Of a stretch of 64,000 nucleotides of DNA, positions 1 to 64,000 are shown in pieces. Position numbers and translations under genes: made by a program. Source of the stretch: an uncultured Oceanisphaera sp. (GTDB taxonomy: Bacteria; Pseudomonadota; Gammaproteobacteria; Enterobacterales; Aeromonadaceae); NCBI RefSeq assembly GCF_947495715.1, contig NZ_CANLZU010000003.1, forward strand, positions 62,001 through 126,000, read 5' to 3'. The notes under the pieces are model-generated. The model saw nothing but the letters and a program-made list of their open reading frames with translations. It had not been told where the DNA came from and did not search any database. Position 1 is the stretch's first letter. Every line of letters begins with the position of its first letter.

Positions 1-156
1 ATGACCCTCTATGTAGGCTGGCACCTGCTGAAACACCTGCGCACCCTGCTGGCGGGCGGTGAGGCCCACCGGGTCGACACCATTCCCGAACCGGCCGAGG
101 TGACCGAGTTCAAGCTGCTCACGGAAGAACAGAAAGGAGAGAAGTTCCATGGTTGA
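1..156 (+). CDS. dctQ: TRAP transporter small permease DctQ, C-terminal end only
   Basis: The reading frame is open from base 1 and ends at a TGA at 154-156, so only about 51 C-terminal codons are present; the rest lies outside the window. The tail is hydrophilic after a short aromatic helix end (YVGWHLLKHL), as expected for the cytoplasmic end of a four-helix DctQ subunit. Its stop overlaps the dctM start by 8 bases (ATGGTTGA), the usual coupled arrangement in TRAP operons. The identification rests mostly on its position before dctM and dctP. Confidence 0.8.
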   Translation: MTLYVGWHLLKHLRTLLAGGEAHRVDTIPEPAEVTEFKLLTEEQKGEKFHG

Positions 157-1447
157 AATTGCGATTCTGGCCTTTGCCGTGCTGGTGATTTTGCTCACCA
201 TCGGCGTGCCGCTGCCCTATTGCTTCGGCGCAGGTCTGATGGTGATGAGCCTGGTGGGAGACGCCACCATGAAAGGCACCATGCTGTGGGGCTTTAACCA
301 ACTGGCCACCCCGGTGCTGCTGGCGGTCCCCCTGTTCGTGTTTGCCGGTACCCTGATGAGTGTCAGCGGCATCGCCGGCAGTCTGCTCAAGTTCGTCAAC
401 CTGTTCGTCGGCCGCATTCGTGGCGGTCTGGGCGTGGTGGCGTCGGTCAGTTGCGCCATTATCGGCGCCATTTCCGGCAGTGGCCTCACCGGCATCGCCG
501 CCATCGGACCGCTGCTGATCCCGGAGATGGAGCGTCAGGGCTATCCCCGCGCCTACGCCACCGCACTGATTGCCAACTCGTCCATTCTGGGCCTGCTTAT
601 CCCGCCCAGCGTCACCATGATCGTCTACGGCTGGGTTACCGAAACCTCGATTCTGGCCAGCTTTCTCGCCACCCTGGGGCCGGGCCTGCTGATCATGTTC
701 AACTTCGCCCTGGTCAACCTGTTCATGGCGCGCAAGTTCCCGCTGGTACTGGACGATCCCAAGCCGTTCAACGAAGCCATTCGCGAAGGCGCCGCCCGCA
801 CCGTACACGCCCTGCCGGCGCTGCTGATGCCGGTAATCATACTGGGCGGTATCTACGGCGGCATCATGACCCCCACCGAGGCGGCGGCCATCGCCGTTAT
901 CTATGCCATTCCGGTCGGCTTCATGATCTACAAGGGGCTGACCTGGCGCAGCTTTATCGAGTCCGGCAAGGAGTCCGCCACCGCGGTTGGCGCCATCCTG
1001 ATCATGGTGCTGTTCAGCCTGATGCTCAGCCAGATCTACGTGATGGAAGACATTCCCCAGGCGCTGGTAGATGCCATCTTCGACATCACCACCGACAAGG
1101 TGCTGCTGCTGATCATGGTCAACCTGTTCCTGTTCCTGATTGGCATGGTGGTCAACGACGTCACCGCCATCATACTCACGGCGCCCCTGCTGCTGCCGCT
1201 GATGTCTGCTCTGGGTGTCACCCCCATCCAGTTTGCCGCCATCATGGGCGTCAACACCGCCATGGGGGGCGTGACCCCGCCCTATGCCAGCATCCTTTAC
1301 ATGGGTGCGCGCATTGGCAAGGTGCCCTTCACCCAATTGATCAAGCCCGCCATGATACTGCTGCTGTTCGGCTACCTGCCGGTAGTGGTGCTGGTCTCGG
1401 TATGGCCGGATCTGTCTGAATATATACCAGCCCTGTTTGGCTACTGA
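149..1447 (+). CDS. dctM: TRAP transporter large permease DctM
   Basis: A 432-residue protein that is almost entirely hydrophobic and has the usual length of DctM, the 12-helix subunit that carries a substrate across the inner membrane using the sodium gradient. The family's glycine-rich repeats are visible, for example CAIIGAISGSG near residue 100 and GVNTAMGGVTPPYAS near residue 370. It overlaps dctQ by 8 bases and is followed 17 bases later by dctP, so the three form one operon. TRAP systems usually take up organic acids or zwitterionic compounds such as ectoine or amino-acid derivatives. The oxidoreductase genes downstream suggest an amino-acid-like substrate, but the sequence does not name it. 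Confidence 0.95.
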   Translation: MVEIAILAFAVLVILLTIGVPLPYCFGAGLMVMSLVGDATMKGTMLWGFNQLATPVLLAVPLFVFAGTLMSVSGIAGSLLKFVNLFVGRIRGGLGVVASVSCAIIGAISGSGLTGIAAIGPLLIPEMERQGYPRAYATALIANSSILGLLIPPSVTMIVYGWVTETSILASFLATLGPGLLIMFNFALVNLFMARKFPLVLDDPKPFNEAIREGAARTVHALPALLMPVIILGGIYGGIMTPTEAAAIAVIYAIPVGFMIYKGLTWRSFIESGKESATAVGAILIMVLFSLMLSQIYVMEDIPQALVDAIFDITTDKVLLLIMVNLFLFLIGMVVNDVTAIILTAPLLLPLMSALGVTPIQFAAIMGVNTAMGGVTPPYASILYMGARIGKVPFTQLIKPAMILLLFGYLPVVVLVSVWPDLSEYIPALFGY

Positions 1448-1464
1448 TCCTCAAGGAGAACACC

Positions 1465-2466
1465 ATGAAAAAACGGATTGAATACACCACCCTGGCCAAG
1501 AGCCTGCTGTTGTCGCTGACCCTGGCCGGCACCGTCGCCGAGGCGGCCACCCTGAAAATTTCCCACGTGCGGCCCCAGGGTACCGCCATCGACCAGGACG
1601 TGCGTCAGCTGTCCGACGAGCTGAAGGCCGCCACCGATGGCGATCTCAAGCTCAAGGTCTATCCGGCCAACGCCCTCGGCGACTATACGGTGGTACAGGA
1701 GCGGGTCAGTCTGGGCGCCATCGATATGGCGGTGCAGCCGCCTTCTGCCGGCGCCGACAAGCGCTTTCAGGTCATCTACATGCCTTACATGGTGAAAAAC
1801 TGGACCGATGCCCGCGAGGCCTACACTCCGGGTTCACCGCTGCGCAACACCATCAACGAGCTGTATCAGGCGCAGGACATCAAGGTACTGGCCGCCTGGC
1901 CGGTGTACTTCGGCGGCATCGCCCTCAACCGGGACGTGGAACAGGTCGCCGATCCGAGCCATGACAAGGGCGTGAAGCTGCGGGTGCCGCCGATGAAGTC
2001 GTTCCAGCTGCTGGCCGACAACACCGGCTTTATCGGCTCGCCCCTGCCCTTCTCCGAAGCCTTTACCGCGGTACAGACCGGGGTAGTAGACGGCGTTATG
2101 GGCTCGGGTGCCGAAGGCTACTACGCCTCCTTCCGCGACGTCACCAAGTCCTATGTGCCGCTCAACACCCACTTCGAAGTGTGGTTCCTGCAGATCAACG
2201 CCGAACGCTATGCGGATCTGGATGATGCCGAGCGCGCCGCTCTGGATCAGGCCGCCCAGGCCTTTGAACAGCGTCGCTGGGACTCCGCTCAGGCCGATCA
2301 GGCCGCCTACGAGCAGCGTCTGGCCGATGCCGGCGCCAACATCGTTGCGGTGACCGATGCCGATATCGACGCCTATGCCGATGTGGCCCGTGAACAGATC
2401 TGGCCCGAGATCATGAAAGACATCGGCACCGACTGGGCCGAGCAGGTTCTGGCTTCATTCAAGTAA
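1465..2466 (+). CDS. dctP: TRAP transporter periplasmic substrate-binding protein DctP
   Basis: A 333-residue periplasmic solute-binding protein. It has an N-terminal signal peptide (KKR, a hydrophobic stretch, and a probable cleavage after AEA near residue 28) and the DctP-family fold, including the central segment LRVPPMKSFQLLADNTG and PLPFSEAFTAVQTGVVDG around residues 170-210, which carries the ligand-contacting region. The start follows AAGGAG at a good distance. It ends the dctQMP operon; the following 180 bases hold a palindromic repeat and then a run of oxidoreductase genes on the same strand. Binding specificity cannot be read from the sequence. Confidence 0.95.
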   Translation: MKKRIEYTTLAKSLLLSLTLAGTVAEAATLKISHVRPQGTAIDQDVRQLSDELKAATDGDLKLKVYPANALGDYTVVQERVSLGAIDMAVQPPSAGADKRFQVIYMPYMVKNWTDAREAYTPGSPLRNTINELYQAQDIKVLAAWPVYFGGIALNRDVEQVADPSHDKGVKLRVPPMKSFQLLADNTGFIGSPLPFSEAFTAVQTGVVDGVMGSGAEGYYASFRDVTKSYVPLNTHFEVWFLQINAERYADLDDAERAALDQAAQAFEQRRWDSAQADQAAYEQRLADAGANIVAVTDADIDAYADVAREQIWPEIMKDIGTDWAEQVLASFK

Positions 2467-2497
2467 ATCCGCTTCAACTGCACTTTCTCGCAGCAAG

Positions 2498-2601
2498 ACA
2501 GGAGTCAGGAGCCGATAAGCAGACCCTCTACGCCAGGGATGGCGTAGTGGAGCCCCCAGGGATGGGTTTATGGCGAGTCTGCATTCGGGCCTGACTGCTG
2601 T
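2498..2601. repeat. Short palindromic repeat, copy A1
   Basis: A 104-bp imperfect palindrome between dctP and the FAD oxidase gene. The outer arms are ACAGGAGTCAGG and CCTGACTGCTGT (11 of 12 pairs). A second pair of arms, GCAGAC and GTCTGC, encloses a hairpin with stem CTACGCC/GGCGTAG and loop AGGGAT (2528-2547), followed by the shared core CCCCCAGGGATGGG. Related copies lie at 9456-9557, 19669-19771 and 47077-47182. Confidence 0.9.
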
Positions 2602-2647
2602 AACCAATTCGGGAAAGGTTATTTACTCCATTTTGCCAAAGGAGAAC

Positions 2648-3778
2648 ATGATGTCGGTTCGCAACCATGCCAGCCGCAACGAGACCGATGTGGCCATCAT
2701 CGGCGGCGGTCTGGTGGGCATGTCCCTGGCCTACGGCCTGTTGCGCCAGGGCAAAACGGTCACCGTCTTCGACGAGGGCGATCAGGCGCTGCGGGCCTCT
2801 CGCGGCAACTTCGGTCTGGTCTGGGTACAGGGCAAGGGTGACACCTGCCCCGAGTATGCCCGGCTGTCCCGGCTGTCGGCCCGGCTCTGGCCGGAGCTTG
2901 CCGCCAACCTGCAGCAGGATACCGGCATCGATATCGAGCTGCAGCAAGGCGGCGGCCTCTATGTCTGCCTCGACCAGCAAAGCCTGCAGCAGCGGGCCGA
3001 CATGCTGGCCAGGATGCAACAGGACGCCGACGGCGACTATCCCTTCGAGGTACTGAACGCCGAGCAGGCCCGGAAAAAGGAACCGGCACTGGGGCCCGAT
3101 ATCGCCGGCGCCACCTGGTCGCCGATGGACGGTCACCTCAACCCGCTGCTGTTGTTCCGGGCCCTGCATCAGGCCTTTGAACTGCACGGCGGAAGCCTGA
3201 TTAACGGCCAGCCGGTGCAGCATATCCAACCCCGGCAGCAGGGCGGTTTCGACATCCGGCTGGATGACAGCCGCTGGCAGGCCCAAAAGGTCGTGCTGGC
3301 CGCCGGACTCGGCAACAAGGCGCTGGCCCCTCAGCTGGGTCTGCATGCGCCGGTTGAGCCCAATCGCGGTCAGGTGCTGATCACCGAGCGACTCAAGCCC
3401 TTTATCAGCTACCCCACCGGCCATGTGCGCCAGACCGGCGAAGGCACTGTGCAACTGGGTGACTCCAAGGAAGACGTTGGCCTGGATACCGGTACCACCG
3501 CCGAGGAGCTCGGCAAGATTGCCGCCCGCGCCATCCGCATGTATCCGGTGCTGGAAAAGGTGCGGCTGATCCGCGCCTGGGGCGCCCTGCGGGTGATGAC
3601 TCCGGACGGTTATCCCATTTATCAGCAGTCGGCCCGCTATCCCGGCGCCTATGTGGTGACCTGCCACAGCGGCGTGACCCTGGGTGCCGTGCATGCCGGC
3701 CCTCTGGTCGACTGGCTGCTTGGCAAAGACACAGATATTTCCCTGGAGGCGTTCAGTGCAGATCGATTCCCCCTTTAA
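2648..3778 (+). CDS. FAD-dependent amino-acid/amine oxidase (DAO family)
   Basis: A 376-residue flavoprotein of the D-amino-acid oxidase fold. The FAD-binding motif VAIIGGGLVGMS is at about residues 15-26, and the C-terminal FAD motif (RAWGALRVMTPDGYPI followed by HSGVTLGAVHAGPL) is present. An open frame continues upstream to 2570, but the start at 2648 (or the adjacent ATG at 2651) follows AAAGGAG and is preferred; the upstream part is repeat sequence. The gene overlaps the next gene by 23 bases. Together with the small [2Fe-2S] protein and the larger NAD/FAD protein it matches the three-subunit dehydrogenase layout known from hydrogen cyanide synthase, opine oxidase and D-hydroxyproline dehydrogenase. 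This would be the catalytic subunit that oxidises a C-N bond. The substrate is unknown. Confidence 0.88.
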   Translation: MMSVRNHASRNETDVAIIGGGLVGMSLAYGLLRQGKTVTVFDEGDQALRASRGNFGLVWVQGKGDTCPEYARLSRLSARLWPELAANLQQDTGIDIELQQGGGLYVCLDQQSLQQRADMLARMQQDADGDYPFEVLNAEQARKKEPALGPDIAGATWSPMDGHLNPLLLFRALHQAFELHGGSLINGQPVQHIQPRQQGGFDIRLDDSRWQAQKVVLAAGLGNKALAPQLGLHAPVEPNRGQVLITERLKPFISYPTGHVRQTGEGTVQLGDSKEDVGLDTGTTAEELGKIAARAIRMYPVLEKVRLIRAWGALRVMTPDGYPIYQQSARYPGAYVVTCHSGVTLGAVHAGPLVDWLLGKDTDISLEAFSADRFPL

Positions 3779-4088
3779 CCGCCTGGCCACCGCCCCTGCC
3801 GGGGCCGTCACCATAGAGATCGACGGCCAGTCCTTTACCGCCCGCGAGGGCGACTCGGTCGCCGCCGCCCTGCTAGCCGCCGGTGCCGTGCCGTCGCGTA
3901 CCACACCGGTGTCAGCCAGCCCCCGCGCACCCTACTGCATGATGGGGGTCTGTTTCGAATGCCTGGTCGAAGTCGATGGCCTGGCCAACGTGCAGGGCTG
4001 CATGGTGCAGGTGACCGACGGCATGCAGGTACGCCGCCAGTCCGGGGCCCGAGAACTGACAGAGGGAGATTTCCATGAAGCAGTATGA
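3756..4088 (+). CDS. Small [2Fe-2S] ferredoxin-like subunit of the FAD dehydrogenase
   Basis: A 110-residue protein starting at GTG 3756, which is preceded by CTGGAGG; no suitable ATG exists in this frame. Four cysteines at about residues 61, 66, 69 and 82 form the C-x4-C-x2-C-x12-C plant-type [2Fe-2S] pattern, after a short ubiquitin-like N-terminal part (EIDGQSFTAREGDSVAAALL). The family is the HcnA/SoxX-like electron-transfer subunit that is always coded beside a DAO-type oxidase and an NAD/FAD protein. It overlaps the upstream gene by 23 bases and the downstream gene by 14, indicating translational coupling of a heterotrimeric complex. Confidence 0.9.
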   Translation: MQIDSPFNRLATAPAGAVTIEIDGQSFTAREGDSVAAALLAAGAVPSRTTPVSASPRAPYCMMGVCFECLVEVDGLANVQGCMVQVTDGMQVRRQSGARELTEGDFHEAV

Positions 4089-5469
4089 TCTGGTGATCGT
4101 CGGTGCCGGTCCGGCGGGCATGGCGGCGGCCACCGCCGCCGCCGAGCAGGGTCTGACCGTCGCCGTGCTGGACGAACAGGCCGCTCCCGGTGGCCAGATA
4201 TACCGCGCCATCTCGGCGCCCGCGCCGCAGGATGAAAAGATACTGGGGCCGGACTACTACCAAGGCCGCCAGCTGCTGGCGCCGTTCAACCAGGCCGGGA
4301 TAGACTACATTCCGTCCGCCACCGTGTGGGAAATCACCCGCGAGCGGGAAGTCCGGCTATCGGCACAAGGCCAGGCCCGCACCCTGCAGGCGGGAAAAAT
4401 ACTGCTGGCCACCGGCGCCCAGGAGCGTCCGGTGCCTTTCCCCGGCTGGCAGCTGCCCGGGGTGATGAGCTGTGGCGCCGCCCAGATCATGCTCAAGACC
4501 AGTGGTCTGACGCCGCCGGCCCCCCTGGTGCTGGCCGGCAGCGGCCCGCTGTTGCTGTTGATCGCATTGCAGCTGCACAGAGCCGAAGTAGAGATTGCCG
4601 CCGTGCTCGACACCACTCCCAAAGAGAACTACCTCAAGGCCGGCCGTCATGTCGGTGGTGCCCTGCGCGGCTGGAGAATGCTGCTCAAGGGGCTCGACTA
4701 CATGGCCCGACTCAAGGGCTCGGGCGTACGCTGCCTGAGCCGGGTGAGCGGGCTGAAGGCCGAAGCCGATGAACACGGCAAGCTGGCCCGAGTGCGCTTC
4801 ACCCACAAGGGCAAAGAGCAGACGCTGAACGCCACCAGCCTGCTGGTACACCAGGGCGTAGTGCCCAATGTGCAACTGAGCCGGGCCATCGGCATCGACC
4901 ACCAGTGGGACCAGCAGCAGTTATGCTGGCGTCCTGTTACCGATAGCTGGGGCGAGACCGATATTTCGGGTATCTTCATCGCCGGTGACGGCGCAGGTAT
5001 CGGTGGCGCCGTGGCCGCCGAACAGGCCGGTCGGCTGGCCGCCTGGCAGATTGCCCATCAGCTGGGCAAACACAGCCCGGGCGATAGAGACAGGCTGGCC
5101 GAGCCGGTGCGCCGCACCCTGGCCCCGACACTGGCGATTCGCCCCTTCCTCGATGTGCTCTACCAGCCCGCCGGAGAGTTTCTCACTCCGGCCGACGAGA
5201 CCCTGGTGTGCCGCTGCGAAGAGGTCACCGCCGGTGACATTCGCCGCTTTGCCCTGCAGGGCTGCACCGGCCCCAACCAGACCAAGGCGTTCAGCCGGGT
5301 CGGCATGGGCCCCTGCCAGGGCCGCATGTGCGGCCTGACGGTGGCGCAGATTATCGCCGATACCCGCCAGACCACCCCGGCCGACGTGGGCTATTACCGT
5401 ATTCGCTCGCCGATCAAGCCGCTGACTCTGCAGGAACTGGCCAGCTTGGGCGATAACGACTCGAAATAA
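4075..5469 (+). CDS. NAD/FAD-binding oxidoreductase subunit with C-terminal iron-sulfur domain
   Basis: A 464-residue pyridine-nucleotide-disulfide-type flavoprotein. The FAD motif VGAGPAG is at about residues 9-15, and the GD motif ([19 protein letters not shown]) is at about 302-320. The C-terminal part has a four-cysteine BFD-like [2Fe-2S] set: CRC near residue 380, then CQGRMC near 410. This matches the HcnB/SoxA-like alpha subunit of three-part amino-acid or opine dehydrogenases. It would pass electrons between the DAO subunit, the ferredoxin subunit and an acceptor. The upstream gene overlaps its start; RidA follows after 76 bases. Confidence 0.9.
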
Positions 5470-5545
5470 GCCAACGAATACCACCCAACGCAACACCGGC
5501 CGCCGAGCCTCAAGTTCGGCGGCTGCAACCTTTTCAGGAGACACC

Positions 5546-5902
5546 ATGACCCTAGTACGCCATCACACCAGCGCGCGCATGAGCCGCACCGTCATTCACA
5601 ACAACACCGTTTACCTCTGCGGCCAGGTGGCCGAAGACCGTACTCAAGGCATTGCCGAGCAGACCCGCACCATGCTGGCCAAGGTCGACACCCTGCTGAA
5701 CGAAGTCGGCAGCGACCGCCGGCATCTGCTGAGCGCCACCATCTACGTGAAGGACATGAGTCTGTTCGCCGAGATGAACCAGGTATGGGACGCCTGGGTG
5801 CCCGCCGGTCACGCCCCGGCCCGCGCCTGTGTGGAAGCCGCCATGGCCAACCCCGAACTGCTGGTTGAAATCTCGGTCATCGCCGCCATTCCCGAAGCCT
5901 GA
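5546..5902 (+). CDS. RidA/YjgF/Rid family enamine/imine deaminase
   Basis: A 118-residue Rid-family protein. The signature PARACVEA with its catalytic arginine is near residues 90-97 and is followed by the usual LLVEISVIA strand. Rid proteins hydrolyse reactive imines or enamines released by flavin oxidases and PLP enzymes, which suits its place after a three-part amine dehydrogenase. The start follows TCAGGAGACACC. The stop TGA at 5900-5902 shares its last base with the first base of a long palindromic element, so the gene's 3' boundary coincides with the element's end. Confidence 0.93.
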
Positions 5903-6235
5903 TACTAAAAAATTAAATAACTGATCTATTTGGTTGCTCTGAAAAGGTCGGACAAATGGCCAGCTCCGCCGACACGCCGTGAATACCTCCATGTAGGCTC
6001 CGCCGCGCCATCCTTGGCGCGGAGGGTCGGCGGAGCAGATCCCTTCGTCCTCCTTGAAGCTCCGGCGTTGCCTGTAGGCGCCATTCTACGGGCAACTCGG
6101 TACTCCTGAAGAGGCAGCAGAGATCGACTACCACGACCGTGAAATGCCAGGGACGGCATTTCCGAGCCCCCATGGATGGGTTCATGGCGTGTCGTGGGAG
6201 GCGGCTGTGTTGCCTCTAAACTCGGGATTGAAAAT
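5902..6235. repeat. Long composite palindromic element, copy R1
   Basis: It starts with a terminal sequence ATACTAAAAAATTAAATAAC followed by TGATCTATTTGG, which matches copies R2, R4 and R5. Inside are a GTCGGCGGAG-armed hairpin with the core stem CCGCGCC/GGCGCGG around loop ATCCTT, a middle hairpin, and a module with the core stem GAAATGCC/GGCATTTC. The right end degenerates after GTTGCCTCTAAACTCGGGATTG. It fills most of the spacer 5903-6344. Between it and the terminator at 6292 I see nothing else. Confidence 0.85.
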
Positions 6236-6291
6236 AATCAGATGTTTATTCACATTGGTATGATTCCCTGCTAAGAATCGGCCCCTGGCAT

Positions 6292-6316
6292 AAAAAAACC
6301 GGCCCGAGTGGGCCGG
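6292..6316 (-). terminator. Rho-independent terminator of the cupin operon
   Basis: On the minus strand the stem GGCCC/GGGCC, extended by flanking CC/GG pairs, is followed by a run of seven T. It lies 29 bases beyond the cupin stop and ends the long minus-strand operon. Confidence 0.85.
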
Positions 6317-6344
6317 CAAAGTAGTGCCTGGAGACGTACTTCCA

Positions 6345-6695
6345 TCAGGCCAGTCCGTGCAACTCCTTCCAGTTGCCCGGGTGAACCACATAACCGAACA
6401 GGGCATGGCCGCCATACACCAGTTCGGTGCCTTCGGGGATCCACAGCATCTGGCCGGGGCGCACTTCGTGCTTCTTGCCGTTGGCGGTCAGTTCGAAGCA
6501 GCCTTCAATCACGAACACCACTTCGTCATACAGCACGGTCCAGGCCACTTCGGCCCCTTCCCAGCGGGCGAAGCCCACCCCGATGTTCGGGGAAACCTCG
6601 GGGCTCAGCGCCCGGGCCACATAGGCGGCACCCGGCGGGCCACCACGAAAGCTGAACTCCAGCTCCTTGCTGTCGATCACTCTGACTTCACTCAT
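6345..6695 (-). CDS. Small cupin-domain protein
   Basis: A 116-residue single-cupin protein with the beta-barrel sequence LYDEVVFVIEGCFELTANG near the middle and VRPGQMLWIPEGTEL after it; it resembles EutQ-like cupins. The start at 6695 overlaps the stop of the preceding flavin oxidase in an ATGA arrangement and follows GGAGCGAATT. A longer frame from 6716 lies inside that gene and has no better ribosome site. Typical cupin metal histidines are mostly replaced, so an enzyme role is doubtful; a binding or stabilising role is possible. It is the last gene of the minus-strand catabolic operon. Confidence 0.85.
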   Translation of the reverse strand: MSEVRVIDSKELEFSFRGGPPGAAYVARALSPEVSPNIGVGFARWEGAEVAWTVLYDEVVFVIEGCFELTANGKKHEVRPGQMLWIPEGTELVYGGHALFGYVVHPGNWKELHGLA

Positions 6696-8008
6696 AATTC
6701 GCTCCGGCTCTGCCATTTGGCCAGGGCAATACGACTTCTTACCCCCAGCCCCAGAAAAGGTTCGGGCGGGTTGATGCTCGGCATGCCGGTCACCTGCTGA
6801 ATATCACGCAGCTGGGCGGAGTCCGCCCCCACCGCCAAATCGGCCAGCAAGGTGCCGGAAATAGTGCCCCAGGCCGCCCCCACGCCGTTGTCACAGGCGC
6901 TGGCATAGACGCCCTCTTCCAGCTGCCCGAAGAAATTGGTGAAATTACGGGAGATGGCATAAGTCCCGCCCCAGGTATGGGTGAACGGCACCTCGGCCAG
7001 ATCCGGATAACGGGCCAGAAACGCCTGGCGATGATCCGCCTGAATGCGCCGGCGCATGCCGTCACTGGTACTGCCGCCATACTGGGGCACATGCTTGTAG
7101 CTGTTGCGGATCAGAATGCGCCGGTCGGCAGTCATCCGCAGCGTGGTGCCCGCATGATCGGCCGGGGTCAGGCCCCAGTTCAGCTTGCCGCCGTAACGCG
7201 CCAGCTCGGCGTCGGTCAGTGGCCGGGTCCAGCTGGCAAAGGTCATCACCGGCAACAACCGGTTTTTGAGGTAACCGAACTCGCGGGTGAAGATACTGGT
7301 GCCCAGCAGCAGTTTTGGCGCCTGAATTTCGCCTTCATCGCCCAGCAGGCGCCACTTGCCGTCCTCTTTTTGCAGGGAGCAGATCGGCGACTGCTCGAGC
7401 AGCTCGACATTGTCCGGCAGGTTGTCGGCCATGCCGCGTACCAGCGCCGCCGGCTGCATCAGATAACCACCGGGGGTAAAGATGGCACGGCTGTAATAAG
7501 AGGTGCCCAGCACCGCGCTCAACTCGCCGTGATCCACCTTGCGATAGGGCTCGCCCAAATCTTTCATCAGGTGCTCGAAGTGATCGAGAAAGGCCTCGCC
7601 CCGCTCGCCCACCGCGCCTTGATATTTGCCGACCGCCGACCACTGGCAGTCGATGCCGTGACGCTGCACCAGACTATCCAGCTGGGCGATGGCAGAGCGG
7701 TTCAGCCCCAGCAGCTTCTGCTTGTGGGCCGGGTCCGGATGCTCCAGTGCAAACTTGTGCGGCAGGTCGATGACGAAGCCGGAATTCCGTCCGGAGGCCC
7801 CTTCGGCCGCCCGCTGGGCATCCACCAGCACGATGCGTGCCTGTGGGTAATGCTCGGCCAGGCGACGGGCCGCCGCCAGGCCGGCAAAGCCCGCGCCTAG
7901 CACCGCATAGTCGGCCTGCTGCACGCCCTTGAGCCGGGTCACCGGTGTGGCCGGCGGCAGAGCCTGATACCAGCCGCAGCTGTGGTCATCTTTGGGTAAG
8001 TTGATCAT
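6692..8008 (-). CDS. FAD-dependent amine oxidase (gamma-glutamylputrescine oxidase-like)
   Basis: A 438-residue DAO-superfamily flavoprotein. The FAD motif AVLGAGFAGLAAARRLAE lies at about residues 35-52, and GRNSGFVIDLPH at about 73-84. The C-terminal FAD-contact segment HTWGGTYAISRNFTNFFGQ precedes ACDNGVGAAWGTISGTLLAD. This layout is that of PuuB/OrdL-type oxidases, which oxidise secondary or primary amines to aldehydes. The start follows AGGAACAGAAG. It sits 10 bases after the rubredoxin-reductase gene and overlaps the cupin gene, so it is in the operon with the Rieske oxygenase and aldehyde dehydrogenase. A substrate made by oxygenase dealkylation is an attractive but unproven guess. Confidence 0.87.
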   Translation of the reverse strand: MINLPKDDHSCGWYQALPPATPVTRLKGVQQADYAVLGAGFAGLAAARRLAEHYPQARIVLVDAQRAAEGASGRNSGFVIDLPHKFALEHPDPAHKQKLLGLNRSAIAQLDSLVQRHGIDCQWSAVGKYQGAVGERGEAFLDHFEHLMKDLGEPYRKVDHGELSAVLGTSYYSRAIFTPGGYLMQPAALVRGMADNLPDNVELLEQSPICSLQKEDGKWRLLGDEGEIQAPKLLLGTSIFTREFGYLKNRLLPVMTFASWTRPLTDAELARYGGKLNWGLTPADHAGTTLRMTADRRILIRNSYKHVPQYGGSTSDGMRRRIQADHRQAFLARYPDLAEVPFTHTWGGTYAISRNFTNFFGQLEEGVYASACDNGVGAAWGTISGTLLADLAVGADSAQLRDIQQVTGMPSINPPEPFLGLGVRSRIALAKWQSRSEL

Positions 8009-8018
8009 CTTCTGTTCC

Positions 8019-9392
8019 TCAGGCCGCGTGGCGATTTGTGGTCAGGTGTTCCAGCCACTGGCTGCGCAGTCCCTGTTGTGTGCTGCCCAGCAGGGCAAAA
8101 CCGGTCAACTCGCCGGCGGGGTTGTAGAAACCCGCCGCCAGTTCCTGGCCACTGCCTTCTACCCGCCACTCGCCTTCGCCGCTGGCCGGCATCACCGACA
8201 AGGGCAGCACCGGCGTCTTGACCAGCACCGGTGCCGGCTTGAGCACCGCCGGGGTCAGGGTGCCGAGCAGGCTGTTGACCAACGCCGGCATGGCCTGATT
8301 GACGGGCGCGATATAGGGCGCCCACTGGCCTTCGACCTCGGCACAGTCACCCAGCGCAAAAATATGGGGATCCGAGGTCTGATGGCAGATATCGACACTG
8401 ATGCCCCGGCCGGTGGCCAGTCCGGCGGCCTGGGCCAGACCGGCACTGGGCCGCAGGCCCACGGCGCTCAGTACCAGATCGGTATTCAGCACCCGGCCGC
8501 TTTGCAACTGCAGAGCATAGCCTTCGCCGTCACGGTCGATGCGGCCGATGCTGTCCTGCAGCGCCCAGTCTACGCCCAGACCCGACAGCGCCTGTTGCAA
8601 CGCCTCGCCGAGCGGTTGCGGGATCAGTCGCTCCATCGGCCACTGGCCCAGACCCACCACGGTCACCGCCACGCCTTGCGCCGCCAGATCGTTGGCAAAC
8701 TCGCAGCCGATGAGGCCATCGCCCAGAATGGTGACGTGTTGCTTGCCCACCAGTTGCCGGCGAAAACGACGATAATCAGCCAGATCGTTGACGCTGAGCA
8801 TGGCGCTCTGCTCGCCTTCCACCGGGATCACGATGGGCGAGGCACCGGTGGCCAGCACCAGACGGCCGTAGGGATAAACGCCGATATTGGTGTGCAGCTG
8901 CTTGTTGTCACGGTCGATTTTTTCGACCCGGGTATGAGGATAAACCCGCACCCCGAGTCGCTGCTCCCACGCCAGCGCAGGTTCGCTGACCAGGCTGTCG
9001 CCATCCTTGCCCAGCGCCAGGGCGTTGGAAAGGGCCGGCTTGCTGTACAGGGCGCCGTCGTCGGCAGTAAACAGGGTAATGGGCAGATGCGGTGACTGGG
9101 CACGCAACGCCGCCGCCAGCTGATAGCCGCCGTGACCGGTACCGATGATCACCACAGGCTCGAGTGCCGTTTCGGTCAGCGGGGTGCTGAGCTCGGCCAC
9201 CACCGCCAGCGGAGCCGGCTCTTCGTCGGTGATCTCGAGCATCTCGAAATCGGCCTTGCCGACCAGGCAGTCGGGGCAAAGCCAGTCATCCGGCACATCT
9301 TCCCAGGCGGTACCCGGGGCGATGCCGTCGGCGGGCCAGCCTTTGGCCTCGTCGTAAATCAGTCCGCAGATGATGCATAACCACTTTTTCAT
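8019..9392 (-). CDS. Rubredoxin fused to FAD/NAD(P) rubredoxin reductase
   Basis: A 457-residue two-domain electron carrier. Residues 1-52 form a rubredoxin with iron cysteines at 6, 9, 39 and 42 (CIIC and CPDC). The remainder is a reductase of the AlkT/NorW type with FAD motif VVIIGTGHGG at about 80-89, YSKPALSNALALGKD, and the later GD motif (FALGDCAEVEG). The start at 9392 follows GGGAGAAACAAG; an upstream extension to 9446 is not supported. Such fusions feed electrons from NAD(P)H to a non-haem oxygenase. Here the likely partner is the Rieske oxygenase two genes upstream, since no other reductase is coded nearby. That pairing is an inference. Confidence 0.9.
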   Translation of the reverse strand: MKKWLCIICGLIYDEAKGWPADGIAPGTAWEDVPDDWLCPDCLVGKADFEMLEITDEEPAPLAVVAELSTPLTETALEPVVIIGTGHGGYQLAAALRAQSPHLPITLFTADDGALYSKPALSNALALGKDGDSLVSEPALAWEQRLGVRVYPHTRVEKIDRDNKQLHTNIGVYPYGRLVLATGASPIVIPVEGEQSAMLSVNDLADYRRFRRQLVGKQHVTILGDGLIGCEFANDLAAQGVAVTVVGLGQWPMERLIPQPLGEALQQALSGLGVDWALQDSIGRIDRDGEGYALQLQSGRVLNTDLVLSAVGLRPSAGLAQAAGLATGRGISVDICHQTSDPHIFALGDCAEVEGQWAPYIAPVNQAMPALVNSLLGTLTPAVLKPAPVLVKTPVLPLSVMPASGEGEWRVEGSGQELAAGFYNPAGELTGFALLGSTQQGLRSQWLEHLTTNRHAA

Positions 9393-9455
9393 CTTGTTTC
9401 TCCCCACTACCCTGTTTACTGCTAAATAACGGTTGTTACACCGCACTCCGTCAGA

Positions 9456-9557
9456 CAGAGGTCAGGTTGCGATAAGCAGACCCTCCGCGTCAGGGACGAC
9501 GCGGCGGAGCCCCCATGGATGGGTTGATGGCGTGTCTGCGTTCGTTTCTGACCTCTG
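9456..9557. repeat. Short palindromic repeat, copy A2
   Basis: A 102-bp palindrome with outer arms CAGAGGTCAG and CTGACCTCTG (perfect 10 bp). An inner hairpin has stem CCGCGTC/GACGCGG and loop AGGGAC (9485-9504), followed by the shared core CCCCCATGGATGGG. It lies inside the minus-strand operon, between the aldehyde dehydrogenase and the rubredoxin-reductase gene, so a transcript crossing it would carry this structure. Confidence 0.9.
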
Positions 9558-9585
9558 GCGTGCGATGAAGATCGCTATTTATTAC

Positions 9586-11013
9586 TTAACCCTGACTCAG
9601 ACGGATGCCGATATTGCGGGTCTGGACATAGCTGTAGATGGCTTCCTGTCCCTTCTCGCGACCGAAGCCCGACAGGCCCACGCCGCCGAACGGCGTTTCG
9701 ATGCCGCCGGCAAACCATTCGTTGATGAACACCTGGCCGCCGCGCAGCCGGTTGGCGATGCGCAGGGTCTGGCTCAGGCCTTCACCAAACACCCCGGCTA
9801 CCAGACCGAAGTCGGTGCCGTTGGCCAAGGCCACGGCGTCGTCTTCGCTGTCGAAGGGCATGATGACCAGCACGGGGCCGAACACTTCTTCTCGCGCTAT
9901 GGTCATCTCGGGGGTCGCCTCGATTACCGTCGGCGCCACAAAGTAACCAGACAGGTCCGGTGCCGCACCGCCGGCAAGAATGTTGGCGCCCTCGGCCCGG
10001 GCCTGTTCGATCATCGCCAGTACCCGCTGTTGCTGATCCTGCGACACCACCGGCGTCAGATCCGGATTGGCTTCGCCCTGCCCGATAGTCAGGCTCTCGG
10101 CCAGCGCCACCACGGCGGCTTTCACTTCTTCATAACGATCACGCTGCACCAGCAGCCGCGACATGGCCGAGCACACCTGACCGGCGTTGAAGAAGATGCC
10201 GACCTTCACGCTGGCCAGCAGGGTGTCGAGATTGACGTCACTCAATGCGATGGCGGCGGACTTGCCGCCCAGTTCCATCACCGAGGGGGTGGCGCGCTCG
10301 GCCGCATCCCTGAGGATGCGCTGACCGGTGGGCACCGAGCCGGTAAACACTATCTGGTTGGTGTCCTGATGCCTGACCAGATGACTGCCCACTTCCGAGC
10401 CCTTGCCGCACAGCAGGTTCACCGCCCCTTTCGGGAAACCGGCCTGTTCGATGGCCTGAACCAGCAGGGTCATGGCCAGCGGAGAAATCTCCGGTGACTT
10501 GATCACCACCGCATTGCCGGCGGCCAGCGCCGGCGCCAGCGAACGGGCGCAGATGGACACCGGGAAGTTCCAGGGCACGATTTGCACCGACACACCGAAG
10601 GGCACGTACTGGGTGAAATCCATGTAGTCCTTGCCGAGCGGCACCGAGATGCCTTCAATCTTGTCGGCCATGCCGGCGTAGTATTCGAAGTAACGGGCCG
10701 CTTCCAGAAACTCGTCGCGGGCGTCGTTCAGGCTCTTGCCGTTTTCACGACAGGCCACCAGGCCGCCTTGGTCGGCGATGGCACGAATGGCATCGGCGGC
10801 CTTCAGCATCCAGCTGGTGCGCTGGGCCGGACGGACGTCGCTCAGGGCGCCGCTTTCGGCACAACGGCGGGCGGCGGCCATCGCCGAATCCGCATCCTCG
10901 ATACTCGCCTGGGCGATGGTGGCGTAGGGCTCACCGGTGCCCGGGTTCATCACCGTAAGCTGGCGGGACGCATCCCGCCACTGGCCGTCGATATAGTTGA
11001 GATAATGCTGCAT
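9586..11013 (-). CDS. NAD(P)-dependent aldehyde dehydrogenase
   Basis: A 475-residue enzyme of normal ALDH length. The catalytic cysteine is in NAGQVCSA near residue 285, the general-base glutamate in MELGGKSAAIAL near 250, and the cofactor-binding elements VPWNFPV and FTGSVPTGQRI are present. It would oxidise an aldehyde to an acid in the cytosol. The gene lies 3 bases after the Rieske oxygenase gene and shares its operon. Rieske N-demethylases and carnitine oxygenases release formaldehyde or a semialdehyde, so this enzyme probably handles such a product, or the aldehyde from the flavin oxidase. It resembles betaine-aldehyde and succinate-semialdehyde types; which is uncertain. Confidence 0.93.
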   Translation of the reverse strand: MQHYLNYIDGQWRDASRQLTVMNPGTGEPYATIAQASIEDADSAMAAARRCAESGALSDVRPAQRTSWMLKAADAIRAIADQGGLVACRENGKSLNDARDEFLEAARYFEYYAGMADKIEGISVPLGKDYMDFTQYVPFGVSVQIVPWNFPVSICARSLAPALAAGNAVVIKSPEISPLAMTLLVQAIEQAGFPKGAVNLLCGKGSEVGSHLVRHQDTNQIVFTGSVPTGQRILRDAAERATPSVMELGGKSAAIALSDVNLDTLLASVKVGIFFNAGQVCSAMSRLLVQRDRYEEVKAAVVALAESLTIGQGEANPDLTPVVSQDQQQRVLAMIEQARAEGANILAGGAAPDLSGYFVAPTVIEATPEMTIAREEVFGPVLVIMPFDSEDDAVALANGTDFGLVAGVFGEGLSQTLRIANRLRGGQVFINEWFAGGIETPFGGVGLSGFGREKGQEAIYSYVQTRNIGIRLSQG

Positions 11014-11016
11014 TGA

Positions 11017-12204
11017 TTATGCCTCCAGCGCCGCTTTGGTTTGGGTGGCCAGCCACTTCTGGAAGAAGTGGGTCGGCAGGTCCATTTCGGGAGAGAAGAC
11101 GCCGCCACCGAAACCGGGGGAATGACGCCCTTTCTGCATGCCTTCTACCGCACCGATGTCTTCGCTGAACACCACACGCCAGGATTCCAGCGTGGCGGTG
11201 CGGCAGGCGGCGTATTCATCCTTCAGCGCCTCGTCACCCACGTAGTAGAGGCGCAGGTTTTCCACTGTCTTTTCCGCATGAATGGGGTCGATCATCATGG
11301 CGAAGGCGTGGTCGGCCTGAATGCCGAGCAGCACATTGGGGAACAGGGCCACATATTCGGCATGACGCAGCTTGTCGGCCGGCCAGCTCGGGAACTTGGG
11401 CAGGTGGGTACCGGCGGTATCCGACAGGTTGTAGGCCATGCTGCCCTGACCGGCGAAGCGGTCGTCAAACATGATGTTGTAGTGGTCTTCCAGCTTGGAA
11501 TAGGTGTTCAGGCTGGGGTGTACCCAGGGCAGATGGTAGGCTTCGCAGTAGTTTTCTACCGTCAGCTTCCAGTTGCTCGCCACTTCAATTTCCAGATGGC
11601 CGCCCATGTTGACCCGGCGCAGCAGGCCCATGCCGTCGTTGCCCAGAAAGGCGTTCCAGCGGGTTTCCAGCGGCGCTATGTGTTCTTCAAATGAAGGCGC
11701 ATCACCGGACAGATTGACGAATACCATGTCCATCCAGATGGCGGAGCGCAGCGCCTTGAGGCCGTGCTTTTCGCACTTGAAGCGGTCGTCCTTGTGCTTG
11801 GCAATGCCGCCCACGTGTGGGGTGCCCTTGAGGTTGCCGTTCAGATCGTAGGTCCAGGAATGGTAGGGGCAGCGAATCATGCCCTGCACTTCACCGGCTT
11901 CGTGCACCAGCTGCATGCCGCGGTGGCTGCACACGTTGTGGAACACCTGCACCTCGCCATCCTTGTTGCGCATCATCAGCAGGGGCAGATCCATGAAGCT
12001 GACCGGTTTGACGTAGCCGTTCTTGACCAGATCGGAGGCAAAACCGACACAGGCCCAGGTTTTGCCGATCACCTGATCCCGCTCGAAGGCGAAATATTCC
12101 TGGCTGGTGTAGGCGGTGTTCGGCATGCCGCTGGCTTCGGTGATCGGATTCAGCACGCTTTCTACCTGCCGAATTGGAATGATGGTCTGGTTGGCATTGC
12201 TCAT
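11017..12204 (-). CDS. Rieske non-haem iron oxygenase (quaternary-amine type)
   Basis: A 395-residue oxygenase alpha subunit. The Rieske cluster ligands are Cys92, His94, Cys112 and His115 in CSHRG and CPYHSW. The mononuclear iron histidines are in ENYCEAYHLPWVH, His224 and His229. Full domain order and length match the group that includes choline, glycine-betaine, stachydrine and carnitine oxygenases. The start at 12204 follows GGGAGAAATCACA; an open extension to 12309 is not supported. It heads a minus-strand operon with an aldehyde dehydrogenase, a rubredoxin reductase, an amine oxidase and a cupin, and is divergent from a BCCT transporter gene. A betaine or carnitine-like substrate is likely; which one is open. 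Confidence 0.92.
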   Translation of the reverse strand: MSNANQTIIPIRQVESVLNPITEASGMPNTAYTSQEYFAFERDQVIGKTWACVGFASDLVKNGYVKPVSFMDLPLLMMRNKDGEVQVFHNVCSHRGMQLVHEAGEVQGMIRCPYHSWTYDLNGNLKGTPHVGGIAKHKDDRFKCEKHGLKALRSAIWMDMVFVNLSGDAPSFEEHIAPLETRWNAFLGNDGMGLLRRVNMGGHLEIEVASNWKLTVENYCEAYHLPWVHPSLNTYSKLEDHYNIMFDDRFAGQGSMAYNLSDTAGTHLPKFPSWPADKLRHAEYVALFPNVLLGIQADHAFAMMIDPIHAEKTVENLRLYYVGDEALKDEYAACRTATLESWRVVFSEDIGAVEGMQKGRHSPGFGGGVFSPEMDLPTHFFQKWLATQTKAALEA

Positions 12205-12522
12205 TGTGATTTCTCCCATGGTAACGCAGTGCTCCCTGCGCTGAAGTTGGCAACGGGCACGCTGGGTGCCGATGGGGAGGATTCTCGTTAACAAGGCAGC
12301 AACAAACAAACGACTTTTTAGCCGGGTATGGATGAGCTTTTGTCATCCGAGTTCCAGTTGATTCCAACTCCTTAATAAGCCTTATACAAGCAGGGATTTT
12401 CATTACCAAAGCTCACCGATGGATGAGAAAAAATCAGTTGAGCGCGATATCACATCCCCCTAACCTTCACGCCAAGTTAACAACTGGTTAACCATTAAGC
12501 GTATTACGCAGAGGGAGGAGTT
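12205..12522. promoter_or_regulatory. Divergent control region between the Rieske operon and the BCCT gene
   Basis: A 318-bp spacer between two divergent starts. It contains the inverted repeat GGATGA-n7-TCATCC at 12330-12348, directly followed by GAGTT-n12-AACTC at 12349-12370, and further on two GTTAAC hexamers separated by five bases near 12476-12491. These are plausible binding sites for the LysR-type regulator coded at 14308-15240, but I could not assign promoters with confidence. The BCCT ribosome site is GAGGGAGGAG. Confidence 0.5.
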
Positions 12523-14244
12523 ATGCGTGCTACATCCGGGATTCTGAAGGGACTGAACCCCACCGTGACCATTGCCTCCAAGGTACTGGTCATCGGGTTT
12601 GTGTTGTTCTGTGCAATTCTGGCCAATCAGGCCGGACAATATTTCGAGACCATCTCCGGTGTTTTATTACAAAACATGAAATGGTTTTATCTGGGGCTGG
12701 TGTCTCTGGTGGTCGGTTTTCTGCTGTACCTGATGGTCAGCCGTTATGGCCATATACGCCTGGGCAAGGACGATGAAAAGCCCGAGTTTCATTACCTGTC
12801 ATGGATTTCGATGCTGTTTTCGGGCGGCATGGGCATCGGGCTGATTTTCTGGTCGGTGGCCGAGCCGATGTGGCATTACGCCGACAACCCCTTTACCGAG
12901 GGGCTCAGCAAAGAAGCGGCGGGCACCGCCATGAAGCTGGCGTTTTTTCACTGGGGCCTGCATCCCTGGTCGGTGTTCATCATCGTCGCGCTGGCGCTGT
13001 CTTATTTCTCCTACCGCAAGAATCTGCCCTTTACCCTGAGATCCATTCTTTACCCCCTGATTGGTGATCGCATCTATGGCCCCATCGGCCACGCGGTAGA
13101 CATTCTGACCGTGGCCATTACCGCCTTCGGCATTTCCCAGACCCTGGGCATGGGTGTCATTCAGATCAATACCGGCCTGAACCTGGTGTTTGGCACCGGT
13201 ATCAGCCTGGGTGTACAGCTGTTGATCATAGTGGTGCTCTGTACCTGTGCGGTGGCGTCGGTGCTGTCGGGCGTAGGCAAGGGCATTCGCCGACTGTCGG
13301 AATGGAACATGCTGCTGTCGCTGTTGCTGGTGTTGATCGTGCTGTATGTGGGTCCCACCCGCTATATTCTCAACACCCTGCTCGAAAGCACCGGCAGCTA
13401 TGCCCAGAACATCGTTGGCATGAGCTTCTGGAGCGACGCCCAGAATGACTCGGGCTGGCAGAACTGGTGGACGGCCTATTACTGGCCCTGGTGGATGACC
13501 TGGGCACCCTTTGTCGGCATGTTTGTGGCCCGTATTTCAAAGGGACGCACCATTCGCGAACTGATCGGCGGCGCCCTGATCGTGCCCACCCTGATCACCT
13601 TTTTGTGGATGTCGGTGTTCGGCGGCGCCGCGCTCAAAATAGAGCAGGATACCCGTATCGCCTATGAACAGCAGGCGGTGGTGCTGGCCGAAGCCGGTGA
13701 ACCGGCGCAAGCCCCCTTTGCCGGCGGCCCCATACTGGAAGCCACCAAGGCCGATACCACCAAGGCACTGTTCACCCTGTTCGAGAACCTCGATACGGGC
13801 GGCATGGGCAAGCTGCTGAGCGTGCTGGCGTGTCTGCTGCTGGGCACCTATTTCATCACCTCGGCCGACTCCGGTACCCTGGTGCTTTGCACCCTGGATG
13901 CGGCCGGGGCCAGTGAGCCACCGACCTCCATCCGGATACTGTGGGGCGTCATGATCGCCTTGATCGCCGGCGTGCTGCTCTATGCGGGTGGTCTCAAGGC
14001 CATGCAGACCGCGTCCATCATTGCCGGCTTTCCCATCGCCATCTTTATTGCGGTGATGACGCTGACCCTGTTCCACAGCATTCGCCGCGAACCCAAGCCC
14101 TGGGCCATGCTGCCGGATCACGTGCGGCCGGAAGCGGCCAAGCTGGACGGCCCGGTCAATCCGTTAACCGAGACCGTTACGGAATCACCCTCTGTTCAGC
14201 CACCGGCTGCCGGCTGGGAAGCCGAGCCCATACTCGACAAGTAA
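12523..14244 (+). CDS. BCCT-family betaine/carnitine/choline transporter
   Basis: A 573-residue inner-membrane protein with the 12-helix BCCT pattern. Visible family segments include MGIGLIFWSVAEPMWHY near residues 105-120 and the tryptophan-rich stretch WTAYYWPWWMTWAPFVGMFVARISKGRTIRE near 325-350. Members import trimethylammonium compounds using a sodium or proton gradient, or by exchange. Divergent placement next to a Rieske oxygenase of the betaine/carnitine group suggests that it supplies that enzyme's substrate. A terminator follows directly. Confidence 0.95.
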   Translation: MRATSGILKGLNPTVTIASKVLVIGFVLFCAILANQAGQYFETISGVLLQNMKWFYLGLVSLVVGFLLYLMVSRYGHIRLGKDDEKPEFHYLSWISMLFSGGMGIGLIFWSVAEPMWHYADNPFTEGLSKEAAGTAMKLAFFHWGLHPWSVFIIVALALSYFSYRKNLPFTLRSILYPLIGDRIYGPIGHAVDILTVAITAFGISQTLGMGVIQINTGLNLVFGTGISLGVQLLIIVVLCTCAVASVLSGVGKGIRRLSEWNMLLSLLLVLIVLYVGPTRYILNTLLESTGSYAQNIVGMSFWSDAQNDSGWQNWWTAYYWPWWMTWAPFVGMFVARISKGRTIRELIGGALIVPTLITFLWMSVFGGAALKIEQDTRIAYEQQAVVLAEAGEPAQAPFAGGPILEATKADTTKALFTLFENLDTGGMGKLLSVLACLLLGTYFITSADSGTLVLCTLDAAGASEPPTSIRILWGVMIALIAGVLLYAGGLKAMQTASIIAGFPIAIFIAVMTLTLFHSIRREPKPWAMLPDHVRPEAAKLDGPVNPLTETVTESPSVQPPAAGWEAEPILDK

Positions 14245-14254
14245 CTGCTCTTGA

Positions 14255-14283
14255 CAAAAAAGCCGGGTTCGCCCGGCTTTTTC
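14255..14283. terminator. Bidirectional terminator between BCCT and LysR genes
   Basis: The stem AAAAGCCGGG/CCCGGCTTTT with loop TTCG has A and T tracts on both sides. It can serve both the BCCT gene and the convergent lysR-type gene. Confidence 0.9.
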
Positions 14284-14307
14284 TATTCTGCATCTCCATC
14301 TACTGGC

Positions 14308-15240
14308 TCAGCTCAGTCCTTTCTCGCCAACCTGCCCGGGCAACTGTTCCAGCAACCAGCTGCGAAACCGCTTCACACTGGCCGGCACCACACCACGGTT
14401 TAACGGCTCAAGCATGCAGAAAGTAGCCGGTGTGCGTAATACCGTATCCGTAGGCCTGACCAGGGCGCCGCTCTCCAGATACTCGTCCACCAGCGATCCC
14501 CAGGCCAGCGCAATGCCCTGGCCATTGATCGCCGCCTGCAGCAGCATGGGATAATTGTTGATATTGACCCGGTTGCGAGGAGTAATCGGCGGCAGGCCAA
14601 CCTGTTCAAACCATTCCTGCCAGCTGACCCAGTCGCGCTGCGATTCATCCAGATAAAGCAGCGTCTTGCCAAACAGTTGCTCCGGCGTGTCGCAATCCTG
14701 AATACGGGCCTGATAGGAGGGGCTGCAGACCGGGAACACTTCCTCCGGAAACAGGGTGGTCACCTTCATCTCGGCAGGGGGCAGCCGACAGTAGAACAAG
14801 GCAATGTCGCAATCCAGACGGCGCAGATCGGTCACATTGTCGGACGCCAGAATACGCAGATCGATATCGTCATGCTGTTGCTGAAACACCGCCACCTTCG
14901 GCAGCAGCCACAGCGCCGCCATGGCACTGGTGGTCGCCACCGTGATCTGCTGTTCACCCTGCCACTTCTTGATTTCGCCGGTGGCCTGAGCCACATCGAG
15001 CAGAGCACTGTAAATGGTTTGATAATACTGCAGGCCGGTGGCGGTGAGAGAGATGTTGCGACTGGCCCGCACAAACAACTCCTTGCCGAGGTACTCTTCA
15101 AGCTGGCGGATCTGCCGACTGATGGCGCCCTGGGTCACGCTCAATTCATTGGCGGCCAGCGTAAAGCTGAGGTGGCGGGCTGCAGCCTCAAAGGCGATCA
15201 AACTGTTCAGCGGCGGCAGCGGCTTAATCTTCATACTCAT
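14308..15240 (-). CDS. LysR-family transcriptional regulator, GcvA-like
   Basis: A 310-residue regulator. The winged helix-turn-helix at about residues 10-65 reads LIAFEAAARHLSFTLAANEL and AISRQIRQLEEYLGKELF, as in GcvA-type LysR proteins, followed by a periplasmic-binding-like effector domain. It is convergent with the BCCT gene. No other regulator is coded in this 15-kb catabolic region, so it probably controls the transporter and the Rieske operon. The effector is unknown. Confidence 0.9.
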   Translation of the reverse strand: MSMKIKPLPPLNSLIAFEAAARHLSFTLAANELSVTQGAISRQIRQLEEYLGKELFVRASRNISLTATGLQYYQTIYSALLDVAQATGEIKKWQGEQQITVATTSAMAALWLLPKVAVFQQQHDDIDLRILASDNVTDLRRLDCDIALFYCRLPPAEMKVTTLFPEEVFPVCSPSYQARIQDCDTPEQLFGKTLLYLDESQRDWVSWQEWFEQVGLPPITPRNRVNINNYPMLLQAAINGQGIALAWGSLVDEYLESGALVRPTDTVLRTPATFCMLEPLNRGVVPASVKRFRSWLLEQLPGQVGEKGLS

Positions 15241-15694
15241 TCCCGATAGATTTTAGACATCCTGTAAGGCCGCGACTTTAGCATTCGGTCACAGGTAAAC
15301 AGAGTGTTGCAGTATAAAAGTTTGAGCTCGATCGCCGAGGGCCGAAAACACCAAAGCCAGCCCCGAAGGCTGGCTTTTTGTGCCCTGCATGGAGCTTGTG
15401 GCTCCCTGCCCCCGCTCTGCACCCGGTTGAGGTGTGGCGTTTGTGGTGCTTACCGGTGTGGTATCCCGGTTTGCGACAGGTGCCGAGGGTATCGGTCTGT
15501 CTGTTCCCTGAAGGTGAAACCATCTTATCTGTTACGCCGGGGCGAGTGGTTGCAAATAACAAGCTAGATTCGTCTTTTTAAGCAATAACTCACCCTTTAT
15601 ACTCAACATAAAGAACAGTCCCGTCGTAATGGCCCGGTTTTAACGCAAATATCTGCAAGCAAAGAGCCAGAGTGGGATACAAGGGAGGTCTGTG
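15241..15694. other. Spacer with an orphan terminator upstream of rof
   Basis: A 454-bp stretch without a convincing gene. A plus-strand intrinsic terminator lies at 15352-15380. A TATAAA box at 15313-15318 lies just before it, so a short RNA is possible. From 15385 to 15570 small frames occur on both strands, but none has a ribosome site with a recognisable product. A TATACT hexamer at 15598-15603 is a candidate -10 box for rof, although the -35 match is poor. Confidence 0.5.
15325..15380 (+). ncRNA. Possible short RNA ending in an orphan terminator
   Basis: The hairpin AAGCCAGCC/GGCTGGCTT followed by five T (15352-15380) is a good plus-strand terminator, but no plus-strand gene precedes it; the nearest gene upstream, lysR-like, runs the other way. 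A -10-like TATAAA at 15313-15318 would start an RNA of about 55-60 bases. It could also be an attenuator in a long rof leader. The -35 element is weak, so this is tentative. Confidence 0.3.
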
Positions 15695-15940
15695 ATGATG
15701 AGCTGCGAGCAACACGACTACATAGAGATAGCCTGTCTTTATCATTACCCGGTGAGCCTGGTTCTGGTGTCGGGCGAGCAGATGGAAGGCGTCGCCCTCG
15801 ACACCGCCCGTAATGATAAGGGTGCCGAATGCCTGAAAATTCGCGCAGGCGACGAAGTGCGGCTGTTACCCCTGGAAAGCCTGACCCGTATGACCGCAGC
15901 ACAGTCCAATCCGCACTTCACCACCGTTAACTTCGACTAA
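15695..15940 (+). CDS. rof: Rho-binding antiterminator Rof (YaeO family)
   Basis: An 81-residue protein matching E. coli Rof in length and pattern: an acidic start with HDYIEIACLYHYPVSLVL, then SGEQMEGVALDTARN and DEVRLLPLESLTRM. In E. coli, Rof binds the Rho hexamer and blocks its primary RNA site, reducing Rho-dependent termination. The ATG at 15695 lies 6 bases after AAGGGAGG; a GTG at 15692 and an ATG at 15698 are also in frame. It is a single gene, with a GNAT-like gene converging from the other side. Confidence 0.85.
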   Translation: MMSCEQHDYIEIACLYHYPVSLVLVSGEQMEGVALDTARNDKGAECLKIRAGDEVRLLPLESLTRMTAAQSNPHFTTVNFD

Positions 15941-15992
15941 GAGAGTGTTGTCATACGGCACATCGATTGTGCTGACCAACACCCCCTGATGG

Positions 15993-16784
15993 TTAAACCA
16001 GGTTTCTGGCCGTGCCCTGAGTACAGAAGTCGCTGCTGTCGTAATACAAAAGGCCATGCTGCCGGGCCAGCGGTGCCAGGCGACGGGCAATCTGCTGCCC
16101 CATGCGCAGGCCGTTGCGGCTGGTATAGTCGGCGTCGAACTGTATTGCCGGCGGGGCCGGTAGCTCATCGGGCAAGGCCTCTTTCAGCGGCGGTGACAAC
16201 ACCTTGCACACCAGCTCGCTCAGCACCCGGTTAACCGCCGAGCCTACGCCATAACCGCGCCATTCGGGCAGCAGGTACAGGCTGTTCAGGGTCATTTCCA
16301 GCGCCGGAGACGGCCGCTCGGCAGGAACATCGGCGGCAAAATTCAGCACCCAGTTGCCGACCATGGTGGCCTCGTCACCGTCGTGCTCCAGCAGTGCCAG
16401 GTTGCAGCGATACGAAAGCCCATAGTCATGAATGCGGGGCGCGGTGTCGGCACGCGCGGGGCGGGTTTCTCCCCAGAACAGCGGGCGAGGAGCATACACA
16501 TCTTGATGTTCGTGCAGCGCCTGATGGCGAAAATGTTCGAACAGGGGCTGGTGCTCGGGATGATGCCAGTCCATTAAATGCAGAGAAAGTCGATCCAGCC
16601 AGTCGGGATCGAGCCAGAGATAGTCGGTGAATTCACCGCGCAGCCGGGTGTAGTCCAGCAGGTGATTCAGGGTCCAGTGTCCTCGTTTGAGGTGGCTGGC
16701 CTCACGAATGAAGGTATGTTTGATCTGTTTGAACAGGGGATAGGTTTGGGCGGCAACCCGCCGGCGTTCGATCTGGGCGGTCAT
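15993..16784 (-). CDS. GNAT-fold protein of unknown substrate
   Basis: A 263-residue protein that I do not recognise as a named family. The segment LNSLYLLPEWRGYGVGSAVNRVLSELV, at about residues 165-191, resembles motif A of GNAT acetyltransferases (R-G-x-G-x-G for acetyl-CoA). The preceding part has conserved-looking aromatic and histidine-rich stretches. The start at 16784 follows AGGGTGG and forms a TGATG junction with the stop of a 34-codon ORF upstream; a GTG at 16796 is an alternative. It converges on rof. Confidence 0.65.
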   Translation of the reverse strand: MTAQIERRRVAAQTYPLFKQIKHTFIREASHLKRGHWTLNHLLDYTRLRGEFTDYLWLDPDWLDRLSLHLMDWHHPEHQPLFEHFRHQALHEHQDVYAPRPLFWGETRPARADTAPRIHDYGLSYRCNLALLEHDGDEATMVGNWVLNFAADVPAERPSPALEMTLNSLYLLPEWRGYGVGSAVNRVLSELVCKVLSPPLKEALPDELPAPPAIQFDADYTSRNGLRMGQQIARRLAPLARQHGLLYYDSSDFCTQGTARNLV

Positions 16785-16888
16785 CAGGTAAACCACCCTT
16801 TTTCGTTGTATTCACCGGTGGCAACACACAACAGCGGCCGGGCCGCCAGACTGAAACCGCCCGCATGGGCGCAATGAAGGGACTGCAT
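16784..16888 (-). CDS. Candidate 34-residue coupled small ORF
   Basis: A 34-codon frame whose ATG at 16888 lies 8 bases after AAGGAAG, a strong ribosome site. Its TGA overlaps the ATG of the GNAT-like gene by one base (TGATG). The peptide is hydrophobic in the middle (GFSLAARPLLCVATG) and ends EYNEKGWFT. The frame remains open further upstream to 16978 without a ribosome site. It may be a real small protein or a leader that controls translation of the next gene. Confidence 0.5.
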   Translation of the reverse strand: MQSLHCAHAGGFSLAARPLLCVATGEYNEKGWFT

Positions 16889-17174
16889 ACGCTTTGCTTC
16901 CTTTTTCAACACAAAGCGCCGCATTGTAAGGCGGCGGACAGGGAAGTAAAGACGACATTTTTTGACACAAGGCAGCATGGATCATATTGAATCCTTTGTG
17001 TAATATTATCCCCGCACACGGAAGGCAAAACGATCAGACAAGATCCATTTACCTGCACTGCCAATTCGGCATGAGCATTTATATGTGATGTATTCTTGTC
17101 TCGTCATTACTTCTGGAAAGTGCATGCTTGCCTTAATTAATGTTATGCAATCACTTTCTTTGGGATAAAAACGA

Positions 17175-17603
17175 ATGAAAATAAAATCATTGGCAATGGC
17201 AGCCGTACTCGCCTCACTCACCACCGGATGTGCCTCCGGCCTGAACTCTGTCGAAAAGCGGGAATATCGCACCTTTGAGCACAACAATGTGCTGGTGCAG
17301 GAGAAAAACCCGGCTACCGGTGCCGTTCTTGGCATCCTTCCAGGCGGCGGTTCTTTCTATGCCCGTGAACCCGGTCTCGGCGTCGTGAACCTGCTGTTCT
17401 GGCCTCTGTCCATATTGTGGGATCCTATCAGTGGCTACGAAGGCTCCAAGGAAATCAACTACTCGATCACCAAACAAAAACTGCGAAAAGACAAAGAAAA
17501 AGAAATTTCAAAGCTGGATGAACAGCTGGAGACCGGCACCATCGACAACAGCGAATATATTCTTGCCAAGCGTGAAGTAGAGAAAAAATATATCTTTGAA
17601 TAA
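17175..17603 (+). CDS. Small predicted lipoprotein of unknown function
   Basis: A 142-residue protein with a lipoprotein signal: MKIKSL, a hydrophobic run and lipobox LTTGC with the cysteine at about residue 19. A hydrophobic segment (LGVVNLLFWPLSILWDPISG) is near residues 68-87. The C-terminal third is a charged, lysine/glutamate-rich helix that may form a coiled coil. It is a single gene with its own terminator. The coding region and its 5' spacer are lower in GC than the neighbours, which may point to later acquisition. I do not recognise the family. Confidence 0.75.
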   Translation: MKIKSLAMAAVLASLTTGCASGLNSVEKREYRTFEHNNVLVQEKNPATGAVLGILPGGGSFYAREPGLGVVNLLFWPLSILWDPISGYEGSKEINYSITKQKLRKDKEKEISKLDEQLETGTIDNSEYILAKREVEKKYIFE

Positions 17604-17647
17604 AAAGCAGGACTATTGTTCTGATTGAATGGCTCATTCATAAAATT

Positions 17648-17700
17648 AATGGCCGGAGCAAGCTGGGTTAATACCTGATTGCTTCGGCCATTGTTTTTTC
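17648..17700 (+). terminator. Terminator after the lipoprotein gene
   Basis: The arms AATGGCCG...AGCAA and TTGCT...CGGCCATT, with a loop of about 18 bases, are followed by GTTTTTTC. Confidence 0.75.
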
Positions 17701-17816
17701 ATCTCATACAGCCTACAAAGCTCGGCGAGCAAAACAAGCACGGCTAGCCAGTAAGCAACGGCGAGGAACTATTCATCCCAGCAGGCTTCATTCTGTTCTC
17801 GATCTTTCCCCTGCCC

Positions 17817-17930
17817 CCAGGGGCTTTCATCTTCTGTGGCGCTGGGACACACATAACCGACACCGCTCACTCCCTTGAACATCCCTGCATGAAAATCAAC
17901 CTGTTCACCAGCGCCGTCTGGCATCCGGAC
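17817..17930 (+). pseudogene. Relic copy of the greB upstream region and first codons
   Basis: This segment repeats 19091-19203, the end of the pre-greB hairpin, the greB leader and its first codons. Both begin CCAGGGGCTTTC. The ATG lies 72 bases later here (17889) and 71 bases later at greB (19162). The first codons read MKINLFTSAVWHP against MKTNLITRAGWHK in greB. The similarity then stops, and the frame runs on out of phase into the catalase-like gene. I read it as a decayed duplication. The two copies flank the catalase-like gene as direct repeats. Confidence 0.75.
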
Positions 17931-18024
17931 AGAAACACACACAAAGAATTAACATTAAATTGTAATTTAATTTACTTCCACTGGATCTCTTCAGTCCCGT
18001 TTGGTTATCAGATAAAGGAAGATC

Positions 18025-19029
18025 ATGAAGAAACCCGTATTGTGTTTGGCTGTCGCGGCACTGTGTAGCGGCTACACACTCAGCGTCAATGCCGAAGCCA
18101 CCCCCAGTCAAATCGTGTCGACACTGGAAAACAAGTTCGGCGTCTACCCGGGTGAACGCCGCAATCACACCAAGGGCATTTGCTTCAGCGGCGAGTTTCA
18201 GGCCTCGGCAGAAGCCGCCGCTCTGAGCCGCAGCCTGCTGTTCCAGGGCGATGCCATTCCCGTTATCGGCCGTTTTTCCCAGGCGGGTGGCAACCTGCAT
18301 GCCCCCGACAACAAACCCAATGCCCACGGCATGGCGCTGCGCTTTACCCTGCCCGATGGTCAGCTGCACCAGATGGCCATGCTCGATATTCCCTTCTTCG
18401 ATGTGGCCACGCCCGAAGGTTTCCTGCAAAAACAGCTGGCCACCACCCCGGATCCGGCTACCGGTAAACCGGACCCCGCCAGGATACAGGCGTTTACCCA
18501 GGCCTTTCCCGAAACCCAACGACTCAAGCAGGCGCTGGCGGGCCAGTCCCGCGTCCCTGCCGGCTATCACCGGCTGAGCTACAACAGCATCAACACCTTT
18601 ATTCTGGAAACTGCCGACGGCAAGAGCACGCCGGTACGCTGGGCCTTTATCCCCACAGAAGACAAGCCAGCCTATCTGAATACCGAGCAGGCCGAATCGC
18701 TCGGCACCGACTATCTGCAGGACCGATTGCAGGCAACGCTCGGCTCCGGTGACATTCACTGGCGTATGGAAGTCACTCTGGCCAACAAGGATGACCAACT
18801 GACCGATCCCAGCCAGCCCTGGACCGGCCCCCATCAGGTGATCACTGCCGGCACCCTGCGACTGCAAGCTGTGGACACAGAGGCCGATGCCGACTGCCGC
18901 TCAATCAACTTCGACCCGTTGCGGCTGTCGAACGGCGTCAAGCCCTCGGACGATCCCATACTGCAGGCCCGCTCCCCCGCCTATGCGATCTCCTTTGGTA
19001 AGCGCAGCCAGGAAGCAGCACAAGATTAA
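18025..19029 (+). CDS. Periplasmic catalase-related haem peroxidase
   Basis: A 334-residue protein of the short catalase family (SrpA-like), about two thirds the length of a classic catalase. It has a signal peptide (probable cleavage after VNA, near residue 23), the distal histidine in RRNHTKGICFSG (about residue 48), the phenylalanine/arginine-rich strand GRFSQAGG, and a proximal tyrosine in RSPAYAISFGKR near the C terminus. It would break down or use peroxides in the periplasm. Start: ATAAAGGAAGATC before ATG. It is flanked by a relic copy of the greB leader and by the real greB, suggesting insertion at this site. Confidence 0.88.
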   Translation: MKKPVLCLAVAALCSGYTLSVNAEATPSQIVSTLENKFGVYPGERRNHTKGICFSGEFQASAEAAALSRSLLFQGDAIPVIGRFSQAGGNLHAPDNKPNAHGMALRFTLPDGQLHQMAMLDIPFFDVATPEGFLQKQLATTPDPATGKPDPARIQAFTQAFPETQRLKQALAGQSRVPAGYHRLSYNSINTFILETADGKSTPVRWAFIPTEDKPAYLNTEQAESLGTDYLQDRLQATLGSGDIHWRMEVTLANKDDQLTDPSQPWTGPHQVITAGTLRLQAVDTEADADCRSINFDPLRLSNGVKPSDDPILQARSPAYAISFGKRSQEAAQD

Positions 19030-19072
19030 AAAGCCGAAAAGCACGCTAGACACCTCACCCGCATAACCCTAA

Positions 19073-19103
19073 TCAAAGCCCCCGGCTCCGCCAGGGGCTT
19101 TCT
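19073..19103 (+). terminator. Terminator after the catalase-like gene
   Basis: The stem AAAGCCCC/GGGGCTTT is followed by a pyrimidine run (CTTCTTCC). The right half of this hairpin is also part of the duplicated segment found at 17817. Confidence 0.65.
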
Positions 19104-19161
19104 TCTTCCATACGGCTGGGACACAATAGCCGACACTTGTCAGGCCATTGAACATATCCGT

Positions 19162-19641
19162 ATGAAAACCAACCTGATCACCCGCGCCGGCTGGCACAAG
19201 CTGGACGAAGAACTCAAGCATCTGTGGAAGGTAGAGCGCCCCGCCGTCACCCAGTCGGTGTCGGAAGCCGCCGCCCTCGGCGACCGCAGCGAGAACGCCG
19301 AGTACATCTACGGCAAGAAACGACTGCGTGAAATAGACCGCCGGGTGCGCTTTTTGATGAAGCGGCTGGAAGCCCTGAAAATCGTCGATTACGATCCGCG
19401 TCAGGACGGCAAGGTATTCTTCGGCGCCTGGGTGGAGCTGGAAAACGAAGACGGTGACATAGTGCGTTACCGCATCGTCGGCACCGACGAAATCGACACC
19501 AAAAACCACTACATCACCATCAATTCGCCCGTGGCCCGGGCACTGATCGGCAAGCAGGTGGACGACGAGATACAGGTACAAACCCCGTCCGGTCTGAAAG
19601 AGTGGTACATCAACAAAATCCAGTACACACCCTTTGAGTAA
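19162..19641 (+). CDS. greB: Transcript elongation factor GreB
   Basis: A 159-residue protein with the GreA/B layout: an N-terminal antiparallel coiled coil (residues 1-75) with acidic tip residues in LGDRSENAEYIYGKKR, and a C-terminal FKBP-like domain ending in LKEWYINKIQYTPFE. It stimulates RNA polymerase to cleave backtracked transcripts. greB next to tex is also the order in E. coli. A palindromic repeat now lies between the two here. Confidence 0.96.
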   Translation: MKTNLITRAGWHKLDEELKHLWKVERPAVTQSVSEAAALGDRSENAEYIYGKKRLREIDRRVRFLMKRLEALKIVDYDPRQDGKVFFGAWVELENEDGDIVRYRIVGTDEIDTKNHYITINSPVARALIGKQVDDEIQVQTPSGLKEWYINKIQYTPFE

Positions 19642-19668
19642 TCGGCTTTAAAAGCTGTCGCATGTCGA

Positions 19669-19771
19669 ACAGTAGCCAGGAGCCAATAGCAGACCCTCTG
19701 CGCCAGGGACGGCGCAGTGGAGCCCCCAGGGAGGGGGTTACGGCGTGTCTGCGTTTGGCCCTGACTGCTGT
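19669..19771. repeat. Short palindromic repeat, copy A3
   Basis: A 103-bp palindrome with outer arms ACAGTAGCCAGG and CCTGACTGCTGT, and inner hairpin stem CTGCGCC/GGCGCAG with loop AGGGAC (19698-19717), followed by a core with CCCCCAGGGAGGGG. It sits between greB and tex. Confidence 0.9.
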
Positions 19772-19842
19772 TTCTTCATCGCTCTCCTATTTTCTGTTAT
19801 CGGCAGGACGCATTCTGTTTTCCTGCCCGGAGTCCGGAACCT

Positions 19843-22191
19843 ATGACCCAAATCAATCACACCCTGGCCACCGAGCTGGCCGTATCGCAACACCAGGTAG
19901 ACGCCGCCGTGCGCCTGCTGGACGAAGGCGCCACAGTGCCCTTTATTGCCCGCTACCGTAAGGAAGCAACCGGCGGCCTGGACGACACCCAACTGCGTAA
20001 CCTGCACAGCCGACTCGGTTATTTGCGCGAGCTGGAAGACAGACGCGCGGTGATCCTCAACTCCATTTCCGAGCAGGGCAAGCTGAGCGACGCGCTCAAG
20101 AAAGAGCTGCTGAGCGCCGACACCAAGACCCGGCTGGAAGATCTCTACCTGCCCTACAAGCCCAAGCGCCGTACCAAGGGCCAGATGGCCATCGAGGCCG
20201 GACTGCAACCGCTGGCCGATCAATTGTTCGACGACCCGAACCAGGACCCGCAGTTGCTGGCCGCCGGTTTTATCAAGCCGGACGAAGGCGTAGCCGACGT
20301 GAAAGCCGCGCTGGACGGCGCCAAATACATACTGATGGAACGCTTTGCCGAACAGGCAGATCTGCTGGAGGCGGTGCGCCGTCACCTCAGCCAGCACGGC
20401 CAGTTGCAGGCCCGGGTCGTGGCCGGACAAGAGCAGAGCGGCGCCAAGTTCAAGGACTACTTCGAACATCAGGAGCCCATCGGCAAGGTGCCGTCGCATC
20501 GATTGCTGGCCATGCTGCGCGGCCGCAACGAAGGCGTGCTGAGCCTGAATCTGGTGGTGGAAACCGACGCCGACAGCCACCCGTGCGAGGCCATTATCGC
20601 CCGCCATCTGGGCTGGCAGAATAAAGGCCGCGCCGCCGACAGCTGGCTGGCCGGTGTAGTGAGCTGGACCTGGCGGGTCAAGCTGTCGCTGCAGATGGAA
20701 ACCGAGCTGCTGGGTCAGGCCCGCGAACTGGCCGAAGCCGAGGCCATCAAGGTATTCGCCCTCAACCTGCAGGACTTGCTGATGGCCGCCCCCGCCGGTG
20801 CCCGCGTCACCATGGGGCTGGATCCGGGCATTCGTACCGGGGTCAAGGTGGTGGTGGTCGACGGCACCGGCAAGCTGCTGGCCAAGGACACCGTTTATCC
20901 GTTTGAACCCTTCAAGAAGGTGGAGCAGAGCCTGCGCACTCTGGATGAGCTGTGCCGCCGGTACAACGTCAGCCTGGTGAGCATCGGTAACGGCACCGCC
21001 TCGCGTGAAACCGAGCGGCTGGTAGAAACCCTGATCAAGCAAAGCCCGGAGCTGAAACTGCAAAAAGTAGTGGTGAGCGAAGCCGGCGCCTCGGTGTATT
21101 CCGCCTCCGAACTGGCTGCCAACGAGTTTCCGGATCTGGACGTGTCGCTGCGCGGCGCCGTCAGCATCGCCCGCCGGCTGCAGGATCCGCTGGCCGAGCT
21201 GGTGAAAATCGACCCCAAGAGCATAGGGGTGGGCCAGTATCAGCACGATGTGTCCCAGGGCCAGCTGGCCCGCAATCTGGATGCGGTGGTGGAAGACTGT
21301 GTAAACGCCGTCGGCGTGGACGTGAACATGGCCTCGGCCCCGCTGCTGACCCGGGTATCCGGCCTGACTCCGACTCTGGCGCAGAATATTGTCGCCTATC
21401 GTGACGAGCTGGGGGTATTCACCGACCGCAAGCAACTGCTCAAGGTGCCGCGCCTGGGGCCCAAGGCGTTTGAACAGTGCGCGGGCTTCCTGCGTATTCG
21501 CGACGGCAAGAACCCGCTCGATGCCTCGTCGGTCCACCCGGAAGCCTACCCGGTGGTGAAACGGATTCTGGTGGGTCTGCAGCAGCCGGTGCAAAGCCTG
21601 ATCGGCAACGGCAGCCTGCTGAACACCCTGAACCCGAAAGACTACACCGACCAGCACTTTGGTCTGCCCACGGTGCAGGACATCCTGAAAGAGCTGGAAA
21701 AACCGGGCCGGGATCCGCGCCCCGAATTCAAGGCCGCCCGCTTCATGGAAGGGGTAGAGAAGCCTGCGGATCTGATCCCCGATATGGTGCTGGAAGGCGT
21801 GGTCACCAACGTCACCAACTTCGGCGCCTTCGTGGATATCGGCGTGCATCAAGACGGCCTGGTGCATATTTCTGCGCTGACCGACCGTTTCATCAAGGAT
21901 CCGCGCGAAGTGGTGAAGGCCGGCGATATCGTCAAGGTCAAGGTGATGGAAGTGGATCTGCAACGCAAACGCATCGCCCTCACCATGAGACTGGAACAGA
22001 ACGCCGCCGACCATGGCAGCGGCAATCAGAGCAGCCAACGGCGGGAAGAGCGCAAGCCAGCGGCTAATCGCAGTACTGCCGGTAACGGCAACAAGAGCCA
22101 GAGCAACCACCGCCCTGCCCGCAAGGAACAAGCCGCCCCGCAAGGTGCCATGGGCGCCGCCCTCGCCGCCGCCCTGCAGAAGAAAAAGTAA
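19843..22191 (+). CDS. tex: Tex-family transcription accessory protein
   Basis: A 782-residue protein with the full Tex order: an N-terminal helical region ([31 protein letters not shown] near residue 25), a YqgF-like RNase H fold around residues 325-450 ([20 protein letters not shown]), helix-hairpin-helix motifs near 500-550 (VYRD-like [31 protein letters not shown]) and an S1 RNA-binding domain near 645-715 ([26 protein letters not shown]). The tail is low-complexity, rich in N, S, R and A. Tex proteins act in transcription and RNA handling. A terminator follows. Confidence 0.96.
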
Positions 22192-22211
22192 GGCGGTTTC
22201 ATCACCGAATT

Positions 22212-22240
22212 CAAACGCGGGCGGCTTGCCCGCGTTTTTC
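22212..22240 (+). terminator. Terminator after tex
   Basis: The stem AAACGCGGGC/GCCCGCGTTT with loop GGCTT is followed by a T run. Confidence 0.9.
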
Positions 22241-22312
22241 ATTTCGGAGCCACGGCAAGCTCGGTGGGCCTGTCTATAGTGAAGTCACTGCTCTCGGCAC
22301 AAGGACATCGCC

Positions 22313-23392
22313 ATGACTCCACTGCAAGACAGAGCTGCCGGTGCCATCATGGGTGCCTTTATCGGCGAGGCGCTGGGCGTGGGCCCGCACTGGTATTACG
22401 ACCTCGATGCCCTGCACCGGGATCACGGCTCCTGGATCGACGGCTACACCAGGCCTCTGCCCGGTCGCTACCACCAGGGACTGCGGGCCGGAGACTCCTC
22501 CCAGCCCGGCTTTATTCTCAAGCTGACTCTGAGTTCACTGGTTGAATGCAACGGCTACAACCACATCGACTTCTGCCGCCGAATGGACGAAGCGCTGCTG
22601 CCGCTGCTGGACGGCAGCCCCAACGCCGGTCCCGGTGGTTACACCAGCCAGTCGATACGCGACGCCTGGCATAAAAGAGTGGAGCAGAAGCGGCCCTGGA
22701 ACGAATGCGGCGGTCATGCCGACACCACGGAGGCGATAGAGCGCACCCTGGCACTGGCGGTGCGCTACGCCACGCAACCCACCCGATTGGCGGAGACCGT
22801 GGCCGCCAACACGGTACTGACCCAGAACGACGACAGCCTGGTCGCCATGACGGTGGCCTTTGCCGCCGTGCTGGGGCAACTGGTGCAGGGCCGGCCGCTG
22901 GATGCTCGACTCTCGGGCCGATTGATGCAGCTGGTTGAACGCGGCGAACTGCCCTTTCATGCGGTTACCCAACCGGGGCTGCGCCCGCCGGCGGCAGGGG
23001 CCGAACCATCCAGAGCCGGCCGCTTCGCTTCACCCGATGCCCTGCTCACCCCATCCTATATGGCGCAGGCGGCGGCCGATGCCGGAGTTCGCATCGAGCC
23101 GGCATCCAAGGTGTCGCTGGTGTACGGCATGCCCTGTGCCGCCTATCACCTGCTGCCTGCCGTCTATTATCTGGCGGCGCGCTTTGCCGGCGACTTCGAA
23201 TCTGCCGTGCTGCACGCGATCAACGGTGGCGGCCAGAATCAGGCCAGAGCCATGCTCACCGGCGCCCTGGTCGGTGCACAAGTCGGGCTTTCCGGCATTC
23301 CCACACGCTTTATTGACGGGCTGACCGACGCCGTCGACCTGCTTCGGCTGGCCAGAGCGCTGACCTTGCAGTTGGAGCCGCATCGGAGTTGA
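22313..23392 (+). CDS. ADP-ribosylglycohydrolase family protein
   Basis: A 359-residue protein of the DraG/ARH fold. It begins with DRAAGAIMGAFIGEALGVGPHWYYD, the typical first helix, and has a late metal-site-like segment NGGGQNQARAMLTGALVGAQVG near residue 305, where classic members carry D-x-D. Here the usual aspartates are partly replaced (GGGQNQAR), so hydrolase activity on ADP-ribosyl groups is uncertain. Start: an AAGGACATCGCC ribosome site. A 55-codon membrane protein follows after 81 bases. Confidence 0.82.
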   Translation: MTPLQDRAAGAIMGAFIGEALGVGPHWYYDLDALHRDHGSWIDGYTRPLPGRYHQGLRAGDSSQPGFILKLTLSSLVECNGYNHIDFCRRMDEALLPLLDGSPNAGPGGYTSQSIRDAWHKRVEQKRPWNECGGHADTTEAIERTLALAVRYATQPTRLAETVAANTVLTQNDDSLVAMTVAFAAVLGQLVQGRPLDARLSGRLMQLVERGELPFHAVTQPGLRPPAAGAEPSRAGRFASPDALLTPSYMAQAAADAGVRIEPASKVSLVYGMPCAAYHLLPAVYYLAARFAGDFESAVLHAINGGGQNQARAMLTGALVGAQVGLSGIPTRFIDGLTDAVDLLRLARALTLQLEPHRS

Positions 23393-23473
23393 ACCAGAGT
23401 TGAGCCAGGGATTTTCTCTGGTTCGGATCCAGACGCGCCAAATCGAGGCCCTTGAACAGAGAGAATTGAAGCC

Positions 23474-23641
23474 ATGATCGCAACGATTATCGTGGTCCTG
23501 ATTATCCTGGGCGGTCTGTTGATGGGCTGGATACTGCATGGTCGGGCCACACGGCGCATGATGCCCATGCTGAAACGGCTGCTGCACAGCGCCAACCGCT
23601 TTATGGATGCGCTGGCCGGGGTCTTATCCCGAACGGATTGA
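23474..23641 (+). CDS. Small single-span membrane protein
   Basis: A 55-residue protein: MIATIIVVLIILGGLLMGWI forms a single membrane helix at the very N terminus, then a basic amphipathic tail (GRATRRMMPMLKRLLHSANRFMDALAG). The ATG follows GAGAATTGAAGCC. It may be cotranscribed with the ADP-ribosylglycohydrolase gene. The topology is clear but I do not know the function. Confidence 0.65.
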   Translation: MIATIIVVLIILGGLLMGWILHGRATRRMMPMLKRLLHSANRFMDALAGVLSRTD

Positions 23642-23746
23642 AGAACCGATCTATTGGGTCGTTTTACAACAATGTGCAACCGCAGGACAAAGGGCCGGCT
23701 CCGTCTGCGGGCGGCTGTGAACATAAGGTCCGCCCCAGGACGCCTT

Positions 23747-24109
23747 ATACCAATCCCAGTAATGATCTGGTCATGTTGAGGCCCCAGATCAGAGGAAACA
23801 CAGCCGCCCCCCTCGACACGCCATAAACCCATCCATGGGGGCTCGGAAATGCCGTCCATGGCATTTCACGGTCGTGGGAGCCGTTCTCTGTTGCCTCTTC
23901 TGGAACACCGAGTTTCCTGTAGACGGCGCCAACAGGCGACTCAGCGGCATCAAGGAGGGCAAAGGGATCAGCTCCAGCGACCATCACATGACAAGGATGT
24001 CATGTGCTGAGCGTCACATGGATGTGCTTGCAGCGGGTCGGTGGGGCAGACCCTTTGTCCGACGTTTATACAGAAATGAAATAGATCATTTTTTTAATGT
24101 AATTGGTAT
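23747..24109. repeat. Long composite palindromic element, copy R2
   Basis: A 363-bp element bounded by ATACCAATCCCA at the left and TAATTGGTAT at the right, an imperfect inverted pair. It contains the GAGGAAACA/TGTTGCCTC-armed module with core stem GAAATGCC/GGCATTTC around loop GTCCAT, a middle hairpin, and a second module with core stem CACATGAC/GTCATGTG around AAGGAT. Its last base, 24109, is also the last base of the lysR-like gene's TAA stop. Confidence 0.9.
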
Positions 24110-24996
24110 TAGCGGGCAAACTGCTCCAGCAGCCAGTCTTTCAGGATCATGGCCGCCCGGCTGAGGGGCTGACGCCTGGGATGTACCAGATAGTAACTTT
24201 TATTCAGGGGCAGCCACAGCCCAAATGGCTCAATCAACTCCCCTCGCTCCAGCTCTTCCCGCACCAGCAGCTGGTTGCTCAGCACCACTCCCTGCCCACG
24301 CTTGGCCGCATCTATCGCCAGCAATGTCTGGTCGAAATACAAGGCGGGTATCCGCTTTCTCGCCTCGGGGTCTATGGTCGTAAACCGGCTCAGCCAGTCA
24401 TTCCAGAAGGGATAGGGCGTGGCCACAATCAGGGTCACATTGCCGAGCTGGTCCGGATGCTGCAGTGCGGTGGCATCCCGATATGAAGGAGCACAAAACA
24501 ACCGCACCGCATCGTCGAAGACTTCCTGTACATGGAGCGCCGGATCCCGCCCATCAAAATGACGAACCGCCAGATCAACCGCTTCCCGCTGAAAATCAAC
24601 CGGATGGTTGGAGGCATTGATATGGACCTCGATGTCGGGATATCGGCGCATGAAATCCCCCAGGCGGGGACCCAGCCATTTGGCCGCCAGGGTTTGCGAC
24701 AAGGATAACGACACCGCATCCGATGAAGGTTCCCGGCAGGCCTCGCTGGCGGCACTGATCTGTTCCAGCGCCGGTGCGATACGGCTGAAATAGCTCATGC
24801 CGCGCTCGGTCACCTGCAACTGGCGCACCAGTCGTACAAACAGCGGGTATCCCAGCCATTGTTCCAGTTTCTGCACCTGCTGCGAGACCGCGCCCGGGGT
24901 GAGGTGCAACTCCCTGGCGGCCAGCTTGAAGCTGGCATGCCGAACCGAGGCCTCGAAGGCCACCAGAGCCCGCAATGGCGGCATGGGTTTATGCAT
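24109..24996 (-). CDS. LysR-family transcriptional regulator
   Basis: A 295-residue regulator with the GcvA-like N terminus (LRALVAFEASVRHASFKLAARELHLTPGAVSQQVQKLEQWLGYPLF, residues 8-53) and an effector-binding domain behind it. It is divergent from an old-yellow-enzyme gene across 247 bases that contain a long inverted repeat (25061-25091), so it probably controls that gene. Its TAA stop shares its final A with the end of repeat element R2. Confidence 0.9.
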   Translation of the reverse strand: MHKPMPPLRALVAFEASVRHASFKLAARELHLTPGAVSQQVQKLEQWLGYPLFVRLVRQLQVTERGMSYFSRIAPALEQISAASEACREPSSDAVSLSLSQTLAAKWLGPRLGDFMRRYPDIEVHINASNHPVDFQREAVDLAVRHFDGRDPALHVQEVFDDAVRLFCAPSYRDATALQHPDQLGNVTLIVATPYPFWNDWLSRFTTIDPEARKRIPALYFDQTLLAIDAAKRGQGVVLSNQLLVREELERGELIEPFGLWLPLNKSYYLVHPRRQPLSRAAMILKDWLLEQFAR

Positions 24997-25060
24997 TCAT
25001 TCTCTCCCGGCAAGCCGTTCCAGAAAACACGGCGTGAACCACATTGGGCACATCAGCGCC

Positions 25061-25091
25061 CCTCATAAAATAGATTTTCTATCTTATGAGG
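25061..25091. promoter_or_regulatory. Long inverted-repeat operator candidate
   Basis: The 15-base arms begin CCTCATAA and end TTATGAGG and match at 13 of 15 positions around a single central base. It lies midway in the spacer between the divergent lysR-like and old-yellow-enzyme genes. It is probably a regulator site, although it is longer than an ordinary LysR T-n11-A box. No T tract follows, so it is not a terminator. Confidence 0.6.
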
Positions 25092-25243
25092 CAGGTTAAA
25101 TCGTTTGTCGTGACAGCGCAAATCGCCACAATACAGCGATACCACACCGGAATGAAGAGATGGGGATACGACATGAAATATCTTCCTGTTCAAACAGAGC
25201 CTCACCCCATACCCGGCAAAAAACTCACACCGGAGGAGCAATA

Positions 25244-26332
25244 ATGTCCCGACTATTTTCAACCTTAACCATAAAAGACGTCACCTTCAGAAACCGCATC
25301 GGCGTGTCTGCCATGTGCCAGTACAGCTCTGTCGATGGGGTCGCGACCGACTGGCATCTGGTGCACCTGGGCTCCCGGGCCGTGGGCGGTGCGGGTCTGA
25401 TCATGTCGGAGGCCACCGCCGTCACCCCCGAGGGCCGTATCACTCCGGGCTGTGCCGGCATCTGGAATGATGAGCAAGTGGAAGCACTGATCCCCATCAC
25501 CCGTTTTATCGAGCAGCACGGCGCCGTGCCCGGCATCCAGATAGCCCATGCCGGCCGCAAGGGCAGCGCCGCGCGCCCCTGGGAGGGAGGGCATCACCTG
25601 AATAACGAAGAAGGCGGTTACGACATCATGGCCCCGGGCAGCGAGCCGTTCGACAGCGACGGCGTCCGCCTCTGGAAAACACCTCGCATGATGACTCACG
25701 TCGACATAGAGCAGACCCAGGCCGCCTTCGTCGCCGCCGCTCGGCGTTCTTTGCGGGCAGGTTACAAACTGCTGGAGATCCATGCGGCCCATGGTTATTT
25801 GCTGCACAGCTTCTTTACGCCGCTGGCCAATAACCGCCAGGATGAATACGGGGGCAGCCTTGAAAACAGGGCCCGGATGCTGCTGGAAACCACGAAGAGG
25901 ATCAGGGATGTGTGGCCGGAACATCTGCCGCTGGCGGTCCGGCTTTCCGCCGCCGACTGGGATGACCAGGGGTTAACCGTTCAGGACAACATTCAAATGG
26001 CGAAATGGCTCAGGGAACTGGGTGTCGATATTGTCGACTGCAGTGCGGGCGGTGCCAGCCCGGCTTCACGCAGTTCACTGGGCAGCCGCAACGCCGACCA
26101 GATAGGGCTGGCCGCCGGCATCCGGGAGGGAGCCGATATCAAGACCATGGCGGTCGGCGCCGTGACCGAAGCGGAGCAGGCGGAAAGCATCATCGCCTCT
26201 GGTCAGGCCGATCTGGTGCTGCTTGGCCGCGAGATGCTGCGTGATCCCTACTGGCCCTTCCATGCGGCCCAAACCCTGGGCGTGGACACCAAAACCATTA
26301 TGCCGGTACAAAATGCGTTTTTTGTCGGCTGA
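25244..26332 (+). CDS. Old-yellow-enzyme family NADH:flavin oxidoreductase (YqjM/XenA-like)
   Basis: A 362-residue FMN protein with a TIM-barrel fold. SAMCQYSSVDGVATDWHLVHLGSRAVGG at about residues 22-50 carries the redox-tuning cysteine of the YqjM/XenA branch. IQIAHAGRKGSA (near 98) and EIHAAHGYLLHSFFTPLANNRQDEYGGSLENR (near 178-210) hold the substrate histidines and phosphate-binding part. It would reduce activated double bonds or nitro compounds with NAD(P)H. Start: CGGAGGAGCAATA before ATG 25244; the longer frame to 25160 is not supported. A divergent LysR regulator is likely its controller. Confidence 0.93.
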   Translation: MSRLFSTLTIKDVTFRNRIGVSAMCQYSSVDGVATDWHLVHLGSRAVGGAGLIMSEATAVTPEGRITPGCAGIWNDEQVEALIPITRFIEQHGAVPGIQIAHAGRKGSAARPWEGGHHLNNEEGGYDIMAPGSEPFDSDGVRLWKTPRMMTHVDIEQTQAAFVAAARRSLRAGYKLLEIHAAHGYLLHSFFTPLANNRQDEYGGSLENRARMLLETTKRIRDVWPEHLPLAVRLSAADWDDQGLTVQDNIQMAKWLRELGVDIVDCSAGGASPASRSSLGSRNADQIGLAAGIREGADIKTMAVGAVTEAEQAESIIASGQADLVLLGREMLRDPYWPFHAAQTLGVDTKTIMPVQNAFFVG

Positions 26333-26478
26333 AAATAGCTGAATACATAAAAAGGGGCCGTTTGCCCCATCCGGCCCACTTACTAGCGGTGATAAGACAG
26401 GTATCGGGTTGACATGGCGCCGTACCTGTAAGCACTATCACGTCGAGTGTTTAACCTGTTTCATCACAAGGAATTACG

Positions 26479-26901
26479 ATGCCGGATTTGAAAATCGTCG
26501 CCTACGACAACGAACACCAGCCTCACATCCGCGCCATTCGCGAGGCGGTATTCATACAGGAGCAGGGCGTTCCCCCCGAGCTGGAATTCGATGGCCTGGA
26601 TGCGTCGGCCATGCAGGTGCTGGTGGCGGTAGACGGTAACTATGTCGGCACCGGGCGCATGCTGGACGATGGCCATATCGGTCGCATCGCCATTCTGCAG
26701 GCCTATCGGGGCCAGGGGCTGGGCGGCCACGTCGTACAGGCGCTGGTGGATGAGGCTGCTCGCCTGAAGTATCCGCGGGTGTATCTGGGCGCCCAGACCC
26801 ATGCCATCGACTTCTATGCAAAGCTGGGCTTTACGCCTTATGGCGAGGAGTTCATGGACGCGGGAATCCCGCATCTCGCCATGGAAAAATCACTGACCTG
26901 A
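26479..26901 (+). CDS. GNAT-family N-acetyltransferase (ElaA-like)
   Basis: A 140-residue GNAT protein. It has VFIQEQGVPPELEFDGLD near residues 24-41, the acetyl-CoA motif IGRIAILQAYRGQGLGGHVVQALVDEA near 67-93, and the end motif HAIDFYAKLGFTPYGEEFMDAGIPHLAMEK. These fit the ElaA/YjcF branch. The substrate is unknown. Ribosome site: AAGGAATTACG. A fragment of a palindromic repeat begins right after its stop. Confidence 0.9.
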   Translation: MPDLKIVAYDNEHQPHIRAIREAVFIQEQGVPPELEFDGLDASAMQVLVAVDGNYVGTGRMLDDGHIGRIAILQAYRGQGLGGHVVQALVDEAARLKYPRVYLGAQTHAIDFYAKLGFTPYGEEFMDAGIPHLAMEKSLT

Positions 26902-26902
26902 A

Positions 26903-26955
26903 GATGGAGGTGCTTGAGCGAGTCGGCGGAGCGGGTCCTTTGCCCGAGGTGTGAA
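26903..26955. repeat. Fragment of a long palindromic element
   Basis: GTGCTTGAGCGAGTCGGCGG and the following AGCGGGTCCTTTGCCCG match the right end of element R3 (31345-31383) with few differences. Only this arm is present; the partner arm is missing. Confidence 0.7.
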
Positions 26956-26976
26956 TATCAGGCCACTGAGCCGCCA

Positions 26977-27972
26977 TCAAAAATAGTACTGCAACCCGAC
27001 TCCATAGAGGTTGTCTTCATTCTCGGCGCTGTTCATCAGGTATTCGGCATACAACTTGGCCTTGGGCAGCAGATAGTATTCGGTGGCGAAAATCATCTTG
27101 TCTTCCCAGCGCTCACGGGCCGGTTCGTGCAGGCTGAGGCGATTGTAGCCAAGACCGAACGCAACCTGCTTGTAGCTGTACGACACCACCCCTTCCCAAT
27201 AGTCGAAGCGAAAGCGGTCGATGCACTCGGGGCCTACCCAGCACACATCATCATAATTGGCCCGTCCCCGGGTCAAGGCCGCGTAAAAGCCGCCGGTCGT
27301 GCGATAACTGACACCGGCCGCCATATTGCGAATACCACCATTGGGTGCACCCAACTGCTTGTTCTCGACTGCCAGCACCACGCCCAGACCGTTATCGGCC
27401 TGGTAACCGGCGGAGGCGCCGTACTGGGCCTCGGTGCCGCTGTTGTTATCCTGTTTGTTGGCGTCATTAAAGGCATAGCCGGCACGCACATCCAGGCCGT
27501 CTTTTGCCCAGGTGACCTTAACCTGATCATCCAGGGCCGTATCCGTCATGTAGCCATGGCCGCCGAACAGGTTGAACACGTCGGTCATATCCCGTAACTG
27601 GTTAAAAGGGCTGTCGCTGCGCCCGGCCGTCAATTCCAGATCATCCCGGATGCGTACTCCCAACCAGGCCTCGTCTGAATAAATTTGATCCCCGTAACGG
27701 GAGTCATTGACCAGATCCCAGCTCATTTCACCAATCAGGACAAGATCCGCATTCAGCCGGCCGGCGCCGGACAGCCCCAGCGAAGCCAGGCTGTTACCGC
27801 CAAACGACTCGGCCCGGTAGCCCTGTTGGCTACTCTGCTGATAACCCAGGACACCGAATTCCTGTTGCAGCTTGCCGTGAAGTTCCAGCACCTGCCGGTG
27901 ATCGTCGGTGCTCCAGGTCAACGCCATGGCCGAGCCGGAAAACAAGAGAAGGGGAAGTATTAGGCGCATCAT
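26977..27972 (-). CDS. Outer-membrane porin, OmpC/OmpF-like
   Basis: A 331-residue beta-barrel protein: signal peptide (MMRLILPLLLFSGSAMA), alternating strand pattern, and a C-terminal aromatic strand ending in QYYF, the recognition signal for the BAM complex. SWDLVNDSRYGDQIYSDEAWLGVR and TDVFNLFGGHG resemble loop 3 of Gram-negative general porins. It would allow diffusion of small solutes across the outer membrane. An in-frame GTG lies just before the chosen ATG. Confidence 0.85.
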   Translation of the reverse strand: MMRLILPLLLFSGSAMALTWSTDDHRQVLELHGKLQQEFGVLGYQQSSQQGYRAESFGGNSLASLGLSGAGRLNADLVLIGEMSWDLVNDSRYGDQIYSDEAWLGVRIRDDLELTAGRSDSPFNQLRDMTDVFNLFGGHGYMTDTALDDQVKVTWAKDGLDVRAGYAFNDANKQDNNSGTEAQYGASAGYQADNGLGVVLAVENKQLGAPNGGIRNMAAGVSYRTTGGFYAALTRGRANYDDVCWVGPECIDRFRFDYWEGVVSYSYKQVAFGLGYNRLSLHEPARERWEDKMIFATEYYLLPKAKLYAEYLMNSAENEDNLYGVGLQYYF

Positions 27973-27993
27973 CACTCACACCGGGTAAACATG

Positions 27994-28019
27994 AAAAAGG
28001 GTGCTGCAAACAGCACCCT
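27994..28019 (-). terminator. Terminator after the small secreted protein gene
   Basis: On the minus strand the stem GGGTGCTG/CAGCACCC with loop TTTG is followed by CTTTTTC. It lies between the secreted-protein gene and the porin gene, so the two are probably separate transcripts. Confidence 0.85.
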
Positions 28020-28049
28020 CCTGGACCGTCATTTCAATACCGGTCGGGA

Positions 28050-28352
28050 TTAACGGTAAAAGTTGTTCTTGTAGCTGTAGTCCTGACCGTTAACGTTCTT
28101 GTTGATGGTGACGCTGCCATCTTCGTTGACCTGCTTGTCTACGGTGTAGCTGTAGGTTTCGCCGTTGGCCTTGGTCACGGTCTTGGTGAAAGACACGGAG
28201 CCGTCTTCGGATACGGTCTTGTTCACTTCAACATCGGCGTAGTCGTTGCTGTAGCTGTTGTTGTAGGAGTAGTTGCCACCGAAACCGGCGTTGGCGGAAG
28301 CGGCGAGTACCAGAGCGGCTGCGGAAATAACCCATTTGGTTTTGTTCATCAT
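28050..28352 (-). CDS. Small secreted protein with two internal repeats
   Basis: A 100-residue protein with a signal peptide ending ASANA (residue 22). The mature part is Tyr/Asn-rich (YSYNNSYSNDY) and contains two related units of the form EDGSV-x3-K-x-V...NG-x2-YSY, around residues 49-71 and 77-95. There are no cysteines and the residues are mostly polar, suggesting an extended beta structure outside the inner membrane. I do not recognise the family. It has its own terminator and follows AAAGGAAAAGATA. Confidence 0.7.
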   Translation of the reverse strand: MMNKTKWVISAAALVLAASANAGFGGNYSYNNSYSNDYADVEVNKTVSEDGSVSFTKTVTKANGETYSYTVDKQVNEDGSVTINKNVNGQDYSYKNNFYR

Positions 28353-28821
28353 TATCTTTTCCTTTTTAATTATTTATACGTGCTCGGCCTGGTGTCTTGT
28401 TAATGCACACCAGCCAGAGGGTTCGAGCCGGCGTTCGTTATTCACCGATGCCCTCGAACGAGATGAAGCCTACTCCCTCGAAATTATGGATACAATAAAC
28501 TTAAATATTGTGCACAACATGTAAATTCGACCACAAACTGCGACACTCAGCCGCTCATGAGTCTCCAGACGATACCAGCTCGCTGTCGGCAGAATAAAAA
28601 TCCTGACCCAAAAGACAGAAAAGTGAATTATGCTGGGACAGGAGCTGTCACCTGGTTCCATTCGATACATTTTTTAACTTTTTTAACCCGCTTTTCACGC
28701 TCTGCTCTCGCATAAGCAAATGAATACGCCGTTCCGTTCACCACGAAATGGGGATGGCGCCGACTGACCCAAGCCGTCGGCCTGTGCGATAATGGCGCTC
28801 TTTGTCATCACCGGGTTTGCC
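28353..28821. other. AT-richer spacer before rsuA
   Basis: A 469-bp region of lower GC than its neighbours. It must hold the promoter of the secreted-protein gene (minus strand) and of rsuA (plus strand). A perfect palindrome TTGTGCACAA lies at 28508-28517 and could be a regulator site. I find no convincing ORF. Confidence 0.4.
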
Positions 28822-29535
28822 ATGCGCCTCGATAAATTCATCTGCAAAAGTACCGAGCTGAGCCGGGTTCAGGCCAGAGCGGCCATTCATGCCGGCGAGA
28901 TCAGGGTCAACGATGAGACCATCATCGAAGAGGCGACCCAGGTGCATGAAAACAACTGCATTACCCTTGGCGGGCAGCGGCTGGTGGCCCGGCCCTCGCG
29001 TTACCTGATGATGAACAAGCAGCCGGCCACCCTCAGCTCCAACGTGGACGGTGTGTATCCGTCGCTGTTTCATCGCTTGAATATCGAGCGGGCCGATGAT
29101 TTACACATCGTCGGCCGGCTGGATGCCGACACCACCGGGCTGGTGCTGCTTACCGACGACGGCCGCTGGTCGTTCAATATCATTCGGCCACGGCAGCAAT
29201 GTAAAAAAGTGTATCGGGTCGGCCTGCGAGACCCGCTGGCCGAGAATGTTGCCGAACGCTTTGCGCAGGGGCTGCTGTTGCAGGGTGAAAGTGCCCCGAC
29301 CCTGCCGGCCGGGCTGGAAGTCGTTGGCCCCAGAGAAGTGCTGCTCACCATTACCGAAGGTCGGTTTCATCAGGTCAAGCGCATGTTTGCCGCCGTCGGC
29401 AACCGGGTGATCAGCCTGCACCGTGAGCAAATAGGTAGTTTGCGTCTGGATGTGGAATCGGGCCAGTGGCGTCATCTGACCTTTGATGAAGTACGCCGCC
29501 TTGACCCGGGCGCTGCCCAGCCATCAGAAGAGTAA
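28822..29535 (+). CDS. rsuA: 16S rRNA pseudouridine(516) synthase RsuA
   Basis: A 237-residue protein that starts MRLDKFICKSTELSRVQA, the S4 RNA-binding domain, followed by the RsuA/RluE catalytic motif GRLDADTTGLVLLTDDG near residue 98, with the catalytic aspartate in RLDADT. It converts U516 of 16S rRNA to pseudouridine. The ATG at 28822 gives the family's normal start; the frame opens earlier at 28792. manC follows 4 bases after its stop. Confidence 0.93.
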   Translation: MRLDKFICKSTELSRVQARAAIHAGEIRVNDETIIEEATQVHENNCITLGGQRLVARPSRYLMMNKQPATLSSNVDGVYPSLFHRLNIERADDLHIVGRLDADTTGLVLLTDDGRWSFNIIRPRQQCKKVYRVGLRDPLAENVAERFAQGLLLQGESAPTLPAGLEVVGPREVLLTITEGRFHQVKRMFAAVGNRVISLHREQIGSLRLDVESGQWRHLTFDEVRRLDPGAAQPSEE

Positions 29536-29539
29536 GACC

Positions 29540-30979
29540 ATGCTGTTTCCCGTTATCATGGCCGGCGGCCACGGCGCTCGCCTGTGGCCCTTGTCGCGCC
29601 AACAACATCCCAAGCAGTTTCTGCCGCTGGTGGATGAATCCCTGTCCATGCTGCAGGCCACCCTGATGCGGCTGGACGGGCTGAACACGGCGTCGCCGCT
29701 GCTGATTTGCAACGAGCAGCATCGTTTTCTGGCCGCCGAACAGGTGCGTCAACTGTCCGGCTTGCAGGCACAGATCATGCTGGAGCCGGTGGGCCGCAAC
29801 ACGGCGCCGGCCATTGCGCTGGCGGCGCTGTTCGCTGCCGAACAGCTTGTCGGTGAACAGACTTGCGAACAGGCAGAAGACGCCCTGTTGCTGGCCTTGC
29901 CCGCCGATCATGCCATGAGCGATGTGCCGGCGTTTCAGGCCGCCGTGCAAGCGGCCCTGCCGCTGGCCCGGGCCGGCAAGCTGGTCACCTTCGGCATTGC
30001 GCCCACTCGGGCGGAAACCGGTTATGGCTATCTGCACCGGGGTTCATCTATTGAGGGTACCGACGGCTTTGAGGTCGCGCAGTTTGTGGAAAAGCCGGAT
30101 CAGGCGCGGGCCGAAGCTTATCTGGCCACCGGCGATTACGACTGGAACAGCGGCATCTTTCTGTTTTCGGCCACACGCTACCTGCAAGAGTTGGCGCGCT
30201 TTCAGCCCGAGGTGCTGGCTGCCTGCCGGGCGGCACTGGCGGGCAGCACGCGGGATCTCGACTTTATTCGGCTGGATGCCGAGGCCTTTGCCCGCTGTCC
30301 GGCTATTTCGGTGGACTATGGGGTGATGGAGCATACCGACGCCGCCGCCATGGTGCCGCTGAAGGCCGGTTGGAGCGATGTAGGCTCCTGGTCGGCGCTG
30401 GCCGAGCAGTTGGGGCAGGATGAACGGGGCAACACCCTTTGCGGCGACGTGCTGACCGAGCAGGTCGACCACTGTTTGATTCATGCCGACAGCCGCCTGG
30501 TCACCGCCCTGGGGGTCACGAATCTGGTGATAGTAGAAACCAAGGACGCCGTGCTGGTGGCCCACAAAGACAAGGAGCAGGACGTAAAGCGGCTGGTGGA
30601 GCAACTCGAGGCGCAAGGTCGCCGGGAGCACATCATTCACCGCGAATGCTATCGCCCCTGGGGCAAGTTCGATGCCATCGACAGCGGCAGCCGTTATCAG
30701 GTGAAGCGCATTACCGTGAATCCCGGCGCCCGCCTGTCGTTGCAGATGCATCATCACAGGGCCGAGCACTGGGTGGTGGTCAGCGGCACCGCCCGGGTTA
30801 CTCAAGGTGAACAGGTCCGGCTGCTCAGCGAGAATCAGTCGGTTTATATTCCGCTGGGCCAGCGGCATGCGCTGGAAAATCCGGGCAGAATACCGCTGGA
30901 GCTGATAGAGGTGCAGTCCGGCACCTACCTGGGCGAAGACGACATAGTCCGCTTTGAAGACAGTTATGGCAGGGGTTGA
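29540..30979 (+). CDS. manC: Mannose-1-phosphate guanylyltransferase / mannose-6-phosphate isomerase
   Basis: A 479-residue bifunctional enzyme. The nucleotidyltransferase domain opens with FPVIMAGGHGARLWPLSRQQHPKQFL (residues 3-28) and contains FVEKPDQARAEAYLATGDYDWNSGIFLF. The C-terminal cupin isomerase domain has RPWGKFDAIDSGSRYQVKRITVNPGARLSLQMHHHRAEHWVVVSG (residues about 370-415), with the metal histidines. It makes GDP-mannose for polysaccharide synthesis. It starts 4 bases after rsuA, an unusual pairing. A glycosyltransferase gene follows after a repeat element. Confidence 0.95.
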   Translation: MLFPVIMAGGHGARLWPLSRQQHPKQFLPLVDESLSMLQATLMRLDGLNTASPLLICNEQHRFLAAEQVRQLSGLQAQIMLEPVGRNTAPAIALAALFAAEQLVGEQTCEQAEDALLLALPADHAMSDVPAFQAAVQAALPLARAGKLVTFGIAPTRAETGYGYLHRGSSIEGTDGFEVAQFVEKPDQARAEAYLATGDYDWNSGIFLFSATRYLQELARFQPEVLAACRAALAGSTRDLDFIRLDAEAFARCPAISVDYGVMEHTDAAAMVPLKAGWSDVGSWSALAEQLGQDERGNTLCGDVLTEQVDHCLIHADSRLVTALGVTNLVIVETKDAVLVAHKDKEQDVKRLVEQLEAQGRREHIIHRECYRPWGKFDAIDSGSRYQVKRITVNPGARLSLQMHHHRAEHWVVVSGTARVTQGEQVRLLSENQSVYIPLGQRHALENPGRIPLELIEVQSGTYLGEDDIVRFEDSYGRG

Positions 30980-31060
30980 GTGATTGTTAAGCAGGCTGCC
31001 AAAGAGCCCGCTCCGGCGTTGCCTATCTGTGTCGCCAGCAGACGGTTTAGGCGTTAAGAA

Positions 31061-31391
31061 GAGGCAACACAGCCGCCTCCCGCGACACGCTTCGAACACA
31101 TCCATGTGACGCTCGGCAAATGCCATCTGACCGCCAGGGACGGTGGGAATGCCGGAACGGCAGGAGCATTTTCCGGCCCTGGTATTTCACGGTCGTGGGA
31201 GGCAATCTCTGTTGCCTCTTCTGATGCACCGAGCTGCCTACAGACAGCGCCAACAGGCGACTCTGCAGCATCAAGGAGGACCAAGGGATCTGCTCCGCCG
31301 ACCATCACATGGCAAGGATGCCATGTGATGAGCGTCACATGGATGTGCTTGAGCGAGTCGGCGGAGCGGGCCCTTTGTCCGGGATCGGTAT
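31061..31391. repeat. Long composite palindromic element, copy R3
   Basis: It has arms GAGGCAACACAGCCGCCTCC and GGGAGGCAATCTCTGTTGCC, a middle hairpin, and a GTCGGCGGAG module with core stem CACATGGC/GCCATGTG around AAGGAT. The first module carries an unusual core with GGAATGCCGGAACGGCAGG, also seen in R4. The ATACCAAT ends are degraded, leaving GGTATA at the right. It occupies most of the 525-bp spacer 30980-31504. The flanks (30997-31050, 31392-31445) carry further degraded repeat pieces and no gene. Confidence 0.8.
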
Positions 31392-31504
31392 AAGTGACAT
31401 TTCACTAAAACGGGTCGGAGGAGGCAACCCTGTTTCCTCTTTAGCTACAGCCAAGCAGAAATAACATCCGAACACCTAATAGGTGACGACAGGAAAACAA
31501 TGAC

Positions 31505-32740
31505 ATGAAAAAAGTACTGGTGATTGGCTATGTCTGGCCCGAGCCTAATTCCTCCGCCGCCGGCAGCCACATGTTGTCTATTTTGCGGCTCTATAAACAG
31601 CAGGGCTGGCAGGTGGAATTCGCCACCCCGGCCCAGCGCACCGAGCACATGGTCGATCTGGCCGCCGAGGGTATATCCAGCCAAAGCATTGCGCTCAATT
31701 GCGACAGTTTCGATGCCTATATTGTCGAATACGCGCCGGATATCGTCATGTTCGATCGTTTCATGATGGAAGAGCAGTTCGGCTGGCGGGTAGAGAAAAA
31801 CTGCCCTCAGGCGCTCAGAATACTGGATACCGAAGATCTGCAATGCCTGCGTCAGGCGCGCCATCAGGCCCATAAAGCCAATCGCGAGATGACCACCGCC
31901 GACCTGTTCAACGACATCGCCCGGCGGGAAATTGCCGCCATCTTGCGCAGCGACCTGTCGCTGATCATCTCGGACTTTGAAATGGCGCTGCTGCAGGACA
32001 GCTTCAAGGTAGACGGCCGCCTGCTGCATCACCTGCCCTTCATGGTCGATCTGGCACGGCTGCCGGCACACACCGCCGCGTATGCCAACCGCCGGCACTT
32101 CATGACCATCGGCAATTTTCGCCACGCCCCCAACTGGGATGCGGTGCTCTATTTACAGCAGATCTGGCCGCTGATCCGCAAGCAAGTGCCCGAGGCCGAA
32201 CTGCACATCTACGGCTCCTATCCGCCGCCCAAGGCCACGGCGCTGCACAACCCCAAAACCGGGTTTCTGATCAAGGGCTGGGCGGATGATGCCTTTGTGG
32301 TGATGGAGCAGGCGCGCATCTGTCTGGCGCCGCTGCGCTTCGGCGCCGGCATCAAGGGCAAGCTGCTGGATGCCATGATGATGCAAACGCCGAGTGTCAC
32401 CACCCCGATTGGCAGTGAAGGTATGCACGGATCTGCGCCCTGGCCGGGCATGATTGCCGATAATGCCGAGGCGTTCGCGGCGGCGGCGGTGGCGTTATAT
32501 CAGGACGAAACCGCCTGGCAGCAGGCGCAGCAGCAGGGCACCGAGCTGCTGCACCGCCGTTATAACGGAGCAATACTGGGCGAGCGACTGATCGAACGCA
32601 TCGACGCCACGGTTGTCGGTCTGGAAGAACATCGGTTACACAACTTCACCGGCAGCATGTTGCGTCATCACAGCATGATGAGCACCAAATACATGTCTCA
32701 GTGGATTGCCGCCAAGAACGCCAACCCGGCCGCAAGCTGA
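31505..32740 (+). CDS. Group 1 (GT4-type) glycosyltransferase
   Basis: A 411-residue GT-B fold protein. The N-terminal domain begins VLVIGYVWPEPNSSAAGSHM with the glycine-rich acceptor loop. The C-terminal donor domain includes FMTIGNFRHAPNWDAV, AELHIYGSYPP and ICLAPLRFGAGIKGKLLDAMMMQTPSVTT, where GAGIKGK is the nucleotide-sugar phosphate-binding region. It probably adds a sugar to a surface polysaccharide; manC upstream could supply GDP-mannose, though that link is only positional. The acceptor is unknown. Confidence 0.85.
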   Translation: MKKVLVIGYVWPEPNSSAAGSHMLSILRLYKQQGWQVEFATPAQRTEHMVDLAAEGISSQSIALNCDSFDAYIVEYAPDIVMFDRFMMEEQFGWRVEKNCPQALRILDTEDLQCLRQARHQAHKANREMTTADLFNDIARREIAAILRSDLSLIISDFEMALLQDSFKVDGRLLHHLPFMVDLARLPAHTAAYANRRHFMTIGNFRHAPNWDAVLYLQQIWPLIRKQVPEAELHIYGSYPPPKATALHNPKTGFLIKGWADDAFVVMEQARICLAPLRFGAGIKGKLLDAMMMQTPSVTTPIGSEGMHGSAPWPGMIADNAEAFAAAAVALYQDETAWQQAQQQGTELLHRRYNGAILGERLIERIDATVVGLEEHRLHNFTGSMLRHHSMMSTKYMSQWIAAKNANPAAS

Positions 32741-32779
32741 GCCGATTATCAATGAGCTGCCGCCATGCAGCGGCATGCT

Positions 32780-35191
32780 TTACCGTCTGGCTCGCATGGG
32801 CACCATGTCGTCGGCCATATTTCGCTCGGGTTGATTTGGACATGACGACCACTTCAACGGCAGTTCCGCCTGTGTGGCCAGCCGCCGTTCAAACTCGTCC
32901 ACCGGCATGGGCCGGCCAAACAGGTAGCCCTGAAAATGCCGGCAGCCCATGTCCCGCAGCCGGTGGTACTGCTCCTCCGTCTCCACGCCTTCGGCAATCA
33001 CCTCCAGCCGCAGGCTGTCGGCCAGGGCACAAATAGCCCGAATAATCGCCAGGCTGTGATCGCCCACCGTCATATCGCGCACGAAGGCCTGATCGATTTT
33101 CAATTGATCCAGCGGCAGCTTCTGCAGATAGGCAAGTGACGAGTAGCCGGTACCAAAGTCGTCGATGGAAAAACGAATGCCATGGTCCCGCAGCTTGTGC
33201 ATGCGGGTGATGGCTTCCGGCATGTCGTCAAGCAACATGGTTTCGGTCAGCTCCAGTTTGAGCCGGTGCGGATCGGCACCACTCTGGGCCAGCAGCCGAA
33301 GCAGCTTTTCGACGAAATCGGGTTGGTACAGCAGTCGGGCGCTGAGGTTCACCGCCAGGCTGAGCGAGGCGGTGGCCGAATCTTGCCGCCACAATGCCAG
33401 CCGATGGCAGGCCTGATGCAGCATCTGCATATCAACCTGCTCGACCATGCCGGCCTGTTCGGCCACTTCGATAAAAACGCCCGGGCCGAGCAGACCACGT
33501 TGAGGATGCTGCCAGCGGGCCAGGGCTTCGGCACCAATAATGCGCCCGGTTTCATCCAGCTGCGGCTGCAGATAGGGAATAAACTCTTCGGCCTGCAGTC
33601 CACGGCGAATGTCTTCCTCCAGTAGCAGACGCGTACTGACCGCCTCCTGCATGGCGGGATCGAAAAAGCGAATGCCATGCTTGCCCGCCGCCTTGGCCTG
33701 GTGCATGGCCAGAGCGGCGCGCTGTATCAAATCACTGGCTATATTGGCGGTGTCATTGAACAAGGTCACCCCCATGCTGACATGACAGTGCAGGGTCAGC
33801 GCATCATTTAGCCGGTAGGGCTTATCCAGAATGGCCAGCAGCGCATTGGCGCATTGCTCGGCCTGGGTTGCGGCCTGATGTCGATTGTTCCCCAGGCTTT
33901 CAATCATCACCACAAATTCGTCGGCGCCGAGCCGCGACACCGTATCACTGGCCCGTGCCGCCCCGCTCAGGCGTTGGGCGACCAGGCACAACAACTGATC
34001 GCCCGTGTGGTGGTTATGCAAGTCGTTGATACTTTTGAAGCTGTCGATATTGAGAAACAACAGGGCGACATATTGGCCACTGCGGGCACCCGTTTCCATG
34101 GCGTGTTGCATGCGGTCGAGCAGCAGGCTGCGATTAGGCAGGCCGGTCAGTGCATCGAAGAAGGCGAGGTGCCGAATACGCGCCTCGGCGGCTTTGCGCT
34201 CGGTAATGTCGTCTATCGAGGCCACGTAGTGGGTGAGTTGCCCCTGGGGAGTGCGTACCGCGCTGATCGACAGCCATTCGGGGTATATCTCACCGTTCTT
34301 GCGCCGGTTCCAGATTTCGCCCTGCCAGCGATCCTCCTCCGTCAGTTGCCGCCACATCGCCTGATAAAAGGCCGCATCGTGTCGCCCGGAACTGAGCAAG
34401 CTGGTTTTTTTGCCGATGACCTCGTCCTGGCGGTAGCCGGTGATGGCACTGAATGCCCGATTGGCGCGCAGAATCCGGCTGTTCGCGTCGGTGATCAACA
34501 GCCCCTGCTGGGTTTCCAGGGCGGTGGCGGCAATGCGCAGCTCCTGCTCGTTGCGGACCCGCAGCTCGATATCTCTGAGCATCAACCCCAGCAAAACGCT
34601 GGTAACCGGCATCACCAGCAGCATCAGCACCCCGGCTTGCCATACCATGTGAGGGCCGGATATCAGATAAAACAGTAACAGCACCAGAGCATGAACGAGC
34701 AATCCGAGGAGCAAGAACGCCCAAACGCTTTTTTCACGCTTACCCCGCGCAAGCACGGCACGGCACGCCAATCCCAGCAGCACCGACATGACAATAACCG
34801 CCACCCCGCCCCCCATGCCCGCGCCCCCCATCCAGAAGCGATAGCCACCGGCGATCAGCCCCGCCACACCGGCAACCAGCGGGCCGCCAAACAGCGCGGC
34901 CATGCTCAAGACCACGCTGCGCCCATCGAACACCCATCCACTCACCGGCTCGACCGCTATCATCATTCCCATGACACAGATAACACCGAACAACAGGCCG
35001 GAAGCCCATTTTTCGGCATTGTCATGCCGGCCCCAGCAGCGGGTATTGAGCATCTGCAGCCAGCACAACGACAGCAGCAAGGCGGCATTTTCAACAAGGT
35101 GGGTAATCAAAAAAAGGGCCCCCTGGGTCCTGGATGGTATCGAGTGCAGAAGATAGCAATAATGCGAGGTCACGACCGCGCATGACAGCAC
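32780..35191 (-). CDS. Membrane cyclic-di-GMP protein: 5TMR-LYT, PAS, GGDEF and EAL domains
   Basis: An 803-residue protein. Residues about 25-195 form a 5TMR-LYT-type membrane sensor (FDGRSVVLSMAALFGGPLVAGVAGLIAGGYRFW). A PAS domain is at about 210-330. A diguanylate-cyclase-type domain at about 340-505 has the signature altered to RLGADEF. An EAL phosphodiesterase domain at about 515-770 keeps AEALARW, LTETMLLDD and IDDFGTGYSS. The altered GGDEF suggests a weak or regulatory cyclase domain with an active EAL hydrolase. The GTG start at 35191 is uncertain because no well-placed ribosome site is seen. It converges on the glycosyltransferase gene. Confidence 0.9.
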   Translation of the reverse strand: MLSCAVVTSHYCYLLHSIPSRTQGALFLITHLVENAALLLSLCWLQMLNTRCWGRHDNAEKWASGLLFGVICVMGMMIAVEPVSGWVFDGRSVVLSMAALFGGPLVAGVAGLIAGGYRFWMGGAGMGGGVAVIVMSVLLGLACRAVLARGKREKSVWAFLLLGLLVHALVLLLFYLISGPHMVWQAGVLMLLVMPVTSVLLGLMLRDIELRVRNEQELRIAATALETQQGLLITDANSRILRANRAFSAITGYRQDEVIGKKTSLLSSGRHDAAFYQAMWRQLTEEDRWQGEIWNRRKNGEIYPEWLSISAVRTPQGQLTHYVASIDDITERKAAEARIRHLAFFDALTGLPNRSLLLDRMQHAMETGARSGQYVALLFLNIDSFKSINDLHNHHTGDQLLCLVAQRLSGAARASDTVSRLGADEFVVMIESLGNNRHQAATQAEQCANALLAILDKPYRLNDALTLHCHVSMGVTLFNDTANIASDLIQRAALAMHQAKAAGKHGIRFFDPAMQEAVSTRLLLEEDIRRGLQAEEFIPYLQPQLDETGRIIGAEALARWQHPQRGLLGPGVFIEVAEQAGMVEQVDMQMLHQACHRLALWRQDSATASLSLAVNLSARLLYQPDFVEKLLRLLAQSGADPHRLKLELTETMLLDDMPEAITRMHKLRDHGIRFSIDDFGTGYSSLAYLQKLPLDQLKIDQAFVRDMTVGDHSLAIIRAICALADSLRLEVIAEGVETEEQYHRLRDMGCRHFQGYLFGRPMPVDEFERRLATQAELPLKWSSCPNQPERNMADDMVPMRARR

Positions 35192-35385
35192 ACTTCCAGA
35201 AAGCCGTTATTGACCTGGATCAATCAAATAAAATTTCGTTTGAATCCTTATTTGACCATCTGGTGGCGATCACCCTTTCTTCCGGGGAATACCGGGCCCG
35301 ACTCACCGCGTAATGCCTGCCGCAGATCCGCTTTCACCCCTAAAAACCGGCATTCTGGCGGATCAGAGCCGGGGCCGAACGCCTG

Positions 35386-36120
35386 TCAGCGTGAAAACCG
35401 GGCGTAAATGGGGTTGTGATCCGACACCGTAGGGGTGTTGATGGCGGTGGCAGAGTGCAGGGTCAGATCCCGGTAGAAAATAAAGTCCAGCGGCTGGCGC
35501 AGGTAACTCTTGATGTGCTGCGCGTCTTCCATGATCGCCTGCTTCAACCCCATGGCCCGGCAAAACTGGGCCAGATAAAGGCGCCGTGAACGGCTCCACA
35601 CATTGAAGTCGCCGGCCACGATCAGCGGCCCCTGGTGCTGCAGCAAAGCCTGCCTGAGCATCGCAATTTCGTGATGAAAATGCCCGTGGCGCACGAAGTT
35701 GATGGCGTGAATGTTGGCCACCAGCAGGCTGTCGCCGCCACTCAGGGGATGATGAGTGAGGATCTGGCTTTTGTGGGTGGCGAAGCGCAGCTCACGGCGG
35801 TGACTGAGCAGGGTGGTGATGTCGTCGAAGGCGCACTGACCGGCGGTGAGCACCCCGAATAGATGCAGCGGAGTCTGAATGTTGGGCGACACCGCATAAG
35901 ACCAGCCATCCAGCTGCAGCCGATGACTCAGCGCCAGCTTGGCCTCCTGCAACAGCAGCAACCGGGTCGGAAACCGCGCCAGCAACTGGGTCAGGCACAA
36001 CTGAAATTCGGGGCTCAGGGTCAGCTTCTGGGCGTTCCAGCACATGATACCCAGCAGCTTGTCATCCAACGGCTGATGCTGATGAACCAGTTGATGCGGC
36101 GTGACGCGGGGGCGAAGCAT
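35386..36120 (-). CDS. Endonuclease/exonuclease/phosphatase (EEP) family protein
   Basis: A 244-residue EEP-fold protein. Visible motifs are CWNAQKL near residue 27, LLLQEAK near 56 (metal-binding glutamate), VAGDFNVWSRSRR near 170 (catalytic Asp-Asn) and SDHNPIYARF at the end (Asp-His). These are the residues shared by DNase I, exonuclease III and phosphoesterases. The substrate is unknown. It is divergent from a BCCT transporter gene. Confidence 0.88.
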   Translation of the reverse strand: MLRPRVTPHQLVHQHQPLDDKLLGIMCWNAQKLTLSPEFQLCLTQLLARFPTRLLLLQEAKLALSHRLQLDGWSYAVSPNIQTPLHLFGVLTAGQCAFDDITTLLSHRRELRFATHKSQILTHHPLSGGDSLLVANIHAINFVRHGHFHHEIAMLRQALLQHQGPLIVAGDFNVWSRSRRLYLAQFCRAMGLKQAIMEDAQHIKSYLRQPLDFIFYRDLTLHSATAINTPTVSDHNPIYARFSR

Positions 36121-36236
36121 AATCGAACATCCTGCCGTGACGGAAAAATGTCATTCCATCTTAGCAGAAGCGGCTGCCCTTCTTCCTTCTGCTTTATGCC
36201 GGAAATACACCACTTTTGGCCTATTTTTGGCCCAAC

Positions 36237-36265
36237 TTCACTTTTTAGTGCTGTTTGTGTACAAT
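36237..36265 (+). promoter_or_regulatory. Sigma-70 promoter candidate for the second BCCT gene
   Basis: TTCACT at 36237-36242 and TACAAT at 36260-36265 are spaced by 17 bases, matching the -35/-10 consensus at 4 and 5 of 6 positions. The start codon at 36298 follows 32 bases later. The ribosome site before that ATG is weak. Confidence 0.55.
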
Positions 36266-36297
36266 TGGCGCGTTCATGCATTGAACAAAGTGAATTG

Positions 36298-37875
36298 ATG
36301 AAACCTCCTGAATCCCGAACTTCCGAACGACGCCTCGTCGCCAGCCTCAGCGGCGGCTTTCTGCTCCTCTTCGTGGCACTCGCCCTCTTCGACCTGCAAC
36401 AAATGACTCACTGGATCAATCTCAGCTTTGCCTGGGTGGTCGATCTGTTTGGTCCTCTGTGGCAGGTCTGGATGCTGGCCAACCTGGTCATCGCCCTGGT
36501 GCTGGGCTTCACCCGTTACGGCGATATTCGTCTGGGGGGCAATGTACGCCCCGACAGTTCGACCTTTCGCTGGCTGGCGGTGATCATGTGTACCCTGCTG
36601 GCCGGTGGCGGCGTCTTCTGGTCGGCGGCCGAACCCATGTATCACTATGTGACCACGCCGCCGATCTTCGCGGATAGCGAGTCCGGCGTGTCTGCGGTAT
36701 CGGCGGCGCTGGCCCAGAGCTTCATGCACTGGGGCTTTCTGGCATGGGCCGCGCTCGGCACACTGTCGGCGGTGGTGGTGGTGTATGCCCATTATCACAA
36801 GGGGCTGGCCATGCGGCCGCGTACCCTGCTTTACCCGCTGATGGGCGAACGCATCGAAACCCACTGGCTGGGTACCCTGGCCGACGTGGTCTCCATTATC
36901 GCGGTGGCCGCAGGCACCATAGGCCCCATCGGCTTCCTGGCTACCCAGCTGGGCTTCAGCTTCGAAGCGCTGTTGGGCTGGGAAAATAATTACACCTTGC
37001 AGTTAGCCATACTGGGCGGCCTGGTCGCGATTTATACCCTGTCCGCCTCTACCGGCATCGAAAAAGGCATTCAGTGGCTGTCCAGCGCCAACGTGGTGCT
37101 GGCGGTGATATTACTGGCCGTCATACTGCTGGCTGGCCCCGGCAACTTCGTCGTCGACGCCTTCCTCAACGGCATGGGGGTGTATCTGCAGGACTTCATG
37201 CCGATGGCGCTGAACCGGCAGGATGATGCCTGGCTGGGTTGGTGGACCGTGTTCTTCTGGGGCTGGTTCATCGGTTACGGCCCCATGATGGCGCTGTTTA
37301 TCGCCCGTATCTCCCGCGGCCGCACCCTGCGCGAGCTGGTGATGGCCGTCGCCATCATGGCCCCGCTGGTCACCAACTTCTGGTTTGCCAGCATCGGCGG
37401 TGCCGGCATCTTCTATGAGCAGGCTCTGTCTGGGGTGGTTTCCGGCCCGCTGCAGGACGGTGGCTTGCCGGCCGCGCTGCTGGCGGTCACCCAGCAACTG
37501 CCCCTGGCGGCGCTGATGGTGCCGGCCTTCCTGGTACTGACGGTGATCTTCGTGGCCACCACCGGTGATTCCATGGCCTATTCCATCGCCATGGCCATCA
37601 GCGGCGACCATACACCACGTACTCGGGATCGCATCTTCTGGGCCCTGACCATGGGGGTGGTGGCGGCCGTGCTGCTGCGAATGGGTGAAGGCGGCATCAA
37701 TGCGCTGCAGTCTTTCATCGTGATCACCGCGGCTCCGGTATCGCTGCTGCTATTGCCGGTGCTATGGACCGGGCCCAAGATGGCTCACGCCATGGCCTAC
37801 GAGCAGGGTATCGTTACCCACAAACTGCGCAGCGAAGAGCTGACCAAACCGGCGTCTTCATACCAAACAGATTAA
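36298..37875 (+). CDS. BCCT-family transporter, second copy
   Basis: A 525-residue membrane protein of the BCCT family: LAGGGVFWSAAEPMYHY near residue 105 and WWTVFFWGWFIGYGPMMALFIARISRGRTLRE near 310-341. It differs clearly from the copy at 12523, and there are no catabolic genes beside it, so an osmoprotectant uptake role is possible. The last codons (YQTD and the stop) come from the end of a palindromic element: TACCAAACAGATTAA overlaps the element's ATACCAAA terminus. The original C terminus has therefore probably been replaced. The ATG at 36298 lacks a strong ribosome site. Confidence 0.92.
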   Translation: MKPPESRTSERRLVASLSGGFLLLFVALALFDLQQMTHWINLSFAWVVDLFGPLWQVWMLANLVIALVLGFTRYGDIRLGGNVRPDSSTFRWLAVIMCTLLAGGGVFWSAAEPMYHYVTTPPIFADSESGVSAVSAALAQSFMHWGFLAWAALGTLSAVVVVYAHYHKGLAMRPRTLLYPLMGERIETHWLGTLADVVSIIAVAAGTIGPIGFLATQLGFSFEALLGWENNYTLQLAILGGLVAIYTLSASTGIEKGIQWLSSANVVLAVILLAVILLAGPGNFVVDAFLNGMGVYLQDFMPMALNRQDDAWLGWWTVFFWGWFIGYGPMMALFIARISRGRTLRELVMAVAIMAPLVTNFWFASIGGAGIFYEQALSGVVSGPLQDGGLPAALLAVTQQLPLAALMVPAFLVLTVIFVATTGDSMAYSIAMAISGDHTPRTRDRIFWALTMGVVAAVLLRMGEGGINALQSFIVITAAPVSLLLLPVLWTGPKMAHAMAYEQGIVTHKLRSEELTKPASSYQTD

Positions 37876-38332
37876 ATAACTGACCTATTTGGCTGTTCTG
37901 CAAAGGTCGGAGAAAGGGCCAGCTCCGCCGACACGCCGTGAATACCTCCATGTAGGCTCCGCCGCGCCATCCCTGGCGCGGAGGGTCGGCGGAGCAGATC
38001 CCTTTATCCTCCCTGATGCCAGGGAGTTGCCTGTTTGCGCCGTCTACAGACAGCTCGGTGCTCGAGAAGAGGCAACAGAGATCGACTGCCACGACCGTGA
38101 AATGCCATGGCCGGAAAATGCTCCTGCCGTTCCGGCATTCCCGCCATCCCTGGCGATCAGACGGCATTTCCCGAGCCCTCAGGGGGCGAGCTTGTCTCGC
38201 CGTGACGAGCGGTTGCAGTCTGACCGAACATCCAGTGAATGTTCGCAGTAGGCTGCAACGGTGAGTGTCATTTACCAGTGGCGTGTCGTGGGAGGCGGCT
38301 GTGTTGCCTCTGAGCTCCGTTCTAATTGGTAT
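37860..38332. repeat. Long composite palindromic element, copy R4
   Basis: A 473-bp element with ends ATACCAAACAG at the left and TAATTGGTAT at the right. It contains a GTCGGCGGAG module with core stem CCGCGCC/GGCGCGG around ATCCCT, a middle hairpin, and a terminal module that holds an extra insert of about 150 bases (GGCGAGCTTGTCTCGCC and neighbouring hairpins). It spans the whole gap between the BCCT stop and the stop of the convergent membrane-fusion gene. Its left end supplies the BCCT stop codon, and its right-end base is part of the TGA of the other gene. Confidence 0.9.
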
Positions 38333-39537
38333 CAGTCGACGGGGTTCGGAGCTATTCGCGCCCCGTCGGCCAGCTCCGGCGGGGGATAGAGCACCAGTTG
38401 CTGCCCCTCGTTCAGCCCGGCCAGTATCTGCGCCTGCCGGCCGTTGTCGTGCCCGACTATGACCGGGGTCAGCCGGGCCCGGTTGCCTTGCACGACCAAT
38501 ACCGCCCATTGCTCCCCTTCCCGAAACAGGGCGCTGGACGGCGCCATCAGCGCATTATCGTCTTGCCACACAATAATCCGCACTTCCACCCGATAGCCGT
38601 GGCCCAGGCCGCGCCGGGCTGCGGGCTCACCATCGAAGCGGATCAGCACATTGACCCGCTGCTCTTCTACTCCCAGGGCGGAAAACTTGGTGAAACCGCG
38701 TGGCTCAATCCGTTCCACCACCCCGGCCAGTGCTTGCGGCCCGCCCCAGTGGTCGATCAACACCCGGTTGCCGGGCGCCACCCGCACCGCCTCGGCAGAA
38801 GGCAGTTCGACCAGCACCTCCAGATCCCGTTCGGGATCGCCAATCTCCATGATCGGCGTGCCGGCAGCTACCACGGTTTCGCTCTGCACCAGCCGCTGCA
38901 ACACCCGCCCCGACACCGGCGCCAGCAGCGGAATACCGACCTCCCCGCTACCGGGTGTTCCCTGCCCCAGTTGTGCCCGGGCGGCGGCCAGCTCGGCCTG
39001 GCGCTGCACCACGGCGGCGTTGGCCGCTTTCAGCGTGGCGGTGGCCGCCTGGGCCGATTGCCGTGCCTGATCCCGCACCGAGGCGGATACATGTCCTTGC
39101 CGATACAGCCGCTGATTACGCACCCACTCGGCATCGGCCAGTTGACTGGCGGCCTCGACACGGTTCACGTCGGCCCGGGCGAACTGAAGTGCCGCCTCCG
39201 CCGCCTTTACCGCCGCCTGGGCCTGCTCGCGCGCGCGAGCATCCAGCAGTGAGACCAGTGCCGGCACCAGCCGGGCCAGCTCGGTTTCGCCCGCCGCCAC
39301 CGCATCGCCCGCCTCCAGCGTCACCCGCAACAAGCGCCCGGCCACCGGGGCGCTGACCATATAGCGCTGGCGCACCCGGGTACGCGCCTCTTCATCGATG
39401 GTGACCATCATGCTGCCCCGCCGCACCAGGCCGGTGTCTACCGGAATAGACCGGGGCCAGAAGGCATAGCCGAACAAGCCCGCCAGTAACAGCGTAACGA
39501 CGAGCAAGATTCCCTTGCGTGACTGTCTCGATGCCAT
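38332..39537 (-). CDS. Periplasmic adaptor (membrane fusion protein) of an ABC exporter
   Basis: A 401-residue HlyD/MacA-like protein: an N-terminal membrane anchor (GILLVVTLLLAGLFGYAFWP, residues 8-27), a lipoyl-type half-motif VSAPVAGRLLRVTLEAGDAVAAGE near 60, a long alanine-rich coiled coil (about 95-190), the second lipoyl half LLAPVSGRVLQRLVQSETVVAAGTP, and a beta-barrel domain. The true start is at 39537, 4 bases after the permease stop; the open frame further upstream is a shadow. It should bridge the ABC permease to the cell envelope. The TGA stop shares its last base with repeat R4. Confidence 0.9.
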   Translation of the reverse strand: MASRQSRKGILLVVTLLLAGLFGYAFWPRSIPVDTGLVRRGSMMVTIDEEARTRVRQRYMVSAPVAGRLLRVTLEAGDAVAAGETELARLVPALVSLLDARAREQAQAAVKAAEAALQFARADVNRVEAASQLADAEWVRNQRLYRQGHVSASVRDQARQSAQAATATLKAANAAVVQRQAELAAARAQLGQGTPGSGEVGIPLLAPVSGRVLQRLVQSETVVAAGTPIMEIGDPERDLEVLVELPSAEAVRVAPGNRVLIDHWGGPQALAGVVERIEPRGFTKFSALGVEEQRVNVLIRFDGEPAARRGLGHGYRVEVRIIVWQDDNALMAPSSALFREGEQWAVLVVQGNRARLTPVIVGHDNGRQAQILAGLNEGQQLVLYPPPELADGARIAPNPVD

Positions 39538-39541
39538 CTCG

Positions 39542-41896
39542 TTATTCTCGAATGTTGAGGGCCGCCACCAGATCCAGCCGCTGAATATCGCGCTGCACCT
39601 CGATGCCGGACAGCAAGGCCGCCGCCAGCACCGCCAGTACCGCCTGACCATGGCTGGCGGGCACCAGTTCGACCGGCACCTGATACAGGTCGGTACTGAA
39701 GCCGGCCGCCACCGCCAGCGACAGCCCGTATCCCAGCAGGGAGCCCAACGGCAGCGCCAGCAGGGTAAGCAGCCCCAGCTCGCCCAGCAGCACAAAGCCT
39801 ACCTCGGCTCGGGTCAACCCCAGGATCCGCAGGCCCGCCAGTTCCCGTGCCCGTTCGGCAAAGGCGATGCGCGCCCCGTTATAGACGATGCCGAAGGTAA
39901 TGACGCCGGCAATGGCCGCCATCAGGTAGCGGGTGGCCCCGGCGCCGCTGTCCATCACCTTGCGAAAGGCTTCACGGCGCTCCTGTCGCAGGCTGACGCC
40001 CGCCACCACCGGCATCAGTTTCATCTTCTGGTACAGCTCGGTGCTACGGGTCGCGTCGATACGCAGATGGACGCCCGATACCCGCCCCGGCTCCCTCATT
40101 GCCCGGTTCAACGCATCCAATTGCATGAAGGCGGGGGCCCCCAGCAGGGTATCCGCCAGCCCCACCACCGGAATGTTCAGTACCGGGCGGCGCCCTTCGC
40201 GCACCTCGACGCGCAGCATCTCGCCCGGCACTATCGACAGCTTACCGGCCAGCGCCCGCGCCAGAATGATGCCCTCGGCACGCAGCATCAGGGGCTGACG
40301 TTGCCGATCCAGCGCCCGGTAAAGTTGAGGCTCGCTCACCAAGGCGGTAATGGCGCCGCGATAGTCATACCGGCCATGGCGCAGTATCACCGGCACCGAC
40401 CGAAACGGCTCCAGCGCCAGCACACCGTCCAGCTGCCCCAGGGCGAACAGACTGCGGGATCCTCTGGGTTCGGTAAAGCTGACCGTCGCATCGCTGCGGT
40501 CGATGTGGTTGAAATTGAGCGCCAGCGCACGATCGAAACCGCTCATCACGCTCAGCATGGCCACCGGCAGCGCCATGCCCAGGCCGATGCCCAGCACCGT
40601 CAGCAACGCTCGCCCGGGCCGCCGCACCAGATTACGCAACACCATGCGGCTGGGTTGATCCAGCCAGCGGTTGAGCCGGGGGCCAAGACGCAGACCATGG
40701 CTGAAGTCCGGCGGTGCAGGGGGGCGCATGGCGGTGGCGGGCGCCAGTGCCAGCACCCGCCGTAACACCAGCAAGGCACCGGCGGTAGCGGCCAGCACGC
40801 TGATCGTGACTCCGATAATCAGGGCGGCCGGGTCGAGCCGAAACAGCAAATACGGGAATTTGTAATACAGCTGATAGAGGCCGCTCATGCTCCGTCCGGC
40901 CAACACACCCAACCCAACCCCCACCAAGGCGCCGCCCAGGGCGATCACCAGCACAAACTTCAGATAGTGGACCGCCACTTCGGACCCGGTATGACCGAAG
41001 GCCTTGAGCAGGCCTATTTGCTCGCGTTCCGCCTGCACCATGCGCGACAGCACCATGTACAGCAAAAAGGCGGCCACCCCCAGAAACACCGGCGGTACGG
41101 TACGGCTGGACACGCGCAGTCCGGCGATTTCCTCCTCGATAAAGCGGTTGGAGAGGTGATCGGCCAGGCCATAGGCACCCAGGGCACCATAGGGCGCCAG
41201 CAGCCGATCCAGGGCGGCAATCAGCTCAGCCTCGCGAGCGCCCCGGCTCCGGGTGATCAGTATCTCGTTGACGGCACCGTCCAGGTCGAAAGCCGCCGCC
41301 AGCACCGACTCCTGCATCCAGATCACCGCAAAGCGGCCATCGTCGGGTACCAGCTCGCCCGGGGCCGTGGTGTACAGAAACTCCGGCGCCTGCACCAGCC
41401 CCGCTATGGTCAGGCGCTGGCGCCCGCCGTTGATGGTTGCCGGCAGGGTATCGCCGGGTGCCAGCCCGCGCGCCCGGGCGAAGCCCTTCAGCAGCAGAAT
41501 TTCGTCGCCCCGGGTCGGATCGGGCAGTCGCCCCGCCGATAACGCCAGCTGATTCAGCCGCACCGGCAACGACAACATGCGGGCACGTATCGGTGCCGCC
41601 ACCCCCGGCAGATTGAGCAGGGCGCCGCCGTTGATGCGCCCTTCGGCCACCGCGACGCCATTCAGGGCCGCCACCTCGGCCAGCAGTCGACCCGGCGCCC
41701 GCTTGACCGGCACGAAGATGTCCGCCAGCCGGTAACGCTGATAATAACTGTGCCGGGTGTCACTCAGCGAATTGACCAGGCCGTCCATCATCACCAGCAG
41801 CATCACCCCCAGGGCGATCACCAGGCCGATGGCCAGCGCCTGCCCCTTTACTCGCCACAGATCCCGCGCCAACTTGCGATTCAGCATGCTTGTCAT
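39542..41896 (-). CDS. FtsX-like ABC transporter permease
   Basis: A 784-residue permease. It has an N-terminal membrane helix (ALAIGLVIALGVMLLVMMDGLV, about residues 18-39), a large extracytoplasmic domain, a first FtsX block near 265-385, a second extracytoplasmic domain, and a final FtsX block with YLMAAIAGVITFGIVYNGARIAFAERARELAGLRILGLTRAEVG near 670-710. The repeated FtsX blocks resemble the DevC/LolCE-type layout fused in one chain. Start at 41896 after AGGGGGAGCGCC. It works with the ATPase and adaptor on either side to export or extract an unknown lipid, peptide or drug. Confidence 0.9.
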   Translation of the reverse strand: MTSMLNRKLARDLWRVKGQALAIGLVIALGVMLLVMMDGLVNSLSDTRHSYYQRYRLADIFVPVKRAPGRLLAEVAALNGVAVAEGRINGGALLNLPGVAAPIRARMLSLPVRLNQLALSAGRLPDPTRGDEILLLKGFARARGLAPGDTLPATINGGRQRLTIAGLVQAPEFLYTTAPGELVPDDGRFAVIWMQESVLAAAFDLDGAVNEILITRSRGAREAELIAALDRLLAPYGALGAYGLADHLSNRFIEEEIAGLRVSSRTVPPVFLGVAAFLLYMVLSRMVQAEREQIGLLKAFGHTGSEVAVHYLKFVLVIALGGALVGVGLGVLAGRSMSGLYQLYYKFPYLLFRLDPAALIIGVTISVLAATAGALLVLRRVLALAPATAMRPPAPPDFSHGLRLGPRLNRWLDQPSRMVLRNLVRRPGRALLTVLGIGLGMALPVAMLSVMSGFDRALALNFNHIDRSDATVSFTEPRGSRSLFALGQLDGVLALEPFRSVPVILRHGRYDYRGAITALVSEPQLYRALDRQRQPLMLRAEGIILARALAGKLSIVPGEMLRVEVREGRRPVLNIPVVGLADTLLGAPAFMQLDALNRAMREPGRVSGVHLRIDATRSTELYQKMKLMPVVAGVSLRQERREAFRKVMDSGAGATRYLMAAIAGVITFGIVYNGARIAFAERARELAGLRILGLTRAEVGFVLLGELGLLTLLALPLGSLLGYGLSLAVAAGFSTDLYQVPVELVPASHGQAVLAVLAAALLSGIEVQRDIQRLDLVAALNIRE

Positions 41897-41906
41897 GGCG
41901 CTCCCC

Positions 41907-42632
41907 CTACCATTCGATGGCCTCGGCATCGAGCCGGTGGTCGTGCGTCACCACCTCGCGAATGCGGCCATCGGCAAAGTGGATCACCCTGTGAGCCATG
42001 GCGGCGGTGGCCGCCGCGTGGGTGACAATCAGTACCGTGGTATTCAGTTGCCGATTGACGTCCTGAAGCGCCCGCAGCACGCCACGGCCGGTGTGGCTGT
42101 CCAGCGCACCGGTCGGCTCGTCGCAGAACAGCACGGTGGGCCGTTTGGCAATGGCGCGGGCGATGGCCACCCGCTGCTGCTCGCCACCGGACAGCTGGGC
42201 AGGAAAATGATGGCCCCGTTCGGCCAGCCCCATCAACGCCAGCGCCTCGTCTGCCGCCATCGGCTCGGCGGCCAGCTCGGTCACCAGTTCCACGTTCTCA
42301 CGGGCGGTGAGGCTGGGCATCAGGTTGTAGGACTGAAACACAAAGCCGACATGATGGCGTCGATAACGGGTCAATTGCGCCTCGTTCATGGCGCTCAATT
42401 CCCGGTCGAAAAACCACAACTGGCCGCCGCTGGCCCGATCCAGACCGCCCAGCAGATTGAGCAGGGTCGACTTGCCGCTGCCGGACGGCCCCAGCAGCAC
42501 CACCAGCTCACCGGACGGAATCTCCAGGTTTACTCCGCGCAGTGCATGCACCACCGCCGCCCCCTCGCCATAGACCCGGGTGAGATCCCGAGTACGAAAG
42601 GCGGGCAGTCGAACATCCAGTGGTTCATTCAT
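41907..42632 (-). CDS. ABC transporter ATP-binding protein, LolD/MacB class
   Basis: A 241-residue ATPase with Walker [10 protein letters not shown] (about residues 48-56), Q-loop [13 protein letters not shown] signature [16 protein letters not shown] near 147, Walker [13 protein letters not shown] near 166 and the switch histidine in IVTHAAA. The MacB/LolD class supports mechanical work across the inner membrane rather than import. It is the first gene of a three-gene minus-strand operon with permease and adaptor. Confidence 0.93.
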
Positions 42633-42776
42633 CGGGCTACTCGTGCATGGCGGCGGTGTAACAAAAGCCTAAGTGCTATCCCGTTACGTCGCCAGAAGGT
42701 GCCGCCAGAACGCGCTAAGCTTGAATGGTTCCCAACCGCCAATCCGGCGCCCCATCAACAACAGGAAACCAGTGCC

Positions 42777-44285
42777 ATGCCTGCCTCACATACGCTGATT
42801 GCCATGGAAATGGGCATCGATACCCACCAGGAGCCGGTGGTGTTCATGCGCGCCGACTGCGAGGTGTGTCGGGCCGAAGGCTTCAACGCCAATACCCGTA
42901 TCCAGATCGGCTTTGAAGACAACACCCTCATCGCCACCCTCAACGTGGTCACCGAAAAGGTGCTGCCGCCCGACCATATCGGCTTCTCTCACATCGCCTG
43001 GCAACGCATGGCGCTGAAGGGAGGGGAACGGGTGCAGATCAGTCATGCGCCCCTGCTCCATTCCATGAGCGCGGTACGCAAGAAAATATACGGTCATACC
43101 CTGTCATCCCGGGAAATTCACGACATAGTGGCGGACATTACCGCCCACCGTTATTCGGACATGCAGATTGCCAGCTTCATCACCGCCGGAGTCGACTGTC
43201 TCAACACCCAGGAAATCATCGCCCTCACCCAGGCCATGGTGGCCAGCGGCAAACGGCTGAGCTGGCCCGACACCCTGCAACTGGTCGACAAGCACTGCAT
43301 CGGCGGCGTGCCCGGCAACAGAACCACGCCCATAGTGGTGGCCATTGCCAGCGCCGCCGGCCTGATCATGCCCAAGACCTCGTCCCGGGCCATCACCTCC
43401 CCTTCGGGTACCGCCGATACCATGGAAGTACTGACCCGGGTGCGCCTGAGCCTGGAGCAGATTCAGCAAACGGTGCGCCAGGTCAATGCCTGCCTGGCCT
43501 GGGGCGGTGCCGTCAACCTCAGCCCCGCCGACGACATGCTGATCCGCATCGAGCACGCGCTGGACATCGACGGTGTCGGCCAGCTGGTGGCCTCGGTGCT
43601 GTCCAAGAAGCTGGCCGCCGGCTCCACCCATGCGCTGATCGATATTCCGGTAGGGCCCACCGCCAAGGTACGCAGCCAGCACGAAGCCAAACATCTGGCC
43701 GGACTGTTCGACACCGTTGGCCAGGCGCTGGGACTCAAGATGCGTTGCCTGATCACCGACGGTGCCGAAGCCATCGGTTATGGCATAGGGCCGGCCCAGG
43801 AAGCGCAAGACATTCTTGCCGTGCTCAACAACGAGCCCCAGGCCCCCGCCGACCTGCGCGAGCGGGCCTTGTTTCTTGCCGCCAACCTGCTGAATCTGGC
43901 GGGCGGCGGCACCCTGGAGGTCGCTCAGGCTCGGGCGCAAGATCTGCTGGCCTCGGGTCAGGCCTGGGAACAGTTCAAGCGCATTTGCGAGGCCCAGGGC
44001 GGAATGAAGCAGATTCCACAGGCCGCCCACCAGCTCGAGCTGGGGGCCCGACACAGCGGCACCCTGCTGGCCATGGATAATCGCCGCCTGTCGCGTCTGG
44101 CCAAGCTGGCCGGCGCCCCCATATCTCCGGCCGCCGGTCTGCGCCTGCATATCAAGCTGGGACAGGCGCTGGCGCAGAAACAGCCCTTACTGACCCTGTA
44201 TGCCGACAGCCGGGGCGAGCTGGACTATGCGGCGGCCTATTACGCCGACAATCACGATATGTTCATGATTGGAGAATCCTCATGA
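42777..44285 (+). CDS. AMP phosphorylase / putative thymidine phosphorylase (type 2)
   Basis: A 502-residue protein of nucleoside-phosphorylase fold II. Its length and extra N-terminal domain match the AMP-phosphorylase branch. The phosphate-binding segment is DKHCIGGVPGNRTTPIVV (about 180-197), followed by PKTSSRAITSPSGTADTMEVL, in place of the STGGVGD of true thymidine phosphorylases. Archaeal members split nucleoside monophosphates with phosphate into base and ribose 1,5-bisphosphate. The ATG at 42777 follows CAGGAAACC; the frame opens far upstream but is non-coding there. It overlaps the PRPP-synthetase-like gene by 4 bases (ATGA). The bacterial function is not established. Confidence 0.85.
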   Translation: MPASHTLIAMEMGIDTHQEPVVFMRADCEVCRAEGFNANTRIQIGFEDNTLIATLNVVTEKVLPPDHIGFSHIAWQRMALKGGERVQISHAPLLHSMSAVRKKIYGHTLSSREIHDIVADITAHRYSDMQIASFITAGVDCLNTQEIIALTQAMVASGKRLSWPDTLQLVDKHCIGGVPGNRTTPIVVAIASAAGLIMPKTSSRAITSPSGTADTMEVLTRVRLSLEQIQQTVRQVNACLAWGGAVNLSPADDMLIRIEHALDIDGVGQLVASVLSKKLAAGSTHALIDIPVGPTAKVRSQHEAKHLAGLFDTVGQALGLKMRCLITDGAEAIGYGIGPAQEAQDILAVLNNEPQAPADLRERALFLAANLLNLAGGGTLEVAQARAQDLLASGQAWEQFKRICEAQGGMKQIPQAAHQLELGARHSGTLLAMDNRRLSRLAKLAGAPISPAAGLRLHIKLGQALAQKQPLLTLYADSRGELDYAAAYYADNHDMFMIGESS

Positions 44286-45175
44286 CGCCCCTGCTCTTTT
44301 CTCTGGATGACCAGCATCCGCTGCGCGCTCCTCTGTGTCGGGAACTGCACGCCGCCCCCGGTCGGCTGGAACGGCGTCGCTTTCCGGATGGCGAAAGCTA
44401 CCTGCGCATTCACGCCGAGGTAAAAGACCGCCCGGTGCTGGTGCTGGCAGAGCTGTCCCACCCCGACGACAAGTTCCTGCCTCTGAGCTTTTTGTGTGAC
44501 ACCCTGAAAGAGTTGGGCGCCAGCCAGATTGGCCTGATCGCCCCCTATCTCTGTTACATGCGCCAGGACTGTCGCTTTCATCCCGGTGAGGCGATAACGT
44601 CGCGCACCTTCGCCCGGCTGCTGTCGCAGCAGGTCGACTGGCTGGTCACTGTGGATCCGCACCTGCATCGTTATCACCGCCTGGACGAAATCTATACCGT
44701 GCCAAGCACCGTGGTGCAGGCCGCCCCCTTGCTGGCCGACTGGCTGGGAGAGCGGCAGGAGCCGCTGCTGCTGGTGGGGCCGGATGCCGAGAGCGAACAA
44801 TGGGTGGCACAGATCGCCGCCCGAAGCGGTCACGATTATGTGGTGGGCAGCAAGGTGCGCAGTGGCGACCGCGAGGTGACAGTCCGGCTGCCTGACTTGT
44901 CCGCCTGGCACCAGCACACCGCCGTGATCATCGACGATGTGATCTCCAGCGGCCAGACGGTGCTGCGCTGCCTGCAGACATTGCGCGCCCAGGGCCTGAA
45001 CAAGATCGACTGCGCCGCCATTCACGGCCTCTTTGCCGACCATATAGAGCAACAGCTGATCGAAAACGGGCTGCGCCGGCTGATCACCACCAACGCCATT
45101 GCCCATGCTTCCAACGCCATCGATTTGAGTCCCCTGTTGCTGGCGCCCATCCGGGAGCGACTGAGCGCCTCATAG
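44282..45175 (+). CDS. Ribose-phosphate diphosphokinase-like protein
   Basis: A 297-residue PRPP-synthetase-family protein. It has FPDGESYLRI near residue 34, YLCYMRQDCRFHPGEAITSRTFARLL near 92 (the ATP-loop region, closer to archaeal enzymes than to the housekeeping bacterial enzyme), TVDPHLHRY near 125, and the PRPP loop VIIDDVISSGQT near 217. It is shorter than typical bacterial Prs (about 315). It starts inside the stop of the AMP-phosphorylase gene (ATGA). The pair suggests a salvage route linking nucleotide phosphorolysis with PRPP formation. Confidence 0.87.
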   Translation: MTPLLFSLDDQHPLRAPLCRELHAAPGRLERRRFPDGESYLRIHAEVKDRPVLVLAELSHPDDKFLPLSFLCDTLKELGASQIGLIAPYLCYMRQDCRFHPGEAITSRTFARLLSQQVDWLVTVDPHLHRYHRLDEIYTVPSTVVQAAPLLADWLGERQEPLLLVGPDAESEQWVAQIAARSGHDYVVGSKVRSGDREVTVRLPDLSAWHQHTAVIIDDVISSGQTVLRCLQTLRAQGLNKIDCAAIHGLFADHIEQQLIENGLRRLITTNAIAHASNAIDLSPLLLAPIRERLSAS

Positions 45176-45323
45176 CCGCTCATTCATTCATCAAGTGGTG
45201 CCAATTAGAACTCAGTTGTACACTCGATGGGCGAATGAGGGTGGCTTTCACAACCAACTCTGTTCTATCTTGTCTGCAGTTATTGCCCATTCACACTCTT
45301 CCTCATACAACTGGAGTACACGC

Positions 45324-45725
45324 ATGTCCTGGACTTTAGAACAGCTGCATGGCCTGCTTTCCGGCCGCGAAGGCTGGCAATGCAAGCTCGAAGACGACTC
45401 CCTGTTGATCACCAATGCCGAGGGGCTGGAAGCCTATCTGGCAGTGGCCGGCGAACAAATCATCGTCGAAACCCTGCTGTTTCCCGCCACCCAGGTGACC
45501 GACAGCACCGCACTGAACGACACCATATTGCGTACCCATCAGCTGTTTCCGCTGACCACGGTTGCCATCAGCAAGATCAACGGTGACGACTATTACATCG
45601 CCTTCGGCTCGCTGGCTGCCGGCTCGAAGGAAGAAAGCGTGCAGATCGAAGTGGAAACCCTGTTCCGCAACACCGAAGCCTTTCTCGACCTGTATCAGGA
45701 TCACCTGCAAGGAGTAACCGCATGA
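45324..45725 (+). CDS. yjfI: YjfI family protein (DUF2170)
   Basis: A 133-residue acidic cytosolic protein that starts MSWTLEQLHGLLSGREGWQC and matches E. coli YjfI in length and in its place before a PspA-like gene. The ATG at 45324 follows CTGGAGTACACGC. It overlaps yjfJ by 4 bases (ATGA). The function is unknown; conservation of the whole set suggests a membrane-linked partner of the PspA-like protein. Confidence 0.88.
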   Translation: MSWTLEQLHGLLSGREGWQCKLEDDSLLITNAEGLEAYLAVAGEQIIVETLLFPATQVTDSTALNDTILRTHQLFPLTTVAISKINGDDYYIAFGSLAAGSKEESVQIEVETLFRNTEAFLDLYQDHLQGVTA

Positions 45726-46408
45726 GCGTATGGAAAAAACTGGTGACCGCCATCAAGGGTGGCGCGACCGAAGCCGCCGAAGCCGTGGCTGACAGCCAGG
45801 CGCTGCGCATTCTGGAGCAGGAAATTCGCGAAGCCAAACAGGAGCTGCGCCGTTCCGATGAAGCCCTTACCGGCATCATGGCCAAGCGCAAGCTGGCCCA
45901 GCAGAAAGTGGATGCCATCGCGACCAGCATCAAGGAATACGAAGCCCACGCCCGCGCCGCCATGACCAAAGACAACAAGGAGCTGGCGCTGGAATGTGCC
46001 CAGCGGGTGGCCGAGCTGAAAGGCGAGCAAGACGGCGAGCAAAGCTACGTCGACCAGTTTTCCGCCTCCGAGCAGAGCCTGAAAAACAACATCAGCACCG
46101 CCAAGAGCCGGTTGCGCCAGCTGGAGCAACAGCTGGACGTGGTACAGGCCACCGAGAGCGTGCAAAAGGCCCAGTCGGCGGTGTCGTCCCGTCACAGCGG
46201 CGCCAACACCAAGATGAAAACCGCGGTGGAATCGCTGGATCGCATCAAGCAGAAGCAAACCCAGCGCCAGGCCGAACTGGACGTGGCCGCCGAGCGTGCC
46301 GCCAGCGAGAGCGGGGATGCCCTGGAGCAAAAGTTGAAGTCCGCCGGCATTACCGGTAGCCAGTCTGCCGGCGCCGAAGATGAACTGGCCCGAATTCTGG
46401 GTAAATAA
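45722..46408 (+). CDS. yjfJ: PspA/IM30 family protein YjfJ
   Basis: A 228-residue, almost fully helical protein with long coiled-coil segments (LRILEQEIREAKQELRRSDEALTGIMAKRKLAQQ, and later NNISTAKSRLRQLEQQLDVVQA). This is the ESCRT-III-like PspA fold, which binds and repairs stressed membranes. It overlaps yjfI by 4 bases and precedes yjfK by one base, so the genes are co-translated. Confidence 0.92.
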   Translation: MSVWKKLVTAIKGGATEAAEAVADSQALRILEQEIREAKQELRRSDEALTGIMAKRKLAQQKVDAIATSIKEYEAHARAAMTKDNKELALECAQRVAELKGEQDGEQSYVDQFSASEQSLKNNISTAKSRLRQLEQQLDVVQATESVQKAQSAVSSRHSGANTKMKTAVESLDRIKQKQTQRQAELDVAAERAASESGDALEQKLKSAGITGSQSAGAEDELARILGK

Positions 46409-46409
46409 C

Positions 46410-47054
46410 ATGTTCGACTGGCTGAAGAAGAAAATGCAGCCGCCGTCCGTTCAGGCCGAGCCGGCCCCGGAAATACTGGGGCTGCGGCTGGGCGGCGGCT
46501 TCGAGCTGGATGCACTCAAGCTGTCGCTGCTCGAGGGGCAGGTTACCTTCGAAGGCGCGGCCAGCACCCAGTTCATCCAGGCGGTGGGCCGCATCATCCT
46601 CGATGAAAGCCATCAACTGCTGCGCTTCTACACCGACGACGACGGCTTTATACAGGTCTTGCTGGACGGCGGCACCTCCGACGACTGCGTGGCCGAGGTC
46701 AAGCTCTGGTATTTTTACCAGACCCGTCCGGTAGACGGCGATGCCGCCTGGAACCGGCTGCTCGACCGTGAGCTGGTGCAGCCGGAGTGGGATCTGGATG
46801 GTCAGATCTTCACCAAGGCCTGGGATAACACCCGGCCGGTGGCCATGACCGAAACCACCTGGCTTCACGATGACAGCCGCAGCGAGACCGATCAGTTCGT
46901 GATGATCTACGAGCGGCCGCTGGCAGACACCGATGACGTGGAAGTGCTGATGGTGGCGGCGGAAGAAAAAATCCTGCATAACCGCGCCGAACACAGCCTG
47001 ATACTCGGCACCGGGGTCGATCTCAGCCCCACCGACTTCAAATTTATCAGCTAG
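46410..47054 (+). CDS. yjfK: YjfK family protein (DUF2491)
   Basis: A 214-residue protein that starts MFDWLKKKMQPP and matches E. coli YjfK in size and position. It is acidic, mostly beta-strand in pattern (LLRFYTDDDGFIQVLLDGG), with no signal or membrane segment. It starts one base after yjfJ. The function is unknown. The spacer to yjfL contains a 106-bp palindromic repeat. Confidence 0.87.
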   Translation: MFDWLKKKMQPPSVQAEPAPEILGLRLGGGFELDALKLSLLEGQVTFEGAASTQFIQAVGRIILDESHQLLRFYTDDDGFIQVLLDGGTSDDCVAEVKLWYFYQTRPVDGDAAWNRLLDRELVQPEWDLDGQIFTKAWDNTRPVAMTETTWLHDDSRSETDQFVMIYERPLADTDDVEVLMVAAEEKILHNRAEHSLILGTGVDLSPTDFKFIS

Positions 47055-47076
47055 CGTGCAAGTAGCCAGGATGCCC

Positions 47077-47182
47077 GACAGGAGTCAGCTCCGAACACAG
47101 ACACGCCGTAAACCCATCCATGGGGGCTCCGCCGCGCCATCCATGGCGCGGAGGGTCTGTTTATCGGATTCTGACTCCTGTC
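47077..47182. repeat. Short palindromic repeat, copy A4, inside the yjf operon
   Basis: A 106-bp palindrome with perfect 12-base outer arms GACAGGAGTCAG and CTGACTCCTGTC. An inner hairpin has stem CCGCGCC/GGCGCGG with loop ATCCAT, next to the CCCATCCATGGG core. It separates yjfK from yjfL within an otherwise tightly packed operon and is in the opposite orientation to copies A1-A3. Confidence 0.92.
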
Positions 47183-47224
47183 TCACACTCGATGCTGAAT
47201 ACTGAACCAAACGTAAGGAAAGCT

Positions 47225-47641
47225 ATGGAAGCCTTAATTACCTCACTGTCGGGCCTCGGGCCCTTTTTGTTGTATTTCTCCCTGTCCATCCTGATGCTGC
47301 TGCTGTTCAAGTGGCTCTATGTGCTGGTCACCCCCTACGACGAATGGAAACTGATCAAGGAAGAGCAGAACCTGGCCGCCGCCATCGCGCTGGTCGGTGC
47401 CTTTGTCGGCTTCTCGCTGGCCGTGGCCAGCGCCGCCGCCAACTCGGTATCCTTGCTCGACTTTGCGGTCTGGGGCCTTATCGCTCTGGTGGCCCAGCTG
47501 CTGGCCTTTGCCCTGGTGCGACTGGTGTTTTTGCCCAAAATTGCCGCCCGCATCAACGACGGTCAGGTCTCGGCCGGTGCCGTGGTCGGTGGTCTGTCGG
47601 TCGCCGTGGGGCTGCTCAACGCCGCCTGCATCACCTACTGA
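47225..47641 (+). CDS. yjfL: YjfL family inner-membrane protein (DUF350)
   Basis: A 138-residue protein with four predicted membrane helices (residues about 10-32, 50-74, 80-100, 115-135), matching the DUF350/UPF0719 family. AAAIALVGAFVGFSLAVASA is the family's glycine/alanine helix. Start at 47225 after GTAAGGAAAGCT. It probably anchors the PspA-like system at the membrane. Confidence 0.9.
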   Translation: MEALITSLSGLGPFLLYFSLSILMLLLFKWLYVLVTPYDEWKLIKEEQNLAAAIALVGAFVGFSLAVASAAANSVSLLDFAVWGLIALVAQLLAFALVRLVFLPKIAARINDGQVSAGAVVGGLSVAVGLLNAACITY

Positions 47642-47650
47642 GGAGGCCTT

Positions 47651-48265
47651 ATGAAACGCTCCAAACGTCAGTTGCTGAGCCGCATGGCCGATCGCATCGG
47701 CAAACCGGTGGGTGCCGCCATTGCCGGCTCGGTGATGCTCAGTGCCTGCGGCCAGAACGAAACCGAAGTGCAGGTTTATCAATCGCAGGATGATTGTCGC
47801 AACAGCAACCCCGAACTGGCCGAACAATGCCGGGCCGCCTATCAGCAGGCGCTGGCCGAGTCGGCAGAAACAGCGCCCAAGTACGACAGCCGCAACGATT
47901 GTGAAGCCGACTTCGGCGGCGGCAGTTGCACCCCCTATCAATATCAGGGTAACAACTGGTTCATGCCGGCGATGGCGGGCTTCATGTTCGGCCGCCTGCT
48001 GGACGGCAACCGCTACTCTCATACTCCCGTTTATACCTCCCGCAACCCCTACTCGCCCTATTATGGCCAGTGGAGCACCGCCAACGGCTACCGACTGGGC
48101 AAGGCCGGCTACGGCAAGCGAATATCGGTCGGCAAAGAGGCGCTGGCGCCCAAGCCCAAGGTGACCCGCACCATTTCCCGTGGCGGCTTCGGCTCGACCG
48201 CCCAGGCCAAGAGCAGCTGGAAAAGCAGCAAAAGTACTAGCCGCTCCCGAGGCTGGGGCGGCTGA
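47651..48265 (+). CDS. yjfM: YjfM/YgiB family protein (DUF1190), probable lipoprotein
   Basis: A 204-residue protein with a basic N terminus, a hydrophobic segment and a possible lipobox LSAC (Cys33). The mature part has Cys-containing repeats (DDCRNSNPELAEQC, NDCEADFGGGSC) and a Ser/Gly/Arg-rich tail. This is the DUF1190 pattern of YgiB/YjfM. It shares one base with the yjfC start (stop TGA, then ATG). The function is unknown. Confidence 0.88.
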   Translation: MKRSKRQLLSRMADRIGKPVGAAIAGSVMLSACGQNETEVQVYQSQDDCRNSNPELAEQCRAAYQQALAESAETAPKYDSRNDCEADFGGGSCTPYQYQGNNWFMPAMAGFMFGRLLDGNRYSHTPVYTSRNPYSPYYGQWSTANGYRLGKAGYGKRISVGKEALAPKPKVTRTISRGGFGSTAQAKSSWKSSKSTSRSRGWGG

Positions 48266-49431
48266 TGCTGCGACTCAGCCACCGGGAACGCCCGCACTGG
48301 CGCACTCAGGCCGAACAGCTGGGGTTTGGTTTTCATACCATGTATGGCGAGCCCTACTGGGACGAAACCGCCTATTACCAGTTCACCCTGGCGCAGATAG
48401 AACGGGATATCGAAGATCCCACCGCCGAGCTGCACCAGATGTGCCTGGAAGTGGTAGACAAGGTGGTGCGTGACGAACAATGGCTACGGCGTTTTTGCAT
48501 CCCCGAGGCCCAATGGCAGGGAATACATGACTCCTGGCAGCGGCGCGATCCCAGCCTCTATTCCCGGCTGGATCTGGCCTATAACGGCCGGGGACCCGCC
48601 AAGCTGCTCGAAAACAACGCCGACACCCCCACCAGCCTGTTTGAAACCGCCTTCTGGCAATGGCTGTGGCTGGAAGACAATGTGGATGCCGGCCGGCTGC
48701 GCCGGGACGCGGATCAGTTCAACCTGCTGCAGGAACGGCTGGTGGCCCGTTTTGCGAGCATGGCAGCCCGTTATCCGGGCCAGCGGCTGCATTTTTCCTG
48801 CTGCAAGGAATCGATCGAAGACAGGGGCACGGTGCAGTACCTGGAAGACTGTGCCCAGGAGGCGGGGCTGGACACCGCCTTCGTGCATATCGAAGACATC
48901 GGTCTGGGTGAAGGCGGCTGGCTGACCGATACCGACAGCCATACCATCGACTGGATGTTCAAGCTGTACCCCTGGGAGTTCATGTTCCGGGAACAGTATG
49001 CGGACCACCTGGTGACCAGCCGGGTCAACTGGCTGGAGCCGTTATGGAAGTCGGTGCTGTCCAACAAGGCGCTGCTGCCCCTGCTCTGGCAGCATTTTCC
49101 CGACCATCCCAACCTGTTGCCCGCTTATTTCGGCGACGACCCCAAACGCAGCGCGTTGCAGGAATATGTGCAAAAACCGCTGTTTTCCCGCGAAGGCGCC
49201 AACATCAGTGTGGTGCGTCACGGCAAGCTGGTTGCGGAAGTGGACGGCCCCTATGGCGAGGAAGGCTTTATCGTGCAGGCCTGGCATCCGCTGCCGAAAT
49301 TCGGCGACAACCATGCCCTGATCGGTAGCTGGCTGGTGGACGATCAACCCGCCGGCATCGCGGTACGGGAAGATACCGGCCTCATCACCCAGGATCTGTC
49401 CCGCTATCTGCCCCACATCATTCTCGGTTAG
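48265..49431 (+). CDS. yjfC: Glutathionylspermidine-synthase-like ATP-grasp protein YjfC
   Basis: A 388-residue protein of the preATP-grasp/ATP-grasp synthase family, similar to the C-terminal synthetase domain of GspS. It has YDLAYNG-like RLDLAYNGRGPAKLLENNADTPTSL near residues 105-130 and KLYPWEFMFREQYADHL near 234. ILPAYF-like NLLPAYFGDDPK and REGANISVV near the C terminus are typical of the glycine-rich ATP clamp. It would form an amide bond on an amine or peptide, but the true substrate of YjfC/YgiC proteins is not established. It is the last gene of the yjf operon. Confidence 0.9.
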   Translation: MLRLSHRERPHWRTQAEQLGFGFHTMYGEPYWDETAYYQFTLAQIERDIEDPTAELHQMCLEVVDKVVRDEQWLRRFCIPEAQWQGIHDSWQRRDPSLYSRLDLAYNGRGPAKLLENNADTPTSLFETAFWQWLWLEDNVDAGRLRRDADQFNLLQERLVARFASMAARYPGQRLHFSCCKESIEDRGTVQYLEDCAQEAGLDTAFVHIEDIGLGEGGWLTDTDSHTIDWMFKLYPWEFMFREQYADHLVTSRVNWLEPLWKSVLSNKALLPLLWQHFPDHPNLLPAYFGDDPKRSALQEYVQKPLFSREGANISVVRHGKLVAEVDGPYGEEGFIVQAWHPLPKFGDNHALIGSWLVDDQPAGIAVREDTGLITQDLSRYLPHIILG

Positions 49432-49438
49432 GTGGCTA

Positions 49439-49796
49439 ATACCAATCCCAGTAATGATCTGGTCATATAAGGCCTCAGCTCAGAGGCAACACAGCCGCCT
49501 CCCTCGACACGCCATAAACCCATCCATGGGGGCTCGGAAATGCCGTCCCTGGCATTTCACGATCGTGGGAGTCAATCTCTGTTGCCTCTTCTGGAACACC
49601 GAGTTGCCCGCAGGTGGCGCCTACAGGCAACGCCGGAGCTTCAAGGAGGACGAAGGGATCTGCTCAGCCGACCATCCGCGCCACGGATGGCGTGGCCGAG
49701 CCTCCAGGGAGGGATTCACGGCGAGTCGGGGAGCGGGCCCTTTGTTCGGCTTTTATACAAAAATGGAATAGATCATTTGTTTAGTGGGATTGGTAT
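49439..49796. repeat. Long composite palindromic element, copy R5
   Basis: A 358-bp element with clean ends: ATACCAATCCCA at the left and TGGGATTGGTAT at the right, a perfect 12-base inverted pair. It has the GAGGCAACA/TGTTGCCTC module with core stem GAAATGCC/GGCATTTC, a middle hairpin GTTGCC/GGCAAC, and a second module with the core CGCC-ACGGAT-GGCG. It is the best-preserved copy in the window. Confidence 0.93.
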
Positions 49797-49818
49797 AACT
49801 TTCCTCTGAGCTACAGGC

Positions 49819-51174
49819 CTACAGCGTCAAAATACGCTGATATTCGCCGATTTCGACTCGATAAGAGGTGGTGCGGCGCAGGTGATCGCGCATCGCTTCC
49901 AGTGCCTCCGGCTCACCATGAATCAGCTGTATGGGGGTGTCGGCGGCCAGCGCCGATGCCGCCAGCCATTGCTGCAACTCCACGTAATCGGCGTGGCCCG
50001 ACAGCCCGTGCAGCATCTCGATACGGGCATGGTTGGGCACCCAGTCGCCGTGAATTTTCACCGCTTCCGTTCCCTGATACAGCTTGGCGCCCCGGGTTCC
50101 CGCTACCTGAAAACCGGTCAGTAACAGCGTGGTTCTGTGGTCGGACAGCAACCGCCTCATATGGTGAAGAATACGGCCGCCGGTGACCATGCCGCTGCCG
50201 GCGATGATAATGTGAGGAGAGGCTTCATCGGCCAGTGCCTGAGAGTGCTCGACGCTGCGGGTATAGGTAATCGCCTGATTCATCTGCTGAAAATCGCCAT
50301 GACTCAGCTTGTGCTGGTCGGCAAAGCGCGCATAGATACCGCTGACATCGATGGCCATGGGGCTGTCGAGAAACACCTTCATTTTGGGAATGCGCTCTTC
50401 CAGCATCAGCCGGGTCAGCAGATACTGCATGGTCTGCGCCCGGCCAACGGCAAAGCTCGGGATCAGCATGACACCGCCGCCGGCCACCGTGTCGTTGACC
50501 AGCTCGGCCAGCCGCTCGAACGGGTCCACGTCCTGGTGGCGGCGATCGCCGTAGGTGGACTCCAGCAACAGCAAATCCAGCTCGGGTAACGGCTGCGGGG
50601 CGCGCATGAACAGATCGTTGGGTCGGCCTACATCACCGGAAAAGCCGACCCGCTTGCCTTCGGCCTCGAGGATCAGGCTGCCGGCCCCGAGAATATGACC
50701 GGCAGGCTGCAGATGTACCCGTATCGAACCGATATCCAGCCTGTGACCAAACTCCAGCGGTTTGAGCAACGACAGGCTCTTCTCGGCCGTTTTTCGGTCA
50801 TACAGGGGTTCGGGGCGCTCATGCTTGCTCAACTTGTGATGCTCGTAGAACTTGGCGTCTTCTTCGTGAATATGGCCGCTATCCGGCAGCAAAACTCCGC
50901 AAAGGGTCTGAGTGGCCGGATGACAATACCCGGGCCCGCGATAACCCTGCCGGTACAGCACCGGAAGAAAGCCGGAATGATCCAGATGGGCGTGGGTCAG
51001 CACGATGGCATCGAGCTTGCGCATATCCAGCGGCAGCGGCTCCCGGTTGCGCTCGCGCAGCCACTTGTAGCCCTGATACAGGCCGCAATCCACCAGGATT
51101 TGAGTATCGCCGCTGCTGACCAGAAATTTGGAGCCGGTGACCGTTTGGGTCGCCCCCAGAAAGGTAATCTTCAT
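49819..51174 (-). CDS. Beta-CASP metallo-beta-lactamase-fold nuclease
   Basis: A 451-residue protein. Metallo-beta-lactamase motifs: VDCGLYQG near 29, THAHLDHSG near 60 (HxHxDH), PAGHILGAG near 157, GFSGDVGR near 178. The beta-CASP domain follows, with LESTYGDRRH, PSFAVGRAQ, a GSGMVTGGRILHH segment near 330 and LSGHADYVEL near 395. Length and order match the bacterial CPSF73-like RNA nucleases. It probably cleaves RNA in the cytosol using two zinc ions. Confidence 0.93.
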   Translation of the reverse strand: MKITFLGATQTVTGSKFLVSSGDTQILVDCGLYQGYKWLRERNREPLPLDMRKLDAIVLTHAHLDHSGFLPVLYRQGYRGPGYCHPATQTLCGVLLPDSGHIHEEDAKFYEHHKLSKHERPEPLYDRKTAEKSLSLLKPLEFGHRLDIGSIRVHLQPAGHILGAGSLILEAEGKRVGFSGDVGRPNDLFMRAPQPLPELDLLLLESTYGDRRHQDVDPFERLAELVNDTVAGGGVMLIPSFAVGRAQTMQYLLTRLMLEERIPKMKVFLDSPMAIDVSGIYARFADQHKLSHGDFQQMNQAITYTRSVEHSQALADEASPHIIIAGSGMVTGGRILHHMRRLLSDHRTTLLLTGFQVAGTRGAKLYQGTEAVKIHGDWVPNHARIEMLHGLSGHADYVELQQWLAASALAADTPIQLIHGEPEALEAMRDHLRRTTSYRVEIGEYQRILTL

Positions 51175-51353
51175 TCGGGTTCCCTCGTGTTACTGATGCC
51201 GAACCGGGGCAGGCAGTGTCAGCCTGTCGCCACCTTGTTCTATCAGTATTCACCAGTTTGCCAGCCTTTGCCGACAGCCCAGCCATCCAAACGCCATACC
51301 TGGTTGAAGCACACTAAGCTTGATGAGTTCCCCATCGATAAAGGAGTAACAAG

Positions 51354-51734
51354 ATGAACGGCAACCCCGTGATATGGTTTGAACTCTATGTAGCGGATAT
51401 GGCTCGGGCACGTAAATTCTACGAGGCAGTACTGAGCGTAACGCTGGAACAGGCAGAAGAAAGGGAAGCAGACTGGCCGGAAATGTGGATGTTTCCGGGC
51501 GAAGAAAAGAATAATGGCGCCTGCGGTGCCCTGGTGCAGATGAACGGCATGTCACCCGGAGGCGGCGGCACCCTGGTGTATTTTCGCTGCGATGACTGCG
51601 CCGAACTGGCCCACAAAGTCGTTGCCAACGGCGGCCAGCTGGCGCGCGACAAATTCGCCATCGGCCCCTACGGCTTTATCGCCCTGGCCGTCGATACCGA
51701 AGGCAACATGATCGGCCTGCACTCCATGAAGTAG
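51354..51734 (+). CDS. VOC-superfamily (glyoxalase-like) protein
   Basis: A 126-residue protein with two beta-alpha-beta units: WFELYVADMARARKFYEAVL at the N terminus and GQLARDKFAIGPYGFIALAVDTEGNMIGLHS at the C terminus. This is the usual small VOC layout, which serves lyases, dioxygenases or binding proteins. The ribosome site AAAGGAGTAACAAG is strong. The function is unknown. The cyoE terminator lies beyond its 3' end. Confidence 0.88.
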   Translation: MNGNPVIWFELYVADMARARKFYEAVLSVTLEQAEEREADWPEMWMFPGEEKNNGACGALVQMNGMSPGGGGTLVYFRCDDCAELAHKVVANGGQLARDKFAIGPYGFIALAVDTEGNMIGLHSMK

Positions 51735-51739
51735 AAGCA

Positions 51740-51777
51740 GAAAAAAGACCGGAGTGGCAGTGTTTGCTGCTCCGGTC
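51740..51777 (-). terminator. Terminator of the cyo operon (after cyoE)
   Basis: On the minus strand the stem GACCGGAG/CTCCGGTC, with further GC pairs inside, is followed by TTTTTT. It lies between the convergent cyoE and VOC genes. Confidence 0.85.
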
Positions 51778-51809
51778 AAAGGGAGAGACGGTATTCGATA
51801 ACGGACGGC

Positions 51810-52712
51810 TCAGCGATTCAGTACCAGCAAGGCATCGGGCACCGCGCGAAAGTCCAGCGCCATGGTCACGCTGATGGCGGTGATGGTGATGATGGACAGC
51901 ACAAACACCCGCCGGGCCCAACCTTGTTCCTCCAGGCCACGGCGATAGCCGTTGAAGGCCATCACCAGCCACCACAGACTGGTGGCACAAGACACCGCCA
52001 TGAAGGTCAGTCCGGTATAGCCACCCAGCGGCAACAGCACGGTCACCAGACAGAATACCGCGATATACAGCACTATCTGGCGCTTGGCCTTGGCGATGCC
52101 CTCGGCCACCGGCAACACAGGAATATTGGCCGCCGCGTAATCGTCGTAACGAAAAATGGCGATGGCGTAGGAGTGCGGCATCTGCCACAGGCTGAACATC
52201 AGCAGCAAAATGGCGGCTCCCGCGTCGAACTGGCCGGAGACGGCGCAGTAACCCACCACCGGCGGCACGGCACCGGACAGGCTGCCGACCAGGGTGCCGT
52301 AGACGGACTTGCGCTTCATCCACAGGCTGTACAAACCCACATACACCAGGTAACCGAAGACGGCAAAACCCACCGCCACGCCATTGGTACGTACCGTCAG
52401 CAGGCCGAAGCCCAGCAGGCCCAGCAACAGGCCGTAGATCAGTGCCGTGCGCCCGGACAGCTCGCCGGTGACCGTTACCCGGTTGCAGGTACGGCGCATG
52501 CGCGCGTCTATGTCACGGTCGATGCAGTTGTTGATGGCGCAGCCGGAGGCCACCACCAGCGACAGGCCGAGCACGGTGGCCCACATCAGCGAGCAGTCGA
52601 TGTCGCCACGAGAAGCCAGAAAAAAGCCCCCCGCCACCGAGATCAAGTTACCCATGATAATGCCCGGCTTAATCACTTGGAGATAAGCTACCTTGAGGTA
52701 AGGCCGAATCAT
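51810..52712 (-). CDS. cyoE: Protohaem IX farnesyltransferase CyoE
   Basis: A 300-residue UbiA-family membrane enzyme with the prenyl-diphosphate motif [15 protein letters not shown] near residue 62 and a second acidic loop near 187 ([16 protein letters not shown]). It converts haem B to haem O for cytochrome bo3. It is in the order of the cyo operon, but 248 bases containing a palindromic repeat separate it from cyoD. The repeat may affect how much of the transcript reaches cyoE. Confidence 0.96.
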
Positions 52713-52774
52713 AAAAGCCCCTTGGGATCTAACATCCCGTTATGCTTGCAGAAAGTAGACTGTTCGTGCAGATG

Positions 52775-52933
52775 AAATCGGGCAAAGGGCCCACTCCGCC
52801 GACACGTGATAATCTGCGTCCAAGAGGAGGCCAAAAGGATCTGCTCCTCCGACCGTGACATGCCATGGATGGCATATCCGAGCCCCCAGGGATGGGTTTA
52901 CGGCGTGTCGGCGGAGCTGACCTTTTGGCCTCT
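52775..52933. repeat. Palindromic repeat between cyoD and cyoE
   Basis: The main unit, 52823-52933, has arms AGAGGAGGCCAAAAGG and CCTTTTGGCCTCT. Inside it is a core with stem ATGCC/GGCAT around ATGGAT, and CCCCCAGGGATGGG. The left part (52775-52820) is a broken half of a GGGCCC...TCCGCCGACACG arm. It lies within the cyo operon. Confidence 0.85.
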
Positions 52934-52960
52934 ATTCCCAGATTCAGCAGACGAGCCTGG

Positions 52961-53278
52961 TTACATCATCATCTCGTTGGCGCTGAGGATGATCCACACC
53001 GACAGGCCGACTACCATCACGATGATCAGCGCAGAGAACATGAAGGCAACGGTGTTCTCGCGGCTGCTCGGGCTGAAGTTCAGGTGCAGGAAGTACTTGA
53101 GATGCACCACTATCTGCACGATCGCCAGACCGACCACCGTGGTCAGGGTCATACCCGGGCTCAGTTGCCCGGTCATCACCGCCCAGAACGGAATGGCGGT
53201 GAGGATCACCGACAGCACGAAGCCGGTGAGATACGATTTTACGCTGCCGTGATCGGCGGCTTCATGATGATTGCTCAT
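52961..53278 (-). CDS. cyoD: Cytochrome bo3 ubiquinol oxidase subunit IV (CyoD)
   Basis: A 105-residue protein with three membrane helices, including [22 protein letters not shown], the conserved CyoD segment. The start at 53278 overlaps the cyoC stop (ATGA). It is a small subunit that aids assembly of the oxidase. Open frames extending beyond this start are shadows of cyoC. Confidence 0.96.
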
Positions 53279-53916
53279 GCCATTACTCCCATCAGATACA
53301 CCACGGTAAACACGCAAATCCACACCACATCCAGGAAGTGCCAGAACATGCTCAGGCAACCCAGACGGGTCAGCGTGCCGGGACCTGTGCCCCGCTTCAT
53401 CAATTCGACCATCATCACCAGCATCCACACCAGGCCGGCAGTCACGTGCAAGCCGTGCATGCCTACCAGGGCGAAGAAGGCGCTCAAAAAGGCACTGCGG
53501 CTCGGGCCGGCGCCTTCGGCGATCAGGTGTTGAAATTCGTACACTTCCATCGCGATAAAGGTCGAGCCCAGCACAAAGGTCACCAGCAGCCACAGCAGGG
53601 TCAGGCCCCGCTTGTGCTGATGGCCGGCAAGCATGGCAAAGCCGTAGGTGATGCTGCTGACCAGCAGCACCGCGGTTTCGCCGAGCACGAAGTCCAGATC
53701 GAACAGTTCACGACCGTCGGGGCCGCCGGCGGTGTTCATGTAAAGCACCGCGTAGGTGGCGAACACCGAGGCAAACAACAGACAGTCGGTCATCAGGTAC
53801 AGCCAGAAACCGAACAGGGTATTACCGCCGGTGTCGTGGTGTTCTTCATGAGCCAGCGGGTCATCATGAATCTGGTGCTGTTGCGCCAGTTCGAGATCTA
53901 TGGATACGGCTTCCAT
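53275..53916 (-). CDS. cyoC: Cytochrome bo3 ubiquinol oxidase subunit III (CyoC)
   Basis: A 213-residue protein with five membrane helices of the haem-copper oxidase subunit III family ([24 protein letters not shown], then [16 protein letters not shown]). Its start overlaps the cyoB stop (TAATG), showing tight coupling. Confidence 0.96.
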
Positions 53917-55901
53917 TACGCCTCCTTCATCATCACGTTGCGCAGGTGAGCCTGCTCGATGCGCTCGACTTCGTCGGGCTGCACGTAATAGTCGGTGTCG
54001 TTGTCATAGGCACGGCACAGGAAAATCACCAGGCTGGCCACCAGACCGGCAATGACCATCCACCAGATATGCCAGATGGCACCAAAGCCCGCAGCGGTGA
54101 CGGCGGCAGAAATCAGCACACCACAGGCGGTGTTTTTCGGCATATGAATGGGCTGATACTCACCCTGCACCTTGTACGCCTTGCCCTGCTCCTTCATGTC
54201 GGTGAAGGCATCGATGTCGCTCACCTGCGGCTGCTTGGCAAAGTTGTAGAACTGGGGCGGTGACGAGGTGGACCATTCCAGGGTGTGACCGTTCCAGGGA
54301 TCACCGGTCAGATCGCGGTTTTGCTCGCGCTCGCGGAAAGCCTTGTAGATCTGCACAAACTGCAGCGCTATGCCCACCAGAATGAACAGGGCACCCACGG
54401 CCGCCAGATAGAGCCAGAAGTTCCAGGCCGGATTGTCGGTGCTGTTGAGGCGACGGGTCATGCCCAGGAAGCCCAGCACGTACAGCGGCATGAAGGCGAC
54501 ATAGAAGCCAATCTGCCAGCACCAGAACGAGGCCTTGCCCAGCTTCTCATCCAGATGGAAACCCATGGCTTTCGGGAACCAGAAGGCAAAGCCCGCCAGG
54601 TAACCGAACACGGCACCACCGATGATGGTGTTGTGGAAGTGGGCAATCAGGAACAGGCTGTTGTGCAGCACGAAGTCGGCGCCCGGCAGGGCCAGCAGTA
54701 CCCCTGTCATGCCGCCGATGGTAAAGGTGGTCATGAAGCCAAGGGTCCACAGCACCGGCACCGTCAGTCGCAGACGACCGCGATAGATGGTGAACAGCCA
54801 GTTGAACAGCTTCACCCCCGTCGGCACCGCGATAACCATGGTCATCACTCCGAAGAAGGCGTTGACGTTGGCACTGGAACCCATGGTGAAGAAGTGGTGC
54901 AGCCAGACGATGAAGCCCAGCACCGAGATGGCACCGCTGGCATAAACCATGGAGTTGTAGCCGAACAGTCGCTTGGAGGTGAAGGTAGAGATCACTTCCG
55001 AGAAAATGCCGAACGCCGGCAGAATCAGTATGTATACCTCGGGGTGACCCCAGGCCCAGAACAGGTTGATATACATCATGGCGTTACCACCCGCTTCATT
55101 GGTGAAGAAGTGGAAGTCCAGGTAACGGTCCAGGGTCAGCAGGGCCAGCACGGCCGTCAGAATGGGGAACGAGGCCACAATCAGAATGTTGGCCCAGGTA
55201 CAGGTCCAGGTGAAGATTGGCATCTGCATCAGCTTCATGCCGGGAGTACGCATCTTGAACACGGTCACCAGGAAGTTGACCCCGGTCAGCAGAGTACCGA
55301 TACCGGAAATCTGCAGGGCCCAGATGTAGTAATCCACGCCTACGCCCGGACTGAAGTCCAGCTCCGACAGCGGCGGATAGGCCACCCAGCCGGTCTTGGC
55401 GAATTCGCCCAGCCCCAGTGAAATGTTGACCAGTACCGCCCCCGACACCGCCAGCCAGAAGCTGAGGTTGTTGAGGAAGGGAAAAGCCACATCACGGGCG
55501 CCAATCTGCAGCGGCAGCACTATGTTCATCAGGCCAATCATGAAGGGCATGGCCATGAAGATGATCATGATGACACCGTGGGCGGTGAAGATCTGATCGT
55601 AGTGTTCCGGCGGCAGATAGCCGTCGGCGCCGTTGGTCGACAAGGCCAGCTGGGCTCGCATCATGATGGCGTCGGCAAAGCCGCGAATCATCATTACGAA
55701 GGCCAGAATGATATACATGATGCCGAGGCGTTTGTGGTCCACCGAGGTGATCCAGTCGCGCCAGAGTACGGTCCACTTGTTGTAACGGGTAATCAGAATG
55801 GCAATAACCGTGGCGGCAATGGCCACCACCGCCAGCGTAATCATGATAATGGGCTCATGATACGGCACGGCGTCCAGTGTGAGTTTTCCTAGAAGCGACA
55901 T
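53916..55901 (-). CDS. cyoB: Cytochrome bo3 ubiquinol oxidase subunit I (CyoB)
   Basis: A 661-residue haem-copper oxidase core. It has the low-spin haem histidine in [11 protein letters not shown] near residue 109, the copper ligand region [18 protein letters not shown] near 282, the paired histidines WLHHFFTMG near 333, and [10 protein letters not shown] near 420. It binds haem b, haem o3 and CuB, reduces oxygen to water with ubiquinol and pumps protons. It follows cyoA by one base. Confidence 0.98.
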
Positions 55902-55902
55902 A

Positions 55903-56799
55903 TTATTTCTCAGTCTCCATGGTCATCTTGGCGTTCATGGCATGTGTGCCGGCGTCATCGGCGTGCATGAACTGCATCAGGATGTGGTGGAACATGCCGG
56001 GCTTGACCCGACCGAAATATTGCACCGGGTTGTTTTCACTCGGCTCGGCCAGGGCCTGATAGCTGCTCGGATTCAGGGTCTGCGGCTGCTGCTTGAGCTT
56101 GTTGACCCAGGCGTCGAAGCCCGCTTCATCTTCGGTGGCAATGGCCTTGAACTGCATGCCGGTAAAGCCTTCACCGCTGTAGTTGGCAGAGAAACCGTCG
56201 TAGCTGCCCGGCTCGTTGGCTATCAGGTGCAGTTGGGTTTCCATGCCGGCCATGGAGTAGATCTGGCCACCCAACTGCGGAATGAAGAAGGAGTTCATGG
56301 TGGTGTCGGAGGTGATCTTGAATTCAACCGGCACATCGGTCGGGAACGCCAGCTCGTTAACCGAGGCCACGCCCTGTTCCGGGTAGATGAACAGCCACTT
56401 CCAGTTGAGCGATACCACTTCAACGGTGATGTGATCTTTCTCGTGAACCAGCGGCTTGTACGGATCCAGATCGTGCGTTGAGCGCCAGGTAATGACCCCC
56501 AGAATGACGATGATGATGATCGGCACCAGCCAGACGGTCAGCTCGATTTTGGTGGAATGCGACCACTTGGGTGCGTAGATTTCGTGATCCCGTCCTTCCC
56601 GGTATTTCCAGGCAAAGAACAGCGTCATCACGATCACCGGAATCACCACCAGCAGCATCAGCAGGGTGGCCACGATGATCAGATATTTTTCATCAATGCC
56701 GACCTGCCCCTTGGGATCAAGCACGCCGCCTTCACAGCCGGCCAGCATGACGGACGCCGCTCCGGCCAGAAGCACGTTAATTAGCTTTCGAATAAACAA
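55903..56799 (-). CDS. cyoA: Cytochrome bo3 ubiquinol oxidase subunit II (CyoA)
   Basis: A 298-residue lipoprotein (lipobox LAGC, Cys at about residue 22) with two membrane helices and a periplasmic cupredoxin-like domain ([29 protein letters not shown]). As in all quinol oxidases, the CuA ligands are absent. It is the first gene of the cyo operon. Confidence 0.97.
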
Positions 56800-56994
56800 A
56801 AGGAACCCTTCCCCTATCCCTTAAGGACTTACCTTGTTGCCTGCGGCAACAAGACCATGATTGACCCCCGCGTACAGAAAAACGGGGCTCAATGGCGGGT
56901 ATCAACGATACCCGGGCGCGGGATCAGAACGTCGAACAGCCCTGGTCGGCAACGCGCAACGGCGTACCGACAACAACAAAGCGATGTGCGTGGT
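56800..56994 (-). promoter_or_regulatory. cyoA leader with two strong hairpins
   Basis: The 195 bases before cyoA contain two inverted repeats: CTTGTTGCC/GGCAACAAG with loop TGC (56833-56853) and CGGGTATC/GATACCCG with loop AAC (56896-56914). On the minus strand, where cyoA is transcribed, neither has a long T run, so they look like operator or leader structures rather than terminators. No clear promoter could be fixed. Confidence 0.45.
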
Positions 56995-57438
56995 TCAGAT
57001 CCCGAACAGGGAGACAGGGGGGGCGCGGCAGCCGTTGGCGGCACGCAATACACAGTCGTGCTGTGCAGGAGGAGAAAAAACGGGCTTGCGCTGACGAAGG
57101 CGAGGCCAGCTCAGCGCCTGCAGCAGCAGATGCAGCAGGTGTAGCAACCAGCGCAGCAACAGGGGAGCGAACACCAGCAGACTGGTAAACAACATCGACT
57201 TTATCGCTTCAACCGGCAGCAGATCGGCCAGCTGAGCCTGATATTCCAGTACGTCACCGGACAGGCCGCTCCAGGACAACAACCAGTCACCGACCAGTTC
57301 CAGCATCATGATGGCGCCTACCATGCCAACACCGCCCACGCCGGACTTCGACAGCGACGCAAGGTCGTGCCATCTTTCGGCCAGGGTAAGGTGAAGCATC
57401 GGGTTCAACAGCGAGATTCCGTCGTTCAGCGGTGACAT
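56995..57438 (-). CDS. Uncertain small membrane protein
   Basis: A 147-codon frame with two hydrophobic segments (GVGGVGMVGAIMMLELVGDWLL near residue 34 and AIKSMLFTSLLVFAPLLLRWLLHLLHLLLQ near 78) and a basic tail. It fills the space between the cyo leader and the lysE-like gene, in the same direction. No ribosome site precedes the ATG, and I do not recognise the family, so it could be spurious. Confidence 0.4.
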   Translation of the reverse strand: MSPLNDGISLLNPMLHLTLAERWHDLASLSKSGVGGVGMVGAIMMLELVGDWLLSWSGLSGDVLEYQAQLADLLPVEAIKSMLFTSLLVFAPLLLRWLLHLLHLLLQALSWPRLRQRKPVFSPPAQHDCVLRAANGCRAPPVSLFGI

Positions 57439-57440
57439 GG

Positions 57441-57466
57441 AGACCCAATACGGGTCGGTTTTTTAG
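57441..57466 (+). terminator. Plus-strand terminator without an obvious gene
   Basis: The stem GACCC/GGGTC with loop AATAC is followed by GGTTTTTTAG on the plus strand. The nearest genes run the other way, so its transcript is unknown. On the minus strand it would lie in the leader of the 147-codon ORF. Confidence 0.5.
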
Positions 57467-57544
57467 CCGCAGAAGGCTACCAAACTTTGATCCAGCGCAC
57501 AACCTCGCCGACATTTACCGAGTAGGGCCCCGTATCGGGGCCGG

Positions 57545-58153
57545 TTACAGTACCACCTTCAATGCCAGCGCCAGCAGCACCAGGCCGCTCAGCTTGTCGA
57601 TGATGCCCGACTTGGCCTTGAGCCAGACCAGCACAGGTCCGCGCGACAACAGCAGCGCCACCAGCACATACCAGAGCGCATCGATGCCGCCGGCAGTGAG
57701 CATCATCACACCGCCCTGCTGCCAGCCGGTGTCGGCCTGCACAAACTGGCTGAACAGCGCCACAAAGAAAATGGCCAGCTGCGGATTCAAAAACGCCACC
57801 ATAAAGCCCTCAAAGGCCCCCTGACGGCCACGCACCGGATGATCGCTGATAGTGGTGTCACCCGTCGCCGGACGGGCCAGCAGCGCCTTGACGCCCAGCC
57901 AGGCCAGAAAGGCGGCACCGCCATAACGAATCATGTCGAACAACAGCGGGTTACGAGTAATGAGCAGCGCCAGCCCCAGCGCGGTAATCAGGGCATAAAG
58001 CCCGACGCCCAGGCCATGACCCAGGGCCGTTACCACACCGTGGCCCCGCCCCCCCTTGACCGTATTGCGCATCACCACTGCCAAACTGGGACCGGGGCTG
58101 ATAGCCCCCATCACGCAAATGGCCGCCAGGGCCAGCCAGCTGGAAAATTCCAT
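57545..58153 (-). CDS. LysE/RhtB-family amino-acid exporter
   Basis: A 202-residue protein with six membrane helices, starting with AICVMGAISPGPSLAVVMRNTVKGGRGHGVVTALGHGLGVG, the conserved RhtB/LysE opening with the SPGP motif. FLNPQLAIFFVALFSQF near residue 122 is the second family motif. It should export amino acids or similar metabolites. The GC hairpin GGCCCC/GGGGCC lies just past its stop but lacks a T run. Confidence 0.92.
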   Translation of the reverse strand: MEFSSWLALAAICVMGAISPGPSLAVVMRNTVKGGRGHGVVTALGHGLGVGLYALITALGLALLITRNPLLFDMIRYGGAAFLAWLGVKALLARPATGDTTISDHPVRGRQGAFEGFMVAFLNPQLAIFFVALFSQFVQADTGWQQGGVMMLTAGGIDALWYVLVALLLSRGPVLVWLKAKSGIIDKLSGLVLLALALKVVL

Positions 58154-58343
58154 TATCGAAGCCTCGTTGTCACTGTGAACTAATATCTTGAAAAATCAGC
58201 GCTTATCTTAGGGCAGAACACGGCAGAGGTTTAAGCATAATTTGACTGCGCGGTTGTGTTTATTCGCCCAATATCCCTAAACTGACCGTTTTTCTGCTGG
58301 CTGCTGCCATAAAAACCGCGATATACGCTGGAGCAAGTAAAGC

Positions 58344-59018
58344 ATGCAATATCAATGGATACTGTTCGACGCCGACGACACCCTGTTTCATTTCGATGCC
58401 CTGGCCGGGTTAACGCGGATGTTCGCCGCATTTGGCGTCAGTTTTACCGAACAGGACTACCAGCATTACCAGACCCTCAGCAAGCCGCTGTGGGTGGATT
58501 ATCAGAACGGCGCCATCAACGCCGAGCAATTGCAGCACCGCCGTTTTGAGCACTGGGCCGAGCGGCTGTCGGTCACCACACAGCGGCTGAACCATGACTT
58601 TCTCGCCGCCATGGCCGACATCTGCACCCTGCTGCCGGGCGCGCGCGAGCTGGTGCAGGCGCTGCAGGGCAAGGCGAAGCTGGGCATCATCACCAACGGT
58701 TTTACCGCCATGCAGCATGTCCGGCTGGAACGGGTCGGCCTGCAAGATGCTTTCTCTACCCTGGTGATCTCGGAACAGGTCGGCATCGCCAAGCCGGATG
58801 CGGGCATTTTCGAGCATGCCTTCGAGCTGATGAGCCACCCGCCGAAAGAGCGAATACTGATGGTGGGCGACAATCCGCATTCGGACATTCTCGGCGGCTT
58901 AAACGCCGGCATAGACACCTGCTGGCTCAACACCGACGGCAAGGCCGCCCCACAGGGCATAACGCCACGCTATGAAGTGAGCTCCCTCGACCAATTGCAC
59001 ACCCTGCTATTGCGTTGA
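58344..59018 (+). CDS. yjjG: Pyrimidine 5'-nucleotidase YjjG
   Basis: A 224-residue HAD-family phosphatase: motif I LFDADDTLFHFD (nucleophile Asp at about residue 9), motif II ITNGFTAMQ near 114, motif III lysine in GIAKPDAGIF near 147, and motif IV MVGDNPHSDILGG near 172. These match YjjG, which dephosphorylates pyrimidine and non-standard nucleotides (a house-cleaning role). A heptanucleotide repeat follows. Confidence 0.93.
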   Translation: MQYQWILFDADDTLFHFDALAGLTRMFAAFGVSFTEQDYQHYQTLSKPLWVDYQNGAINAEQLQHRRFEHWAERLSVTTQRLNHDFLAAMADICTLLPGARELVQALQGKAKLGIITNGFTAMQHVRLERVGLQDAFSTLVISEQVGIAKPDAGIFEHAFELMSHPPKERILMVGDNPHSDILGGLNAGIDTCWLNTDGKAAPQGITPRYEVSSLDQLHTLLLR

Positions 59019-59024
59019 AAAGAT

Positions 59025-59160
59025 GTGAGGAGTGAGGAGTGAGGAGTAAGGAGTGAGGAGTGTAGTGGTCAACAGAGTGAGGAGTGAGGAGTGAGGAGTG
59101 AGGAGTGAGGGGTGAGGAGTGAGGAGTGAAGGGTGAAGGGTGAAGGGTGAAGGGTGAAGA
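59025..59160. repeat. Heptanucleotide tandem repeat (GTGAGGA)n
   Basis: The first block (59025-59062) has five full GTGAGGA-type units and a partial one. After a 14-base break, a second block (59077-59160) has twelve units, changing from GTGAGGA to GTGAAGG towards the right. The following sequence (59170-59200) contains CCCTCAC twice in the complementary sense and could pair with the repeat. Seven is not a multiple of three, so it is not a coding repeat. It begins 7 bases after the yjjG stop. Confidence 0.95.
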
Positions 59161-59210
59161 TTCTCTCGTTCTCCTCCCCCCTCACGCATTACCCCTCACC
59201 TTGTATCAAT

Positions 59211-59240
59211 AAAAAAAGGCAGCCCGTGGGCTGCCCTTTT
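59211..59240. terminator. Bidirectional terminator between yjjG and allE
   Basis: The stem GGCAGCCC/GGGCTGCC with loop GT is flanked by seven A at the left and CTTTT at the right. It serves allE on the minus strand and may serve yjjG on the plus strand. Confidence 0.9.
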
Positions 59241-59269
59241 ATCATCACTTACTGCTTAAGTGCTGCTGT

Positions 59270-60121
59270 TTACTTGCGGTTGCCGCGATAGGCAGGTGAA
59301 GCGTTCAGCACCATGTGACGGTTAACGTCTTTGTACAGCAGGTAGCGGAAACGAGTCGGGCCACCGGCGTAACAGGCTTGTGGGCAGAAGGCGCGCAACC
59401 ACATGTAGTCGCCGGCTTCTACTTCAACCCAGTCCTGGTTCAGGTGGTAAACCGCCTTGCCTTCCAGAACGTACAGGCCGTGTTCCATAACGTGAGTTTC
59501 GTCGAACGGGATTACGCCGCCAGACTGGAACGTGACGATGTTCACGTGCATGTCGTGACGCAGATCGGTCGGATCGGTGAAACGAGTGGTTGCCCAGGCA
59601 TCGTTGGTATCCGGCATCGGCGTCGGCGCGATGTCGTTTTCGTTGGTCACGAACGCTTCCGGCACATCGATGCCTTCTACGAATTCGTAAGCCTTGCGCA
59701 ACCAGTGGAAGCGAACCGGCTCGCCACTGTTGTTCTTGACGGACCAGTTGGCACCTGCCGGCAGGTAGGCGTAGCCACCCAGCTCCATGTGATGCTCTTT
59801 GCCTTCCAGAGTCAGGGTCATTTCACCTTCAACGATGAAGATAACGCCTTCGGCACCGGAGTCCAGCTCGGGCTTGTTGCTGCCACCCTGCGGAGACACT
59901 TCCATGATGTAATGGGAGAAGGTTTCGGAGAAACCGCTCATCGGGCGGGCGAGAACCCACAGACGAGTTTCATCCCAGAACGGCAGGAAGCTGGTCACGA
60001 TGTCGCTCATTACACCCTTGGGGATAATGGCGTACGCTTCGGTGAATACCGCGCGATCGTGAATCAGTTGAGTCTGCGGAGGCAGACCGCCCTTGGGGGC
60101 ATAATAGGTATTACGGGCCAT
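59270..60121 (-). CDS. allE: (S)-ureidoglycine aminohydrolase
   Basis: A 283-residue bicupin protein of the AllE/YlbA family. N-terminal cupin: EGVIFIVEGEMTLTLEGKEHHMELGGYAYLPAGANW near 90. C-terminal cupin: metal-site residues around PFDETHVMEHGLYVLEGKAVYHL near 205. It releases ammonia from (S)-ureidoglycine in allantoin breakdown. Other allantoin genes (allB, allC) are not in the window, but an NCS1 permease and an Asp/Glu/hydantoin racemase lie nearby. It is divergent from a LysR regulator across 165 bases. Confidence 0.93.
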   Translation of the reverse strand: MARNTYYAPKGGLPPQTQLIHDRAVFTEAYAIIPKGVMSDIVTSFLPFWDETRLWVLARPMSGFSETFSHYIMEVSPQGGSNKPELDSGAEGVIFIVEGEMTLTLEGKEHHMELGGYAYLPAGANWSVKNNSGEPVRFHWLRKAYEFVEGIDVPEAFVTNENDIAPTPMPDTNDAWATTRFTDPTDLRHDMHVNIVTFQSGGVIPFDETHVMEHGLYVLEGKAVYHLNQDWVEVEAGDYMWLRAFCPQACYAGGPTRFRYLLYKDVNRHMVLNASPAYRGNRK

Positions 60122-60286
60122 GAGTTCTGTCCTTTAATACGAGAGGGCCGGCGATACGCCGACAAAAGCCACGCCGTTCGGCATGACAATATAAATGATG
60201 AACGTCCTCATTGTAGAGCAAGGGCGTTTGATTTATAAATTAAATAATCCAATGCCTACTAGTGGGTTAGCCACTGATGGAGCACT

Positions 60287-61156
60287 ATGAATCTGAATGC
60301 CACCCTGGACCCGGTGTTACTGCGCAGCTTTGTTGCGGTGGTGGATACCGGCAGCTTTACCCGCGCCGCCGACAGCACCCACCTGACCCAGTCCACGGTC
60401 AGCCAGCAGGTGCGAAAACTGGAAGCCCAGCTCGGTTGCGAGCTGTTGCACCGCAAGGGTCGCTACATTACCGCCACCCTCGAAGGCGAGCGGGTGCTGA
60501 GCTATGCCCGCCGTATTCTGCAGCTGATGAACGAAGCGGTGGCCCAGACCAGCATCAGCCTGGAGCAGCAAAAGATTCGCCTGGGGGTACCGGAAGACTT
60601 TGCCACCCACGCCATCATGCCCACGCTATCGGCCTTTTCCAGCGAGTATCCCGGCATTCGGCTGGAGGTGAAAAGCGGCCTGTGCAGCGACATCTGGCGT
60701 GAGTTTCAGCGGGGCGATATGGACCTGGCGCTGGTCAAGCAACGCCAGGGCAGCGTGCCCGGCCTGGCGTGCTGGCCCGAGCCGCTGTGCTGGATAGACA
60801 GCCTGCACAGCAACAATCTGGACAACCATCCGGTGCCGCTGGTGACCTTTCCCATCGGTGGCCTCTACCGCAGCGAAATGGCCCACACCTTCGACCGGTT
60901 GGGCCGTAACTGGCGACTGGCCTATGTCAGCACCAGTCTGTCGGGCGTATGCTGTGCGGTAGAAGCGGGCTTTGGCGTGTCACTGCTGCCCCGCCGGCTG
61001 GTCACGGCTCAGCACCGCATACTCAACGAACGGGACGGCCTGCCCCCGGTACCGGATCTGGAGCTGACCCTGCACGCGCAGGACAAGCTCTCGGCCCACA
61101 GCAAGATCCTGGCCGACCGGCTGATCGGCGCCTGCAACGACATCTGCCGGCAGTAA
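60287..61156 (+). CDS. LysR-family transcriptional regulator
   Basis: A 289-residue regulator with the helix-turn-helix LLRSFVAVVDTGSFTRAADSTHLTQSTVSQQVRKLEAQLGCELL (residues 9-52) and a LysR effector domain. It is divergent from allE, so it probably controls ureide use. The spacer holds the palindrome ATTTATAAAT at 60231-60240, which fits a LysR T-n11-A type site. The effector is unknown. Confidence 0.9.
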   Translation: MNLNATLDPVLLRSFVAVVDTGSFTRAADSTHLTQSTVSQQVRKLEAQLGCELLHRKGRYITATLEGERVLSYARRILQLMNEAVAQTSISLEQQKIRLGVPEDFATHAIMPTLSAFSSEYPGIRLEVKSGLCSDIWREFQRGDMDLALVKQRQGSVPGLACWPEPLCWIDSLHSNNLDNHPVPLVTFPIGGLYRSEMAHTFDRLGRNWRLAYVSTSLSGVCCAVEAGFGVSLLPRRLVTAQHRILNERDGLPPVPDLELTLHAQDKLSAHSKILADRLIGACNDICRQ

Positions 61157-61176
61157 CGGAGCAGTCCGCGGTCCAT

Positions 61177-61202
61177 GAAAAAACCCTCCGTCAGGAGGGT
61201 CT
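61177..61202 (-). terminator. Terminator of the GntR gene
   Basis: On the minus strand the stem ACCCTCC/GGAGGGT with loop TGAC is followed by six or more T. It lies between the convergent LysR and GntR genes. Confidence 0.85.
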
Positions 61203-61241
61203 GTTCAAGCTTCTGTTCGCCGGGGCATACTCTCACCCGGC

Positions 61242-61943
61242 TCAGATCTCGGCAAAAATGTGCTTCAGGTTCACGTCTTCCTCGGCGGTCGGCTCCAGCT
61301 GCAGCTGGGTTTCAATCTCGTTGAGATGATCCACCATCAGCCTGACCGCCCGCTCCACCTGGTGGTCGGCAATGGCATCCAGCAGCTCGTTGTGCTCGCT
61401 GCACGACAGCCCCGAATGATGCGCCTTGCCCTTGCGAGCCCCCGTGCCCTGATACAGCGCCACAATCAGGGAAGAGCGGGGAATGATTTCATGCAGAAAC
61501 GAGGTCAGCACCGGCTTGTTGGCCAGCTTGCCGATCAACAGATGAAACTCGCCGGACAAACGAATACGCAGGCTCTGCTGGCCCTGCTCAATCGCCTGGT
61601 GCTCCCGCTCCAGGTGTTCCTGCAGCAAGGTCTTTTCACGCCCGGTGCATTTACTGGCCAGCTCACGTACCAGTTCGGCTTCAATCAGGCGCCGGGCCTG
61701 AAAAATTTCCCGCGCCTCTTCCGGTGAAGGCTCGGCCACAAAGGCACCGCTGTTGGGGACCAGATTCACCAGCTTGTGATAAGACAACTGCAGCAGCAGC
61801 TTGCGTACGAAGCCCCGGCTCAGGCCAAAGGTTTCGCTCAATTCCTCTTCTTTCAGGCGGGTGCCGGGCAGCAGCTTGTGCGCCACTATCGCTTCCCAGA
61901 TGCGCTGATAAACGGTATCCAGATCGTTGGTTTTATTATTCAT
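61242..61943 (-). CDS. GntR-family regulator, FCD (FadR) subfamily
   Basis: A 233-residue protein: an N-terminal winged helix (residues 10-75, RIWEAIVAHKLLPGTRLKEEELSETFGLSRGFVRKLLLQL) and an all-helical FCD domain with metal/ligand histidines in SGEFHLLIGKLANKPVL and SEHNELLDAIADHQVERAVRLMVDHL. A near-consensus operator for this subfamily lies just upstream of the gene. It probably controls its own gene and the racemase/NCS1 genes. Confidence 0.92.
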   Translation of the reverse strand: MNNKTNDLDTVYQRIWEAIVAHKLLPGTRLKEEELSETFGLSRGFVRKLLLQLSYHKLVNLVPNSGAFVAEPSPEEAREIFQARRLIEAELVRELASKCTGREKTLLQEHLEREHQAIEQGQQSLRIRLSGEFHLLIGKLANKPVLTSFLHEIIPRSSLIVALYQGTGARKGKAHHSGLSCSEHNELLDAIADHQVERAVRLMVDHLNEIETQLQLEPTAEEDVNLKHIFAEI

Positions 61944-62054
61944 GCTCTTGGCCCTGTTTCGTCCGGCAAGGTGAACATTCGGTTCGCCCTGCCGCTATCC
62001 CGCGACCGAATGCACAATGCACCGGTACCTTTTTCCCCAGAGTAGCACAGGGCA

Positions 62055-62070
62055 TTATTGTCAACAATAA
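62055..62070. promoter_or_regulatory. GntR-type operator overlapping a -35 box
   Basis: TTATTGTCAACAATAA is a perfect 7-base inverted repeat spaced by two bases, the TTGT-n2-ACAA form usual for FCD-type GntR proteins. On the minus strand it contains TTGACA (a -35 hexamer), so a bound repressor would block gntR transcription. A second palindrome, CAACATGTTG, lies at 62073-62082. Confidence 0.65.
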
Positions 62071-62137
62071 CGCAACATGTTGTTAAAAAAGGGACCGAAA
62101 ACCCTGATCGCAAGGGGTGCCTGAGTGGGTCAGCCGA

Positions 62138-62803
62138 TTACGGCTGGGTCATGGCTCTTACGGCGGCCCGCGCCGCCGCGTTCACCGCCACCAGCAAGGG
62201 CACCTCGAACTGCGGCTGCAATCTCGGCGCCGCGGCCGACAGCGGGCCGCCGCCCATGATCACCGCCTGGGCCGCATCCTGCTCCATGGATGCGCTCACC
62301 GCCGTCGCCAGCGCCGCATCGAGCCGCGCGGGAGAGGCCACCAGCTCCAGCGGATCACCGGGCGTCACCCGAGTACCACGATACTGCTCGGCGTAGCCCA
62401 ATTCGGCGGCCTTCCGTTCAAAAGAGGCGATCAACTGCTCGTCCGGGGTGACGGTCACGATACCGAATGGCCGGCCACCGCGAGCCGCCTCGTGAAATAC
62501 CGCCTCGCCAATGCCGAACACCGGAATCGATACTCGGGCACGCAGCTCTTCCAGACCCGGGTCGCTGAACGCCGATACGATCAAGGCCGACACCCGTTCA
62601 TCGGCCGCCGCTTTCACTCCCAGTGCCACCACGTCCGCCGCCGCATTCTGCATGTTCTGTGGCGTGGTCAGCAGCGGAGGCACCGCCGTATTGGTCAGGC
62701 TTTTCAGCCGCGCCTGCGAACCGGCTTCTCTCTGGGCCAGCTCGGTCATCAAGGCAGTCGCCTCGGCATTCGAGTTGGGGTTGATCAGTACTATGGTGTT
62801 GAT
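62138..62803 (-). CDS. Asp/Glu/hydantoin racemase family protein with an ATC start
   Basis: A 221-residue racemase if it starts at codon ATC 62803-62801, which would give (M)NTIVLINPNSNAEATALMTELA, the standard N terminus of the family. AGGAG lies 6 bases before this codon. The first in-frame ATG (62752) would remove the first strand and the NPNS substrate loop and has no ribosome site. No ATG, GTG or TTG lies in frame between the upstream TAA and this codon. The catalytic cysteines, usually found near residue 75 and 185, are not evident (SAFSDPG and GGGPLSAAAP in their place), so activity is doubtful. It may act on hydantoins or related compounds. Confidence 0.75.
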   Translation of the reverse strand: MNTIVLINPNSNAEATALMTELAQREAGSQARLKSLTNTAVPPLLTTPQNMQNAAADVVALGVKAAADERVSALIVSAFSDPGLEELRARVSIPVFGIGEAVFHEAARGGRPFGIVTVTPDEQLIASFERKAAELGYAEQYRGTRVTPGDPLELVASPARLDAALATAVSASMEQDAAQAVIMGGGPLSAAAPRLQPQFEVPLLVAVNAAARAAVRAMTQP

Positions 62804-62888
62804 GGGATTCTCCTGCTGCGGCTGGCTACTGGCCGTTTCATTTTGCCCGGTTCTTCTGCCCGGTTCACTGCCGATGATACACAGCCAT

Positions 62889-62914
62889 TAAAAAAGGCCC
62901 CGAAGGGCCTTTTG
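62889..62914 (-). terminator. Terminator of the NCS1 permease gene
   Basis: On the minus strand the stem AAGGCCC/GGGCCTT is followed by TTTTTAA. It separates the NCS1 gene from the racemase gene, so the racemase probably has its own promoter or depends on read-through. Confidence 0.88.
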
Positions 62915-62916
62915 CA

Positions 62917-64000
62917 TTAATGGCGGAAGCGCTGGCAAGGCTGCCAGTACTGCATCAGCAGGTAGTAGACGATGCCGGCTGGCAACAGGCTGGCGTACCA
63001 GGACACGGAGGAGAAGGTCAGGGCTACCATGGCTCCGGCCAGGGCCGCGATGACCGCACCGTAGTTGACACCTTTGTAAGGGCCCTGCTCGTCATAGAGC
63101 TTGTCCAGGTCCAGCTTGCGACGACGCAGAATGAAGTAGTCCACCACCATCACCGCGAAGATGGGACCGAGGAAGGCCGAGTAGGTCTGCACGAACATCT
63201 GCAGGCCGGCGGAAGACTCTTCCTTGACCAGTTCCCAGGGGAAGGTGCAGAAGGCCAGCAGGCCCACCAGTATGGTGGAGGTACGGAACTTCAGCTTGAA
63301 CACGTCCATCAGGATATAGGTGGGCGGTACCACGTTATTGAGTACGTTGGTGGTCACCTGGGCGAAGGCGATGAACAGCAGGGTAATCACCAGCAGCGGC
63401 GTGTTGTCGACGGCACTGGAGAACACCTGAATCGGATCGGACACGCCGGTGGCACCGGACACCATCAGGCCAATCAGGCCCATGAACAGGGTACAGGGCA
63501 GAATGGACATGGCGTAAATCACCGTCAGCAGGCCCGGCTTGGTGCCTTCTTTCAGCTCGCGGGAATAATCGCTGACGTTCAGCATCATGGTGCTGTAGAT
63601 ACCGAGGAACAGCATGGTCGCGCCCCAGAACGGCAGTCCCCAGGTGCCTTCAACGTTTACCAGATTGGTGGTGATTTCCTCACCGTAACGGTCGATGACA
63701 CTCCAGAACATGTAGACCAGCGCCAGCAGGATGAAGCCGCTGCCCACGTTTTCCAGCCACTTGATGCCCTGAAAACCGAAGATCGACAGACCAATCTGCA
63801 AAAACTGGAACAGCACGAAGAACAGCACCAGATTGTCGTATCCGAACAGGGTGGCGGACACCGCATTGATGGCGCCGGCCCCTATCCAGCTCTGAAAACC
63901 GTACCAGACGATAGCCGGTACCGCTCGCACCAGTCCCGGAAAGCGGGTACCGGAAAAACCGAAGGCGGCCCGCGCCTGCACCATGAAGGGGATGCCGTAT
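62917..64000 (-). CDS. NCS1-family nucleobase/ureide permease, N-terminal part missing
   Basis: 361 codons are visible and the frame is still open at 64000, where it reads YGIPFMVQARAAFG, an internal NCS1 motif normally found near residue 95-110. The full protein would be about 460-490 residues. Helices, the WYGFQSWIGAGAINAV segment and the basic end (FILRRRKLDLDKLYDEQGPYKGVNYGA) match cytosine/uracil/allantoin/hydantoin permeases. With allE and a hydantoin-racemase-family gene beside it, allantoin or a hydantoin is the likely substrate. A terminator follows. Confidence 0.93.
   Translation of the reverse strand, partial: YGIPFMVQARAAFGFSGTRFPGLVRAVPAIVWYGFQSWIGAGAINAVSATLFGYDNLVLFFVLFQFLQIGLSIFGFQGIKWLENVGSGFILLALVYMFWSVIDRYGEEITTNLVNVEGTWGLPFWGATMLFLGIYSTMMLNVSDYSRELKEGTKPGLLTVIYAMSILPCTLFMGLIGLMVSGATGVSDPIQVFSSAVDNTPLLVITLLFIAFAQVTTNVLNNVVPPTYILMDVFKLKFRTSTILVGLLAFCTFPWELVKEESSAGLQMFVQTYSAFLGPIFAVMVVDYFILRRRKLDLDKLYDEQGPYKGVNYGAVIAALAGAMVALTFSSVSWYASLLPAGIVYYLLMQYWQPCQRFRH

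Follow-up and report, generated by a model that had tools for sequence, protein, structure and literature searches.

Intergenic regions of the window (the whole 64,000-nt stretch of DNA analysed here) hold 15 copies of a ~68-nt two-hairpin unit, hereafter the core, distributed over ten elements, five double and five single (Table 1), and the genome to which the window belongs yielded more than 200 copies. On one strand, hereafter the GGA strand, the hairpin hexaloops read C-ANGGAY-G, with N free. We lean towards the view that these repeats form a mobile family, spread through the Gammaproteobacteria, of paired hairpins that sit at the 3′ ends of genes and on which CsrA is predicted, from the sequences, to dock if the cores are transcribed. 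These copies confirm the palindromic family with stems changing in pairs around a fixed loop described in the first-pass annotation, and all the stem positions given there were recovered, either exactly or within about 10 nt. The window cores at 6128, 49663 and 52844 were absent from its list. Our search model was built from 13 window cores, which it refound by construction, and it added two more, each with a nested insert (31081-31201 and 38086-38204).

Table 1. Core-bearing elements of the window, with the GGA strand of each core in parentheses.
Element	Position	Strand	Cores	Target duplication	Remarks
Single	2498..2600	+	2515-2582 (+)		Loops AGGGAT, AGGGAT; long outer stem
MITE (composite)	5900..6263	.	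5968-6035 (-), 6128-6196 (+)	TGA, 5900-5902 / 6261-6263	TGA copy 5900-5902 is the stop codon of ORF 5546-5902
Single	9455..9557	+	9472-9539		
Single	19668..19770	+	19685-19752		Counterpart in L248 (Zobellella maritima)
MITE (composite)	23745..24111	.	23812-23880 (-), 23972-24042 (+)	TTA	Right TTA copy is the stop codon of ORF 24109-24996 (-)
Composite, MITE ends not recognised	31081..31362	.	31081-31201 (-), 31293-31362 (+)		Nested insert of the first core sits in hairpin 1
MITE (composite)	37858..38334	.	37927-37994 (-), 38086-38204 (+, nested insert)	TCA	Right TCA copy is the stop codon of the minus-strand gene ending at 38332
Single	47079..47181	-	47097-47164 (-)		
MITE (composite)	49437..49798	.	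49503-49571 (-), 49663-49730 (+)	TAA	
Single	52824..52932	+	52844-52912		

RNAalifold assigned 21 base pairs to the window cores, 12 of them supported by one or more two-sided compensatory changes. When both strands of four window elements were folded as RNA, z-scores of -4.5 to -6.6 were obtained against dinucleotide shuffles, and in each of the eight folds none of 200 shuffles was as good as the real one; for the GGA strand of 37910-38010 the best fold is without hairpin 2 as drawn. Covariation was assessed with our own R-scape-like implementation, in which loops were anchored on GGA and not on pairing. Among 167 distinct cores from other loci the top eight pairs, all belonging to helix 1 or helix 2, exceeded all 95,760 null values; the same eight had come out on top in an earlier pairing-anchored run, which was redone with GGA anchors to remove bias. 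With 158 cores from the own genome, three true pairs exceeded all null values and another reached E=0.07, alongside three pairs of neighbouring columns with E of 0.03-0.07. Helix 1 has 34 distinct stems in 176 cores of the own genome and 78 in 189 cores elsewhere, which rules out the possibility that the stems are just two or three fixed variants. In the single best RNA fold of 383 distinct cores, two unpaired ANGGAY loops were present in 159, one in 149 and none in 75. The GGA strand was the more stable in 206 of these cores and the complement in 127, a difference not used here as an argument because it may be caused by loop parameters. Outer stems of 22 of 50 singles lay above the 95th percentile of mismatched arms, so that complementarity beyond the core holds for part of the singles only.

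Conservation of the loops is apparent also when they are located without requiring GGA, as was done for the cores at other loci (13 of 212 rows dropped by length and 10 more for a weak helix 1). Of 189 cores, 181 have GGA and 173 ANGGAY in loop 1; for loop 2 the counts are 174 and 157 of 183. In the own genome, where GG was required and 24 of 231 rows were dropped by length, the second loop base is nearly free (G 81, T 52, A 47, C 27 of 207 cores), and the second loop ends in G instead of Y in 54 of the 207. The C-ANGGAY-G loop matches the published consensus sequences, CANGGAYG for RsmA and, for E. coli CsrA, RUACARGGAUGU from SELEX and AUGGAUG from CLIP (excerpted from PMC7705225). The first-pass annotation read the loop on both strands, and the match of one strand to CsrA/RsmA went unremarked.

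The two strands also differ in the mismatches that their stems tolerate. In helix 1, read on the GGA strand, G·U outnumbers A·C by 23 to 3 cells in the own genome and by 23 to 2 at other loci, or by 12:2 and 14:2 when distinct stems are counted, which indicates that what has been preserved is the GGA strand in its folded state, whether RNA or single-stranded DNA. G·T in DNA is likewise milder than A·C, and the asymmetry therefore fits both. No strand preference was found in helix 2 (four G·U and five A·C in the own genome). The earlier proposal that the fold, in DNA or RNA, is what is maintained thus stands as far as compensating changes and covariation are concerned, and can be narrowed to one strand for helix 1 but not for helix 2. 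Palindrome arms can template each other, and neutral template-switch repair (quasi-palindrome correction) could keep them complementary, with the loops conserved by recent copying. We regard such an origin as highly improbable, because a single loop accompanied by 78 distinct stems in different genera must have lasted longer than the stems did, GGA is fixed even though the second loop base varies freely, and an excess of G·U over A·C is unexpected from DNA repair.

Of 142 elements in the own genome, 89 are composites with two cores facing outward, and 49 of 56 close core pairs in other genomes have the same outward order. Ends of the form TACCAA..TTGGTA (at most one mismatch each) were recognised in 50 of the 89 composites and not found in 39; 32 of the 50 span 340-379 bp, and in 37 of them the flanking 3-mers are identical (TNA), compared with a shuffled mean of 12.2 and maximum of 22. 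This defines a MITE form of ~360 bp with TACCAAT ends and TNA target duplications, copies of which often stand exactly at stop codons; we take it to be of IS5/IS1031 type on the basis of the TNA duplications. Among 53 singles, 39 lack such ends within 420 nt. The two cores of a composite almost never share a coarse stem type: they do so in one of the 48 composites with both cores intact, against a shuffled mean of 14.7 and a minimum of 4 in 10,000 (the other 41 of the 89 lacked two intact cores of standard length). A search for an IS5-family parent, covering the PF01609 family in assembled contigs, yielded six PF01609 loci and no TACCAA/TTGGTA pair that has matching flanking 3-mers at a spacing of 0.9-2.5 kb.

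Elements favour gene 3′ ends: divergent gaps hold 4 of 135 elements, compared with 9 of the 36 gaps of the window, with gene context taken from a home-made hexamer gene caller and with three singles and three composites at stretch edges and one single inside a gene left aside. The latter (L122) is a weak match and probably false. Single cores between tandem genes are 17 sense and 15 antisense, so that for many cores a transcript entering from the upstream gene would not carry the GGA sense. Some singles persist at orthologous sites with compensating changes. The 52844 core has intact same-orientation counterparts in G016, G015, G005 and G001, same-orientation ones with a nested insert in G013 and G006, an opposite one in G009 and a degenerate one in G011. 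At the 9472 site, where the core is well kept though antisense, same-orientation orthologues occur in G006, G009, G013 and G016, and an opposite-orientation core in G021; eight further relatives retain either a remnant or a plain hairpin, or have nothing there. The orthologues of the 47097 gap contain a core oriented likewise in G008, a reversed one in G010, G013, G016 and G021, and none in four others, and the core is missing from the 49437..49798 site in G016 and G013. At the 2515, 9472 and 52850 sites a plain GC hairpin replaces the core in several relatives. This replacement, the location at gene 3′ ends and the very stable folds on both strands would all suit a hairpin that works in both directions at 3′ ends, either terminating transcription or blocking exonucleases as many REP-type repeats do, with an incidental loop. 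We consider this unlikely, since a plain barrier needs no single loop sequence in both hairpins with free stems and should not give strand asymmetry; moreover, no regular U-tract was seen, by eye and uncounted, after the elements inspected.

The composites and their spread raise another explanation, namely selfish DNA in which a transposase or some other enzyme acting on DNA recognises the single strand in folded form, as in the REP-RAYT and attC-integrase systems, the GGA loop being the enzyme contact. High copy number, the MITE form with target duplications, the fixed outward order of pairs, the lack of orientation preference towards tandem genes and a strand asymmetry that fits single-stranded DNA speak for it. 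Nevertheless, it appears improbable to us: a DDE transposase that works on double-stranded DNA, at the ends and not at the cores, is suggested by the TNA duplications and the MITE ends, most singles lack MITE ends, some singles are retained at orthologous sites as described above, and no RAYT was found beside cores in the own genome, where neither of two Y1-transposase (Y1_Tnp) matches has a core within ~1.5 kb. One of these two matches adjoins an ORF resembling TnpB by eye.

The core is present in 68 of 369 sampled gammaproteobacterial genomes, and all 28 hits obtained in a phylum sample fell within this class. Within one genus group of 23 genomes, matches range from 2 to at least 124 per genome; a pattern scan of named genomes gave at least 101 stretches, and the genera listed are those of 80 loci among them. 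One 82-nt core query had no match in plasmids, phages or E. coli genomes, which lends no support to spread by those carriers. A single csrA gene is present in the own genome. Comparing two listings by eye, we found csrA in 55 of 56 well-assembled genomes of the class with cores and in 225 of the 258 that lack them (p=0.015), an association that loses significance when all 369 genomes are counted (p=0.06). No csrA was matched in five of the 68 core-bearing genomes (G048, G109, G140, G235 and G381), four of which are assemblies less than 90% complete, G235 being 98% complete.

Under the CsrA reading, the core would be an RNA unit composed of a closing stem and two adjoining hairpins with C-ANGGAY-G hexaloops, which together form a predicted docking site for one CsrA/RsmA dimer. 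The features expected of a CsrA-binding RNA, ANGGA in hairpin loops and two sites, are seen in the alignment and are in line with the covariation. Copies just 3′ of genes would be read into mRNA 3′ tails and might there titrate CsrA, hold it on the mRNAs concerned, or both, in which case CsrA would be what conserves the loop and gene expression would presumably be affected. Many copies arrive inside the ~360-bp IS5-like MITE, whose two cores carry different, non-annealing helix-1 stems; as they face outward, a transcript from either side would contain one core in the GGA sense. More tentatively, outward pairs with differing stems, harmless insertion at stop codons and presence at hundreds of mRNA 3′ ends may be those of transposon-spread CsrA receptors, a distributed sponge across Gammaproteobacteria. 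Against CsrA stand the mixed orientation, the absence of a strand preference in helix 2, the core-bearing assemblies negative for csrA, and the match of Ysr224 to the other strand (see below). If the cores do bind CsrA, jumping DNA would have seeded a regulator's binding sites genome-wide, suggesting a route by which such sites spread by transposition in Csr/Rsm, one of the best-studied post-transcriptional systems of Gammaproteobacteria. Titration would then proceed from hundreds of scattered 3′-end sites, beyond a few sponge sRNAs, and the number of these sites varies widely among the species of a single genus group. The family would also exemplify strand-specific selection for structure among bacterial repeats, and might explain frequent matches of the Ysr224 model in genome surveys.

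No Rfam family reached its gathering threshold in the window, and 18 other loci gave only tmRNA and Alpha_RBS; a match to RsmW in the window (E=4.3) was taken as chance. The nearest family by score is Ysr224 (RF02770), a Yersinia sRNA ranked in a portion of PMC9029176 among the 20 most prevalent sRNAs, every copy counted. In the window its model aligns with the complement of the core at E=1.8e-4, and the best own-genome score of 36.8 bits falls short of the gathering score (70) and excludes membership. It gave 82 genome matches at E up to 1 and, among eight loci, weak ones in Serratia (E=0.006) and Lysobacter (E=0.06); five of 14 control genomes were also matched, indicating that weak matches are partly chance. 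Ysr224 is annotated as one sRNA on the non-GGA strand, opposite to the GGA strand of the core. TwoAYGGAY (RF01731), reported from human gut, Gammaproteobacteria and Clostridiales (Weinberg 2010, PMC2864571), resembles the core in its two hairpins with AYGGAY-type loops, a pair predicted by motif matching to bind CsrA (PMC4333381). Membership was rejected (best own-genome score 28.3, gathering score 43), and searches of the three best loci with E up to 1 did not list TwoAYGGAY. It differs in that high-copy repeats or MITEs go unmentioned for it in the parts of these two articles used here.

REPs moved by RAYT transposases, earlier named as the closest parallel, share with our elements high-copy palindromes 3′ of genes, often in opposite-facing pairs (extracts of PMC3733652 and PMC2817692). 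They are palindromes of 20-40 bp with a GTAG or CGTC tag, the GTAG type occurring with RAYT; CGTC REPs may end in TGTC and are single hairpins with stems of 8-9 bp and loops of 4-5 nt (PMC3733652). The core, in contrast, is a 68-nt double hairpin whose consensus lacks a conserved GTAG and has GTGTC at the 3′ end. With neither a RAYT beside cores of the own genome nor a GTAG tag, and with many doubles being MITEs that have terminal inverted repeats and TNA duplications, the parallel was abandoned. Coxiella QMITE1/2, some of which are transcribed as sRNAs (QMITE1 has 300-400 bp and direct repeats of 2-3 nt), differ in that paired CsrA-type loops were not found for them in the accessible part of PMC5896051, from whose main text 'CsrA' is absent. 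Among the papers listed in literature searches, titles and abstract openings revealed no repeat family, MITE or otherwise, described as carrying CsrA-type loops in pairs. The sponge RNAs CsrB/CsrC/RsmX/Y/Z, as summarised in sections of PMC4383904 and PMC4333381, present several GGA hairpin loops to CsrA dimers. They are dedicated sRNA genes, whereas the cores lie dispersed at hundreds of loci; the closest approach to their layout that was seen is a six-unit tandem array in G581.

Read on the strand carrying GGA, the core consists of a closing stem, helix 1 (about 7-8 bp, capped by a hexaloop ANGGAY) and, after it, helix 2 (two 3-bp segments around a 5-nt bulge), which carries a second ANGGAY-like loop; the commonest loop-to-loop distance is 23 nt (129 of 207 host-genome cores). 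GGA is constant across cores, while both helices vary: with loops located by pairing alone, it was found at other loci in loop 1 of 181/189 cores and in loop 2 of 174/183. The window (60% G+C) holds ten intergenic elements with 15 copies of the ~68-nt core, 13 intact and two split by nested inserts, in agreement with the first-pass annotation, which had described a palindromic family of at least ten spacer elements.

That annotation had also proposed that the fold is kept, with stems changing in pairs around a fixed loop, and the covariation check now bears this out. We used an R-scape-like test (G statistic with APC), with loops anchored on GGA rather than on pairing and a null in which parsimony substitutions were placed anew on a FastTree tree. 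For 167 distinct cores from other loci, the top eight of 1,596 column pairs are true base pairs, each exceeding all 95,760 null values, and ranks nine and ten belong to the closing stem (E 0.03 and 0.17). Within the host genome, three true pairs lie above the null, with another true pair at E=0.07 and three neighbouring-column pairs at E 0.03-0.07. Helix-1 mismatches depend on the strand: read on the GGA strand, G·U is far commoner than A·C both in the host genome (23:3) and elsewhere (23:2). Counted over distinct stems, the ratios are 12:2 (p=0.013) and 14:2 (p=0.004), respectively; the preference is absent in helix 2 (4:5, host genome). Mutational strand bias could produce such an excess, but is a poor explanation, because single-core elements between tandem genes are unbiased in orientation (17 sense, 15 antisense). 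The asymmetry fits a folded GGA strand, either as RNA or as single-stranded DNA.

The host genome (3.65 Mb, 82 contigs) contains at least 150 core matches. In the window and 113 host-genome stretches, 231 matches (117 + 114) passed E 0.01, including at least one likely false positive (L122, located inside a gene); 113-121-nt variants with nested inserts are also among the host-genome matches. One nested-insert type has a small hairpin, CCGCC-AGGGAC-GGTGG (window 31136), with its own loop CANGGAYG. A second, in plus-strand cores, contains GAACATCCAGTGAATGTTC or a closely similar palindrome, with longer arms (window about 38115-38300), and recurs at loci L069, L100, L111, L116, L339, L353 and L361. 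Several Rfam matches in the window proved false, arising from a tandem array of GTGAGGAGTGAGGA-type units at 59011-59159.

Split cores and the tandem core array (window positions unless a locus is named)
Feature	Sequence	Positions	Description
Split core	window	31130-31200 (within the core at 31081-31201)	core split by nested insert
Split core	window	38086-38204	core split by nested insert
Tandem array	genome G581, locus L394	3288-4652	six tandem 227-nt units, one core each, all in one orientation

Besides 53 single cores, the host genome has 89 composites, in which the cores are ordered minus-plus and read outward; in 83 of them the second core begins 90-93 nt past the end of the first. The same order is seen in 49/56 close core pairs of other loci, including Pseudomonas, Halopseudomonas, Lysobacter, Marinobacterium, Arenimonas and Rheinheimera, and the flanks of eleven such pairs compared vary by lineage. 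Helix-1 stem types differ in 47 of the 48 composites with both cores intact (one equal pair seen, 14.7 expected from shuffling), and therefore annealing of one core to the other along helix 1 would not be expected; avoiding a perfect palindrome at the DNA level would give the same result. Judged from their ends (TACCAAT...ATTGGTA) and target duplications (TNA, identical in 37/50), many composites are MITEs. In 17 of these 37, the duplicated TNA is the exact stop codon of the adjoining gene, so that the gene end is preserved; about 8.8 are expected if any TNA in the gap could be used. A parent IS was not found in the host genome among PF01609 loci or TACCAA/TTGGTA pairs 0.9-2.5 kb apart, and 39/53 singles have no TACCAAT-type ends within 420 nt. 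At L271, L280, L299 and L261 (Lysobacter and unclassified MAGs), composites lie inside a larger palindrome with other ends, exemplified by AGCATCGCCCGGCTGTGCGC in L280, which suggests that the carrier differs per lineage. The core may have a DNA-level role in mobility, possibly alongside other roles.

Elements avoid divergent (promoter) gaps (4/135 versus 9/36 window gaps of at least 60 nt, p=1.3e-4, the background being one 64-kb window with home-made gene calls). Across the genus, the content of an orthologous gap varies: the same core, a different core in opposite orientation, a plain GC hairpin, or no such structure at all. At sites 2515, 9472 and 52850, the core-free gap of several relatives is filled by a plain GC hairpin similar to intrinsic terminators. 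The core may itself be a 3'-end barrier, a role that could coexist with others. Cores common to orthologous sites change by compensation. At 52850, antisense to the neighbouring genes, five species retain both GGA loops, one has exchanged the whole of helix 1, two have C-G replaced by T-A at one helix-2 pair, and in the closing stem paired switches lie next to one unpaired position; in G011 the core is degenerate. At 9472, the window and G006 differ in helix 1 by a compensated change; the element is 95% identical there and the flanks 84-85%. Element identity equals or exceeds flank identity, within about a percentage point, in 8/8 comparisons, a biased estimate of constraint because loci were picked for presence of a core.

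The best named-species matches of the window and host-genome stretches are Oceanisphaera loci, where long pieces reach 90-91% identity in O. arctica and O. litoralis and other Oceanisphaera pieces less; Zobellella pieces reach 88%, and one piece of an unclassified gammaproteobacterial MAG 94%. At E up to 0.001, 29/41 relatives match, including all 23 genomes of the GTDB genus group; at E up to 1e-5, 68/369 class genomes do (60/272 genera; up to 13 matches counted per genome). In a phylum sample of 398 genomes, of which an unstated number lie outside the class, 28 match, every one of them from within that order or class. Searched with a single 82-nt core, plasmids, phages and E. coli yielded no hit. 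By its arrangement, the G581 array is the most like a multi-site sponge among those seen. Each of its units also holds a palindrome, GTAGGAGC...GCCGCGA, that by eye is Pseudomonas REP-like.

The core loop, C-ANGGAY-G, is identical to CANGGAYG, the consensus for RsmA, and closely resembles the consensus obtained for E. coli CsrA by SELEX and CLIP (PMC7705225). The two-hairpin fold with its ANGGAY loop pair is kept, helix 1 has a strand preference and the family has spread; judged from sequence, CsrA as ligand would best explain the fixed GGA and its neighbours beside a free second loop base. The host genome has one csrA. Among class genomes, csrA is present in 63/68 with cores versus 250/301 without (p=0.06) and, among well-assembled ones, in 55/56 versus 225/258 (p=0.015), the overlap of the two genome listings having been determined by eye. 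This co-occurrence is suggestive only: genomes without csrA may be special in other respects, and cores occur in G235, a 98% complete genome that gave no csrA match. Most likely, the cores would act as putative CsrA-docking tails of transcripts running across gene 3' ends, and an outward-facing double core would allow docking by transcripts from either direction.

Since CsrA is a homodimer, its sites are generally paired, and in the Rfam family TwoAYGGAY (RF01731) a hairpin pair with such loops was earlier read as a CsrA signature (PMC4333381). Another Rfam family, Ysr224 (RF02770), is among the most prevalent bacterial sRNAs when every copy is counted (PMC9029176, table 3), and these counts may in part represent the core repeat family.
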